Assembly: GCA_009920495.1 (NCBI GenBank)
Contig: RFZW01000004.1
Location: 1 to 50,970 of the forward strand
Source: Chitinophagia bacterium
Lineage (GTDB): Bacteria; Bacteroidota; Bacteroidia; Chitinophagales; Chitinophagaceae
Length of the DNA stretch: 50,970 nt
Reading direction: 5' to 3'
The position numbers were made by a program, and so were the translations under genes. This document shows positions 1 to 50,970 of the stretch, piece after piece. Numbering within the stretch: the first letter of the stretch is position 1; every line of letters starts with the position of its first letter. The notes beneath the pieces are model-generated. The model saw only the letters and a list, made by a program, of their open reading frames with translations. It ran no database searches and was not told the DNA's origin.

Positions 1-2
1 AA

Positions 3-440
3 ATGATTAAACTACAAGTTATTGGAAATTTAGGCAAAGACGCCTTAGTTAACAATGTAAATGGCAAAACAGTAATTAACTTTAATGTGGCTCATACAGA
101 GCGATTTAAAGACGCACAAGGAAATCAAAAAGATCGTACGACATGGGTGGACTGTTCGTATTGGACAGACCGCACTGCAGTTGCACCTTATTTAAAAAAG
201 GGAACGCAAGTATATGTGGAAGGGACACCGGATGTAAGATCTTATACCACCACTGATGGACGTAATGGTGCTTCATTAACACTTCGAATTTCATCTGTAC
301 AATTATTAGGGGCTAAACCAGCTGGTTCAAGTACAGGTGGCGGATCGGATGCTTCTAATGGCGGCGATACTGGTAATGGCGGATATCAAAGTGCAGGTGG
401 TGGATCTGATACCACTGCAATGGATGATTTACCATTTTAA
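3..440 (+). CDS. ssb: Single-stranded DNA-binding protein
   Basis: 145 aa OB-fold SSB signature (MIKLQVIGNLGKDA..., TTWVDC), Gly-rich linker, acidic DDLPF C-terminal tip. Confidence 0.95.
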   Translation: MIKLQVIGNLGKDALVNNVNGKTVINFNVAHTERFKDAQGNQKDRTTWVDCSYWTDRTAVAPYLKKGTQVYVEGTPDVRSYTTTDGRNGASLTLRISSVQLLGAKPAGSSTGGGSDASNGGDTGNGGYQSAGGGSDTTAMDDLPF

Positions 441-463
441 TTTAATAGCATTCTGCAATATCC

Positions 464-494
464 AAAAGGTATACTTAACGGTATACCTTTTTTT
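464..494 (+). terminator. Rho-independent terminator of ssb
   Basis: aaaaggtatac-ttaacg-gtatacctttttttt inverted repeat with T-run. Confidence 0.8.
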
Positions 495-630
495 GTTATT
501 GGCTAACATATGTTTGGTAATAAGCTTGATTTCTGTAATGTGATTAAATAAGTGTCGCGAATTCAACTAAAATTCACTGCACATAATTACCTTTGACGAT
601 ACAAAAATTGATTACATAAATATTTTTCTA

Positions 631-1834
631 ATGAGGGTAATGAAATTTGGAGGAACAAGTGTAGGAAAGCCGGAAAGGATGCACCAAGTATCGCAATTAA
701 TCACGCGTGATGGGGAACCTACGATCGTGGTATTAAGTGCATTGAGCGGAACTACAAATGCATTGGTTGAAATAAGCAATAGCTTGTCAGCACAAGATAA
801 AAAAGGGTCCACTGAAAAAATTGATGCACTAGAAAAGCATTATGCATTATTTATAAATGATTTAATAAAAGAAGCATCGCTTAAAACAAAAGCGGAAGGA
901 ATTATTAAAGAACACTTTGAATTTTTAAGAATAACACAACGCATCTCCTTAAGCGATGCATTGAATAAAGATATTTTAGCACAAGGCGAATTAATGAGCA
1001 CCAAACTTTTTGCTTTGTATTTAGAGCAAGAAAAAATTGATCATGCCTTAATTCCTGCTTTGGATTTCATGTGTTTGGATATGAATGATGAGCCGGATTT
1101 AACTTTGATTGAGCAAAAAATAAAAGTTGTGTTGGCGCAACATCCAACTAAAAAATTATTTATTACCCAGGGATATATTTGTCGCAATGCAAAAGGGGAG
1201 GTTGATAATTTAAAGAGAGGTGGAAGTGATTACACCGCTTCATTAATTGCGGCTGCGGTGCAAGCAAGTGTTTGTGAAATATGGACGGATATTGATGGCA
1301 TGCATAACAATGACCCTCGCGTTGTGGATAAAACGGTTGCTATTGAGCAATTGAGTTTTGATGAAGCTGCGGAGTTGGCATATTTCGGTGCTAAAATATT
1401 ACATCCTACTTGTATTTGGCCTGCACAACAAGGAAACATCCCTGTGAAATTATTAAATACCATGCAACCTTCGGCTGCTGGAACAGTGATAAAAAAAGAA
1501 GCAGGAATATAAAACGCCGATTGATATGGTGACCACATCAGAGGTAGCTGTATCTGTTACTATTGATAGTGATTTGCATTTAGATGAAATTATTGCTGAG
1601 CTTAACAATATCGCATCCATTGAGGTTGAAAAAAATCAAACGATCATTTCGATTGTTGGAAACGAAATTGCCAAAACAGATGCCGTACTAACAAAATTAT
1701 TCGATGCAATTAATGAAATTCCGGTAACCATGGTAAGCTATGGTGGAAGTCATCATAATATTTCATTATTGATTCCAAGAGAATACAAAACCAAAACTTT
1801 ACAACTCGTGAATAAGGGATTATTCAATTTGTAA
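631..1834 (+). pseudogene. lysC: Aspartate kinase, disrupted: N-terminal kinase ORF 631-1512 and ACT-domain ORF 1526-1834 in different frames with an internal segment missing
   Basis: MRVMKFGGTSVGKPERM kinase start; ORF1 ends ...GTVIKKEAGI*; YKTPIDMVTTSEVAVSVTID resumes in another frame. The stretch normally between these motifs is absent. Confidence 0.85.
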
Positions 1835-1845
1835 TTGGATTTATT

Positions 1846-4068
1846 TTATAGCTTCGCTCCAATTGAAATAAATAAACTGCGACCATCGGAAGGCAAGGCA
1901 CCTGGTCCTGGGTAGCCACCAGCGCGTCTGGTAAAATATCTTTTATCCAATAGGTTATTGATTCCTGCTTTTAGCTGTAACATTTTGGAAAACTTATAAC
2001 TACCTGTTAAGTCTGTGATTGAATAGGAAGGGATGCGTCCCGTATTCCCATTTGTAATTGCAGCAACTGTATTATTTGCATCACTAAAGGAGGCGCCAAC
2101 AAAACTTAATTGTGCGGTGATTAGAAGATTTTTGTATCCATAGCTGATACCTCCTCTGAAAATATCAGTAGGGGCATTTTCAACTTTTTTGCCTTTGGTA
2201 TTTGCATCTTTATGATCACTGCTATAGGTTGCATTGGTATATGCATAGGAACTAAATAAGATGACATCAGTGGTTTGACTATTTGTAAATGCCCTTATTG
2301 GATTGAATTCAATATAAGATTCGATACCCTGGCTGATACTAGCTCCCACATTGGTGATGAGTCTAAAGTTTGTGCCCGAAGTTGTGATGGTGCCCACACG
2401 ATTATTATATTTTAAATAAAATCCACTAATATCAAATTGAATATAATTTTTTACTTTGCCTCTATAGCCAATATCAAAATTATAGCCTTTGGCATCTTTT
2501 AAATCTGGGTCAACCACATCTGTCGTTGGAGGTGCTTGTAAATTTGCAAATTGAATTGGCCTATAGGCTTGTGATAAATTTGTATAAAATTCTGTACCCT
2601 TTGTAATATGGTATTCTGATCCAACACCAGCGAGTAGGAAATTTCTACTCCTAGTGATATTTTGTAAATTAATGGCTGTTCCATTGGTGGTTAGTCCATT
2701 TCTTCCAGCAGCTGATCCTTCCAACCATTCATATCGGATACCTGGAATTAAATATAGCTTATCTGAAAATTTAAAAATGTTTTCAATAAATGCTGCGGCA
2801 TTGGATGATGCAAAACTTACATCTTTAGGGTAGGTCCCTTTTATAGTGATATCATAATTTGAGCCCGTGCTACCAATGCCATCGGCTAACCGGTCCGTAT
2901 TGCCTTTATATAATCTAATACCTCCTGCAATCGTATTTTTAAATTTACCAATGGCATAATCGCTTATAATTCTACTTTCAATTCCGTAGTTTCTGTATTT
3001 ATCTAAATTAACGATCCTATTATTAAATTGGTTTGTAGTTGGGTTGATGCTATCTTTTATATTGATGGGTTGTAAAAATCCAACACTATTTCGGTCACCG
3101 ATGGTTCCGAAAATTTTTGTATTCCAACGGCTATGTTCATTGATTTCGTATTGTAGTATTAGGGCGGGTGTCATCCAAGTGATATCAAACCAGTTTCTGT
3201 TTCGGAAGCTTTGTTTTGCATCTTGTATTAATTGAACATCGGTTAAACCTCCCGCTTGTTGGCTTCTGATATGTGAATACATTAATTCAAACTTGAGTGA
3301 AAATTTATTTGTAAAATTATAGGTAATTGAACCGAAACCAGATTTGGTATAAAATTGACTATTATTTCGCCAACCCTCTCCATTTCGTTGGTCAAAAAAT
3401 GAATAATAATGCAGTTTTCCACGCTTGCCACCTAATGCATTATAACTATTTAATAAACCATTGCTACCAATAGTTTGTTGCGTTTCAAACTCGATGGGTT
3501 TATTGATTTCATTTCCATCCTTTAATATATAGTTGACCATGCCACCGAATTGCGGTCCATATTGTAAGGCACCTTGACCTCTCACAATTTCAATTCTTTG
3601 AACTGCTTGCAATTGTGGATTGTAATAAGCTTCAGGATAGCCAAATGGATCGGCGGCGATATCATAGCCGTTTTGTCTAACATTAAATTCCCAACTTCGG
3701 TTAGGGCTTAAACCTCTTGCGGCAATGCCTATTTGAATACCGCTAGGGTCACTTTCCCAAACGTGTATCCCTGGGACTTTTGCTAATACTTGACGCATGG
3801 TGTTGTTGGCGATATTGCCCTGTACATTTTCAAGCACAATTAAAGCGTTCTTTTTACCTGCATAAATGGTGGTGCCAACAATTTCTGGTAGTTGTTGGTA
3901 ATCGCTTTTGCTATTTCTGCCAACAACAGTAATGTCGGGCAAGCTTTTCCATTGTATACTATCCTTGATTTTGTCCTGTGCATTTATGTTTTGATTCAAA
4001 ACACAAATTATGGAAATGGCGAGGCTTAATTTTAGTATCATACTATTAAGCCGCAAAAATAAAGTCAA
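1846..4068 (-). CDS. TonB-dependent outer membrane receptor (FecA-like)
   Basis: 740 aa; signal peptide, plug (VRGQGALQYGPQFGGMVNYI) and C-terminal beta-barrel (NLLDKRYFTRR...SIGAKL). Confidence 0.9.
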   Translation of the reverse strand: MTLFLRLNSMILKLSLAISIICVLNQNINAQDKIKDSIQWKSLPDITVVGRNSKSDYQQLPEIVGTTIYAGKKNALIVLENVQGNIANNTMRQVLAKVPGIHVWESDPSGIQIGIAARGLSPNRSWEFNVRQNGYDIAADPFGYPEAYYNPQLQAVQRIEIVRGQGALQYGPQFGGMVNYILKDGNEINKPIEFETQQTIGSNGLLNSYNALGGKRGKLHYYSFFDQRNGEGWRNNSQFYTKSGFGSITYNFTNKFSLKFELMYSHIRSQQAGGLTDVQLIQDAKQSFRNRNWFDITWMTPALILQYEINEHSRWNTKIFGTIGDRNSVGFLQPINIKDSINPTTNQFNNRIVNLDKYRNYGIESRIISDYAIGKFKNTIAGGIRLYKGNTDRLADGIGSTGSNYDITIKGTYPKDVSFASSNAAAFIENIFKFSDKLYLIPGIRYEWLEGSAAGRNGLTTNGTAINLQNITRSRNFLLAGVGSEYHITKGTEFYTNLSQAYRPIQFANLQAPPTTDVVDPDLKDAKGYNFDIGYRGKVKNYIQFDISGFYLKYNNRVGTITTSGTNFRLITNVGASISQGIESYIEFNPIRAFTNSQTTDVILFSSYAYTNATYSSDHKDANTKGKKVENAPTDIFRGGISYGYKNLLITAQLSFVGASFSDANNTVAAITNGNTGRIPSYSITDLTGSYKFSKMLQLKAGINNLLDKRYFTRRAGGYPGPGALPSDGRSLFISIGAKL

Positions 4069-4123
4069 TGTGAACTGCTCATTTTTGAAATCAGGAAAAG
4101 TGGTTTATGTTATCCGGAAAAAT

Positions 4124-4156
4124 AAAAAGGAGTCCTGAAAATCGGGACTCCTTTTT
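4124..4156. terminator. Hairpin terminator aaaaaggagtcctga-aaa-tcgggactccttttt
   Basis: Near-perfect inverted repeat flanked by A and T runs; can serve both strands. Confidence 0.8.
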
Positions 4157-4200
4157 GGCTAGAATTTATTTTTAATAAAAGGTTCATTTTAGGCCAAAAA

Positions 4201-4231
4201 AAAAGAGCCAAATATTGCATTTGGCTCTTTT
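4201..4231. terminator. Hairpin terminator aaaagagccaaa-tattgca-tttggctctttt
   Basis: Perfect 12-bp inverted repeat with A/T flanks. Confidence 0.75.
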
Positions 4232-4260
4232 ATAATTATAAGTAGTAAAATATAAAAGAG

Positions 4261-4305
4261 GTTTATTTAAGTCTTTTATATTTTTATAAAAAGACTTAAA
4301 TAAAC
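4261..4305. repeat. AT-rich inverted repeat gtttatttaagtctttt...aaaagacttaaataaac
   Basis: 17-bp perfect stem downstream of queA. Confidence 0.7.
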
Positions 4306-4324
4306 AGTATAAAAATTATAAACC

Positions 4325-4371
4325 TATTATTTATCTAAATTTATTTTCTCAAAAAATTTAGATAAATAATA
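4325..4371 (-). terminator. AT-only inverted repeat overlapping the queA stop codon
   Basis: tattatttatctaaattt...aaatttagataaataata, about 18-bp stem. Confidence 0.65.
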
Positions 4372-5407
4372 ACGCATCACCGTAAGAGAAGAAACGATAC
4401 TTATCTTTAATTGCTTTTTTATATGCTTCCATCGCTAATTCATATCCTGCAAAAGCGCAAGACATAATTAACAAACTCGTTTTTGGTAAATGAAAGTTGG
4501 TCACCAAGCTATCCGCAATATTAAAGTTATAAGGAGGGTGAATAAAATGATTTGTCCAACCTTCCGCTGGTTTTAATAAGCGTTGTGCAGTTACGCTACT
4601 TTCCATTGCACGCATGGCTGTTGTTCCAATGGAACAAACGCGACGACCATTTTGTTTTGCAGTATTAATAATGCGACAAGCATCTTCGTCAATCTTAAAA
4701 TATTCTGCATCCATTTTATGTTTGCTTAAATCTTCCACTTCAATAGGACGGAAAGTGCTTAAGCCAGTATGTAAGGTGACTTCCGCAAAACGGATACCTA
4801 AAATTTCTGATCTTTTAATTAACTCCTTGCTAAAGTGTAATCCAGCTGTAGGTGCAGCTACGGCACCTTCATACTTTGCATAAACTGTTTGGTATCTTTC
4901 TTTATCTTCTTCGTCTGGCTTACGCTTAATGTATTTAGGCAATGGGGTTTCTCCTAAAAATTCTAACATGTTTCTAAATCCATCATCATCACCTTCCCAT
5001 AAAAAACGAATGGTACGGCCACGGCTAGTGGTATTGTCAATGACTTCGGCAACCAATTCTTCGTTTTCGCCAAAATATAATTTGTTTCCTACACGAATTT
5101 TTCTTGCGGGATCAACAATTACGTCCCATAAACGATTGGGCTTATTTAATTCTCTTAATAAGAAAACTTCAATCTTAGCACCTGTTTTTTCCTTGCGACC
5201 ATACATACGAGCAGGAAAAACTTTGGTGTTGTTCACGACAAAAACATCTTTGTCATCGTAGTACTCTAATAAATCGGAAAAATTTCGATTCTCCATGTGA
5301 CCATTCTGACGGTTCACGACCATCAGTCTACTGTCTTCTCTACGCTTGGTAGGGTGTTGTGCGATCAAATTCAAAGGTAGGTCGTACCTAAATTGGGAAA
5401 GTTTCAT
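4358..5407 (-). CDS. queA: S-adenosylmethionine:tRNA ribosyltransferase-isomerase
   Basis: 349 aa; [49 protein letters not shown] motifs. Confidence 0.96.
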
Positions 5408-5541
5408 TTGTGTCTATTTTTGGGTGATAGCCACATTAAGTTTACTACAGCCTTACGGGGCAGTTCGCTTCATGTTACGGTCACTAGATTTGCAAACAAT
5501 TGTTAGTTTTGGTCCAGTGTTGATTTAAAACAAATTATTCT

Positions 5542-6222
5542 ATGTTGAAAGCTAAATGGTGGAAAGTTTTGTCATTTTTCCTTTTGTTGTACACCTGTAC
5601 CTATGGATTCATTGTTAAAGTACCTAAGTTGGATGATCGTATGCGTGAATCTATCCGCAATATGTTTTTTCATGTGCCTATGTGGTTTGGTATGATGATA
5701 TTATTTTTTGTTTCCTTATTTTATGCAATTAAATATTTGAGATCTGGTAATCCAGTGCATGATGTGTATTCCTATGCTTATGCATCCATGGGTTTGGTAT
5801 TTGGAATTTTAGGAATTATTACTGGTGCGTTTTGGGCGAACTACCAATGGGGTAGTCCTTGGGTAGGTGATCCAAAACAAAATGGTGCAGCCATTGCTTT
5901 ACTCATCTATTTTGCCTATTTCGTTTTAAGAGGAAGTTTAATTGATATGGAAAAACGCGCAAGATTATCTGCCGTGTATAATATATTTTCCTTCTTCATG
6001 TTGTTTCCTACTTTATGGATTTTACCAAGATTAACGGAATCCTTACATCCAGGTGGACAGGGCAGTGAAGGGAATCCTGGAATTAATGGAAAAGATATGT
6101 CTGCAAGCATGCGAATAGTGTTTTATCCAGCAGTGATTGGTTGGACTTTATTAGGGGTATGGATAAGTACTTTAAATATCCGTTACCAATTATTAAAATT
6201 AAAGAAGGAAGAATTATTATAA
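5542..6222 (+). CDS. ccsA: Cytochrome c biogenesis protein CcsA/CcmC family (heme handling)
   Basis: Multi-TM protein with WGSPWVGDPKQ tryptophan-rich motif. Confidence 0.9.
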   Translation: MLKAKWWKVLSFFLLLYTCTYGFIVKVPKLDDRMRESIRNMFFHVPMWFGMMILFFVSLFYAIKYLRSGNPVHDVYSYAYASMGLVFGILGIITGAFWANYQWGSPWVGDPKQNGAAIALLIYFAYFVLRGSLIDMEKRARLSAVYNIFSFFMLFPTLWILPRLTESLHPGGQGSEGNPGINGKDMSASMRIVFYPAVIGWTLLGVWISTLNIRYQLLKLKKEELL

Positions 6223-6247
6223 AAATTAACAATCTAAATTAAACCAT

Positions 6248-6421
6248 ATGATTTCTCTTTTACAAGCAATGACGGCAAATAATTCAGACAACTTAATGTT
6301 ACGCGATGGTAAAATATATTTAGTAATGACTATCGTTAGCATCATATTAGTGGGCTTATTTATTTATGTGGCAAGCGTTGATAAAAAAATAAGCAAATTA
6401 GAAAATGGCGCAAAAGATTAA
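6248..6421 (+). CDS. Small CcmD-like single-TM protein (57 aa)
   Basis: Below the ORF-track cutoff; MISLLQAMTANNSDNLMLRDGKIYLVMTIVSIILVGLFIYVASVDKKISKLENGAKD directly after ccsA. Confidence 0.7.
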   Translation: MISLLQAMTANNSDNLMLRDGKIYLVMTIVSIILVGLFIYVASVDKKISKLENGAKD

Positions 6422-6442
6422 ATTTATTTAAAACCAATATAT

Positions 6443-7864
6443 ATGTCAGACAATCAGCCTTACAGTTTTTTTGAAAGTGTTGAAAAAAGTTTCGACAAGG
6501 CTTCCAAATTCACAACATGGGAGCAAGGAATATTAGATCAAATTAAAGCATGTAATAGCATTTACAGCATGCGTTTCCCAGTAAAAATGGATGACGGTCA
6601 TATTGAAGTAATTGAAGCATATCGTGTACAGCATTCACAACATAAGTCACCATGTAAAGGGGGTATTCGTTTTAGTATGGCGGTGAATCAGGATGAGGTA
6701 ATGGCATTGGCTGCATTAATGACGTATAAGTGTGCCATTGTGAATGTTCCTTTTGGTGGTGCGAAGGGGGGGATTAAAATTAGCCCACGAAGTTTAAGTG
6801 CGTATGAATTAGAAAAAATAACTAGAAGATATACTTCAGAATTAGTAAAGAAAAATTTTATCGGTCCAGGTATTGATGTACCTGCACCAGATTACGGAAC
6901 AGGTGAGCGTGAGATGGCATGGATTGTGGATACCTATCAATCATTAAAGCCAGGCGAAATTGATGCAGCTGGTTGTGTGACTGGTAAACCTATTTCTTTA
7001 GGTGGTGTACGTGGTCGTAAAGAAGCCACAGGCTTGGGTGTGTTTTTTGGTATCAGAGAAGTTTGTTTGATGGAAGATCAAATGAAAAAATTAGGCCTTA
7101 CTGTTGGCGTGCAGGATAAAAAAGTTATTGTGCAAGGCTTGGGAAATGTTGGTTATTATACTTCTAAGTTTTTCAGAGAGGGTGGTGCTAAAGTTATTGC
7201 TATTGCAGAATTTGAAGGGGCTATTTATAACGAGGATGGATTAAATGAGGAAGATGTTTTCCAACATCGTAAAAAAACAGGAAGTATTTTGAATTTCCCA
7301 GGGGCTACTAATATTGCAAATAGTGCAGAAGCTTTAGAAATGGAATGTGATATTTTAATTCCGGCAGCATTGGAAAATGTAATTGATAAAAATAATGCGC
7401 CACGAATCAAAGCGAAAATTATTGGGGAAGCGGCGAATGGTCCATTAACGCCAGCAGCGGATGAGGTTTTTGCAAAAAAGGGAATTTTAGTTATTCCAGA
7501 TATGTATTTAAATGCAGGTGGTGTTACTGTTTCTTATTTTGAGTGGTTGAAAAACTTAAGCCATGTAAGATATGGTCGTTTGGAAAAAAGATTCACAGAA
7601 AATGCGAATATTAATATTTTGAATCAGATGGAGGAATTGACTGGTAAAAAAGTGAATCCTTCTGAGAAAGAAATTATTGCACATGGTCCTGATGAAATTG
7701 ATTTAGTGCATAGTGGATTGGAGGAGACAATGATTAATGCGACGCGAGAAATTATGGACATATGGAAAGCAAATCCTGCGATACCTGATATGAGAACAGC
7801 CGCTTACGTTTGTGCCATTAATAAAGTAGGAACCTCTTATGCTGAATTAGGCATCTTCCCATAA
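6443..7864 (+). CDS. gdhA: Glu/Leu/Phe/Val dehydrogenase (NAD(P)-glutamate dehydrogenase)
   Basis: [27 protein letters not shown] motifs. Confidence 0.95.
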
Positions 7865-7880
7865 CCTGAAATAACATTCA

Positions 7881-8315
7881 TTATATATATTCGGGGAAAT
7901 TTTGCAATGGCTGCAGTTTCCCCGATGCTATTTTAGCACCCAATGTTTGATGTCCATTTGTGATAATTAAGTATTGCGCATTTAATATTTGTTGGTACTG
8001 TAAAATTTGTTGCAAAGTTTTCTCGCCAATTTCCACCCTTGCTTCCTTACATTCAATAATCATCCAAGGGGTATCCTCTTTATATACGACGATATCAAAA
8101 CGTTTATTGAGTTCTCCTAATTGAATGGTTTTTTCAACGGCAATTAAACTACTTGGATAGTTGCAGATTTGTACTAAATATTGCAGGGTATTTTGCCTTA
8201 CCCACTCTTCGGGGGTGAGTATGATCCACGCTTTCCTAAACGGATCAAATATTTGATCCTTGCCTTGCACTTGCTGTATTTTAAAGGGATAGGTGGGGTA
8301 AATTAAGGCTTGCAT
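7881..8315 (-). CDS. Type I restriction HsdR N-terminal-domain-like (PD-(D/E)XK) stand-alone protein
   Basis: RKAWIILTPEEWVRQN...RFDIVVYKEDTPWMIIECKEA nuclease-fold pattern; no HsdR helicase or HsdM/S nearby. Confidence 0.8.
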   Translation of the reverse strand: MQALIYPTYPFKIQQVQGKDQIFDPFRKAWIILTPEEWVRQNTLQYLVQICNYPSSLIAVEKTIQLGELNKRFDIVVYKEDTPWMIIECKEARVEIGEKTLQQILQYQQILNAQYLIITNGHQTLGAKIASGKLQPLQNFPEYI

Positions 8316-8412
8316 GTGGATGTCCGATAAAATTTGTAATTTCAGCTATTAATACTTCAAATATAAGCACAGAATAATTGGGAAGTAGTAGTCACAGTTA
8401 AAATAATTATGT

Positions 8413-9183
8413 ATGAAATCAAAGCAGGAAATAGTTGACAATTGGTTGCCTAGGTATACCGGTGCTACCTTGGACCAATTTGGTAAATATGTACTATTAA
8501 CCAACTTTAGCCATTATGTAAACATGTTTGCAAAAATGCATAATGTAGAAGTTATTGGTAAGGATCGCCCTATGCAGTGTGCAACTGCAGAAGGTATTAC
8601 TATTATTAATTTTGGAATGGGTAGCCCAGGTGCGGCAACCATCATGGACTTGCTTACTGCAATACAGCCCGAAGCAGTTTTATTTTTAGGTAAATGTGGT
8701 GGGTTGAAAAAAAGAAACAAAATTGGTGATTTAATTTTACCTATTGCAGCCATCAGAGGGGAGGGTACCTCCAATGATTATTTCCCTGCTGAGGTTCCTG
8801 CATTACCTGCGTTCGCATTACAAAAAGCAATTTCAACTACGATACGTGATAGTGGTGTAGATTATTGGACGGGCACAGTATATACCACGAATCGTCGCGT
8901 ATGGGAACATGATGATGCATTCAAACAATACTTAACGGATATTCGCGCTTATGCCATTGATATGGAAACAGCGACCATATTTACCGTAGGTTTTTATAAT
9001 AAAATACCAACAGGTGCATTATTATTAGTGAGTGATTCACCGATGATTCCTGAAGGTGTTAAAACAGAAGCAAGCGATAGTTTAGTGACTGCTGAATTTG
9101 TGGAGCGTCATTTAAATATTGGTATTGAATCATTGAAGCAATTAATCAATAACGGACAAACCGTTAGACACCTTCAGTTTTAA
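8413..9183 (+). CDS. amn: AMP nucleosidase
   Basis: 256 aa phosphorylase-like fold; GMGSPGAATIMDLL, AIDMETATIF, LLVSDSPM. Confidence 0.9.
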   Translation: MKSKQEIVDNWLPRYTGATLDQFGKYVLLTNFSHYVNMFAKMHNVEVIGKDRPMQCATAEGITIINFGMGSPGAATIMDLLTAIQPEAVLFLGKCGGLKKRNKIGDLILPIAAIRGEGTSNDYFPAEVPALPAFALQKAISTTIRDSGVDYWTGTVYTTNRRVWEHDDAFKQYLTDIRAYAIDMETATIFTVGFYNKIPTGALLLVSDSPMIPEGVKTEASDSLVTAEFVERHLNIGIESLKQLINNGQTVRHLQF

Positions 9184-9226
9184 TAATTTATATTTTATAA
9201 AGAATAAAAAATATAAATTATTAAAA
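9178..9226 (+). terminator. AT-only hairpin overlapping the amn stop codon
   Basis: ttttaataatttatatttt...aaaatataaattattaaaa perfect stem of about 19 bp. Confidence 0.65.
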
Positions 9227-9320
9227 CTTCATCCTCTTTTTGATTTTTTTTATTAATCTTTTTTAATGGAGAAAAATGCTATATTTTTCTCCTTTTTTCT
9301 TTTTTATCATTTAGATAATA

Positions 9321-9359
9321 AATAAATTTAAAATTATATTTTTTAATTTTAAATTTATT
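9321..9359 (-). terminator. AT-only hairpin overlapping the ccmB stop codon
   Basis: aataaatttaaaatta...taattttaaatttatt, 16-bp perfect stem. Confidence 0.6.
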
Positions 9360-10020
9360 CTTTCCACAAGAAGGGGAATAGGATATAGGATAGCGCGATG
9401 ATCATAAAATCAAATCCTATCAATATCAAAACCAGTTCGGGTAAACTATTTTGTACTACATCGGAAAATGCAATGTTTGCAATTTTCATTAATATCATTA
9501 ATTGAGGGATAATCAATGGGAATCCAAGTATCGCCATGATTGCAGATGGTTGTTGTGCTTTAGCGGCAATGGCTGCTAAAAAGCTAAATACCAAACTTAA
9601 ACTTATCCCACCCAAGCAACTAATGCCAAAAAACAACCAGCCATGTTGTAAGGGGTTGCCGAGTAATACGGTGAATAACAATAAGCTAAGTCCACTCATG
9701 ATTGTCATGAGTAAACTATTGTAAATTAATTTTGAAAAGATAAAATGTACGGGACTCGCTATGGTATAAAAATACAACATCCTACCACGACCTTCTTGTA
9801 AAAAACTACGGGCAACTGTATTGATACATATAAATAAAAGCGTCACCCAAAATAATCCATTCCATACATGATCATCAGGTTGCCCCATGGTTAAATAAAT
9901 CACAAAAGTGGTGGAAGCAATATACAATAGGATACCAAAAAATGTATACTGCTGCCTAAATTCAAGCAGTGCATCTTTTTTCAATAAGGTATAAACTATT
10001 TTGAGGCGCATACTCGGCAT
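9355..10020 (-). CDS. ccmB: Heme exporter protein CcmB
   Basis: About 220 aa, six-TM ABC-2-like; [20 protein letters not shown]...[13 protein letters not shown]; likely start at the internal Met (10011). Confidence 0.9.
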
Positions 10021-10565
10021 CTTGGTTCGTAATTATTTTTCTCACCTAAAACCACAGTTCCTTCTTCATCACTTGTTCGATAAGATACATTTGCCAAATG
10101 TCCGCATTGTACACATATAGCATGCAGCTTGGTAATAAAATCAGCCACAGATAAAAGTGCCGGCATGGGGCCAAAGGGTTTGCCTAAATAATCCATGTCT
10201 AATCCCGCAACAATGACTCTCTTGCCTTGCATCACCAAGGTCTCACAAACTGCAATAATGCCTTCGTCAAAAAATTGTGCTTCATCGATGCCTACTACTT
10301 GCGCATGTTCGGCAAGTGCAAGTATTTCAGATGAGTTTGCCACTTGGGTAGATGCGATTGCATTAGCATCGTGACTTACAATCTTTGTAACATCATAACG
10401 CGTATCCGTAGCTGGCTTATAAATCTCAATTTTTAAATTAGCAATTTTGGCCCTTTTTAATCTTCGAATCAATTCTTCGGTTTTTCCGCTAAACATGCTG
10501 CCGCAAATTACTTCGATCCATCCTCTGCGCTCGCCAGTTATATTCTGCTCAATAAACATAGACAA
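9996..10565 (-). CDS. tdk: Thymidine kinase
   Basis: [27 protein letters not shown]-terminal Zn cysteines (CVQCG, CRVC). Confidence 0.96.
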
Positions 10566-10630
10566 TAATTAATTTAGTTTCTTCGTTTTAATAATAAGGT
10601 AAAGGTATTGCCCCAAAAGTAAACATTCCT

Positions 10631-11245
10631 ATGGATAGCGTAAAGGCTTTGGTGGAAAAATTAAGTGAGCAGTTGCGTCAAAATGAGGATAAAACGCGTT
10701 TAATAATAACTGCACAACAAATATTGACAGAATTGGGTGGGGCAGTAGTGTCTAAGCCATTGCCTCAAAATATATACCAGGAAGCAATCATGGTTGCACC
10801 AGCCGAGAAAGCAGTGATGCAATCGCAGATTACTCCGGAACTTGCAGCTGTCACCAATACTGTCGAACAGATGGAAACGCCTGTGGAAGTAATCGATGAA
10901 AAATTGGCCCCTAATATTGTGGAAGCGAAAACAGAGCCCAGCCTGGTTGCTTCAGAAAAAACTGAAATTAAGGAAGTAAAAGAGGTGAAGGATCACCTTG
11001 TTTTAGAGCCAATTAAGGATTTACGATCAGCGATCGGCATTAATGATAAGTTTCAATTCATCCAAGAATTATTTGCAGGAGATGAAAAGTCATTTGAAGT
11101 AGGCATTAAAACTATTAATGCTTTTAAAATATTTCCGGAGGCACAATTTTATATCAAGAGAGAATTAAGAGAAAAGAATAATTGGGATGAGGAAAGTAAT
11201 GTTGTAAAACAATTTGATCAATTGATCAAAAGACGATTTTCATAA
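10631..11245 (+). CDS. Hypothetical protein with conserved C-terminal region (DLRSAIGINDKFQFIQELFAGDEKSF)
   Basis: Complete ORF, low-complexity middle, conserved-looking C-terminus. Confidence 0.75.
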   Translation: MDSVKALVEKLSEQLRQNEDKTRLIITAQQILTELGGAVVSKPLPQNIYQEAIMVAPAEKAVMQSQITPELAAVTNTVEQMETPVEVIDEKLAPNIVEAKTEPSLVASEKTEIKEVKEVKDHLVLEPIKDLRSAIGINDKFQFIQELFAGDEKSFEVGIKTINAFKIFPEAQFYIKRELREKNNWDEESNVVKQFDQLIKRRFS

Positions 11246-12468
11246 ATAAATTCCATTGTTTTTTGGGTAGCACCTGCATTTTGAGAAATAAAATTTGCAG
11301 ATGATTCGCAAGCCTTTGCATATTTTTCAGTTTGGCTTGATAATAGTTCAAGTGTTTTACTGAATGAGTTTATATCATGTATTTTAAATCCGCCACCTGC
11401 ATTGACAAGTCCACGCGCTTCAATATATTTTTCATCATTGGGTCCCCAGAAAACAGGTTTCCCAAATGCTGCTGGTTCAAGTACATTATGTATACCCTCG
11501 GCGTCAAATCCGCCACCAATATAGGTTATATAAGCATGTTGGTATAAATTACGTAACAATCCTATTTGGTCAACAATGATCACTTTTGCGTTATTGAATT
11601 TTTGGTGGCTGGCTGCAAATGAAGTTAAAGTGGTGGCGTTATTAAATAGCGCTACACATTTTTGAATAGCTGTGCTATCCACATGGTGGGGAACCACGAT
11701 CCAATTTAGGTGGGTGTATTTGTCTGCTAAGCTTGATAATAAAATATGGTCTTTTTCCCAAGTGCTTCCAGCTATTATTATTTTAGCATTATTCAATTTC
11801 TGCAACCAATCAAAATGGGTACTTGATTTAGAAGTGCGCAACACGCGATCAAATCGGGTATCTCCAGTGACACTAATTTTTTGTTCTGAAAAAATTGGGC
11901 TAATTAATTTTTTTGAGTTTTCATCTTGCACCAAAATGGCATAAAATAAGGAAAGCATCTTTTTATAAATACCTCCGTACCATTTAAAAAATATTTGCGT
12001 TGGTCTAAAAATGGCAGCCACCAATAAAGTGGGGATGTTTCTTTTTTTAGCTTCCGATAAATAATAAAACCAAAATTCATACTTGATAAAAATGACCAAC
12101 TTGGGTTGTACTGCATCAAAAAAATGTTTTGCATTGTTTGCGCTATCCATGGGTAGGTAAGTAACAAAATCAACAGTTGGGTCGTTTTTGCGATGCAGGT
12201 ATCCTGAAGGTGAAAAAAAAGTAAGCCAAATTTGATACCCTGGATAATCTGCCTTTATTTTTTCAATAATGGGTAAGCCTTGTTCAAATTCACCATAGGA
12301 GGCACAGTGCACCCAAATGATGGGCTTTTGAATTTTTTCAGCAAAGCCGGTGATCTCATTCCATACCTCATTCTGCCCTAAAACCCAATGCTTGACCTTG
12401 CCATTAAAGGGGGCCGTGCATTTAGCAAGGAGGCGGTAGAGCAATAAAAATAGATTGTAAATTACCAT
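11218..12468 (-). CDS. waaA: 3-deoxy-D-manno-octulosonic acid transferase
   Basis: WVHCASYGEFEQGLPII, GSTWEKDH, YIGGGFDAEGIHNVLEPAAFGKPVFWGP. Confidence 0.95.
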   Translation of the reverse strand: MVIYNLFLLLYRLLAKCTAPFNGKVKHWVLGQNEVWNEITGFAEKIQKPIIWVHCASYGEFEQGLPIIEKIKADYPGYQIWLTFFSPSGYLHRKNDPTVDFVTYLPMDSANNAKHFFDAVQPKLVIFIKYEFWFYYLSEAKKRNIPTLLVAAIFRPTQIFFKWYGGIYKKMLSLFYAILVQDENSKKLISPIFSEQKISVTGDTRFDRVLRTSKSSTHFDWLQKLNNAKIIIAGSTWEKDHILLSSLADKYTHLNWIVVPHHVDSTAIQKCVALFNNATTLTSFAASHQKFNNAKVIIVDQIGLLRNLYQHAYITYIGGGFDAEGIHNVLEPAAFGKPVFWGPNDEKYIEARGLVNAGGGFKIHDINSFSKTLELLSSQTEKYAKACESSANFISQNAGATQKTMEFIYENRLLIN

Positions 12469-12597
12469 GGGGTGTATCTGTCAGGCAAAAATCAATAAAA
12501 TTCGGCATATAAATGGACATTTATTGCTAATAAACATACAATATTTAGATATTGTAGTGGGTAGGCCTTTTACCCTTTTTATAGTATTTTTGCAAAA

Positions 12598-13737
12598 ATG
12601 GAATTGATGCGTAAAATTCAGATGGTAGATACTAAAAATCAGTATCTGGCTATAAAAAAGGAAGTGGATGAATCTATTCAAAGCGTTTTGGATAGTGCTT
12701 CCTATATTAATGGTAAAGCAGTCCAGGATTTTAGTCAAAGTTTAGCTTCTTATTTACAAGTTTCACATGTTATTCCTTGTGCCAATGGTACCGATGCTTT
12801 ACAAATTGCGATGATGGCATTAGGCTTGCAACCCGGGGACGAAGTAATCACCCCTTCATTCACTTATATAGCGACCACAGAGGTAGTTGCATTACTTGGG
12901 TTAACCCCAGTTTTTGTGGATGTGGATCCTGTAACTTATTGCATGGATATTGCTTCTTTAAAAAATGCAATTACACCAAAAACGAAAGCGATAGTTCCGG
13001 TTCATTTATATGGACATGCTGCACCCATGGCAGAGATTTTACAAATTGCCAAAGAAAATAATTTGTTTGTGATTGAAGATAATGCGCAAGCCATTGGGTG
13101 TGATTATACTTTCCCAAATGGAGAAACGAAAAAAACAGGAACGATGGGTCATATAGGTGCTACTTCGTTTTATCCAAGTAAAAATTTAGGTGCGTTTGGT
13201 GATGGCGGTGCTTTGTTTACCAATGACAAAGCCTTGGCTGATAAAATGACGATGATTGCCAATCATGGCCAATCGGCTAGATATTATCATGATGTAGTGG
13301 GGTGTAATTCAAGATTAGATTCCATACAAGCAGCCATTTTAAATATTAAATTACAAAAGCTGGATAGTTATAATCAAGCACGTAATCATGTTGCGCAATT
13401 TTATAATCATGCTTTTGCAGATATTAAACAAATTGTAACACCAGCTGTAAATAAATATAGCACGCATGTGTATCATCAATATACCATACAATTAGTTGGG
13501 GTGGATCGCGAAAAGTTTATAAAGCATTTGGGGGATCTTGACATTCCATGTATGATTTATTATCCAGTGCCAGGGCATTTGCAAAAAATGTTTGGCGAGG
13601 GAAAAAATGAACATTTACATTTGCCAGTGACCAATGCTTTAACACCGGTCGTTTGCTCACTTCCAATACACACGGAAATGGAAGAGGCGCAATTAAAACA
13701 TATTGCATCAGGAGTGAACTCCTTTTTTAATGCTTAA
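12598..13737 (+). CDS. DegT/DnrJ/EryC1/StrS-family sugar aminotransferase
   Basis: CANGTDALQIAMMALGLQPGDEVITPSFTYIAT, FYPSKNLGAFGDGGAL. Confidence 0.94.
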   Translation: MELMRKIQMVDTKNQYLAIKKEVDESIQSVLDSASYINGKAVQDFSQSLASYLQVSHVIPCANGTDALQIAMMALGLQPGDEVITPSFTYIATTEVVALLGLTPVFVDVDPVTYCMDIASLKNAITPKTKAIVPVHLYGHAAPMAEILQIAKENNLFVIEDNAQAIGCDYTFPNGETKKTGTMGHIGATSFYPSKNLGAFGDGGALFTNDKALADKMTMIANHGQSARYYHDVVGCNSRLDSIQAAILNIKLQKLDSYNQARNHVAQFYNHAFADIKQIVTPAVNKYSTHVYHQYTIQLVGVDREKFIKHLGDLDIPCMIYYPVPGHLQKMFGEGKNEHLHLPVTNALTPVVCSLPIHTEMEEAQLKHIASGVNSFFNA

Positions 13738-13748
13738 AATTTGAATCA

Positions 13749-15050
13749 ATGAAAATTACAGTAATAGGAACAGGCTATGTGGGATTGGTAACAGGGACTT
13801 GTTTTGCTGAAACAGGTAACAAGGTTACTTGTGTAGATATAGATAAGGCGAAGGTGGATAAATTAACATCTGGCCAAATCACGATATACGAGCCAGGGCT
13901 AGAAAAAATATTTTTAAGAAATACGAAGGAAGGTCGATTGGTATTTACCACCAATTTGGAGGATGTTTTAGAGGCGTCAGAAATTATATTTTTAGCATTG
14001 CCTACACCACCAGGTGCGGATGGGTCAGCTGATTTAAAATATGTATTAGGGGTGGCTGATCAGATGGGTAAATTGATGAAGGGTTATAAGGTGGTTGTGA
14101 ATAAAAGTACTGTGCCAGTGGGAACAGCCGATAAAGTAAGAGAAGCGATTGCGAAAAATTATAAAGGCGAATTTGATGTAGTCAGTAATCCTGAATTTTT
14201 AAGAGAAGGGGTTGCAGTGGAGGATTTTATGAAGCCAGATAGGGTAGTGATAGGAACAAAGTCCGAGCAAGCAAAAAAAGTGATGACTGAATTATATGCC
14301 CCTTTTGTAAGACAAGGGAATCCATTAATTTTTATGGATGAGCGCAGTTCAGAGTTAACCAAATATGCAGCGAATAGTTTTTTAGCCACAAAAATTTCAT
14401 TCATGAATGAAATCGCACAATTATGTGAACGCATGGGTGCGGATGTGGATATGGTGCGTAGAGGCATAGGAAGTGATGATCGCATAGGGAAGCGTTTCTT
14501 GTTCCCAGGAATTGGGTATGGTGGAAGTTGTTTCCCTAAGGATGTACAAGCATTGGTAAAGTCATCGAATGAAGTAAATTATGAATTTGAAATTTTAAAA
14601 GCGGTCGAAAAAGTAAATGCACTACAAAAGTTGCATTTGGTAAATAAGATCAATACATATTTAAAAAATGATTTGCAAGGCAAGAAAATTGCTTTGTGGG
14701 GATTGGCGTTCAAACCGAATACCGATGATATTAGAGATGCGCCAGCCATTGACATGATTAACGCTTTAACAGCTGCAGGTGCGATCATCACTGCCTATGA
14801 TCCGGAAGCAATGCCCAATGTGAAAAATAAAATAGGCGATAAAATTAAATATGCAAGCAATCAATACGAAGCGCTAGCCGGTGCGGATATATTAGTCATT
14901 GCAACGGAGTGGAGTGAGTTTAGAACACCCGATTTTGAAATCATCGAAAAAGAATTACCAAGTAAAGTAATTTTTGATGGTCGAAATTTATTTGATGTTG
15001 CGAAGATGAAGGAACTGGGGTATCATTATGAAAGTGTTGGAAGGTTGTAA
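13749..15050 (+). CDS. ugd: UDP-glucose 6-dehydrogenase
   Basis: MKITVIGTGYVGLVTGTCFAETGNKVTCVDID, GIGYGGSCFPKDVQAL. Confidence 0.96.
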   Translation: MKITVIGTGYVGLVTGTCFAETGNKVTCVDIDKAKVDKLTSGQITIYEPGLEKIFLRNTKEGRLVFTTNLEDVLEASEIIFLALPTPPGADGSADLKYVLGVADQMGKLMKGYKVVVNKSTVPVGTADKVREAIAKNYKGEFDVVSNPEFLREGVAVEDFMKPDRVVIGTKSEQAKKVMTELYAPFVRQGNPLIFMDERSSELTKYAANSFLATKISFMNEIAQLCERMGADVDMVRRGIGSDDRIGKRFLFPGIGYGGSCFPKDVQALVKSSNEVNYEFEILKAVEKVNALQKLHLVNKINTYLKNDLQGKKIALWGLAFKPNTDDIRDAPAIDMINALTAAGAIITAYDPEAMPNVKNKIGDKIKYASNQYEALAGADILVIATEWSEFRTPDFEIIEKELPSKVIFDGRNLFDVAKMKELGYHYESVGRL

Positions 15051-15117
15051 TTTGAAACAGTTTGGATGGCGGTAGTTCGAAAAAAAATATTAGTTAGCGG
15101 ATTGCAAATAAATTATC

Positions 15118-16098
15118 ATGAGTCAAAAAAGAATTTTAATCACAGGTGCTGCCGGATTTTTAGGATCTCATTTATCTGATCGATTTATTCGTGAAGGATA
15201 TAAGGTCATCGCCATGGATAATTTGATTACGGGAGATATGAATAATATCGAGCACTTAATGACGAATGAAAATTTTGAATTCAAATTACATGATGTAACT
15301 AAGTTTATTGAAATTGAAGGGGCACTTGATTATATTTTACATTTTGCATCACCAGCAAGTCCAATTGATTATTTAAAAATACCCATCCAAACCTTAAAAG
15401 TGGGGGCCTTAGGCACACATAATTGTTTGGGTTTGGCGAAAGATAAAAAGGCGCGCATATTAGTCGCAAGTACAAGTGAAGTATATGGTGACCCTTTGGT
15501 GCATCCACAAACAGAGGAGTATTGGGGTAATGTAAATCCAGTGGGTCCAAGAGGCGTATACGATGAAGCTAAAAGATACATGGAATCCATCACCATGGCT
15601 TATCATACATTCCATCAGGTGGAAACGCGTATCATCCGTATTTTTAATACCTATGGACCAAGAATGCGCTTGAATGATGGACGTGCATTACCTGCGTTTA
15701 TTGGTCAAGCATTAAGAGGGGAGGATATGACCGTGTTTGGTGATGGCTCTCAAACAAGAAGCTTTTGTTACGTAGATGATTTAGTAGAAGGGATATATAG
15801 ATTGTTATTAAGTGACTATTCAAGTCCAGTAAATATTGGCAATCCGAATGAAATAAGTTTAAAGGATTTTGCCGAAGAGGTATTAAAGTTAACGGGATCC
15901 TCAGTGAAAATTATTTATAAGGAATTACCGGTAGATGATCCAAAGCAAAGACAACCAGATATTACCAAGGCGAAAACTATTTTAGGCTGGGAGCCCAAAG
16001 TGGATCGTGCGGAAGGATTGAAAAAAACCTACGATTATTTTAAGTCACTCCCTTCAAGTGAATGGACGAAGTTGCCTAAGGAATTCGTGTCAAAATAA
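15118..16098 (+). CDS. uxs: NAD-dependent UDP-glucuronate decarboxylase (UDP-xylose synthase)-like
   Basis: [43 protein letters not shown]. Confidence 0.88.
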
Positions 16099-16127
16099 TT
16101 ACCCAAACTTAATTCCTAAACCACGCA

Positions 16128-16997
16128 ATGAGTATAAAAAAAATATTAGTAACGGGTGCCAATGGGCAATTAGGTTGGGAGTTAACACAATTGGCAGCTA
16201 GTTATCCAATGTATGAATTCATCTTCGCCGATAGAAGCATGTTTGATTTATCGAAGCCGGAATTATTTGAATCATTGATACATCAATGGGCACCACAAGC
16301 GATTATTAATACAGCTGCATATACCGCAGTGGATAAAGCGGAAGCAGAACAAAATTTGGCTAATTTAATTAATGCAACTGCTGTTGCTGAGTTAGCAAGC
16401 ATCGCAGGTGCAAATAATATTTTATTCATTACATTTTCAACTGATTATGTTTTTAATGGCAATGCATCTAGTCCTTATTTAACAGATACTATTATTGATC
16501 CTGTAAATTTTTATGGTACAACCAAGGCGCAGGGAGAAGTAATGGCTTTAGCCGTGAACCCGAATACAATTATAATTCGTACTTCATGGGTGTTTAGTAG
16601 TCATGGTAATAATTTTGTTAAAACCATGATTCGATTAATGAAGGAAAGAGCAACTTTAAATGTGGTGAGTGATCAAATTGGTCGTCCCACCTATGCAAAA
16701 GATTTAGCGATTGCTACATTAAAAATAATCAATGAGGTAAGTGGGGGTAAAAAAATACATGGCGTGTATCACTATGCGAACAAAGGGGTTACGAGTTGGT
16801 TTGAATTTGCACAGCAAATCAAAAAAAATGCAGGACTAAGCTGCGAACTAAATCCGATTAATACCACACAATTTCCAACACCTGCTAAAAGACCTGCTTA
16901 TTCTGTGCTGGATACCCAAAAAATGGAAACAGTAATTAATATTGACATTCCAAGTTGGGAATCATCTTTATTGGCTTGTCAAAAAATGTTAGGATAA
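16128..16997 (+). CDS. rfbD: dTDP-4-dehydrorhamnose reductase
   Basis: KKILVTGANGQLGWEL, FSTDYVFNG, YGTTKAQGE. Confidence 0.92.
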   Translation: MSIKKILVTGANGQLGWELTQLAASYPMYEFIFADRSMFDLSKPELFESLIHQWAPQAIINTAAYTAVDKAEAEQNLANLINATAVAELASIAGANNILFITFSTDYVFNGNASSPYLTDTIIDPVNFYGTTKAQGEVMALAVNPNTIIIRTSWVFSSHGNNFVKTMIRLMKERATLNVVSDQIGRPTYAKDLAIATLKIINEVSGGKKIHGVYHYANKGVTSWFEFAQQIKKNAGLSCELNPINTTQFPTPAKRPAYSVLDTQKMETVINIDIPSWESSLLACQKMLG

Positions 16998-17001
16998 TTA
17001 A

Positions 17002-17412
17002 ATGAAAAAGGAAGCATTATTAAAACAGTTGCAGTCGCAAACCTATGTGATGATTAAGCCTTCACCACTTCATGGCATTGGTGTTTTTGCGATTCGTGAT
17101 ATACCCAAAGGAACGAAAGATATTTTTTCAGAAGGCTTTGGGGATTGGATAAAAGTTAGCAAGGATGAGGTGGATGCTTTGCCGAGGCATTCAAGGGAGT
17201 TGATTGAAAATCATTGCCTGTTTGATGAAGACAGTTATTTTATTCCTGAATATGGCTTTAAGTTGGTTGATTTAGTGATTTATTTAAATCATTCTGAAAC
17301 ACCTAATGTACTATCTTTAAATGACGGTGAGCAGTTTGAGGCATTGGTGGATATAAAAGCAGGGGAGGAATTACTAGTGGATTATGGAACAATTGTTGAA
17401 TGCGATGAGTAA
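17002..17412 (+). CDS. SET domain-containing protein
   Basis: SPLHGIGVFAIRDIPKGT...YLNHSETPN...IKAGEELLVDYG SET motifs. Confidence 0.88.
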   Translation: MKKEALLKQLQSQTYVMIKPSPLHGIGVFAIRDIPKGTKDIFSEGFGDWIKVSKDEVDALPRHSRELIENHCLFDEDSYFIPEYGFKLVDLVIYLNHSETPNVLSLNDGEQFEALVDIKAGEELLVDYGTIVECDE

Positions 17413-17461
17413 GTGAGGTAAACCTGATAAAATTTTAATTGTATCTTTTCAAATTTATTAT

Positions 17462-18163
17462 ATGAAAAAAATCACTTTAATTTTTGCTTTTGTTTTTCTT
17501 TTTTTTCATGTGCAAGCATCTTCCTTTACAGATACCTTAAAAATTAAAAAGACAGCCGATTTTGTATTGGATGGCGCTGGCACTAATGTGCAATGGGACT
17601 CCGCTGCATGGGTTAACTTGATTCAATTGGATTCAGGAGTTCGTGGATATGATACCAAGTTTAAAGTACTCTATTCGGATGCAGGTGTGTATGTATTTTT
17701 TACAGGAAATGATAAAAAAGTGACCTCTACTTTCACAAAGGATTTTGATAATTTATTTACGGCTGATGTATTTGAAGTATTTTTTCATCCGCAACCTAAA
17801 ATGCCCATTTATCTGGAATATGAAGTGAATGCATTAAACGCAGAACTAGTTTTATTAGTGCCACATTTAGATAAAAAAGCGATGGGATGGACGCCATGGC
17901 ATTATGATGGAAAGCGCAAAGTGGTTAAAAAAGTGCAAGTGCATCAGGTTAACAATGAAATGTACAAATGGACGGCAGAATTATTTTTCCCTATTTCTCT
18001 TTTTGGGCCTTTACAAAATACGGAGTTAAAGAAAGGCGTATGTTGGAACGCTAATTTTTACAGATTGGATTATGATGCAGGTAAAATGATCAAGTTTGCA
18101 TGGTCACCTGTCAATGCAAGCTTTCATGAGTTTGATAAATATGGGGTAATACAATTTAACTAA
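17462..18163 (+). CDS. Secreted carbohydrate-binding family 9-like protein
   Basis: Signal peptide; VQWDSAAWVNL...KFKVLYSDAGVYVFFTGNDKKV...DVFEVFFHP CBM9-like pattern. Confidence 0.8.
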   Translation: MKKITLIFAFVFLFFHVQASSFTDTLKIKKTADFVLDGAGTNVQWDSAAWVNLIQLDSGVRGYDTKFKVLYSDAGVYVFFTGNDKKVTSTFTKDFDNLFTADVFEVFFHPQPKMPIYLEYEVNALNAELVLLVPHLDKKAMGWTPWHYDGKRKVVKKVQVHQVNNEMYKWTAELFFPISLFGPLQNTELKKGVCWNANFYRLDYDAGKMIKFAWSPVNASFHEFDKYGVIQFN

Positions 18164-18250
18164 GTAGTAACTTGTAACTAACATAGCCCGTGTATTTTAT
18201 TTCAAAGTTATTTTTTAAAAAGTAATTTAACGGTAATGTTTTCATAAATG

Positions 18251-18288
18251 AACAATCCCCGTCCCGATAAATCGGGACGGGGATTGTT
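18251..18288. terminator. Strong bidirectional hairpin aacaatccccgtcccga-taaa-tcgggacggggattgtt
   Basis: 17-bp perfect stem between convergent genes. Confidence 0.85.
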
Positions 18289-18307
18289 GGAAGTAGTATA
18301 TAATAAA

Positions 18308-19381
18308 CTAATCCTTTGGTTCTTTCTTATGCCAGTAGGAAGCAAGGATGGATCCTGTAATGTTCATAAAAGGTCCAAACACCGCAGCTGCCAATCCCAT
18401 GGTTGCAGCTTTTCCTAGCTTTTCTGCAAGTCCTGATGCCAATCCGCCATTTTGCATACCCACTTCAATAGCTACAGTGCGACAGTCTCTTTCAGGCATT
18501 TTAAATAATCGAGCACTCCAATAGCCCAATAAATAGCCAAATGTATTATGAATTAAAACTATGATTATTAATAATGGTCCAATTTTTAATAAATTATCAC
18601 GGCCAGAAGCAGTAATAATAGTAATAATACAAGCGATACCTATCATGGAAACAATAGGCATGGCATCATCCAGCCATTTTGATTTTCCTTTTAATAATTT
18701 ATTGAAAATTAAACCAGCGCCAATTGGGATGATGATCATTTTATTAATGTCCCACATCATTTTTAAAACATCAATTTCTACCAATGCGCCTGCAAATAAT
18801 TTCATTAATAAAGGAGTAACAAAAGGAGCCAATAATGTAGTGATTGAAGTAATTGTAATGGATAGTGCCAAGTTTGCTTTTGCTAAATAGGACATTACGT
18901 TTGAAGCCAGACCACTAGGGGAGCAACCGATCAATATAATTCCAGCAGCTATTTCGGGAGGGAAATTAGATAAGCTTGCTAAAGTAAAACCTAAAGTAGG
19001 CATTATAGCAAATTGACTTACCACCCCTATAATTACACCTTTTGGTGTTTTAACTACTGCGGCAAAATCATTCATACTCATACAAGTTCCCATGCCAAAC
19101 ATGATGATTTGAATTAATGGTACAATGAGTCCGCCTAATTTAAATCCTCCCCATACTCTAAAATATTCAGGGTGAAACATAGACAATGATACTGCTGAAA
19201 ATATAATCATCGTAAAACTTAATCCTTGCAAATTTTCAGTTGATTTAACCCCCAGGCTTAAAGATAAAAATGCCAGGGATAATACGAGTCCTAAAAAATC
19301 AGTCACATGCATTAAATACAAAACGCCTGCGAGGGCAAATAGTCCTAAAGATAAATAGAGGAATGGTTTGTAATTTTTCAT
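18308..19381 (-). CDS. Bile acid:sodium symporter family protein
   Basis: Multi-TM; FGMGTCMSMNDFAAVVKTPKGVIIGVVSQFAIMPTLGF, GCSPSGLASNVMSYLAKAN. Confidence 0.9.
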   Translation of the reverse strand: MKNYKPFLYLSLGLFALAGVLYLMHVTDFLGLVLSLAFLSLSLGVKSTENLQGLSFTMIIFSAVSLSMFHPEYFRVWGGFKLGGLIVPLIQIIMFGMGTCMSMNDFAAVVKTPKGVIIGVVSQFAIMPTLGFTLASLSNFPPEIAAGIILIGCSPSGLASNVMSYLAKANLALSITITSITTLLAPFVTPLLMKLFAGALVEIDVLKMMWDINKMIIIPIGAGLIFNKLLKGKSKWLDDAMPIVSMIGIACIITIITASGRDNLLKIGPLLIIIVLIHNTFGYLLGYWSARLFKMPERDCRTVAIEVGMQNGGLASGLAEKLGKAATMGLAAAVFGPFMNITGSILASYWHKKEPKD

Positions 19382-19404
19382 TATATATTTTTAATTAATT
19401 TAAC

Positions 19405-20322
19405 TTACCAGGTTCTTTTTTCTAGAAACTTTTCAAGCGCTTCTTTGGTAATAATGGGTTCGTTAGGGTGGGCGCTTATCCAATTTAAAAAGGAAGTTTT
19501 AATTTCTTCTGTCCATTGGTTGTCAATTTGACCTGCATTGTATTTGCCTGATTTTAAAACGTCTTTCGAAAAACGATCACGTACCGAAATGAATTCTGAA
19601 GTAGCGACTACTTTTTCAGCCATATGCGCAGGTATAAATAATACGCCTTCTCGTTCAGATAATACCAAATCCCCAGGCATAACTATGGCACCACCAATTC
19701 TAATGGGCCCATTGAGTCCAATTAGAACTACTTCTTCTAAAAATGAGGGATGAAAGTCACGTACATAGGCGTTAAATCCTTTTAGTTGCGACAATCCTGA
19801 TAAATCACGCGCAGCACCGTCAAAAATAACGCCATTGCCAGTTTTATTAAAGATAGATGCCCCTAAATTGTCACCTATTAATGTGCCTTGTGCTATTTTG
19901 CCAAATGCTTCAGCAACATAAACATCTCCTTTTTGTAAAATTTGAATTGGCCAAGCATTCGTATTGCCAGTTCGGCCTTCTTTTTTACCACGTTCTTTGA
20001 TAAGTGCTTCTATATCCGGACGGGTAGGACTGTACTTTGCAGTTACTGCCCTGCCTACTACTGGAACATCATCATGTACCATTTTCCAATTTCCTTCAAA
20101 CTGATTATTGTAACCTTCGTTATGAAGTACTTGCCAGGCTTCTTCGATACCTATTTTTTTTGCTCTAGCAATTAATTCATCACTTATTTTAGGGCGACCA
20201 TCTTCAAATCTTTCCCCCTTCCAATTAGAGGTTAAATATTCTAATTCAGTTTTAGGAAATAATTGTGCTTGGGTAAAATAAAACGAACCTGTCAATAATA
20301 ATAGTATTCCTATTTTTTTCAT
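19405..20322 (-). CDS. RraA-family protein (HMG/KHG aldolase-like fold) with signal peptide
   Basis: MKKIGILLLLTGSFYFTQAQ signal; GDNLGASIFNKTGNGVIFDGAARDL RraA motif. Track start is 20349; the Met at 20322 fits the signal peptide. Confidence 0.88.
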   Translation of the reverse strand: MKKIGILLLLTGSFYFTQAQLFPKTELEYLTSNWKGERFEDGRPKISDELIARAKKIGIEEAWQVLHNEGYNNQFEGNWKMVHDDVPVVGRAVTAKYSPTRPDIEALIKERGKKEGRTGNTNAWPIQILQKGDVYVAEAFGKIAQGTLIGDNLGASIFNKTGNGVIFDGAARDLSGLSQLKGFNAYVRDFHPSFLEEVVLIGLNGPIRIGGAIVMPGDLVLSEREGVLFIPAHMAEKVVATSEFISVRDRFSKDVLKSGKYNAGQIDNQWTEEIKTSFLNWISAHPNEPIITKEALEKFLEKRTW

Positions 20323-20335
20323 AATTCCTTTTAAT

Positions 20336-21565
20336 TTATTTAGTCGCACTTTGTAAAACTTCTTTTAATCTTTTAGCTACAATTTTATCTTCTCCTTCTT
20401 GTAATGACCATGCAGTCATGCCAATATTATCTTTGCCACCCACTGATTCAATGGAAGGATTTCCGTTACGTAAATCCAAACGTAATTGTTCCCCAGTTTT
20501 ACTGATTTTACTATAATCCAATATAATATTTAAAGTTGGCGTAACATTACCTAAGGTTGGTGTTGAAATTGTTGTAGTTACCCCAGGAACTGATTCTGCA
20601 GCTGCTTGAATTTTTTTAATTCTTTCTAAAAATATAAGTGCTTCTGCATCATGGTCAATTTTTACAAATTCTTCCACGGCAACAAGCATGCCTAATATTT
20701 CTTCCTTGTTTACTTTCATACCACGACCAATGGTTTCCCCACGCGGAGGCATGGATAAACGGGCTGCCTTGATTAAATCTTTTTTACCCATTAATAAGCC
20801 AGCACTTTGAGGTCCTCTTAATGCTTTACCACCTGAGATGGCAACAAAATCAAAGCCCATTTCATTAAAGCGCCAAAGGTTACTCACTGGAGGTACATCC
20901 GCAGCAATATCAATCGTAGTTGGTATGCCATATTTTTTTCCAATCGCTACCCATTCTTCATGTTGTATTTGTCCTTTGTCAGATTGCACATGTAAAAAGT
21001 GCATAGCTGCTGTATTTTTATTGATGGCATTTTTTAATTCTTCCAAAGTTTCCACCATAACAATTTTTACACCCGTGTTGGTTAAAGCTTGATTATAACC
21101 AATGGCATGTGATTTTTGACAAATCACTTCCGTTTTCATACCTGTACCTTCTAATTTAGGAAGTGCTTTTACTTTAACTGGATCTAAGCCAGTTAATATT
21201 CCAGCCATGCCTAAAGTTAATGCGGAAAACGCACCACTTGTAACTACAACTGCCTCAGCCCTGGTAATTGCTGCTAATCTTTCACCCACTTTATCTTGTA
21301 AATCATCTAGCATACAAAATTTATGAGAAGCTTGTCTGATGGCCTCCACGGTTGCAGGGCGCATTAGTGATGCGGTCATTGCTGTATAAGTACCAGCAGC
21401 GTTTATAAATGTTCGAACGCCTAATTCCGCGAATAAATCACGCTTCATGGCTGCTGCTAATGGGGTAGCCATTGGTGCCGCATTAGCAGTTGAAAATCCA
21501 CCTACAATCGATGCACCAGCAAGTGGCGTGATTGATATATATTTTAACAGGTCTCTGCGTTTCAT
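20336..21565 (-). CDS. SelA-like PLP-dependent enzyme (D-glucosaminate-type ammonia-lyase family), paralogue 1, Tat-like signal
   Basis: MKRRDLLKYISITPLAGASIVGGFSTANA; VAISGGKALRGPQSAGLLMG PLP-lysine motif. Confidence 0.88.
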   Translation of the reverse strand: MKRRDLLKYISITPLAGASIVGGFSTANAAPMATPLAAAMKRDLFAELGVRTFINAAGTYTAMTASLMRPATVEAIRQASHKFCMLDDLQDKVGERLAAITRAEAVVVTSGAFSALTLGMAGILTGLDPVKVKALPKLEGTGMKTEVICQKSHAIGYNQALTNTGVKIVMVETLEELKNAINKNTAAMHFLHVQSDKGQIQHEEWVAIGKKYGIPTTIDIAADVPPVSNLWRFNEMGFDFVAISGGKALRGPQSAGLLMGKKDLIKAARLSMPPRGETIGRGMKVNKEEILGMLVAVEEFVKIDHDAEALIFLERIKKIQAAAESVPGVTTTISTPTLGNVTPTLNIILDYSKISKTGEQLRLDLRNGNPSIESVGGKDNIGMTAWSLQEGEDKIVAKRLKEVLQSATK

Positions 21566-21585
21566 AATATTTATTTAAAATTTTA

Positions 21586-22059
21586 TTAATTAGCAATTGC
21601 AATACAGTCCATTTCAACCAATGAGTTTCCTGGAACACCACCATAAGTTGCAACAGTTGTTCTTACTGGTGGATTTGGTCCAAAGCGCCCTTTAAATACT
21701 TCGTTCATTTGTTTGTAATCACCCAGGTCAGCTAAGTATACATTTACTTTTAAAACTTTTTCCATGGAGGAACCCGCTTTAATCAACTCTTTTTCTAATT
21801 CTTTTAAAACATGATCCGTATGGGCTTTAATATCTCCTTCAAAGTGTGCCCCTTTACCTGCAACAAAAACCATTCCTGCAAATTTGGTAGCACCAGAAAA
21901 AAGTGGAATGTCCTGTTCTAATTGAACATTAAACACTTCTTTTCCATTTGCATCCACACTTGAATTTGGTGTTGCATTTGCAGCAACAGTAGCACCTGTG
22001 ATACCTAAGAATCCAGCAAACATTTTTTTAAAAATTGAGCGGCGGTTTTGAGTTTTCAT
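21586..22059 (-). CDS. RidA (YjgF/YER057c/UK114) family protein, exported
   Basis: MKTQNRRSIFKKMFAGFLGITGATVAANA signal; C-terminal NPPVRTTVATYGGVPGNSLVEMDCIAIAN. Track start is 22101. Confidence 0.88.
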   Translation of the reverse strand: MKTQNRRSIFKKMFAGFLGITGATVAANATPNSSVDANGKEVFNVQLEQDIPLFSGATKFAGMVFVAGKGAHFEGDIKAHTDHVLKELEKELIKAGSSMEKVLKVNVYLADLGDYKQMNEVFKGRFGPNPPVRTTVATYGGVPGNSLVEMDCIAIAN

Positions 22060-22084
22060 TTTTTTTAATTTTATATTTTTAATT

Positions 22085-23650
22085 TTATTTAAGTTCCACA
22101 ATCATTTCAATTTCAACAGAAATATTATTAGGGAGTGCAGCAACACCTAATGCTGAGCGTGCGTGCTTTCCTCTTTCTCCAAAAACTTCCACCATTAAAT
22201 TGGAAAATCCATTCATCACAGCAGGCTGTTGTACAAATGTGGGATCAGAATTTACCAATCCAAGTACTTTCACAATACGCTTTACTTTATTTAAATCACC
22301 GATATAGGATTTTAAAGTAGACAACATAGATATCCCTGTAAGTCTTGCAGCTGCAGCACCTTCTTCAACAGTGACATCTTTTCCTAAATGGCCATACATT
22401 TGTCCACCACCTGGCTTATCAGGACCATGACCGGATAGGTATACTAATTTGCCTACTTGAACTTGTTTCAAATAATTGGCAATCGGTGGAACAACGGGGA
22501 TTAAAGTGATATTTGATTTTTTTATTCTTTCTTCAGGATTTACTTCCATAGGTTCATTTGAAAATACCAAACAAACAGGTGCATTTATTTTCATATCCTG
22601 ATTGGTGTTGGTTAATTTTCCAGTAGCATCATCAAATGAAAATATTTGCACCTTATCGTCATTTTGACTTGCAACAAAAACAAAATTTCCCAATGGTGTA
22701 AAACTAAAATTTCTAGGTTTTTCTGCAACAGGTTGATGATACATTTTTGTAAGTAATCCGTTTTCGCCAATTTTAAAAATGGTTAGTTCGTTACTTGTCA
22801 CTCTATTAGTTGAAATAAGCCATTTGCCACTAGGGGAAATGTGAATATCACCACTACCTTTTGAAGCTTTGGTGCTAGATGTATCTGCAATAATGCTTTG
22901 TACTTTATTAAACTTATTTTGATCTATTGCAAAAACATCCACTGTGCCTGACATTTCACTAATCAAATAGCCATGTTTGCCAGTGGCATCAAAAACAAAA
23001 TGTCTTGGACCATTCCCTGGCGTGATAGGAATGGCGGTATAGTTTTCGTCCACTAATCCATCAGCGTATATTTTATGTTGATAAATTTTATCACCTCCTA
23101 AGTCAGTCACTAATAAATAGGTGTGATCCAAACTTAATACAACATTATGTGCGTGTGAGGCTTCTTGTCTTGCTTTATCAATACTTGAGCCATTGTATTT
23201 AATTTCTTGTGCAATTGGAAGTAATGCACCGTCATCACTTGTTTTGAAAACACTCAAGCTTCCCGAAGTATAATTTGCTGTGTACACTGTTTTACTTTCG
23301 GAACGATAAGTAATAAAACAGGGACCAGCACCTTTAATGGCTGAGTTGTTAATTTTTTCAAATTCATTATTACTATTTAGCTTATATGAATTTACAGAGG
23401 AGGCATCTTTTGATCCTTCAGAAACAGCATACATTAATTTACCTTCATTTGCTAAAGTTAAATAGGAGGCGTTTGCGTTTTCTTTGGTATACAACAAACT
23501 TGGTTTTCCTGTTACTGCATTTACGGAATATACTTCAATTCCTGGATTTCCTTTTTTTGTATAGGAACCAACCACCAATTGATACTGATTGGTATCGGCA
23601 GGCGAAAAGTTTAGTAAGTTGGTAACTAATAGTGTGGCAATAAAATTCAT
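22085..23650 (-). CDS. Fusion: lactonase-family beta-propeller (PGL-like) + C-terminal RidA domain, with signal peptide
   Basis: N-term YQLVVGSYTKKGNPGIEVYSVN..., GPRHFVFDATGKHGYLISE lactonase repeats; C-term LVYLSGHGPDK...GKHARSALGVAALPNNISVEIEMIVELK RidA. Confidence 0.88.
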   Translation of the reverse strand: MNFIATLLVTNLLNFSPADTNQYQLVVGSYTKKGNPGIEVYSVNAVTGKPSLLYTKENANASYLTLANEGKLMYAVSEGSKDASSVNSYKLNSNNEFEKINNSAIKGAGPCFITYRSESKTVYTANYTSGSLSVFKTSDDGALLPIAQEIKYNGSSIDKARQEASHAHNVVLSLDHTYLLVTDLGGDKIYQHKIYADGLVDENYTAIPITPGNGPRHFVFDATGKHGYLISEMSGTVDVFAIDQNKFNKVQSIIADTSSTKASKGSGDIHISPSGKWLISTNRVTSNELTIFKIGENGLLTKMYHQPVAEKPRNFSFTPLGNFVFVASQNDDKVQIFSFDDATGKLTNTNQDMKINAPVCLVFSNEPMEVNPEERIKKSNITLIPVVPPIANYLKQVQVGKLVYLSGHGPDKPGGGQMYGHLGKDVTVEEGAAAARLTGISMLSTLKSYIGDLNKVKRIVKVLGLVNSDPTFVQQPAVMNGFSNLMVEVFGERGKHARSALGVAALPNNISVEIEMIVELK

Positions 23651-23899
23651 AGCAATCGTTTATATTTTGAACCAAAAATTAATGAATAAAACGCATATTT
23701 TGTGCTGAGTAAGCGACATTTTATACACTTTTTTTAAATAGGTTCTAACCTTAGACCGCTTCCAATGAATTTAACATAGTAAAATTTGGGATGAGCGGTA
23801 TTCTTGAAAGATATTTTATTCAAGCAATTGATTTCATTTTCAAAATGTGTAGCTTTCCTATATCAAAAAACGATTTTTTATTATTTAAATTTAATTTAT

Positions 23900-25153
23900 A
23901 TGAAAAAACAGTATGCACTATTATTAGGTTTGCTTGTATTTAGCATTGGTATATTCGCCCAAAATGCAAGTCCTATCTATGATGTATTAGTTAAGGGCGG
24001 ACATGTTATTGATGCAAAAAATGGCATCGATGGTGTCATGGATATAGCCATTAAGCAAGGTAAAATATTTAAAGTTGACAAAAATTTAAACGCGAAAGAT
24101 GCTAAACAAGTAGTGGATGCTGCTGGTTTAATAGTGGCACCTGGCTTAATTGATTTGCATGCGCATGTATTTGCGGGCACACAACCTGATCATTACTTAA
24201 GTGATGGCTTAAGTGCTTTAATGCCTGATGGTTATACATTTAGAGTAGGTGTGACTACGGTGGTGGATTGTGGCGGTGCAGGTTGGAAAAACTTCGCCAC
24301 TTTCAAGAAAAATGTAATTGACATATCGCAAACAAGAGTGTTGTCTTTTTTAAATATTGTTGGTGAAGGAATGCGTGGTGGAAATTACGAACAGGATTTG
24401 GCGGAGATGAATGCTAAATTTGCTGCAAGTGCTGCTAAACAATACAGCGATTATATAGTAGGTTTTAAACTAGCCCATTTTAATGGAGAAGATTGGACCC
24501 CAACGGATAGAGTCGTGGAAGCTGGAAAATTAGCAGGACTTCCTGTAATTATTGATTTTGGTGGGTCTAAACCTAATTTACCTATCCAGGATTTATTTTT
24601 TAAACATTTACGACCAGGTGATATTTATACCCATACTTATGCTGCGCTAGGGGGTGCTCGTGAAGAGATTGTAGATGAGAAAAATAACCTAAAACTATTT
24701 GTATTAGAGGCGCAAAAAAGAGGAATTATTTTTGATGTGGGTTATGGTGGTGCAAGTTTTAATTATTCGCAAGCGATTCCAGCTTTGAAGGCTGGATTAT
24801 ATCCAAACACGATAAGTACTGACCTTCATACGGGTAGCATGAACACTTCTATGAAGGATCAATTAAGTGTCATGTCAAAATTTTTGAATATGGGTATGTC
24901 ATTAGTGGAAGTTATCAAAGCCAGTACTTGGAAACCTGCACAGGTAATTAACCGTCCATTATTAGGTAATTTATCTGAAGGTTCCGAAGCGGATATTGCC
25001 ATCTTTAATGTCAGAAAAGGCAACTTTGGATTTTATGATAAAACCGGTTACAAAGTAAAGGGGACTGAAAAATTAGAATGCGAGGTTACTATCAAGGGAG
25101 GCAAAGTATTGTATGATTTAAACGGACTTGCAAACCCTATTTATGTAAAATAA
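23900..25153 (+). CDS. COG3964-type amidohydrolase/deacetylase, copy 1, with signal peptide
   Basis: MKKQYALLLGLLVFSIGIFAQ signal; LIDLHAHVFAGTQPDH (HxH), VGFKLAHF, STDLHTGSMN. Track start at 23804; the Met at 23900 fits the signal peptide. Confidence 0.88.
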   Translation: MKKQYALLLGLLVFSIGIFAQNASPIYDVLVKGGHVIDAKNGIDGVMDIAIKQGKIFKVDKNLNAKDAKQVVDAAGLIVAPGLIDLHAHVFAGTQPDHYLSDGLSALMPDGYTFRVGVTTVVDCGGAGWKNFATFKKNVIDISQTRVLSFLNIVGEGMRGGNYEQDLAEMNAKFAASAAKQYSDYIVGFKLAHFNGEDWTPTDRVVEAGKLAGLPVIIDFGGSKPNLPIQDLFFKHLRPGDIYTHTYAALGGAREEIVDEKNNLKLFVLEAQKRGIIFDVGYGGASFNYSQAIPALKAGLYPNTISTDLHTGSMNTSMKDQLSVMSKFLNMGMSLVEVIKASTWKPAQVINRPLLGNLSEGSEADIAIFNVRKGNFGFYDKTGYKVKGTEKLECEVTIKGGKVLYDLNGLANPIYVK

Positions 25154-25154
25154 A

Positions 25155-26915
25155 TTATTTCTTATCACTCAGCACCTGAAGTTGCATTTGTTTCATCTTG
25201 ATTAATCTTAATCTTTGACGAACAATTGCAACTTCTGTTTTTGTAACAGAGTCGGAATGGTTATCAAAGCTGCGTCTTATATAGCTTAATATACTTGCAA
25301 TATCCTGATCAGGTAGTTGTGAAAATTTGGGCATCATACCAACAAAGGGCTCGCCGTTAATTTTTATAGGTCCTTCCAATCCTTTTAATAATACTGAAAT
25401 AAGGGTATCCTTATTGCCATTCACCCAGTCAGATGCAGCAATAGAAGGAAATCTGGTTCCATCGCCTTTTCCATTTTTTTGATGACACATCAAACAATTC
25501 ATTTGATATAGTTTTTCTCCACCAATAGCTACTTTGTTACGCTCTAAATTATCTAAAACGATATCTGGATTTTTAACATAAGTTCTGTTTTCTCTTTCTT
25601 TCATTTTTGCCAAACTCTTTTCTGTGAACTCTTCTTTTTTACCGTTGAATTTCACTTTCCAAATTTTTCCTTTTTCCGATTCTGAAATATATAAGGAGCC
25701 ATCTGGTCCTTGTGCTAATCCCATGGGACGATATTTTGAATCGCTTGTATTTACTAAAGTATCTCTTCCAGTAAATCCATCTGCAAACACTTCCCACTTT
25801 TGTGGTTTTCCATTAACAAAAGGAACGAATGCTATAATATATCCAGCTTGCGGATACGGCGCACGAATAGTTGATCCATGAAATGCGACAAATGCGCCAT
25901 TTTTATACCTTGCAGGGAATTGATCTCCAGTATAAAATAATAAATCATTGGGTGCAAAATGTCCAGGGAAACCAACAATCGGCGTTTCAATGGTGGTATC
26001 TGTATTTTCAATTTCACCATTACCACCATATTCAGGATTCAACATTACTTTTCCTTTCATTTGATCAAAGTAATAATAAGGCCAACCTGCATTTGCCCCT
26101 GGTTTTAATTTATAAAAAGCTTCAGAAGGTAATAAGGCACTTTGCCATGCATTATAGTATTGCGGCCAATTATTTACAAGTCCATCTCGGCCATGGCCCA
26201 CGCAATACAATGAATTATCTTGTGTATTCCAAGTCATTGCCACCAAGCTTCTTAAACCTGTTGCCACTTTTACACCATCAATAGTTCTGAATTGATTTAA
26301 TTTATTTTCATCAAACATCCACACGCCTGCGTTAGAATCTAAAATTGGGCAAGGGTTCATTCCTGGTGAACCAGGTAATCTGTTTTCCACTTGACAAGCA
26401 TCAGAAGGAGCACCAAAGGGAACAAAAATATGCCCCTTACCATCAAAGGCCAATGGTTTTCCATCATGTTCTCTTCTGCGACCGCTATCAATAACGATGT
26501 ATTCAGGTTCCCCCATGGGAACCATTGACTTAGCATCAAGTTTGTATCTGTATACCAACATTTCCGAACTCGTATATAAATAGCCGTTGTGAATACGCAT
26601 ACTAGTTGCATAAGCGCCTTCTCTAATTTTTGGACCAAAATTTTTAATGATGTCAGCGCGACCATCTTTGTTCTCATCCCTTAAAACAAAATTCATTCCG
26701 CCTTCCACAAATCGATTTCCTTTCACATAGATATCCCCATTGTCGTTCACTGCTAAGTGTCGCGCTCTGCCAGGTAAGCTATCAACTACAACGACTGCCT
26801 CAAAGCCATCTGGTAAAATTAATCCGCCATTTTTTTCACTAAAAAAATTACTACAACTCGTTAAAAATAAACAAATTGCGAAAATAAATAATTGGGGTAA
26901 AGTTTTAAGCTGCAT
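25155..26915 (-). CDS. PQQ-dependent sugar dehydrogenase-like propeller fused to cytochrome c; lipoprotein signal
   Basis: LFLTSCSN lipobox; PDGFEAVVVVDSLPGRARHLAV..., CVGHGRDGL; C-term CLMCHQKNGKGDG heme site. Confidence 0.86.
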   Translation of the reverse strand: MQLKTLPQLFIFAICLFLTSCSNFFSEKNGGLILPDGFEAVVVVDSLPGRARHLAVNDNGDIYVKGNRFVEGGMNFVLRDENKDGRADIIKNFGPKIREGAYATSMRIHNGYLYTSSEMLVYRYKLDAKSMVPMGEPEYIVIDSGRRREHDGKPLAFDGKGHIFVPFGAPSDACQVENRLPGSPGMNPCPILDSNAGVWMFDENKLNQFRTIDGVKVATGLRSLVAMTWNTQDNSLYCVGHGRDGLVNNWPQYYNAWQSALLPSEAFYKLKPGANAGWPYYYFDQMKGKVMLNPEYGGNGEIENTDTTIETPIVGFPGHFAPNDLLFYTGDQFPARYKNGAFVAFHGSTIRAPYPQAGYIIAFVPFVNGKPQKWEVFADGFTGRDTLVNTSDSKYRPMGLAQGPDGSLYISESEKGKIWKVKFNGKKEEFTEKSLAKMKERENRTYVKNPDIVLDNLERNKVAIGGEKLYQMNCLMCHQKNGKGDGTRFPSIAASDWVNGNKDTLISVLLKGLEGPIKINGEPFVGMMPKFSQLPDQDIASILSYIRRSFDNHSDSVTKTEVAIVRQRLRLIKMKQMQLQVLSDKK

Positions 26916-27074
26916 GGTTTTCGTATTAGATATTGTGCTTTTAGCCTCATAAATCTACTTAATTTTTATATTCAAAAATTGAATATTTTATGAAAAAGAT
27001 TTAAATTAGGTGTATAACTTTATTGATTAATATATTATTTAATTGATGTATATTCATAATCGATTGCCTGTTAT

Positions 27075-27608
27075 ATGACTATAAACATTAATCATATTGA
27101 TGTTGAATTATTGAATCGTTTGCGAGAAAATGACACGCAAGCATTTGAAAGTATATATAAAAAATACTGGCAAAACCTTTACCTGACAGCCTTTTCCATA
27201 TTAAAAGACAAACAAACTGCGGAGGATATTATACAAGATTTATTTATACAGTTATGGAATAAACGGGCAACAATTTCAGTGACTGTTTCTCTTAATGCAT
27301 ATTTATCCACTTGTATAAAACATGAAGTTTTTAGAATCATCCGAAAACGAATAGCTGAATTAGATACCAATGAAGTTATTCAGCCAGATAAAACCTATAA
27401 TGCACAGGAGTTGATTGAATACAAGGAGTTTCTTGCACATACACAACAGCTAATTGCAAAATTATCAGTTAAGTGTCAGGAGGTTTTTGTTTTAAGTAGG
27501 GAGGATCAATATTCCCATAAAGAAATTGCAGCCCAGCTCAATATTTCTTCAAAAACCGTTGAGAATCATATCGGTAAGGCGCTCGGCCTACTAAAAAATA
27601 GCCTGTAA
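27075..27608 (+). CDS. RNA polymerase ECF sigma factor (FecI-like, Bacteroidetes family)
   Basis: FESIYKKYWQNLYLTAFSILKD...AEDIIQDLFIQLW; sigma4 YSHKEIAAQLNISSKTVENHIGKAL. Confidence 0.95.
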   Translation: MTININHIDVELLNRLRENDTQAFESIYKKYWQNLYLTAFSILKDKQTAEDIIQDLFIQLWNKRATISVTVSLNAYLSTCIKHEVFRIIRKRIAELDTNEVIQPDKTYNAQELIEYKEFLAHTQQLIAKLSVKCQEVFVLSREDQYSHKEIAAQLNISSKTVENHIGKALGLLKNSL

Positions 27609-27688
27609 AATATTTTTTTAATTTTATCCCATCTCGACTAGGGGATAAGACCCTTTTTTTACTCTTATAGGGGAGAAAAAACTATATT

Positions 27689-28882
27689 TTGGATAAAAAG
27701 TCAATACTGATATTGTTAGATAGATATTTAAAAAATCAGTCTAATACAAAAGAGAAACAGAAACTAGATGAATTTTTCGAGGAAAATTTAAATTCAATTG
27801 AGGCGTCAAAGTCCATTGAAAATGTTAGTAAACTTGAAGATAAAATTTTTAATTACATCCAATTTGGTATAAAGGAGCAGGTCAAAAAAGAAAGTACTTT
27901 AAATCGCATGCCTTATTTGCAAATTGCCGCTTCCATTTTGGTTATTTTCTTATTTTCTACGTCCATTTATTTTTATAGAAGTTCATTAGCTAGTAAATCG
28001 CAATTGCCAATAGCGCAAGGTGTCGCAAAGCTTGAAGACAAACAACCTGCAAAAAATATTGCAATTTTAACTTTAGGTAATAATTCTCAAATAGTATTGG
28101 ATGAAGCATCCAGTGGCGAAATTGCGCAAGAAAGTGGGGTGAGCATTTTAAAAACAGATAAAGGAGAACTAGTTTATAAAATTAGGAATTCAAATAAGTT
28201 ATCTACCAATGATTTGAATAAGTACAACACAATTTCAACACCTATGGGCGGTAAATTTAAAGTGATATTGCCTGATGGAAGTTTGGTCGTATTGAATGCC
28301 GCCTCTACCTTAAAGTATCCTGTGCACTTTGATGAAAAATTAAGAAAAGTATCTTTTACCGGTGAAGCCTATTTCGAAATCGCGAAATTAGAAGATAAGC
28401 ATAAAAAGCGCGTTCCTTTTTATGTGTATTCTAATGATCAAATAGTAGAAGTGCTGGGAACCCATTTTAATATTAATTCTTATGACAATGAGGAATATAG
28501 CAAAACCACTTTGTTAGAAGGTTCTGTAAAAATCATCAACGAAAAATCAGCAGCTACTGCTAAAATTCTTAAGCCAGGTCAACAGGCAGTGATTAAAAGA
28601 GGGGATATTCAAACTAAAATATTGATTGCAGATGAAGCGCAAGCGTTAGCATGGAAAGACGGCTACTTTTTATTTAAAAATACAAATATCAAAGATGTTG
28701 TAAATGAATTAGAGCGATGGTATAATGTAGATATACAATATGAGGATGCCATGGAATTTGAGAGCATTACTGGCTATATCTCCAGGAATGTGAAAATTTC
28801 AAGCGTTTTAAAAATGTTACAATTAAGTGGTATTGTGAATTATGAAATAAATGGAAGTAAAATAATCATTAAAGGCTCGTAA
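27689..28882 (+). CDS. FecR-family anti-sigma factor (apparent TTG start)
   Basis: FSTSIYF TM segment; TPMGGKFKVILPDGSLVVLNAASTLKYP FecR motif; follows sigma gene. Confidence 0.92.
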   Translation: MDKKSILILLDRYLKNQSNTKEKQKLDEFFEENLNSIEASKSIENVSKLEDKIFNYIQFGIKEQVKKESTLNRMPYLQIAASILVIFLFSTSIYFYRSSLASKSQLPIAQGVAKLEDKQPAKNIAILTLGNNSQIVLDEASSGEIAQESGVSILKTDKGELVYKIRNSNKLSTNDLNKYNTISTPMGGKFKVILPDGSLVVLNAASTLKYPVHFDEKLRKVSFTGEAYFEIAKLEDKHKKRVPFYVYSNDQIVEVLGTHFNINSYDNEEYSKTTLLEGSVKIINEKSAATAKILKPGQQAVIKRGDIQTKILIADEAQALAWKDGYFLFKNTNIKDVVNELERWYNVDIQYEDAMEFESITGYISRNVKISSVLKMLQLSGIVNYEINGSKIIIKGS

Positions 28883-28900
28883 AAATATAAATTTCAAAAA

Positions 28901-31900
28901 ATGAAAAAAGTCCTACTCGAATCATTAAAAAATTGGTGGAGCCAATTTATTAATGAGATTGTTGAAGCAGTCAACTTGCATCAATCAAAATTTTTATTGA
29001 AAGTGACATCGCTTGTATTTTTTGTTTTCTTATTTGTTGCAGTTAAGGCCCAAGCTGAAAATGTAAATCAGTTTGTTACTTTAAATGAAACAAATTCAAG
29101 TATCGAGAAAATTATTGTAGAAATCAGAGCGCAGACGGGTTATGATTTTTTGTATAATGCTCGTTTAATGAAGGATACCAAGCCTGTCACTATCGTTGTT
29201 AAAAATGAGTATTTTAAGAAAGTATTGGAAGCTGCTTTGAAAGATCAGCCCATTACATTCGCAATTATTGAAAATACCATCATTTTAAAAAAAGCAGAAA
29301 AGGATAGAAGAAAAAATAATACACCTTTAATTTCTGTATTACCACAGCTCACGAGTCAACCAAACATAACTCCGATAAGTCCTAAATTAGTTACTGAAGC
29401 TGCTATAAATGCGAATCGTACTATATCCGGAAAGGTGCAGGATGCTAAGGGAGAAGCGTTGGCTGGTGTAAGTGTAACCATAAAAGGGACACAAATAGGT
29501 ACCACCACAGATGCAACCGGTTTATTTTCCATTAATGCAGTTGATAATGAAGTGCTTGTTTTTTCATATGTTGGATATGCAACACAGGAGATAAATGCAA
29601 CTGGTAAAAACAATTTAACAATAAAATTAATAGAAGCGAATGCCTCCTTAAGTGAAGTGGTCGTTACCGCATTTGGTGTAAGTAAGCAAAGAAGAGGTTT
29701 GGGTTATGCAGTGCAAGAAGTAGGTGGTAAAGACTTTACAGAAGGTAGAATGAATAATATCGCTAGCGCCTTAACTGGAAAAATTGCAGGTGTGGATGCT
29801 GTGCAAACCAATGCAGGTGCTGGTGCATCAAGTAGGGTGGTTATTCGTGGTAATACTTCATTGAATGGCAACCAACAACCATTATATGTTGTTGATGGAA
29901 TGCCTATTGATAATCAAAATAGAGGACCTGTTACTTCTTCGACCCAAATAAATGTGGATAGAGGCGATGGAATTTCAAGCATTAATCCTGATGACATTGC
30001 TTCCATATCTGTATTGAAAGGGGGCGCAGCTGCTGCGCTTTATGGTAGTCAAGCGGCTAATGGTGTAGTTCTTATTACAACAAAAAAAGGAAATGTACAA
30101 AAGGGGATTGGTATTGAATATACGACTGATGTAAATCAAGGAACACCTTATATTTTTCCAAATTTTCAATACGAATACGGCCAAGGTAATGATGGTGTGA
30201 AGCCTGCAACTGCCGCCGCCGCATTAAGTTCAGGTCGTTTGTCCTATGGTGCAAAAATGGATGGCACACAAGTGATGCAATTTGATGGTGTAGCAAGACC
30301 TTATTCTCCAGTTAATGTGAAACAAAATATTTTGAATTTTTATCAACCAAGTCAAAATATATTAAATAGTATTTCATTAAGTGCAGGTTCTCAAAAAATG
30401 CAAATGCGTTTATCCTTAAGTGACTTAAGAGCAAGAGACCAACAACCAAATTCAGAATTTTTCCGTAAAACGATTAATATGAATATGCGTGCTAAAATGG
30501 GAAAAAATGATTTCATCACTTTAGAGTCAAGTGTACAATATAATATTATTAGAGGTGTGAATCGTCCTAACGTTGGTTATGCAGAATTAAATGCTGCATG
30601 GCCAGTATACTTAGCAGCCAATGTGGTGGATGTAAGAAATATGAGGGGGACTGATCCTACATTGCCTGGTATAAATGCAGCAACTGGAAGAGAGCTTGAA
30701 TGGAATCCAGTGCCTGCGGCAGTCAATCCTTATTATGCAGCTTATCAAATAAGCAATAGAGATGACCAACAAAGATTAATTGGAAGAACAAGTTTGCAAG
30801 TTAATTTGGCTAAGAATTTATTCTTCAAAGGTACCGTAGCGTTGAATTCCCTTTATTACACGGAATCAAACTATGTTCCTAAAACAAATGCATTTACGCC
30901 ATTGGGTTATTTTAGATCTGGAAAGGAGCAATCGAATAAAACAACATTCCAAGGAATCTTGAATTACAATAACCGCTTTATGAGCGATAAAATTGGCTTG
31001 AATTTAATGGCGGGTGCGAACCAAGAAAAAAATGATTACAGCAGTAATACCGCCAATGGTACACAATGGATTGTACCGAATTTGTATAGCATCACCAATT
31101 TAGTAAATAGGGATTTAGCAAATGCAAGTTCTTTATCATTAGCAGGCATTGCATCTGATGGAACTAATTCAGTGTTTAGTGAAGCAAATTTGGATTACGA
31201 TAATTTATTTTTCTTAACTGTCACAGGAAGAAATGATTGGTTCTCTGTTTTAAATCCAGGGTTTAATTCCATTTTCTATCCTTCAGTTGGCGGTAGTTTT
31301 ATATTATCTGATGTTGTTAAAATGCCTAAGTTGATCAACTTTGCAAAATTAAGATCATCTTGGGCTGAAGTAGGAAGTGCAACTGTAAATGCTGGAAGTA
31401 TTAATCAAATTTATACGATTAGCAACTTAAATGCATATGGTTTGCCAACATTAAGTAATCCAAATATATTACCTAACCCAAATATTAGACCAATTACAGC
31501 AACAACCATTGAAGGTGGTTTTGATGTAAGAATGTTGGACAATAGATTAGGTATTGATGTGAACTATTATTCTAGAAGAACCAAGAATGATATATTAGCG
31601 CCACCAATTTCAAATGCAACAGGTTATACAGCAGGTCCGCAAAATATGGGTTTGATAACCAACAAAGGATGGGAGATTACCTTAAGCGGGAATCCAATTA
31701 AGAAAACTGATTTCAGTTGGAATATCGTTTACAATTTTAGTTACAACAAAAGTGAGATCATTGAGTTGGCTCCAGGTATTGATGTGCTTACTTTAGGTAA
31801 TGCGATTGGAGGTCCAACTATTATAAATGCGGTTGGGTTACCTTATTCAACTGTGCGGGCTTATGTAATGAAAAGAGATGCAAGTGGTACGCTAATTTAT

Positions 31901-32497
31901 AACAAGGCAACTGGATATGAAGATAGAGTGTTAAAGGATTTAGGTGTGGGTAATCCACCTTATTTGATGGGATTGAGTAATACTTTCTCTTATAAGAAAT
32001 TCAGTATGACCGTGGATATAGATTCAAAATTTGGTGCAGTAGGGTATAGTAACTTAATGCAATATGCAACTAGATTTGGTTTAACCCCGGTTACCTTACC
32101 TGGTAGAGATAATCCTGCTGGATTAACTGTAACGGGTGTTGATCAAACTGGTGCTCCTTATACAAAAACATGGGCACAAGTTGATTTGGATACTTACTAC
32201 AATAACTTTGGAAGTGCTTATCCTGGCCAATTTGTATATAAAACAGATTTTGTGAAGTTGAGAAGATTAGTAATAAGGTATAATATTCCTCCTAGTACCA
32301 TTAAATTCATGAAAGTTCAGTCTGCATCTATTGGTCTTACTGGTTTAAACTTAGCTATTTTGTATCAAGACAAGTTGATCAAACAAGCTGGAATAGATCC
32401 AGAGATGCAACAAACTGTAGGAAATGCGCAAGGTAGCCAAGGTGTGGCGATGCCAACAACAAGAAATATTGGATTTACCTTGAATATAAAATTCTAA
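28901..32497 (+). CDS. SusC/RagA-family TonB-linked outer membrane protein with STN domain
   Basis: 1198 aa; STN, ISGKVQDAKGEALAGVSVTIKGT, plug, VLKGGAAAALYGSQAANGVVLITTKKG. Confidence 0.96.
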   Translation: MKKVLLESLKNWWSQFINEIVEAVNLHQSKFLLKVTSLVFFVFLFVAVKAQAENVNQFVTLNETNSSIEKIIVEIRAQTGYDFLYNARLMKDTKPVTIVVKNEYFKKVLEAALKDQPITFAIIENTIILKKAEKDRRKNNTPLISVLPQLTSQPNITPISPKLVTEAAINANRTISGKVQDAKGEALAGVSVTIKGTQIGTTTDATGLFSINAVDNEVLVFSYVGYATQEINATGKNNLTIKLIEANASLSEVVVTAFGVSKQRRGLGYAVQEVGGKDFTEGRMNNIASALTGKIAGVDAVQTNAGAGASSRVVIRGNTSLNGNQQPLYVVDGMPIDNQNRGPVTSSTQINVDRGDGISSINPDDIASISVLKGGAAAALYGSQAANGVVLITTKKGNVQKGIGIEYTTDVNQGTPYIFPNFQYEYGQGNDGVKPATAAAALSSGRLSYGAKMDGTQVMQFDGVARPYSPVNVKQNILNFYQPSQNILNSISLSAGSQKMQMRLSLSDLRARDQQPNSEFFRKTINMNMRAKMGKNDFITLESSVQYNIIRGVNRPNVGYAELNAAWPVYLAANVVDVRNMRGTDPTLPGINAATGRELEWNPVPAAVNPYYAAYQISNRDDQQRLIGRTSLQVNLAKNLFFKGTVALNSLYYTESNYVPKTNAFTPLGYFRSGKEQSNKTTFQGILNYNNRFMSDKIGLNLMAGANQEKNDYSSNTANGTQWIVPNLYSITNLVNRDLANASSLSLAGIASDGTNSVFSEANLDYDNLFFLTVTGRNDWFSVLNPGFNSIFYPSVGGSFILSDVVKMPKLINFAKLRSSWAEVGSATVNAGSINQIYTISNLNAYGLPTLSNPNILPNPNIRPITATTIEGGFDVRMLDNRLGIDVNYYSRRTKNDILAPPISNATGYTAGPQNMGLITNKGWEITLSGNPIKKTDFSWNIVYNFSYNKSEIIELAPGIDVLTLGNAIGGPTIINAVGLPYSTVRAYVMKRDASGTLIYNKATGYEDRVLKDLGVGNPPYLMGLSNTFSYKKFSMTVDIDSKFGAVGYSNLMQYATRFGLTPVTLPGRDNPAGLTVTGVDQTGAPYTKTWAQVDLDTYYNNFGSAYPGQFVYKTDFVKLRRLVIRYNIPPSTIKFMKVQSASIGLTGLNLAILYQDKLIKQAGIDPEMQQTVGNAQGSQGVAMPTTRNIGFTLNIKF

Positions 32498-32516
32498 CTC
32501 AATTAAATTTAAGAAT

Positions 32517-34066
32517 ATGAAAAAGATACTTCCTGTAAAAAAGGAAGTTTAACTGACATCAATATAAATCCTGATGCAATTACATATATAGTCCCAGACT
32601 ATACTTTTACTGCTGCTGCACTCGCAAGTGTTCCTGGACAAAATTACCGTGCACTTGGTCAAGGGTTGCAATATTTTTCAACCTATAAGGAAGTACCCGC
32701 AGTAGGTGATAAATTTTACAACTTCAATGGTACTGCTGGAACATTTGCTATTTATAATAATCAATGGAATAGATTGGTACAATTAAAAGCCAAATTAACT
32801 TCAGCGGATGATGTGAATAAAAAAGCAGCATGTGAAATTTTAAGAATTTTGGCTTTTCACCAACAAACTGATTTGATGGGTGACATGCCTTATTCCGAAG
32901 CAATGAAAGGAATAGATGGATTGAAGCCAAAATATGATACACAAAAATCAATTTATGCTGCAATGCTTTCTGAATTAGAAGCTGCATTAAAATCAATGGA
33001 TCCCTCAAAAGCTAATGTATTTGGCACTGCAGATCCTTATTTTAAAGGGGATGTAACTAAATGGAAAAAATTTGGATACACATTAATGCTTCGTTTGGGT
33101 ATGCGTATGTCAGAAGTAGATGCAGCGACTGCCAAAGCTTGGGTGGAGAAAGCGGCTGCTGGCGGGGTAATGATAGACAATGCGGATATTGCATATATAA
33201 AATTTGCGAATGTTACAGGGCAATTTAATCCAAGAGTAGACGGTATGATTGCAGGTGACTTTACTAGCCCCGGCGGAGATAATGTGGAGGGAAGTAAATG
33301 GTCTGCTAAATTTATTGATCATTTAAAAGCGACAGCTGATCCAAGATTGCCAGTACTATCGGTAGTTTGGGTGCCAACAGGTGGTACATACACTGCTGAT
33401 AACTCAGCAGCAAAACAAAGAGGGATGATCAATGGTAGTATTAATACAAAACCTACGGATTTTGATACTTATTCAGAACCTTCTTTATTGTATATTGACA
33501 GAGGTTCGCCAATAATTACCATGGGACCTGCGGAATCATATTTATTATTATGTGAAGCAGCAGTAAGAGGTTGGACAGTAGGTTTCACAGCTGAAGACGC
33601 ATACAATAAAGCGGTTCGTGCAGCAATGGCGCAATGGGCTTTATGGCCTTCTGTTGCACCTCACTCCGGTGTAATTTCAACAGCTTCTGTAGATGCTTAT
33701 TTGTTAGCAAATCCATTTAAAACAACTGGTACACTTGATCAAAAAATCGAACAAATTGCTACTCAAAAATGGGTTTCTTTGTTAGGTGATGATTATGAAG
33801 TGTATTCAGATTGGAGAAGGGTAAAATATCCAATATTTAATTATGCGAACTGGAAATCAACTTCAGGCGCATTAGTTTCTTATCCTGGAAATGTAACCGC
33901 AGGAAAAATGTGGAGAAGGTTCTCGCTTCCTTTGGATGAGCGTAATGTAAATACAGCTAATTATAATGAGGCTATTAAAAGACAAAGTTTTTCTGAAGAA
34001 ACCGTTGACTTATTGCAGGGCAGAATGTGGTGGGACGTAGGTCCAAAAACAGGACAACAAAATTAG
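32517..34066 (+). pseudogene. SusD/RagB-family lipoprotein lacking an in-frame start/signal peptide core
   Basis: ATGAAAAAGATACTT (MKKIL) then frame switch; SCKKGSLTDININPDAITYIVPDYTF... open from 32531 in another frame through the SusD body to 34066. Confidence 0.85.
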
Positions 34067-34105
34067 TTATAAGATCTTTTAGGGAAGATGGGTTTTGCAA
34101 TCGTA

Positions 34106-34139
34106 AAAAAAGGGTTTAGTAACAACTAAATCCTTTTTT
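34106..34139 (+). terminator. Terminator-like hairpin after susD
   Basis: aaaaaaagggtttagt-aaca-actaaatcctttttt. Confidence 0.75.
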
Positions 34140-34165
34140 CATTAAATTACTATAAAATTATACAT

Positions 34166-35374
34166 ATGAAAAGGAGAGACTTATTAAAATACGCAAGTAT
34201 GTTGCCTATTGGTACAGGTGTTGCTGCAGGCTTGATTCCAACTAAAGCATTCGCGAAAGCCCCGGCTGCTAAAAGAGATATATTAAAAGAGTTGGGGATT
34301 AGAACATTTGTAAATGCTGCGGGTACTTATACCGCGATGACTGCATCATTAATGCATGATGAAGTAGTAGAAACAATTAAGCAAGGCGCAAAGCAATTTG
34401 CCATGTTAGACGAGGTACAAGATAAGGTGGGTGAAAAAATTGCCGAATTATGTCATGCAGAAGCAGCAACAGTTACTGCAGGATGTTGGAGTGCATTGGT
34501 GTTAGGAACCGCAGGCGTATTAACAGGAATGGATATGAAAAAAGTGGCACAACTACCTGATGTAAAAGGAATGAAAGCCGAAGTGATTGTGCAAAAAGGG
34601 CATAACATTGGCTATGTTCATGCATTAACAAACACAGGTGCTATCATTGTTGAAATTGAAACAGTGCAAGAGTTGGAAAAAGCAATCAATGAAAAAACGG
34701 CCATGATGTGGTTTTTGAATTCATACGCGCCCATGGGAAAAATTCAACATGAAGAATGGGTGTCGATTGCTAAAAAACATAAAATTCCAACGATGATTGA
34801 TATGGCTGCAGATGTGCCACCAGTATCAAATTTATGGAAGTACAATGACCTTGGATTCGATTTAGTATGTGTGTCGGGTGGAAAAGCAATGCGTGGTCCT
34901 CAAAGTGCAGGAATATTAATGGGTAAAAAAGAATTGATTGCTGCAGCTAGATTAAGCGCGCCTCCGCGTGGTGGAAATATTGGTAGAGGAATGAAAGTAA
35001 ATAAGGAGGAAGTATTGGGCATGTATGTGGCGCTTGAAAAGTACATTAATCAAGACCACGATGCAGAATGGAAGATGTGGGAATCGAAAATTGATACCAT
35101 TGCCAAATCTGTTGACTCAATTGAAGGCGTAAAAATTGAAATTTCGGTTCCACCTATTGCCAATCATACGCCACTTTTATTTATAAGCTGGGATGAGTCT
35201 AAAGTAAAAACAAGTAATAAGGACTTAATGTTAAAATTAAGAAATGGAAGTCCTTCCATTGAGGTTATGGCAAATGGCACAGGTATAAACATTACCGTGT
35301 TTATGTTACAAGATGGAGAGGAGAAAATTGTAGCAAAGCGCGTAAGGGAAGAATTATTATTAGCAAAAGCTTAA
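34166..35374 (+). CDS. SelA-like PLP-dependent enzyme, paralogue 2, Tat-like signal
   Basis: MKRRDLLKYASMLPIGTGVAAGLIPTKAFA; VCVSGGKAMRGPQSAGILMGKK. Confidence 0.88.
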   Translation: MKRRDLLKYASMLPIGTGVAAGLIPTKAFAKAPAAKRDILKELGIRTFVNAAGTYTAMTASLMHDEVVETIKQGAKQFAMLDEVQDKVGEKIAELCHAEAATVTAGCWSALVLGTAGVLTGMDMKKVAQLPDVKGMKAEVIVQKGHNIGYVHALTNTGAIIVEIETVQELEKAINEKTAMMWFLNSYAPMGKIQHEEWVSIAKKHKIPTMIDMAADVPPVSNLWKYNDLGFDLVCVSGGKAMRGPQSAGILMGKKELIAAARLSAPPRGGNIGRGMKVNKEEVLGMYVALEKYINQDHDAEWKMWESKIDTIAKSVDSIEGVKIEISVPPIANHTPLLFISWDESKVKTSNKDLMLKLRNGSPSIEVMANGTGINITVFMLQDGEEKIVAKRVREELLLAKA

Positions 35375-35391
35375 TCTTAAAAAAATAAATT

Positions 35392-36536
35392 ATGAAAAAA
35401 ATAGTTATATCGGTTTTATGTATGGTCGCATTTTTATTTAATACAAGTGCGCAATCGTATAGTATTGTTATAAAAGGAGGATTGGTGATTGATCCAAAAA
35501 ATGGCGTTAATGAAATTATGGATATTGCCATTCAGGATGGTAAAATTGCAAGTGTTGCAAAAAATATAAATGCTACAGGTGCAGCACAAGTGGTAAATGC
35601 AAAAGGTTTAATTGTTTCTCCAGGTTTGATTGACATTCATGGTCACGTTTTTGCAGGGACACAGCCTGATCATTATTTAAGTGATGGAAATAGTGCATTA
35701 ATGCCAGATGGATATACATTTAGGGTAGGAGTTACCACGATTGTTGATTGTGGTGGTGCTGGTTGGAAAAACTTTTCAGTTTTCAAAAAAAATGTAATTG
35801 ATGTATCTCAAACAAGGGTGCTATCTTTTTTAAATATTGTAGGTGAGGGCATGCGCGGCGGAGCGTATGAGCAAGATGCAAGAGATATGGATCCTAAAAT
35901 GGCAGCTTATGTTGCTAAACAAAATAAAAAAGATATTGTAGGACACATGCGCCTTTATCCATACAGGAATTATTTTTTAAGCATTTAAGACCAGGGGATA
36001 TTTATACGCATGCATTTACAGAATTACAAAGAAGAGATCCAATTGTTGATTTTAAAACGCGTCAATTGAAGCCTTTTATAAAAGAGGCGCAAGCAAGAGG
36101 TATTGTATTTGATGTCGGTTTTGGCGGTGCAAGTTTTGCATTTGATCAAGCATTGCCTGCAATTAAAGCTGGGTTTTATCCAAATACAATTAGTACTGAT
36201 TTACATACGGGAAGTATGAATAATGCAATGAAGGATATGCTAAATGTGATGTCTATATTTATGACCATGGGTATGGATGTGCCTGCGATCATTAAGGCAA
36301 GCACATGGGTGCCTGCACAATCAATTAAAAGAGAAGAGTTAGGAAATTTATCTGTGGGTTCGGTTGCTGATGTAGCTATCCTAGGAATTCGTGAAGGAAA
36401 TTTTGGATTTTTTGATCGTATTGGACATAAAGAAACAGGAACAAAGAAATTTGAATGTCAGGCAACCATTAGAAATGGTAAAATGGTGTATGATTTAAAT
36501 GGTATTACTACACCCATTTTATTGCTGGCTAAATAA
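35392..36536 (+). pseudogene. COG3964-type amidohydrolase, copy 2, disrupted (ORFs 35392-35988 and about 35943-36536 in different frames)
   Basis: Collinear with copy 1; ...KKDIVG then missing segment; THAPLSIQELFFKHLRPGDIYTHAF resumes in a new frame at 35943. Confidence 0.88.
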
Positions 36537-36589
36537 AACTGTTTCGCTACTTAGAATATGTCTTAAATTAAAACTAGATTGCTAGTCAT

Positions 36590-37597
36590 ATGCAAGCAGA
36601 ATATATTTTATGTTGTGATTGGGGCACCACTAGCTTTCGATTAAGGTTAACTAATTTGAAGGCTGATGTGATTGCCGATACCCATTCAGAAAAAGGAATA
36701 TTGGTTCACCACAATCATTGGCTAAGTCAAAAGGACGATAATCCGGAGCGCCGCTTTGATTATTATTTGCAATACATTCAAAGTCAAATTGGAGAAATTC
36801 GCCATAACCTTGACATCGATATTGCAACATTACCATTGGTAATTTCAGGTATGGCCATCTCCTCCATTGGGATGATGAATATGCCCTATGAAAATTTACC
36901 TTGTTCTGTAGCGGCGACCACTGGTTTTGAATGGAGACTTCAACAAAATGGTGCGCCAATAATATTAGTTACAGGTGTTTGTAGTTCGGATGATTTAATG
37001 CGTGGCGAGGAAACACAGATTATAGGTTTGTATCATACCCCTGAATTAAATAATGTGCTCCCCAACAGTGGGATATTTGTGCTACCTGGCACACATTCAA
37101 AACATGTAAGTATCAATGATAAAGCGATAATTTCAATTAAGACATTTATTACTGGCGAATTATTTCATATACTAAGGAGTAATGGTACTTTAGCTAAATC
37201 TATTGAGTTTAATCACGAGGATAGGAATATAAATCCAGAAAATCAATTAGCATTTATAAAGGGGATTCATGAATCAAAAAATGGGTCCTTGTTAAATAAT
37301 TTATTTCAGGTAAGGGTCAATGACATTTTAAATAAACTGAATAAGGAGCAAAACTTTTATTATTTAAGTGGCTTATTGATAGGTAGTGAATTTGATTATT
37401 TGAAAAAGGAGCCTATCTTATCACCGACAAATAAATTAGTTGTCTGTTGCAGTCAAAGCTTCATTTCCTATTATACAACCGTATTAAAAGAATTAGAGCT
37501 ACTTGATTACGTAATTTTTATTCCTCCAGCATTATTTGATAAAGCAACAGTAGTAGGACAAATAACCGTTTATAAAAAATATATTCAATCAGTATAA
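36590..37597 (+). CDS. dgoK: 2-dehydro-3-deoxygalactonokinase (DgoK family)
   Basis: CDWGTTSFRLRL, VISGMAISSIGM, GVCSSDDLMRGEETQIIGL, LPGTHSKH. Confidence 0.9.
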   Translation: MQAEYILCCDWGTTSFRLRLTNLKADVIADTHSEKGILVHHNHWLSQKDDNPERRFDYYLQYIQSQIGEIRHNLDIDIATLPLVISGMAISSIGMMNMPYENLPCSVAATTGFEWRLQQNGAPIILVTGVCSSDDLMRGEETQIIGLYHTPELNNVLPNSGIFVLPGTHSKHVSINDKAIISIKTFITGELFHILRSNGTLAKSIEFNHEDRNINPENQLAFIKGIHESKNGSLLNNLFQVRVNDILNKLNKEQNFYYLSGLLIGSEFDYLKKEPILSPTNKLVVCCSQSFISYYTTVLKELELLDYVIFIPPALFDKATVVGQITVYKKYIQSV

Positions 37598-37599
37598 TT

Positions 37600-38244
37600 A
37601 TGCATCGGCCAATATTTTCATGGGACTTATTTAATAAAATGCCAGTAGTCGGTATAATTAGAGGCCTAAGTGTGGATGAAATTAATTTTGTTCTACCTAT
37701 TTATAAGGCTGCAGGATTTACCACTATTGAAATTACACTCAATACGCCAGAAGCATTATCGGTCATAGGTTCATTGGCAAATCAATATAATGGGGAGCTA
37801 AATGTAGGTGCAGGGACTGTTTGTACACTTGATGACTTAGCAGCTGCGATAACTGCGGGTGCAAATTTTATTGTAACACCAATATTTAAAGCGGAAGTGG
37901 TTAAAAAATGTGTTGCAATGCAAGTGCCCATATTTCCTGGCGCATTTACTCCAACTGAAATTTATGAAGCTTGGGAATTGGGGGCGTCAATGGTTAAATT
38001 ATATCCAGCCTCAGTGGTTGGACCAGCGTATGTTTCAGCAGTATTGGCGCCCTTAAATAAAATAAAACTAATGCCAACCGGCGGGATACATTTGAGTAAT
38101 ATGTTGGCTTTTATGAAAGCAGGGGCAACTTCCTTGGGAATTGGTTCGGAATTATTTGATAAAAAGATTATTCAAAAGAGAGATAGTGAAGCCATGTTGA
38201 ATCACTTTAAATTATTTGCACAACAAATGCAATTATCTAAGTAA
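37600..38244 (+). CDS. eda: Bifunctional 4-hydroxy-2-oxoglutarate/KDPG-type aldolase
   Basis: MPVVGIIRGL, TTIEITLNTPEAL, GAGTVCTLDDL, FPGAFTPTEI, KLYPAS, MPTGGI. Confidence 0.93.
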   Translation: MHRPIFSWDLFNKMPVVGIIRGLSVDEINFVLPIYKAAGFTTIEITLNTPEALSVIGSLANQYNGELNVGAGTVCTLDDLAAAITAGANFIVTPIFKAEVVKKCVAMQVPIFPGAFTPTEIYEAWELGASMVKLYPASVVGPAYVSAVLAPLNKIKLMPTGGIHLSNMLAFMKAGATSLGIGSELFDKKIIQKRDSEAMLNHFKLFAQQMQLSK

Positions 38245-38256
38245 TCAGTTTTGATA

Positions 38257-39522
38257 ATGAAAAAAATTAAAAACTATCGTTGGATCATTATCGTATTATT
38301 ATTTACGGCAACCTGTATTAATTATTTAGATCGACAAATTATAGGGTTATTAAAACCAATTTTAGAAAAAGAATTTAATTGGACCGAAATGGATTTTTCA
38401 CATATTGTGATGGCTTTTACCGCAGCTTATGCTGTTGGGTTATTAATTGCAGGAGGCGTGATTGATAAAGTGGGGACTAAAATTGGATATACGTTTACAG
38501 TAATTATTTGGAGTACGGCAGCAATGTTTCATGCACTTGCAAAGTCAGTTGTTGGTTTTAGTGTTGCACGCGTATTCCTAGGTATCGGTGAAGCGGGGCA
38601 CTTTCCAGCCGCTGTAAAAACAGTAGCTGAATGGTTTCCTAAAAAAGAGCGTGGTTTGGCGACCGGAATTTTTAATGCAGGTACGAGTGTGGGTGTAGTT
38701 TTTGCATTATTCATCACACCTTATATATATGCAAACTATGGTTGGCAGGCAGTGTTTTGGATTACTGGTGCCTTAGGATTTATATGGTTAATTGCTTGGT
38801 TGTATTTTTATGAAATTCCGGCAAAACAAAAAAGGCTTACTGAATCTGAGCTAGCTTATATTGAGTCAGATCAACAAAATGAATCCATTACTAAAGTAGA
38901 TATCCCTTGGCGTAAACTATTCTCCTATAAACAAACCTGGGCTTATGTCACAGGTAAATTTTTAATAGATCCAATTTATTGGTTTTTTCTATTTTGGTTG
39001 CCTTCCTATTTTGCAACCACATTTCATATTGATTTAAAAAAACCAAGTATTGAGTTGATGATAATTTATGCCTCTACCACCATCGGAAGTGTCATGGGGG
39101 GTTATTTATCATCCCATTTAATAAAAAAGGGTTGGCGTGTTTTAAATGCAAGACAAACTGCTTTATTCATTTTTGCAATTATTGAGTTGTCGGTAATACT
39201 TGCGCAATTTGTCACAAATGTTTGGGTCGCTGTAGCTTTAATCAGTTTGGTGATTGCGGTGCATCAGGCTTGGGCCACTAATATTTTTACGATGGCCTCT
39301 GACATGTTCCCTAAAGAATCGGTTAGCTCGGTGGTAGGCATTGGCGGTATGGCCGGCGCAATCGGAGGTATATTATTCCCAATACTAGTGGGGTACTTAT
39401 TAGATACTTATAAAGCTTTAGGAAATATTACTATTGGATATAATATATTGTTTACCATATGTGGGTGTATGTATTTGATTGCTTTTGCAATCATTCGTTT
39501 ATTAATTCGTAAATTACCATAA
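38257..39522 (+). CDS. MFS transporter, hexuronate/aldonate (ExuT-like) type
   Basis: CINYLDRQIIGLLKP, GIGEAGHFPAAVKTVAEWFPKKERGLATGIFNAGTSVG. Confidence 0.9.
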   Translation: MKKIKNYRWIIIVLLFTATCINYLDRQIIGLLKPILEKEFNWTEMDFSHIVMAFTAAYAVGLLIAGGVIDKVGTKIGYTFTVIIWSTAAMFHALAKSVVGFSVARVFLGIGEAGHFPAAVKTVAEWFPKKERGLATGIFNAGTSVGVVFALFITPYIYANYGWQAVFWITGALGFIWLIAWLYFYEIPAKQKRLTESELAYIESDQQNESITKVDIPWRKLFSYKQTWAYVTGKFLIDPIYWFFLFWLPSYFATTFHIDLKKPSIELMIIYASTTIGSVMGGYLSSHLIKKGWRVLNARQTALFIFAIIELSVILAQFVTNVWVAVALISLVIAVHQAWATNIFTMASDMFPKESVSSVVGIGGMAGAIGGILFPILVGYLLDTYKALGNITIGYNILFTICGCMYLIAFAIIRLLIRKLP

Positions 39523-39568
39523 GCATTTTAAAAACTTTAAATATTAAATTAATCCTAAATCCGATACT

Positions 39569-41176
39569 ATGAAAAGACGAAATCTTATAAAAAGTTTATC
39601 GCTGCTGCCATTTACGGCGGCACTGCCTTCGCAGTTATTTGGTAAATCCGAAGCAAACGTTTCTGCAGTAGAAACTGGAGAAAATATTTTCAGATCATTA
39701 GGCGTAGAGCCCTTAATTAATTGTAGGGGAACATTCACTATTATTGGTGGATCCATTGAACGACCCGAAGTTCGCGCAGCAATGGAAGCCGCGGCGCATA
39801 ACTTTGTGCAGTATGATGAATTAAGTGATGCGGTACATGCAAAAATAGCAGAAGTTACGCAAGCAGAGTGGGCCTTGGTTTCAGCGGGTTGTGCAGCGGG
39901 CATGAAACATGTCACGGCGGCATGTGTTACAGGAGGTAATCCTGAAAAATTAATTTGCATTCCAAATTTAACCGGCTTCGATAAAACGGAAGTGATTATA
40001 CCTACTAGCTCAAGAAACGTATACGATCATTCCATACGCAACATTGGCGTAACAATTATTGAAGTTGCTACACCTGAGGAATTGGTAAAAGCAGTGAATA
40101 AAAAAACCGCCATGATTTATATAATGGCAGATGATCCTGCAGATAATGATGCGCCATTATCTTTAGTAAATATTGTTCGCTTAACTAAGGCGCAAAATAT
40201 ACCTATTTTGGTGGATGCCGCTGCTGAAGTATTAACCATACCTAATATACATTTACAAAGAGGGGCACACATGGTTGCTTATAGTGGTGGTAAAGCGATA
40301 TGCGGACCACAATGTGCTGGATTTGTGATTGGTCAAAAGGACATATTGATGTCAGCATGGCAATCTAGTGCACCACATCATGGTCCATGTCGTGATAATA
40401 AGGTAGGTCGTGAGGAAATGTTAGGGATGCTAGCTGCTGTGCAAGCATGGACAACAAGAGATCACAAACAAGAATGGAAAACATGGTTGTCCTGGTTAGA
40501 TTTGATTTCGAAAAGGGTCACTAAAATTTCAGGAATCAGTACTTCCGTATTTGAGCCCGTTGCTTATTCGAATCGTTCACCCGTTTTAAGAATTACATGG
40601 GATCCCAATAAATTTAATATTACAGGGGAGGAGGTTGCAGAGGAATTTGGCCGAAACAAGCCGCGTATTGCAGTGGGAGGTATGAGTAAGGATAATGTTA
40701 CCGGTATTTCCATTACCACAGGTCAAATGCAGCCAGGGGAGGCCGAACAAGTAGCAGAACGTGTTTATAATTTTATGTCTCAAACAAGAACGGCAAAAAG
40801 CAATGATTTAAAAGCGCCAGCTGTAATAGTGACAGGTACTTGGAAATTTGATATACAATTTTTTAGTAGTAAATCGGCCCATCAAATTACATTAACACAG
40901 GATGGGAATTGGTTGCAAGGAAGTCACAAGGGCGAGTTTTCGACACGCGAGTGTGTTGGTACTATTGAGGGTAATGAGATAAAGTTAAAAAGTCAAGAGC
41001 GTCAGGCCGCTGATAATATTACCTTTATTTTTTCAGGAACAGTAACTGGTGAAACCATGTCTGGTAATATACATATGGGTGAATATAGGACTGCTACATT
41101 TACTGCGACAAGGACACAAAGTAAACGCCCTAGACAAAAAATATTTGTTCCACAAGGGCCACCATTAGCTACTTAA
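39569..41176 (+). CDS. SelA-like PLP-dependent enzyme, paralogue 3, with extra C-terminal beta-rich domain and Tat-like signal
   Basis: MKRRNLIKSLSLLPFTAALPSQLFGKSEA; VAYSGGKAICGPQCAGF; C-term VTGTWKFDIQF...SGTVTGETMSGNIHMGEYRTATFTATR. Confidence 0.86.
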   Translation: MKRRNLIKSLSLLPFTAALPSQLFGKSEANVSAVETGENIFRSLGVEPLINCRGTFTIIGGSIERPEVRAAMEAAAHNFVQYDELSDAVHAKIAEVTQAEWALVSAGCAAGMKHVTAACVTGGNPEKLICIPNLTGFDKTEVIIPTSSRNVYDHSIRNIGVTIIEVATPEELVKAVNKKTAMIYIMADDPADNDAPLSLVNIVRLTKAQNIPILVDAAAEVLTIPNIHLQRGAHMVAYSGGKAICGPQCAGFVIGQKDILMSAWQSSAPHHGPCRDNKVGREEMLGMLAAVQAWTTRDHKQEWKTWLSWLDLISKRVTKISGISTSVFEPVAYSNRSPVLRITWDPNKFNITGEEVAEEFGRNKPRIAVGGMSKDNVTGISITTGQMQPGEAEQVAERVYNFMSQTRTAKSNDLKAPAVIVTGTWKFDIQFFSSKSAHQITLTQDGNWLQGSHKGEFSTRECVGTIEGNEIKLKSQERQAADNITFIFSGTVTGETMSGNIHMGEYRTATFTATRTQSKRPRQKIFVPQGPPLAT

Positions 41177-41278
41177 TAACATAATGATACATATAAATAG
41201 GGTGCAGTTTTTGTGCCCTATTTTATTTGTAATTCTTTTAATTTTTATTAACTTTCCAATTCAATTAAAATCAGCATA

Positions 41279-41716
41279 ATGAAATTTATCAAATTTACTT
41301 TCGCAATATTATTGACCCTTATTGTATTTGGTGCACAAGCACAAGAAAAAAAAGAACAAAAACTAAATGAAACTTTGGAGCAGTTTCGATTAACGCTGAT
41401 TGATCCTAATGAATCCACTTTTTATGCATTAACATCACCCAAGTTGTCTTATGGACATTCTGGGGGTGCTGTTGAAGATCAAAAAACTTTCATCGCAAAT
41501 ATGGTGAATGGAAAGAGTGATTTTGTAACCATTAATATTGCAGATCAAACGGTTGAGGTCGAAGGAAATATAGGTTATGTGCGTCACACATTTAATGCAG
41601 TCACTTCTACGGATCCTAAAATAGCACCCATTAAATTAAAAATATTTTATGTTTGGGTTTTTGAAGCAGGTGCTTGGAAATTAAGAGCGCGTCAAGCAGT
41701 TAAAATTCTGATTTAA
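41279..41716 (+). CDS. NTF2-like (DUF4440-type) secreted protein
   Basis: Signal peptide; DPNESTFYALTSPKLSYGHSGG..., GYVRHTFNA..., WKLRARQAVK. Confidence 0.75.
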   Translation: MKFIKFTFAILLTLIVFGAQAQEKKEQKLNETLEQFRLTLIDPNESTFYALTSPKLSYGHSGGAVEDQKTFIANMVNGKSDFVTINIADQTVEVEGNIGYVRHTFNAVTSTDPKIAPIKLKIFYVWVFEAGAWKLRARQAVKILI

Positions 41717-41723
41717 GCATTAA

Positions 41724-41930
41724 TTAGCTTAAACGTTTAAGGCTTCTTTTATATTTACGATAAGTGGTAATATAACCCCATATAGGGATTACGATAGAAA
41801 GTAGGGTAAAGCTTTTTTTTGTTGGTAGGTCAATAATGGTGTTATCATACAGCCAACGAGTAAGTTCTAGTGATTTGAACATCAAGTAAATATTAATGCC
41901 TAGCGATATAATTAATAATGATTCTCTCAT
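41724..41930 (-). CDS. Small membrane protein (hypothetical)
   Basis: MRESLLIISLGINIYLMFKSLE..., two TM stretches; likely start at the internal Met of track ORF 41724-42020. Confidence 0.5.
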   Translation of the reverse strand: MRESLLIISLGINIYLMFKSLELTRWLYDNTIIDLPTKKSFTLLSIVIPIWGYITTYRKYKRSLKRLS

Positions 41931-41935
41931 GGGAA

Positions 41936-42157
41936 TTAGTTTTTTGATTTTGTCAATGCTCTTTTTGCAAGTATGCTGAATTGATAAATAGTTGCATACA
42001 CTAAGATAATTAAAATCCAAATAATGCAGGACATGAGCAGAATATCTTTTGCCATGCTGAAATAGCTCATAATTGGGTCGGAATCAATTATTGCAAGGAA
42101 GATGGTTATTGATAAGGCCACCAAATAGCTTAGTCCTAGTTTTTGTTTAATGCTCAT
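41936..42157 (-). CDS. Small membrane protein (hypothetical)
   Basis: 73 aa with two TM stretches; same strand and spacing as the TA operon. Confidence 0.55.
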   Translation of the reverse strand: MSIKQKLGLSYLVALSITIFLAIIDSDPIMSYFSMAKDILLMSCIIWILIILVYATIYQFSILAKRALTKSKN

Positions 42158-42169
42158 TGCTAGCGCTAT

Positions 42170-42478
42170 TTATAATTTTAATTTCAATTCCAGCTTGCCA
42201 CCCAAACCAAACTCTACTATTCTTTCAAGGCTTGAGATACGCACTTCCTTAACATCATTTTCTATTTTTGATATATAGGATTTAGTGGTACCTACTTTTT
42301 TGGCAAGCTGCTCCTGTGTCATTCCTTTTTTAAGTCTGGCTTGTTGCAGCATTACGCCTATTTTAAAATTTTCGAATCCTTTTTCAAATTCGACTCTTTT
42401 TTTGGTACCTTTTTCCCCATAATGCTTTACAATCATTTCATCAAGTGTGGTAATATTCTTTTTCGTTTTCATAATCAT
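42170..42478 (-). CDS. XRE-family HTH antitoxin (HigA-like)
   Basis: LQQARLKKGMTQEQLAKKVGTTKSYISKIENDVKEVRISSLERIVEFG. Confidence 0.9.
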   Translation of the reverse strand: MIMKTKKNITTLDEMIVKHYGEKGTKKRVEFEKGFENFKIGVMLQQARLKKGMTQEQLAKKVGTTKSYISKIENDVKEVRISSLERIVEFGLGGKLELKLKL

Positions 42479-42836
42479 GTTTTATTTTTAATGCTTTATC
42501 AATTTCATTTTGAGGCGTCTTCTGAGTTTTCTTTTGGAATCCGTTTATAAGAACTAATTCATTTTGTTTATTAAAAAAGCAAAATATTCTAAATATATCA
42601 TTTCTTGTAAGTATCCTTATCTCAAATACTCCGTCAGACCCTATTATGTACTTTAAATATTTTGAAGGAACCTTTTCAACATTTTCAATTAATATAATAG
42701 TCCAGAAGATTTTTGCTTGTACTCTAGGCCTTTGATTTTTTATAAATACATCGTAGTAATCTTTGTAGAAAACAAGTTTTCTAATTTTTGAATCGTCTTT
42801 CAATATAAAGTTATTGCAAGTTGCCCGAAAGGGCAA
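42441..42836 (-). CDS. RelE/HigB (Gp49-like) toxin; start uncertain (non-ATG)
   Basis: KYLKYIIGSDGVFEIRILTRNDIFRIFCFFNKQNELVLINGFQKKTQKTPQNEIDKAL. Confidence 0.85.
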   Translation of the reverse strand: MPFRATCNNFILKDDSKIRKLVFYKDYYDVFIKNQRPRVQAKIFWTIILIENVEKVPSKYLKYIIGSDGVFEIRILTRNDIFRIFCFFNKQNELVLINGFQKKTQKTPQNEIDKALKIKHDYENEKEYYHT

Positions 42837-42839
42837 CTT
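42818..42839. promoter_or_regulatory. Palindrome aagttgccc-gaaa-gggcaactt at the 5' end of the TA operon
   Basis: 9-bp perfect stem with GAAA loop; AAGTTGCC-like sequence recurs just upstream. Confidence 0.45.
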
Positions 42840-42917
42840 TATTTTATTAATATTATTACTCCATGCATATTAATAAACTTGGCAACTTGGTATTTGCGTA
42901 TAAATACGTTGAAAGGG

Positions 42918-43060
42918 TAGGATTATCTCGCTTTGCTCGGTGATCCTATAATATTCGGTAATAATTAAGTAAGAATAGGATTACCTCGCTTCGCTCGGTG
43001 ATCCTATAAATCCCATAAAAAAGGTAACATAGGATTACCTCACTTCGCTCGGTGATCCTA
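42918..43060. repeat. Three-unit array of a 31-nt imperfect palindrome (TAGGATTACCTCGCTTCGCTCGGTGATCCTA)
   Basis: Copies at 42918-42948, 42976-43006, 43030-43060; each hairpin-forming, with 2-3 base differences. Confidence 0.88.
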
Positions 43061-43230
43061 TTATGTAGGGAAATCCCAGCATAAAAAAGTCAATAGTATC
43101 GTTGTATTTGCTTTTTTTAATAATGATTCATTGCTGCGCAATGAATAGGCTGCTCGGGTTATTCAAATTTCAAGCAAGCTTGTATTTGACTTCACCCTTC
43201 GCCGCCTTTTGTTTCACAAACATCATTAAA

Positions 43231-43262
43231 TGAAAAAAGCCAACATTTCTGTTGACTTTTTC
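43231..43262 (-). terminator. Hairpin terminator downstream of tRNA-Gln
   Basis: gaaaaaagccaac-atttct-gttgactttttc. Confidence 0.65.
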
Positions 43263-43264
43263 TT

Positions 43265-43338
43265 TGGTTGCCTGACCTGGATTCGAACCAAGACAAACTG
43301 CACCAAAAACAGTTGTGCTACCGTTACACCATCAGGCA
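43265..43338 (-). tRNA. tRNA-Gln(TTG)
   Basis: Reverse strand TGCCTGATGGTGTAACGGTAGCACAACTGTTTTTGGTGCAGTTTGTCTTGGTTCGAATCCAGGTCAGGCAACCA; cloverleaf by eye, CCA encoded. Confidence 0.92.
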
Positions 43339-43480
43339 ATCCTATTCCATTCTGAGAATGGAGTGCAAAAATAGGGGTCAGCGTAAAATTTTCCAAATAT
43401 TTATGTGTTTTCGGCCCATTATTATCAATTTGAGTTAACTTAACTAGCTAAATCCATTTTCAATATAAAAATTTTAAGTT

Positions 43481-44152
43481 ATGGGATACAAATTGCTACT
43501 GTTGACTGCCTTTATTGCCTGTTTATTTTTGCTTTCATTTAGGGCCGATAAAAAGAAAAGAATTGTGTTTTTTGGCGATTCTATTACACAAGCCGCAGTA
43601 AAAAAAGGGGGCTTTATTGATCTAATGCAAACCATGCTTCAACAAAAAGGCATTGATCAAAATTTTGAATTGATTGGCGCTGGTATTGGCGGGAATAAAA
43701 TTTATGATTTGTATTTGCGTATCGAAAATGATGTTTTAGTTAAAAAGCCAGATGTGGTTGTAGTATATATTGGCGTAAATGATGTTTGGCATAAAGCAAG
43801 TTCAGGTACAGGCACTGATTTTGATAAGTTTGGTAAGTTTTATGATGCTGTTATAAAAAAGATTCAAAACCAAGGTGCTAAAGTTATTTTAGTAACACCA
43901 GCAGCGATAGGAGAGAAACATGATTATAGTAATACGCAGGATGGTGACTTAAATTCCTATAGTAACTGGATTCGTCAATATGCGGCTACCAACAATATTG
44001 TACTTGTTGATTTAAGAAAAATATTTCATGATTATAGCTTGGCGAACAATCCCAACAATGTAGCAAAAGGTATTTTAACAACTGATGGGGTGCATTTAAA
44101 TGAAAAAGGGGATGCCTTAGTAGCGGAAGAATTATGGAAAGTGCTTCAATAA
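43481..44152 (+). CDS. SGNH/GDSL-family hydrolase
   Basis: FFGDSITQ, IGAGIGGNK, VVVYIGVNDVWH, DGVHLNEKG. Confidence 0.93.
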   Translation: MGYKLLLLTAFIACLFLLSFRADKKKRIVFFGDSITQAAVKKGGFIDLMQTMLQQKGIDQNFELIGAGIGGNKIYDLYLRIENDVLVKKPDVVVVYIGVNDVWHKASSGTGTDFDKFGKFYDAVIKKIQNQGAKVILVTPAAIGEKHDYSNTQDGDLNSYSNWIRQYAATNNIVLVDLRKIFHDYSLANNPNNVAKGILTTDGVHLNEKGDALVAEELWKVLQ

Positions 44153-44173
44153 ATTTTAGCAATTAAATATTAT

Positions 44174-44213
44174 AACAAAGGGTCCCTCCGAGCTATCGGA
44201 GGGACCCTTTGTT
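44174..44213. terminator. Bidirectional hairpin aacaaagggtccctccga-gcta-tcggagggaccctttgtt
   Basis: 18-bp perfect stem between convergent genes. Confidence 0.88.
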
Positions 44214-44241
44214 TAACTGCAAACTATGTTGCAATACTTTA

Positions 44242-45525
44242 TTAAGACGCTTTTATAAAGTAGTAATTCTTTTTACCTTTTTGGATAAGCAAATATTTGC
44301 CTTGTAATAAATGGGTAGTGTTCACTACAGTAAAATCGGTGCTGATTTTTTCCTTATTAATACTCAAACCGCCGGCCTGCCACATTTTGCGCGCTTCGCC
44401 TTTGCTTGGGAATATTTGAGTATCTGCTAATAAGCTCACAAAATCGTATCCTTCTGAAAGTTGTGCTAAGGTGATATTTGCAGTTGGAACGCCTTCCATG
44501 ACTTGTAATAATTGTTCCTCATTTAAGGATTGTAAAACCTCCGTAGTTGCGTTTCCAAATAAAATTTCAGTGGCGCGAATGGCAAAAGCCAAATCATCAG
44601 CACTATGCACTAGGGTCGTTAACTCAGCTGCTAATCTTTTTTGTAAAATTCTTAATTGCGGGGCTTGTTCGTGTTCGGATAATAATTGATCAATGGTTTC
44701 CATAGGAAGTAAAGTGAAAATTTTGATCCACTTTTTTGCATCCTCATCACTTGCGTTTAACCAAAATTGATAAAATTGGTAAGGCGAGGTTTTAGTTGCA
44801 TCTAACCAAACATTTCCTTTTTCTGTTTTCCCAAATTTGCCGCCATCTGCTTTTGTAATTAATGGGCAGGTAAATGCAAAAGCTTCGCCACTCATTTTGC
44901 GACGAATAATTTCAGTACCTGTAGTAATATTACCCCATTGGTCACTGCCGCCCATTTGCACTTTGCAATTTTTATTTTTATATAACCAATAAAAATCATA
45001 GCCCTGCACTAATTGGTAAGTAAATTCAGTAAAGCTCATACCGGTATCACCTTCAATTCTTTTTTTAACACTATCCTTCGCCATCATGTAATTCACCGTA
45101 ATATGCTTTCCAACTTCTCTTATAAAATCTAAAAAACTAAAATCTTTAAACCAATCATAGTTGTTGACCATTTCAGCAGCATTAGGTATGCTTGGGTCAA
45201 AGTTTAAAAAATGCGCAAGTTGTTTTTTTACACCCGCTAAATTAAATTGTAAAGTTTCCTCACTCAATAAATTTCTTTCTTCACTTTTACCACTAGGGTC
45301 GCCCACCATTCCTGTTGCGCCTCCCACTAATGCATAAGGTTTATGACCTGCTCTTTGTAAATGCATTAATAATAAGATGGGTACCAAACTACCTATATGC
45401 AAGCTGTCTGAAGTGGGGTCAAAGCCAATATAGCCTGAAACAGTTTCCTTTTGGAAAAGTTCCTCGGTCCCTGGCATGATATCTTGAATCATGCCTCTCC
45501 AACGTAGTTCTTGTATTAAGGTCAT
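44242..45525 (-). CDS. tyrS: Tyrosyl-tRNA synthetase
   Basis: [38 protein letters not shown]. Confidence 0.96.
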
Positions 45526-45575
45526 AGTTTATACTTTAGGCAAAAATAACTACTAAAAAGCAATATTTTTGCATC

Positions 45576-45971
45576 ATGAACCCAACAACACCCACAATCG
45601 GGGAAGGAACCCGAATTTTACACTTTTTAGTGGATACCATTTTGATCACTATTTTAACCTATATAATATATAGCTGGTATAATTTTCAAGTGATTTATTG
45701 GAACTATACACCCGTGCGATTTGGGTATTTCTTTTTTGGAGTTACCTGGGGCTATACCTTTTTATTTGAATGGATTTTTTTACAAACTCCAGCCAAGATG
45801 ATGACTGGAGCCAAGGTGATTGCTACGAATGGCAAGCGCCCTAATATTGGACAATTTTTTATCAGAGCCACAATACGTACTACTATTATTTCCATGTTTG
45901 GCTTAGCCTGGAACGACCAACCATTACATGATACTTTTTCTAAAACGATACTCGTAAAAAAGTCAAAATAA
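45576..45971 (+). CDS. RDD family membrane protein
   Basis: RILHFLVDTILITILTY...QTPAKMMTGAKVIATNGKRPNIGQFFIRATIRT. Confidence 0.85.
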   Translation: MNPTTPTIGEGTRILHFLVDTILITILTYIIYSWYNFQVIYWNYTPVRFGYFFFGVTWGYTFLFEWIFLQTPAKMMTGAKVIATNGKRPNIGQFFIRATIRTTIISMFGLAWNDQPLHDTFSKTILVKKSK

Positions 45972-46034
45972 ATTCATTCCTTAATTCGCAACTTTAATGT
46001 AGTGCACGAAATGTACATTTGTAAAATTTTTTAA

Positions 46035-47900
46035 ATGGCTAAAATTGGAATAAATATTGCTACTGGTAGCTTACAACAATCCGAAATTATTGTGGGGATT
46101 GATTTAGGTACGACCAATAGTTTAGTGGCCATTATACATCCTGATACAAAATTACCCACTGCATTAAAGGAATTTGATGGCAGTAGCATTGTGCCAAGCG
46201 TGGTGCATTTTGATGCTTTTGGAAATGTTGCAGTAGGAGAAGCCGCGAAACCTTTTTTAGAATCTGATCCGCAAAATACCATCTTTAGTGCCAAGCGTTT
46301 AATAGGAAAAAGTCATCATGACATTCGGGAGCACCAGGATTTTTTTGCATATAAAATTATTGACGATAATAGAGATAGTTTGGTAAAAGTGCAAGTGGGA
46401 AATACTTTTTATTCACCCATTGATTTGTCTTCATATATTTTAGCAGAATTAAAAAAACGTGCCGAGCATATTTTAAAAACACCGGTAACGAAAGCGGTAA
46501 TTACAGTGCCTGCTTACTTTAATGATACACAACGTCAAGCGACACGCGATGCAGGAAAATTAGCAGGACTGGATGTGTTGCGTATTATCAATGAGCCTAC
46601 TGCTGCTAGCTTAGCGTATGGTTTGGGATTGGATCCAACGGAAGAAAAAACAATTGCAGTATATGATTTAGGCGGCGGCACTTTTGATATTTCCATATTA
46701 AAAATTTCGAATGGTATTTTCGAAGTGTTAAGTACCAATGGGGATACCTATTTAGGGGGAGATGATTTAGATCGCACCATTATTGAATATTGGATGAAGC
46801 AAATGGGGGCGGATCATTTAGAAGATCATAAAACGCTAAAACAGCAATTAAGATTAGCGGCTGAAAAAGCAAAAATCGCATTGTCATCAGCTGATTATTT
46901 TGAAACAGAATTTGCGGGTGAAAAAGTTTCCATCACCAAACAAATATTTAAAGATTTAATTACACCGATCGTTCAAAAGACCATGGAATGTTGCGCGCGC
47001 GCGATGAAGGATGCACAATTAAATATTTCAGATATTAATACGGTACTCATGGTAGGAGGTAGTACACGTGTACCTTTTGTAAAACAGAAAGTGGCTGATT
47101 TTTTTGCACAACCCGTAAATGACTCCGTGAATCCAGATGAAGTAGTTGCATTAGGGGCAGCAGTGCAAGCGGATATTTTAGCTGGGAATAATTCATCCAT
47201 GCTGTTATTAGATATCACGCCTTTAAGTTTAGGCATTGAGACCATGGGTGGCTTGATGGATGTATTGCTTCCACGTAATGCTAAAATTCCTACACAGGCT
47301 TCCAGACAATACACCACACAAAAAGATGCACAAACAGGGATTCATATTTCAGTATATCAAGGAGAGCGTGATTTGGTGAAGGACAATCGACAATTAGGTG
47401 CGTTTACTTTAAAAGGTATTCCTTCTATGCCTGCGGGTTTGCCAAAAGTGGAAGTGCGTTTTTTAATTAATGCAGATGGTATTTTACAAGTGAGTGCGAA
47501 AGAATTGAGAAGCGGAGTAAGTCAAACGATTGATATAAAACCACAATATGGATTAACGGATGAAGAAGTGGAGCAAAGATTATTGGAAAGTTTAACCCAT
47601 GCCAAGGCCGATATTAGTATGCGTGCTTTAGTAGAGGCGAGAACCGAAGCCGAACAAATGTTGGAGGTGACGGAAAAGTTTTTGGTAAAGAATGCGGCAC
47701 TTTTAACCCAGGAGGAGCTGACCAAAACTGCCCAAGCGATGCAAGCCTTACAGTTGGCGATCACCATGGAAGACAAGAACTTAATTCAGACTAAAACGGA
47801 GGAATTAAACGATATTTCACGCCCATTTGCCGAGCGGGTGATGGATCAGGCCATTTCGGGGGCCATGAAAGGGAAGAATATTGAGGATAAAGATTTATAG
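46035..47900 (+). CDS. hscA: Fe-S assembly Hsp70 chaperone HscA-like
   Basis: IVGIDLGTTNSLVAI, AVYDLGGGTFDISIL, VGGSTRVPFVKQKV; 621 aa. Confidence 0.9.
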   Translation: MAKIGINIATGSLQQSEIIVGIDLGTTNSLVAIIHPDTKLPTALKEFDGSSIVPSVVHFDAFGNVAVGEAAKPFLESDPQNTIFSAKRLIGKSHHDIREHQDFFAYKIIDDNRDSLVKVQVGNTFYSPIDLSSYILAELKKRAEHILKTPVTKAVITVPAYFNDTQRQATRDAGKLAGLDVLRIINEPTAASLAYGLGLDPTEEKTIAVYDLGGGTFDISILKISNGIFEVLSTNGDTYLGGDDLDRTIIEYWMKQMGADHLEDHKTLKQQLRLAAEKAKIALSSADYFETEFAGEKVSITKQIFKDLITPIVQKTMECCARAMKDAQLNISDINTVLMVGGSTRVPFVKQKVADFFAQPVNDSVNPDEVVALGAAVQADILAGNNSSMLLLDITPLSLGIETMGGLMDVLLPRNAKIPTQASRQYTTQKDAQTGIHISVYQGERDLVKDNRQLGAFTLKGIPSMPAGLPKVEVRFLINADGILQVSAKELRSGVSQTIDIKPQYGLTDEEVEQRLLESLTHAKADISMRALVEARTEAEQMLEVTEKFLVKNAALLTQEELTKTAQAMQALQLAITMEDKNLIQTKTEELNDISRPFAERVMDQAISGAMKGKNIEDKDL

Positions 47901-47904
47901 TAAA

Positions 47905-47935
47905 TTTGGTATTTTCAAAAGGAATCCTATCTTTG
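47905..47935 (+). promoter_or_regulatory. Bacteroidota-type promoter (TTTG-N19-TATCTTTG) upstream of rpsU
   Basis: Match to the TTTG / TAnnTTTG consensus. Confidence 0.65.
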
Positions 47936-48009
47936 CCATCCAATTTTCATTTGCCTTTAGTAAAATATAAGGCTATGAAAATCAAATTTTATTTTTTTAA
48001 AAAACGCCT

Positions 48010-48017
48010 GAGGAGGT
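48010..48017 (+). promoter_or_regulatory. Strong Shine-Dalgarno GAGGAGGT 7 nt before the rpsU ATG
   Basis: Complementary to the 16S 3' end; unusually strong for this phylum. Confidence 0.85.
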
Positions 48018-48024
48018 ATATATT

Positions 48025-48222
48025 ATGTTAATTATAGATTCAAAAGATTGCGAGAACATTGACAAAGCGCTTAAGAAGTACAAAAAGAAGTTCGAAAAAA
48101 GTAAAACTTTATTAAAGTTACGTGCGCGTCAAGCTTATGTAAAACCATCAGTACAACGTCGTTTCGAAGTATTGAAAGCTGTTTACAAGCAACAAATTTT
48201 CAGCGGAAAAATCGAAGGATAA
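48025..48222 (+). CDS. rpsU: 30S ribosomal protein bS21
   Basis: MLIIDSKDCENIDKALKKYKKKFEKSKTLLKLRARQAYVKPSVQRR. Confidence 0.94.
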   Translation: MLIIDSKDCENIDKALKKYKKKFEKSKTLLKLRARQAYVKPSVQRRFEVLKAVYKQQIFSGKIEG

Positions 48223-48250
48223 GCCAAAACCTTCCTTTTATATATTATTT

Positions 48251-48290
48251 AAGTAGCCTAAAAGTTTCCTAACTTTAGGCTACTTTTTTT
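48251..48290 (+). terminator. rpsU terminator hairpin + T-run
   Basis: aagtagcctaaaag...ctttaggctacttttttt. Confidence 0.82.
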
Positions 48291-49190
48291 ATGTCATTAC
48301 ACACCCGTTATACGCCATTAAATGCCTTTTTAAGCTACCTACAGTTTGAAAAAAGGTATTCTGTGCATACCATAACGGCTTACACGAATGATCTAATCCA
48401 ATTTTTCGACTTTGTTGAATCCCAATATGACAAATTTGAATTGGAGCAGGTGTCTGGCACCATGGTGCGCACTTGGTTGGCATCCTTGAAGGAAGCGGAA
48501 TTAACAGGTAAATCCCTGAATCGAAAAATATCTTCCTTAAAATCTTTCTTTAAATTCCAGATACAAAAGGGGGCATTAACAAAAAGCCCAATGGAAACCG
48601 TAACGAGTCCTAAAATTAGTAAGCGTTTGCCAGCCTTTGTTGCCGAAAATGACATTGAACAATTATTGCTGAATTTATCATTTGCAGAAGGGTGGAAGGG
48701 TTTTACTGAAAAAATGGTGATTCAATTATTTTATTCCACAGGTATGCGTTTGAGTGAGTTAATACAATGCAAACAAAACAATGTTGATTTAGGAAAAAAA
48801 CAAATCAAAGTTTTAGGAAAAGGAAATAAGGAACGCATACTTCCTATTAGTGCTGAATTGGCATTGGAACTAAAAAAATATATTCAACAAAAACCGGACG
48901 AAGGGCAAGGGGTCCCTAATTTATTTGTGACAGAAAAAGGGAAGCCCTTACAACCCAGAGCCGTATATACTTTTGTAAAATTTTATTTATCCCAAGTAAC
49001 TACATTACAAAAAAAGAGTCCCCATGTTTTGCGACATAGTTTTGCAACACATTTAATGAACAATGGCGCCGATTTAAATGCAGTCAAGGAATTACTAGGA
49101 CACAGCAGTCTAGCTGCCACACAGGTATACACGCATAATACCATTGAAAAATTAAAGGAAGTTTTCGCCAAAGCGCATCCCAAAGCCTAA
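48291..49190 (+). CDS. xerC: Tyrosine recombinase XerC/XerD
   Basis: LFYSTGMRLSELIQCKQ, HVLRHSFATHLMNNGADLNAVKELLGHSSLAATQVYTH. Confidence 0.92.
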   Translation: MSLHTRYTPLNAFLSYLQFEKRYSVHTITAYTNDLIQFFDFVESQYDKFELEQVSGTMVRTWLASLKEAELTGKSLNRKISSLKSFFKFQIQKGALTKSPMETVTSPKISKRLPAFVAENDIEQLLLNLSFAEGWKGFTEKMVIQLFYSTGMRLSELIQCKQNNVDLGKKQIKVLGKGNKERILPISAELALELKKYIQQKPDEGQGVPNLFVTEKGKPLQPRAVYTFVKFYLSQVTTLQKKSPHVLRHSFATHLMNNGADLNAVKELLGHSSLAATQVYTHNTIEKLKEVFAKAHPKA

Positions 49191-49368
49191 CCTAACTCAT
49201 TGATTCATGTTGGCACGTATGATATTCATCATACCGTATCCTAAAGTTTTCATAAAACCTTTTTTTACTTGAAAATTATTATTAAAAGTGGTAACTTACT
49301 ATTGCAGGTGAATATGAAATAATTGCCTGATCAGTTCTTTTAATTTATCATTTTTAAATTATTATTTT

Positions 49369-49668
49369 ATGAACATTAGTATTCAAACAGTGCATTTTGA
49401 TGCAGACAAAAAGTTGTTAGAATTCGTACAAAAAAAATTAGACAAATTAGAAACGTTTCATGATCGTATCACCAAGGTGGAAGTGTATTTAAAATTGGAA
49501 AGTTTGGCACATGCGATTAAAGAAAAAGTGGTTGAGATAAAAATTCATATACCCAAGCAAGAATGCTTTGTAAAAGCAAGTGCCACCAGTTTTCAAACAG
49601 CATTTGATCAAGCATTTGATTCCATCACCAATCAATTAAAAAAGAAAAAGGAGCGTATCGCTGCTTAA
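49369..49668 (+). CDS. hpf: Ribosome hibernation-promoting factor (HPF/RaiA)
   Basis: MNISIQTVHFDADKKLLEFVQKKLDKLETFHDRITKVEVYLKLE. Confidence 0.9.
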   Translation: MNISIQTVHFDADKKLLEFVQKKLDKLETFHDRITKVEVYLKLESLAHAIKEKVVEIKIHIPKQECFVKASATSFQTAFDQAFDSITNQLKKKKERIAA

Positions 49669-49696
49669 TCATAAAATTTTCAAGCAAGTTCCGTGT

Positions 49697-49736
49697 AGCC
49701 CATTGTTTCAGTTTTTTAACTGACAATGGGCTTTTT
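49697..49736 (+). terminator. hpf terminator
   Basis: agcccattgtttcagtt-tttt-aactgacaatgggcttttttg. Confidence 0.82.
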
Positions 49737-49833
49737 TGTTTTCCAATTTTGTTCGATTTAACCAATTACAGCCCTGAATTTGATATTATTTTGATTTTTA
49801 CCTTGCTTTTGGGATAAAATATTGCCCTAAAAT

Positions 49834-49863
49834 TTTGATAAATAAAGAATTCCATTACCTTTG
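49834..49863 (+). promoter_or_regulatory. Bacteroidota-type promoter (TTTG-N18-TACCTTTG) for the tRNA-tuf operon
   Basis: TTTG / TAnnTTTG consensus match upstream of tRNA-Thr. Confidence 0.65.
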
Positions 49864-49899
49864 CCATCCCAAAATTTGGGGATCGTTCTTTTATGACTT

Positions 49900-49972
49900 G
49901 CCGGAATAGCTCAGTTGGTAGAGCAGCTGATTTGTAATCAGCAGGTCGCGGGTTCGAGTCCCATTTCCGGCT
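49900..49972 (+). tRNA. tRNA-Thr(TGT)
   Basis: gccggaatagctcagttggtagagcagctgatttgtaatcagcaggtcgcgggttcgagtcccatttccggct. Confidence 0.95.
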
Positions 49973-49996
49973 CAAATTGGGTGTGCAATAATTCAG

Positions 49997-50079
<83 letters not shown>

Positions 50080-50157
50080 CAAAATTTGTTGTAATTTACA
50101 ACCTTGTTAAAAGGGGGAGAAGACAACAAGTTTTAGTTCTTTTAGAAAGGAGAAAAT

Positions 50158-50230
50158 GCGGGAGTAGCTCATTTGGTAGAGCGATAGCCTTCCAAGCTAT
50201 AGGTGGCCAGTTCGAGCCTGGTCTCCCGCT
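50158..50230 (+). tRNA. tRNA-Gly(TCC)
   Basis: gcgggagtagctcatttggtagagcgatagccttccaagctataggtggccagttcgagcctggtctcccgct. Confidence 0.95.
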
Positions 50231-50278
50231 CCAATTGGATTAGTTGATGGGAACGAGGGGAAAGTCGGTATGCTTAAC

Positions 50279-50350
<72 letters not shown>

Positions 50351-50497
50351 CAAAAGAGAGAAATACTAGTTGTGGTGTAAGAAAAAGTGAATAGAACTAG
50401 GTGGTGTGAGATGGTTGATTTAATTTTGAAAGCTATGGTTGATGGACTCGGTGGTCTATTAACGGCAATTATAAAAATAACATAAAAACAAATAAAG

Positions 50498-50970
50498 ATG
50501 TCTAAAGAGACCTTTAAGAGGGAGAAACCCCACGTAAACGTTGGAACTATTGGCCACGTTGACCATGGTAAAACAACATTAACTGCAGCCATCACAGATG
50601 TATTATCTAAAAGAGGCTTAGCAGCAAAGAAAAACTACGATGAAATTGATGGTGCGCCAGAAGAAAAAGAGCGTGGTATCACTATCAATACTGCACACGT
50701 AGAATATCAAACTGACACACGTCACTATGCACACGTTGACTGTCCAGGTCACGCGGATTATGTTAAAAACATGATCACTGGTGCTGCTCAAATGGATGGT
50801 GCTATTCTTGTAGTTGCGGCTACAGATGGTCCTATGCCACAAACTAAAGAGCACATCTTGTTGGCACGTCAGGTAGGTGTTCCTCAAATCGTAGTATTCA
50901 TGAACAAAGTTGACTTAGTTGATGATCCTGAATTATTAGACTTAGTTGAAATGGAAGTTCGTGATTTATT
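50498..50970 (+). CDS. tuf: Elongation factor Tu (partial, runs off the window end)
   Basis: [33 protein letters not shown]...[28 protein letters not shown]. Confidence 0.97.

Follow-up and report, generated by a model that had tools for sequence, protein, structure and literature searches.

What is broken down by the enzymes encoded at positions 18308 to 41716 of a 50,970-nucleotide stretch of DNA from a freshwater Chitinophagia bacterium (this stretch is hereafter the window), and on which side of the cytoplasmic membrane does this take place? Judged from sequence comparison and structure modelling, the locus probably codes for a series of oxidative steps that breaks down a 2-acylamino-2-deoxy sugar outside the cytoplasm, with an N-acetylhexosamine as the likeliest substrate; we put the probability of this reading at roughly 0.58. 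The locus contains the following features.

18308..19381, minus strand: SBF/BASS-family (PanS-like) sodium symporter, a candidate for the uptake of pyruvate or a 2-keto acid (PF01758, 1e-40; PanS model, 4e-72, below cut-off)
19405..20349, minus strand: RraA-family class II pyruvate aldolase, Sec-exported (PF03737, 8e-17; signal peptide)
20336..21565, minus strand: SelA1, Tat-signal SelA-like PLP ammonia-lyase (TIGR01437, 9e-49, below cut-off)
21586..22101, minus strand: RidA, an exported enamine/imine deaminase carrying a twin-arginine signal and a conserved catalytic-type Arg (PVRT) (PF01042)
22085..23650, minus strand: lactonase (7-bladed propeller) with C-terminal RidA-like domain, exported (PF10282, 1e-87; PF14588, 2e-19)
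23900..25153, plus strand: COG3964 amidohydrolase, exported, candidate N-deacetylase (ORF from 23804, start Met at 23900; NF006689, 1e-130, above cut-off)
25155..26915, minus strand: lipoprotein with AA12-like PQQ pyranose dehydrogenase domain and cytochrome c (PF07995 and PF00034)
27075..27608, plus strand: ECF sigma factor (TIGR02985, above cut-off)
27689..28882, plus strand: FecR anti-sigma factor (PF04773 and PF16344)
28901..32497, plus strand: SusC-type TonB-dependent outer-membrane transporter (TIGR04056, 2e-174)
32666..34066, plus strand: SusD-like_2 lipoprotein, its in-frame signal peptide lost through an upstream frame break (PF12771, 1.5e-69)
34166..35374, plus strand: SelA2, second Tat-signal SelA-like PLP lyase (TIGR01437, 1e-55)
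35392..36536, plus strand: second COG3964 amidohydrolase, broken (pieces 35392-35988 and 36066-36536)
36590..37597, plus strand: DgoK-type 2-keto-3-deoxy sugar-acid kinase, cytoplasmic, a local addition (PF05035, 7e-52)
37600..38244, plus strand: KDPG/KDPGal aldolase, cytoplasmic, a local addition (TIGR01182, 3e-51, above cut-off)
38257..39522, plus strand: DgoT-like MFS sugar-acid transporter (ORF from 38251; PF07690; TIGR00893, 3e-74)
39569..41176, plus strand: SelA3, third SelA-like protein with a Tat signal, extended at the C-terminus by an additional all-beta domain (TIGR01437, 3.5e-41)
41279..41716, plus strand: DUF4440 (SnoaL-like) protein, exported, accessory (PF14534)

Profile searches recovered every gene named in an earlier note on this DNA, at the positions and in the families given there. 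The genes that the note assigned to the route are thus present, but its list left out two others inside the interval, RraA (19405-20349) and the SBF/BASS symporter (18308-19381), and its description of the cluster passed over the sigma/anti-sigma/SusC/SusD block at 27075-34066. Compared with the intact copy in a relative, the second COG3964 gene has lost 109 bp in one deletion, which breaks it in two.

The core of the locus is a trio: the SelA-like PLP lyase with its Tat signal, the COG3964 amidohydrolase, which is exported, and RidA. All three occur together in 20 of 20 named genera, a recurrence that rules out chance co-location. The same operons, tight and co-directional with short gaps, recur in several families of the phylum (Chitinophagaceae, Spirosomataceae, Sphingobacteriaceae, Cyclobacteriaceae); no description of this exact cluster was found in the open-access literature. 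A PQQ-type sugar dehydrogenase lies beside the core in 15 of the 20 genera and is absent from the locus in the other 5, placing oxidation outside the invariant core, where it may not be essential. Dehydrogenase copy number ranges from 1 to 3 per locus, with none in some loci, and two genomes (G086 and G104) have a PQQ enzyme of another fold (PF01011) in the place of the oxidase. The lactonase slot is occupied by SGL or PF10282 in many loci, and COG3964 is often present in 2 or 3 copies per locus.

Signal peptides were called from motif and hydrophobicity. A twin-arginine signal opens RidA and all three SelA-like proteins in the window. The twin arginine is invariant in 14 diverse SelA-like proteins, and the strict motif is present in 117/122 SelA homologues and in 69/98 RidA homologues, where the misses listed carry ERR. 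TatC is encoded in the window's genome and in 29/29 cluster genomes; by both motif and machinery, the SelA-like proteins and RidA are predicted Tat substrates. An N-terminal hydrophobic segment is found in 84 of 85 amidohydrolases, 28 of 28 RraA proteins and 49 of 50 dehydrogenases, compared with 0 of 28 sigma factors.

The nearest solved structure to SelA1 is that of DGL (7LC0/7LCE, 1e-29). The PLP lysine and aspartate of DGL are kept in 110/110 SelA-like homologues, and the same elimination of the 3-hydroxyl from a 2-amino-aldonate is predicted. In contrast to DGL, the locus lyases have neither the loop with His162 and His163 nor the three arginines that bind phosphate: the loop is two residues shorter, the His163 position is empty in 110/110 homologues, His162 is His in only 5/110, and the triad Arg301/332/346 is conserved in 0/110. 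The missing His163 and arginines, together with scores of 131-153 bits for the window proteins against a family cut-off of 600, rule out that these are DgaE/DGL. With these DGL residues lost, the substrate is predicted to be unphosphorylated and the enamine to leave the enzyme free. The H163A mutant of DGL releases free enamine, and RidA removes such enamines (PMC9529869); by analogy, lyases without the His-163 proton donor should do the same. Such release would explain both the constant presence of RidA, whose PxR motif (catalytic Arg) is kept in 98/98 homologues, and the exported chemistry. The locus lyases differ from DGL also in their Tat signal and in having a RidA partner instead of internal protonation. 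Some histidine is found near the missing loop in 50/110 SelA-like proteins, where it could take over proton transfer.

The COG3964 amidohydrolase scores 435 bits with NF006689 (cut-off 371), and its metal ligands (HxH, Lys, His, STDxH) are in register with the binuclear site of 2OGJ. COG3964 enzymes, e.g. Atu3266, are generalist ester/amide hydrolases. The genes of Atu3266 (2OGJ) and EF0837 (2ICS) adjoin SelA-like and KDPG-aldolase genes. The cluster enzymes share this family and neighbourhood logic, but are exported, often multi-copy, and joined by RidA, a sugar dehydrogenase and RraA. RraA can be aligned with 3NOJ, an HMG/CHA aldolase, across the Arg123-Asp124 motif; the D-X20-R-D metal/pyruvate motif is present in the window RraA and in 32/47 homologues.

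For the dehydrogenase, an AF2 model (pLDDT 84) gave 6I1Q, 6H7T, 6JT5 and 2G8S as top Foldseek matches (6I1Q: TM(target) 0.78, E 3.5e-19), pointing to a six-bladed propeller. The first 14 matches are all PQQ-dependent sugar dehydrogenases of the sGDH/Asd/AA12 type, led by AA12. H150, R222, H319 and H346 align with His153, Arg220, His330 and His350 of TrAA12, the comparison residues being its catalytic His and Arg and two PQQ-binding His (PMC6881810, PMC6881789); they are invariant in 23 sequences, and Asx221 of TrAA12 is replaced by Ser. The enzyme therefore resembles AA12 (TrAA12, CcPDH) and bacterial Asd in fold and in PQQ/catalytic residues, but it carries a c-type cytochrome (C- or N-terminal) where AA12 has AA8 heme b. 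PqqC or PqqE above cut-off was found in none of the cluster genomes by profile search, nor PqqC in any of 396 Bacteroidota (27 weak PqqC-like matches lie far below), which speaks against self-supply. PQQ would then presumably have to be scavenged, as has precedent in E. coli (PMC13088180).

An N-acetylamino sugar substrate is favoured by operonic GH20, PIG-L or GlcNAc-2-epimerase genes in a few relatives; the window has none of these genes. GH20 lies inside the operon in two genomes (G058 and G063), PIG-L in two (G137 and G464), and GlcNAc-2-epimerase in one (G334). Elsewhere GH20 stands mostly alone and is ruled out as a constant partner. Genomes with the cluster tend to have the GH20 subfamily as well (P=0.001, post hoc); with just two operonic cases, it was counted as moderate evidence only.

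An unlikely alternative is that the substrate, instead of GlcNAc or GalNAc, belongs to the amino-uronic or 6-deoxy amino sugars closed to the usual NagA/NagB route (such as FucNAc, QuiNAc or GalNAcA); RraA would then split the keto acid into pyruvate and lactaldehyde or tartronate semialdehyde. A PF01182 (glucosamine-6-phosphate-isomerase family) gene, mostly a strong NagB-like match, is present in 29/29 cluster genomes, so ordinary GlcNAc is probably usable already. The sugars that AA12 enzymes prefer resemble L-fucose (PMC4332668, PMC6881810); L-fucose and glucosone are their known substrates, and N-acetyl sugars are not reported as tested in the AA12 literature examined. Fucosidases also lie near the cluster (GH29/GH95 in Sediminibacterium, GH29 in Terrimonas), a Flavobacterium RraA-family enzyme acts on 2-keto-3-deoxy-D-glucarate (PMC8563752), and an ending by RraA does not depend on phosphate at C6. 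The DgoK and KDPG aldolase of the window, however, suit a keto acid whose C6 hydroxyl is free, and the GH20 and GlcNAc-2-epimerase neighbours suit plain N-acetylhexosamines.

Slightly less credible is a non-sugar substrate, in which COG3964 would deacylate N-acylated beta-hydroxy-amino acids (N-acyl-hydroxyamino acids or peptide fragments, for example), the SelA-like protein and RidA would deaminate them, and the dehydrogenase and lactonase would be side activities. Such a substrate would accommodate the 5 genera without a dehydrogenase, the generalist character of COG3964 hydrolases, and the M19 dipeptidase and class-III aminotransferase inside the G063 cluster, but most loci do have a dehydrogenase and lactonase, and in places these are swapped for non-homologous enzymes that serve the same function. 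Moreover, an RraA-type aldolase requires a 4-hydroxy-2-keto acid, as arises from sugar acids, and the window's DgoK/Eda and the SusC/SusD, GH20, GH29 and GH95 neighbours again argue for sugars. That the dehydrogenase and lactonase serve only to gain energy from oxidising a neutral sugar, beside an unrelated SelA/COG3964/RidA/RraA pathway that shares the locus by chance, is improbable, since the variable dehydrogenase copy number and the widespread lactonase families that would allow it are set against operon recurrence across families and non-homologous replacement within the same slot.

With an N-acetylhexosamine as substrate, the glycan or free sugar would enter via SusC/SusD, and C1 would be oxidised to a lactone by the lipoprotein PQQ dehydrogenase-cytochrome c, a role consistent with its fold and PQQ site. 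The lactonase, by its family, would open the lactone to an N-acetyl-aminoaldonate, from which the COG3964 amidohydrolase, by family and metal ligands, may take off the acetyl group. The SelA-like lyase would release free enamine, and exported RidA would convert the enamine/imine to a 2-keto-3-deoxyaldonate and ammonia; with these two steps outside, the reactive enamine would be kept away from PLP enzymes of the cytoplasm. Two endings coexist in the window. Exported RraA might cleave the product to pyruvate and glyceraldehyde (lactaldehyde if a 6-deoxy sugar), with pyruvate taken up by the SBF/BASS transporter, presumably of keto-acid type; alternatively, the MFS transporter might import the intact keto acid, with DgoK and KDPG-type aldolase finishing in the cytoplasm.

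Relatives keep the RraA and SBF/BASS genes far more often than DgoK/Eda/MFS. The SBF/BASS transporter is in the cluster in 9/20 genera and the DgoK–Eda branch in 0/20, being present only in the window and very close relatives, which rules it out as the conserved ending. The earlier note, which had the route end by this branch, did not hold in general on that point, while its PQQ-type oxidation, lactonase step, amidohydrolase/SelA-like/RidA set, lyase export and, for some relatives, amino-sugar context all agree with the data above.

The proposed route is a variant of the known aminoaldonate route, and its unusual feature is the extracytoplasmic layout. Pseudoalteromonas prydzensis ACAM 620 has an oxidative chitin pathway, ong (deacetylase, PLP deaminase, RidA and KDG kinase: OngB, OngC, OngD, KdgK; PMC9537276), in which N-acetyl-aminoaldonate is likewise deacetylated and PLP-deaminated to KDG, RidA is required, and KDG is phosphorylated. 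OngB and OngC, however, are cytoplasmic and of D-aminoacylase and D-amino-acid-deaminase type, whereas the locus uses COG3964 and SelA-like families with export signals, which rules out membership in the ong pathway; the locus also encodes a PQQ oxidase, a lactonase and an exported aldolase of its own. In a haloarchaeal chitin cluster (Natrarchaeobius), predicted to serve GlcNAc use, chitinases are accompanied by a DGL homologue, RutC (a RidA-family gene) and a glucose dehydrogenase (PMC12343721). The same three kinds of gene thus stand together in an independent lineage, but this one is archaeal, its predicted route phosphorylates the aminoaldonate, no export is proposed, and the deacetylase is CE14.

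Only tentatively do we suggest that the whole route is extracytoplasmic, the amino sugar being oxidised, deacetylated, PLP-deaminated and cleaved outside and pyruvate entering the cell, with exported RidA replacing the lost proton donor and compartment and partner together containing the toxic intermediate. If true, an amino sugar can be deaminated and the sugar acid cleaved wholly outside the cytoplasm, PLP enzymes are exported folded through Tat, and loss of the DGL proton donor explains both export and an obligate RidA partner. A conserved but unassigned gene set, shared by several Bacteroidota families of soil and freshwater, would also gain a function, and a second amino-sugar route that does not need NagB would be explained.

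In the SelA3 family alignment, KRR and the GPPLAT end are invariant; the AlphaFold model of this protein is poor (pLDDT 59). The DUF4440 gene adjoins the cluster in several relatives.

In its working the cluster is similar to the known aminoaldonate route, and judged by the features tested it is a member of none of the characterised systems. There is a credible case that the pathway layout is without description in the searched literature (open-access text). The genome that carries it is a draft (78% complete, GC content of about 36%), placed with Chitinophagaceae near freshwater MAGs, part of which are labelled Sediminibacterium. The genes form two divergent blocks, and the families assigned in the earlier note were all confirmed with Pfam and NCBIfam. 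SelA1, SelA2 and SelA3 denote the three SelA-like PLP lyases.

Gene layout of the two blocks
25155-26915, minus strand: sugar dehydrogenase-cytochrome c, start of the left block
Minus strand, following the dehydrogenase in this order: lactonase-RidA fusion, RidA, SelA1, RraA-family protein, SBF/BASS symporter
18308-19381, minus strand: the SBF/BASS symporter, end of the left block
23900-25153, plus strand: COG3964 amidohydrolase, inside the left block on the opposite strand
Plus strand, right block in this order: ECF sigma factor, FecR, SusC, SusD, SelA2, second COG3964 amidohydrolase, DgoK, KDPG-type aldolase, DgoT-like MFS transporter, SelA3, DUF4440 protein

A SelA-like protein was found in 17 of 148 genomes in a family-level search and in 25/398 at the level of the order. 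The locus is accessory, since the 14 further members of the window's genus all lack such a protein. Neighbourhoods were rebuilt for approximately 30 genomes (78 named loci) and counted once per genus. Cultured carriers of the cluster include Limnovirga soli, Terrimonas pollutisoli and a Dyadobacter. SelA-like protein, COG3964 amidohydrolase and RidA occur together in all 20 genera, and the sugar dehydrogenase in 15. Two endings of the route are present in the window, RraA with SBF and MFS with DgoK and Eda (the KDPG-type aldolase). In the cluster neighbourhoods RraA and SBF are each found in 9/20 genera, whereas DgoK and Eda are found in 0/20 named genera; RraA and SBF are therefore the more widely kept ending. 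Outside the window, DgoK and Eda were seen only in L072, the closest syntenic relative, which is near-collinear with it, and DgoK without Eda in one further relative (L080). The chemistry proposed earlier was largely right, but that route left out RraA and SBF, and the ending that it did include (MFS, DgoK, KDPG-type aldolase) is not the conserved one, MFS being found in 2/20 genera.

The SBF protein scored highest with PanS-type transporters, and pyruvate transport is known in the SBF/BASS superfamily. The RraA-family protein has the D-X20-R-D spacing and aligns with the HMG/CHA aldolase 3NOJ over the Arg123-Asp124 site; the authors of PMC5065237 regard the majority of RraA homologues that have a motif of this kind as class II pyruvate aldolases. 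By analogy, action on a 2-keto-3-deoxy sugar acid would be reasonable, since a Flavobacterium enzyme of this family is active on 2-keto-3-deoxy-D-glucarate (PMC8563752).

N-terminal K/N-RR-x-phi-phi-K signals are present on the three SelA-like proteins and on RidA of the window. The strict twin-arginine motif occurs in 117/122 SelA-like homologues (two of the five misses begin ERR), and in 14 diverse SelA-like proteins the twin arginines are invariant while the remaining leader is variable. TatC is encoded in 29/29 cluster genomes. An N-terminal hydrophobic segment was found in 84/85 amidohydrolases, 28/28 RraA proteins and 49/50 dehydrogenases, compared with 0/28 sigma factors, and the window dehydrogenase has a lipobox. 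Inspection of the N-termini of DgoK and the KDPG aldolase of the window revealed no signal.

The SelA-like proteins were compared with DGL, their nearest solved structure (7LC0/7LCE). Across 110 homologues the PLP lysine and the aspartate are retained and Lys or Arg occupies the position of the carboxylate-binding Arg226, while the loop with His162 and His163 is missing, as are the three arginines that bind phosphate. In DGL, the H163A mutant keeps full activity and lets the enamine go into solution, and the authors of that study proposed that His163 is retained to prevent a toxic enamine, the type of compound that RidA destroys (PMC9529869). From residue comparison, the exported SelA-like clade thus looks like a naturally occurring H163A form that is paired with RidA. 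Of the 110 homologues, about half carry another His near the missing loop, which could take over the proton transfer. The RidA PxR arginine is kept in 98/98 homologues. SelA3 (39569-41176) is extended at its C-terminus by a largely beta domain of approximately 120 residues with a near-fixed VPxGPPLAT end, found in 8 homologues; its structure model is poor.

For the sugar dehydrogenase, the AlphaFold model (pLDDT 84) best matches the PQQ-dependent AA12 pyranose dehydrogenase 6I1Q (TM normalised to target 0.78), with Asd of E. coli and further soluble sugar dehydrogenases next; the top 14 matches are all sugar dehydrogenases of the PQQ-dependent soluble/AA12 type. In a profile alignment with the reference enzyme TrAA12, His150, Arg222, His319 and His346 fall on its His153 (the catalytic base), Arg220, His330 and His350 (residues from PMC6881810, PMC6881789). 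These four are invariant in 23 homologues, whereas the Asx following the Arg in TrAA12 is replaced by Ser in the window enzyme. In two genomes (G086 and G104) the same slot is held by a canonical eight-bladed PQQ dehydrogenase (PF01011), which gives independent support for PQQ-type sugar oxidation. This eight-bladed glucose dehydrogenase (L062:12770-15076 in G086, with a counterpart in G104) stands in place of the six-bladed one, has an embedded cytochrome domain and is adjoined by a DUF4380 protein. PQQ synthesis genes were not found in the cluster-carrying genomes; PQQ uptake has a precedent in E. coli (PMC13088180).

An N-acetylamino-sugar substrate is favoured by the gene neighbours: two genera have GH20 within the operon, flanked by the COG3964 and lactonase genes, two have a PIG-L de-N-acetylase and one has a GlcNAc-2-epimerase. 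It is also favoured by co-occurrence of a GH20 subfamily with the cluster (5/9 carriers, 148 genomes, P=0.001, a post hoc choice that ignores descent), by the parallel logic of the ong pathway (PMC9537276) and by a haloarchaeal chitin cluster, its role likewise predicted, that holds a comparable trio of enzymes (PMC12343721). Two observations weigh against a plain GlcNAc role: all cluster genomes contain a glucosamine-6-phosphate-isomerase-family gene, in the majority a strong NagB-like match, and fucosidases adjoin part of the cluster loci; 6-deoxy or other amino sugars are therefore possible. In Sediminibacterium MAGs, GH95 and GH29 fucosidases directly adjoin the cluster (L070:12101-14605 and neighbours).

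Two separate small deletions affect the right block. The second COG3964 gene (35392-36536) has a single 109-bp deletion relative to the intact L072 copy, the remainder being 82% identical, and a small deletion in the signal-peptide region (32498-32666) has left SusD without an in-frame signal peptide. In a draft genome, these breaks might come from true decay or from faulty assembly. On a different contig of this genome lies a fourth SelA-like gene, which is partial (G000:C53:3673-4017). In one relative (G137, L046:13079-14878) the COG3964 amidohydrolase is fused to a YhcH/YiaL (DUF386) domain, with a like fusion in G464. An exported CBM9-like protein is encoded at 17462-18163, and it often adjoins the cluster in relatives (4/20 genera).
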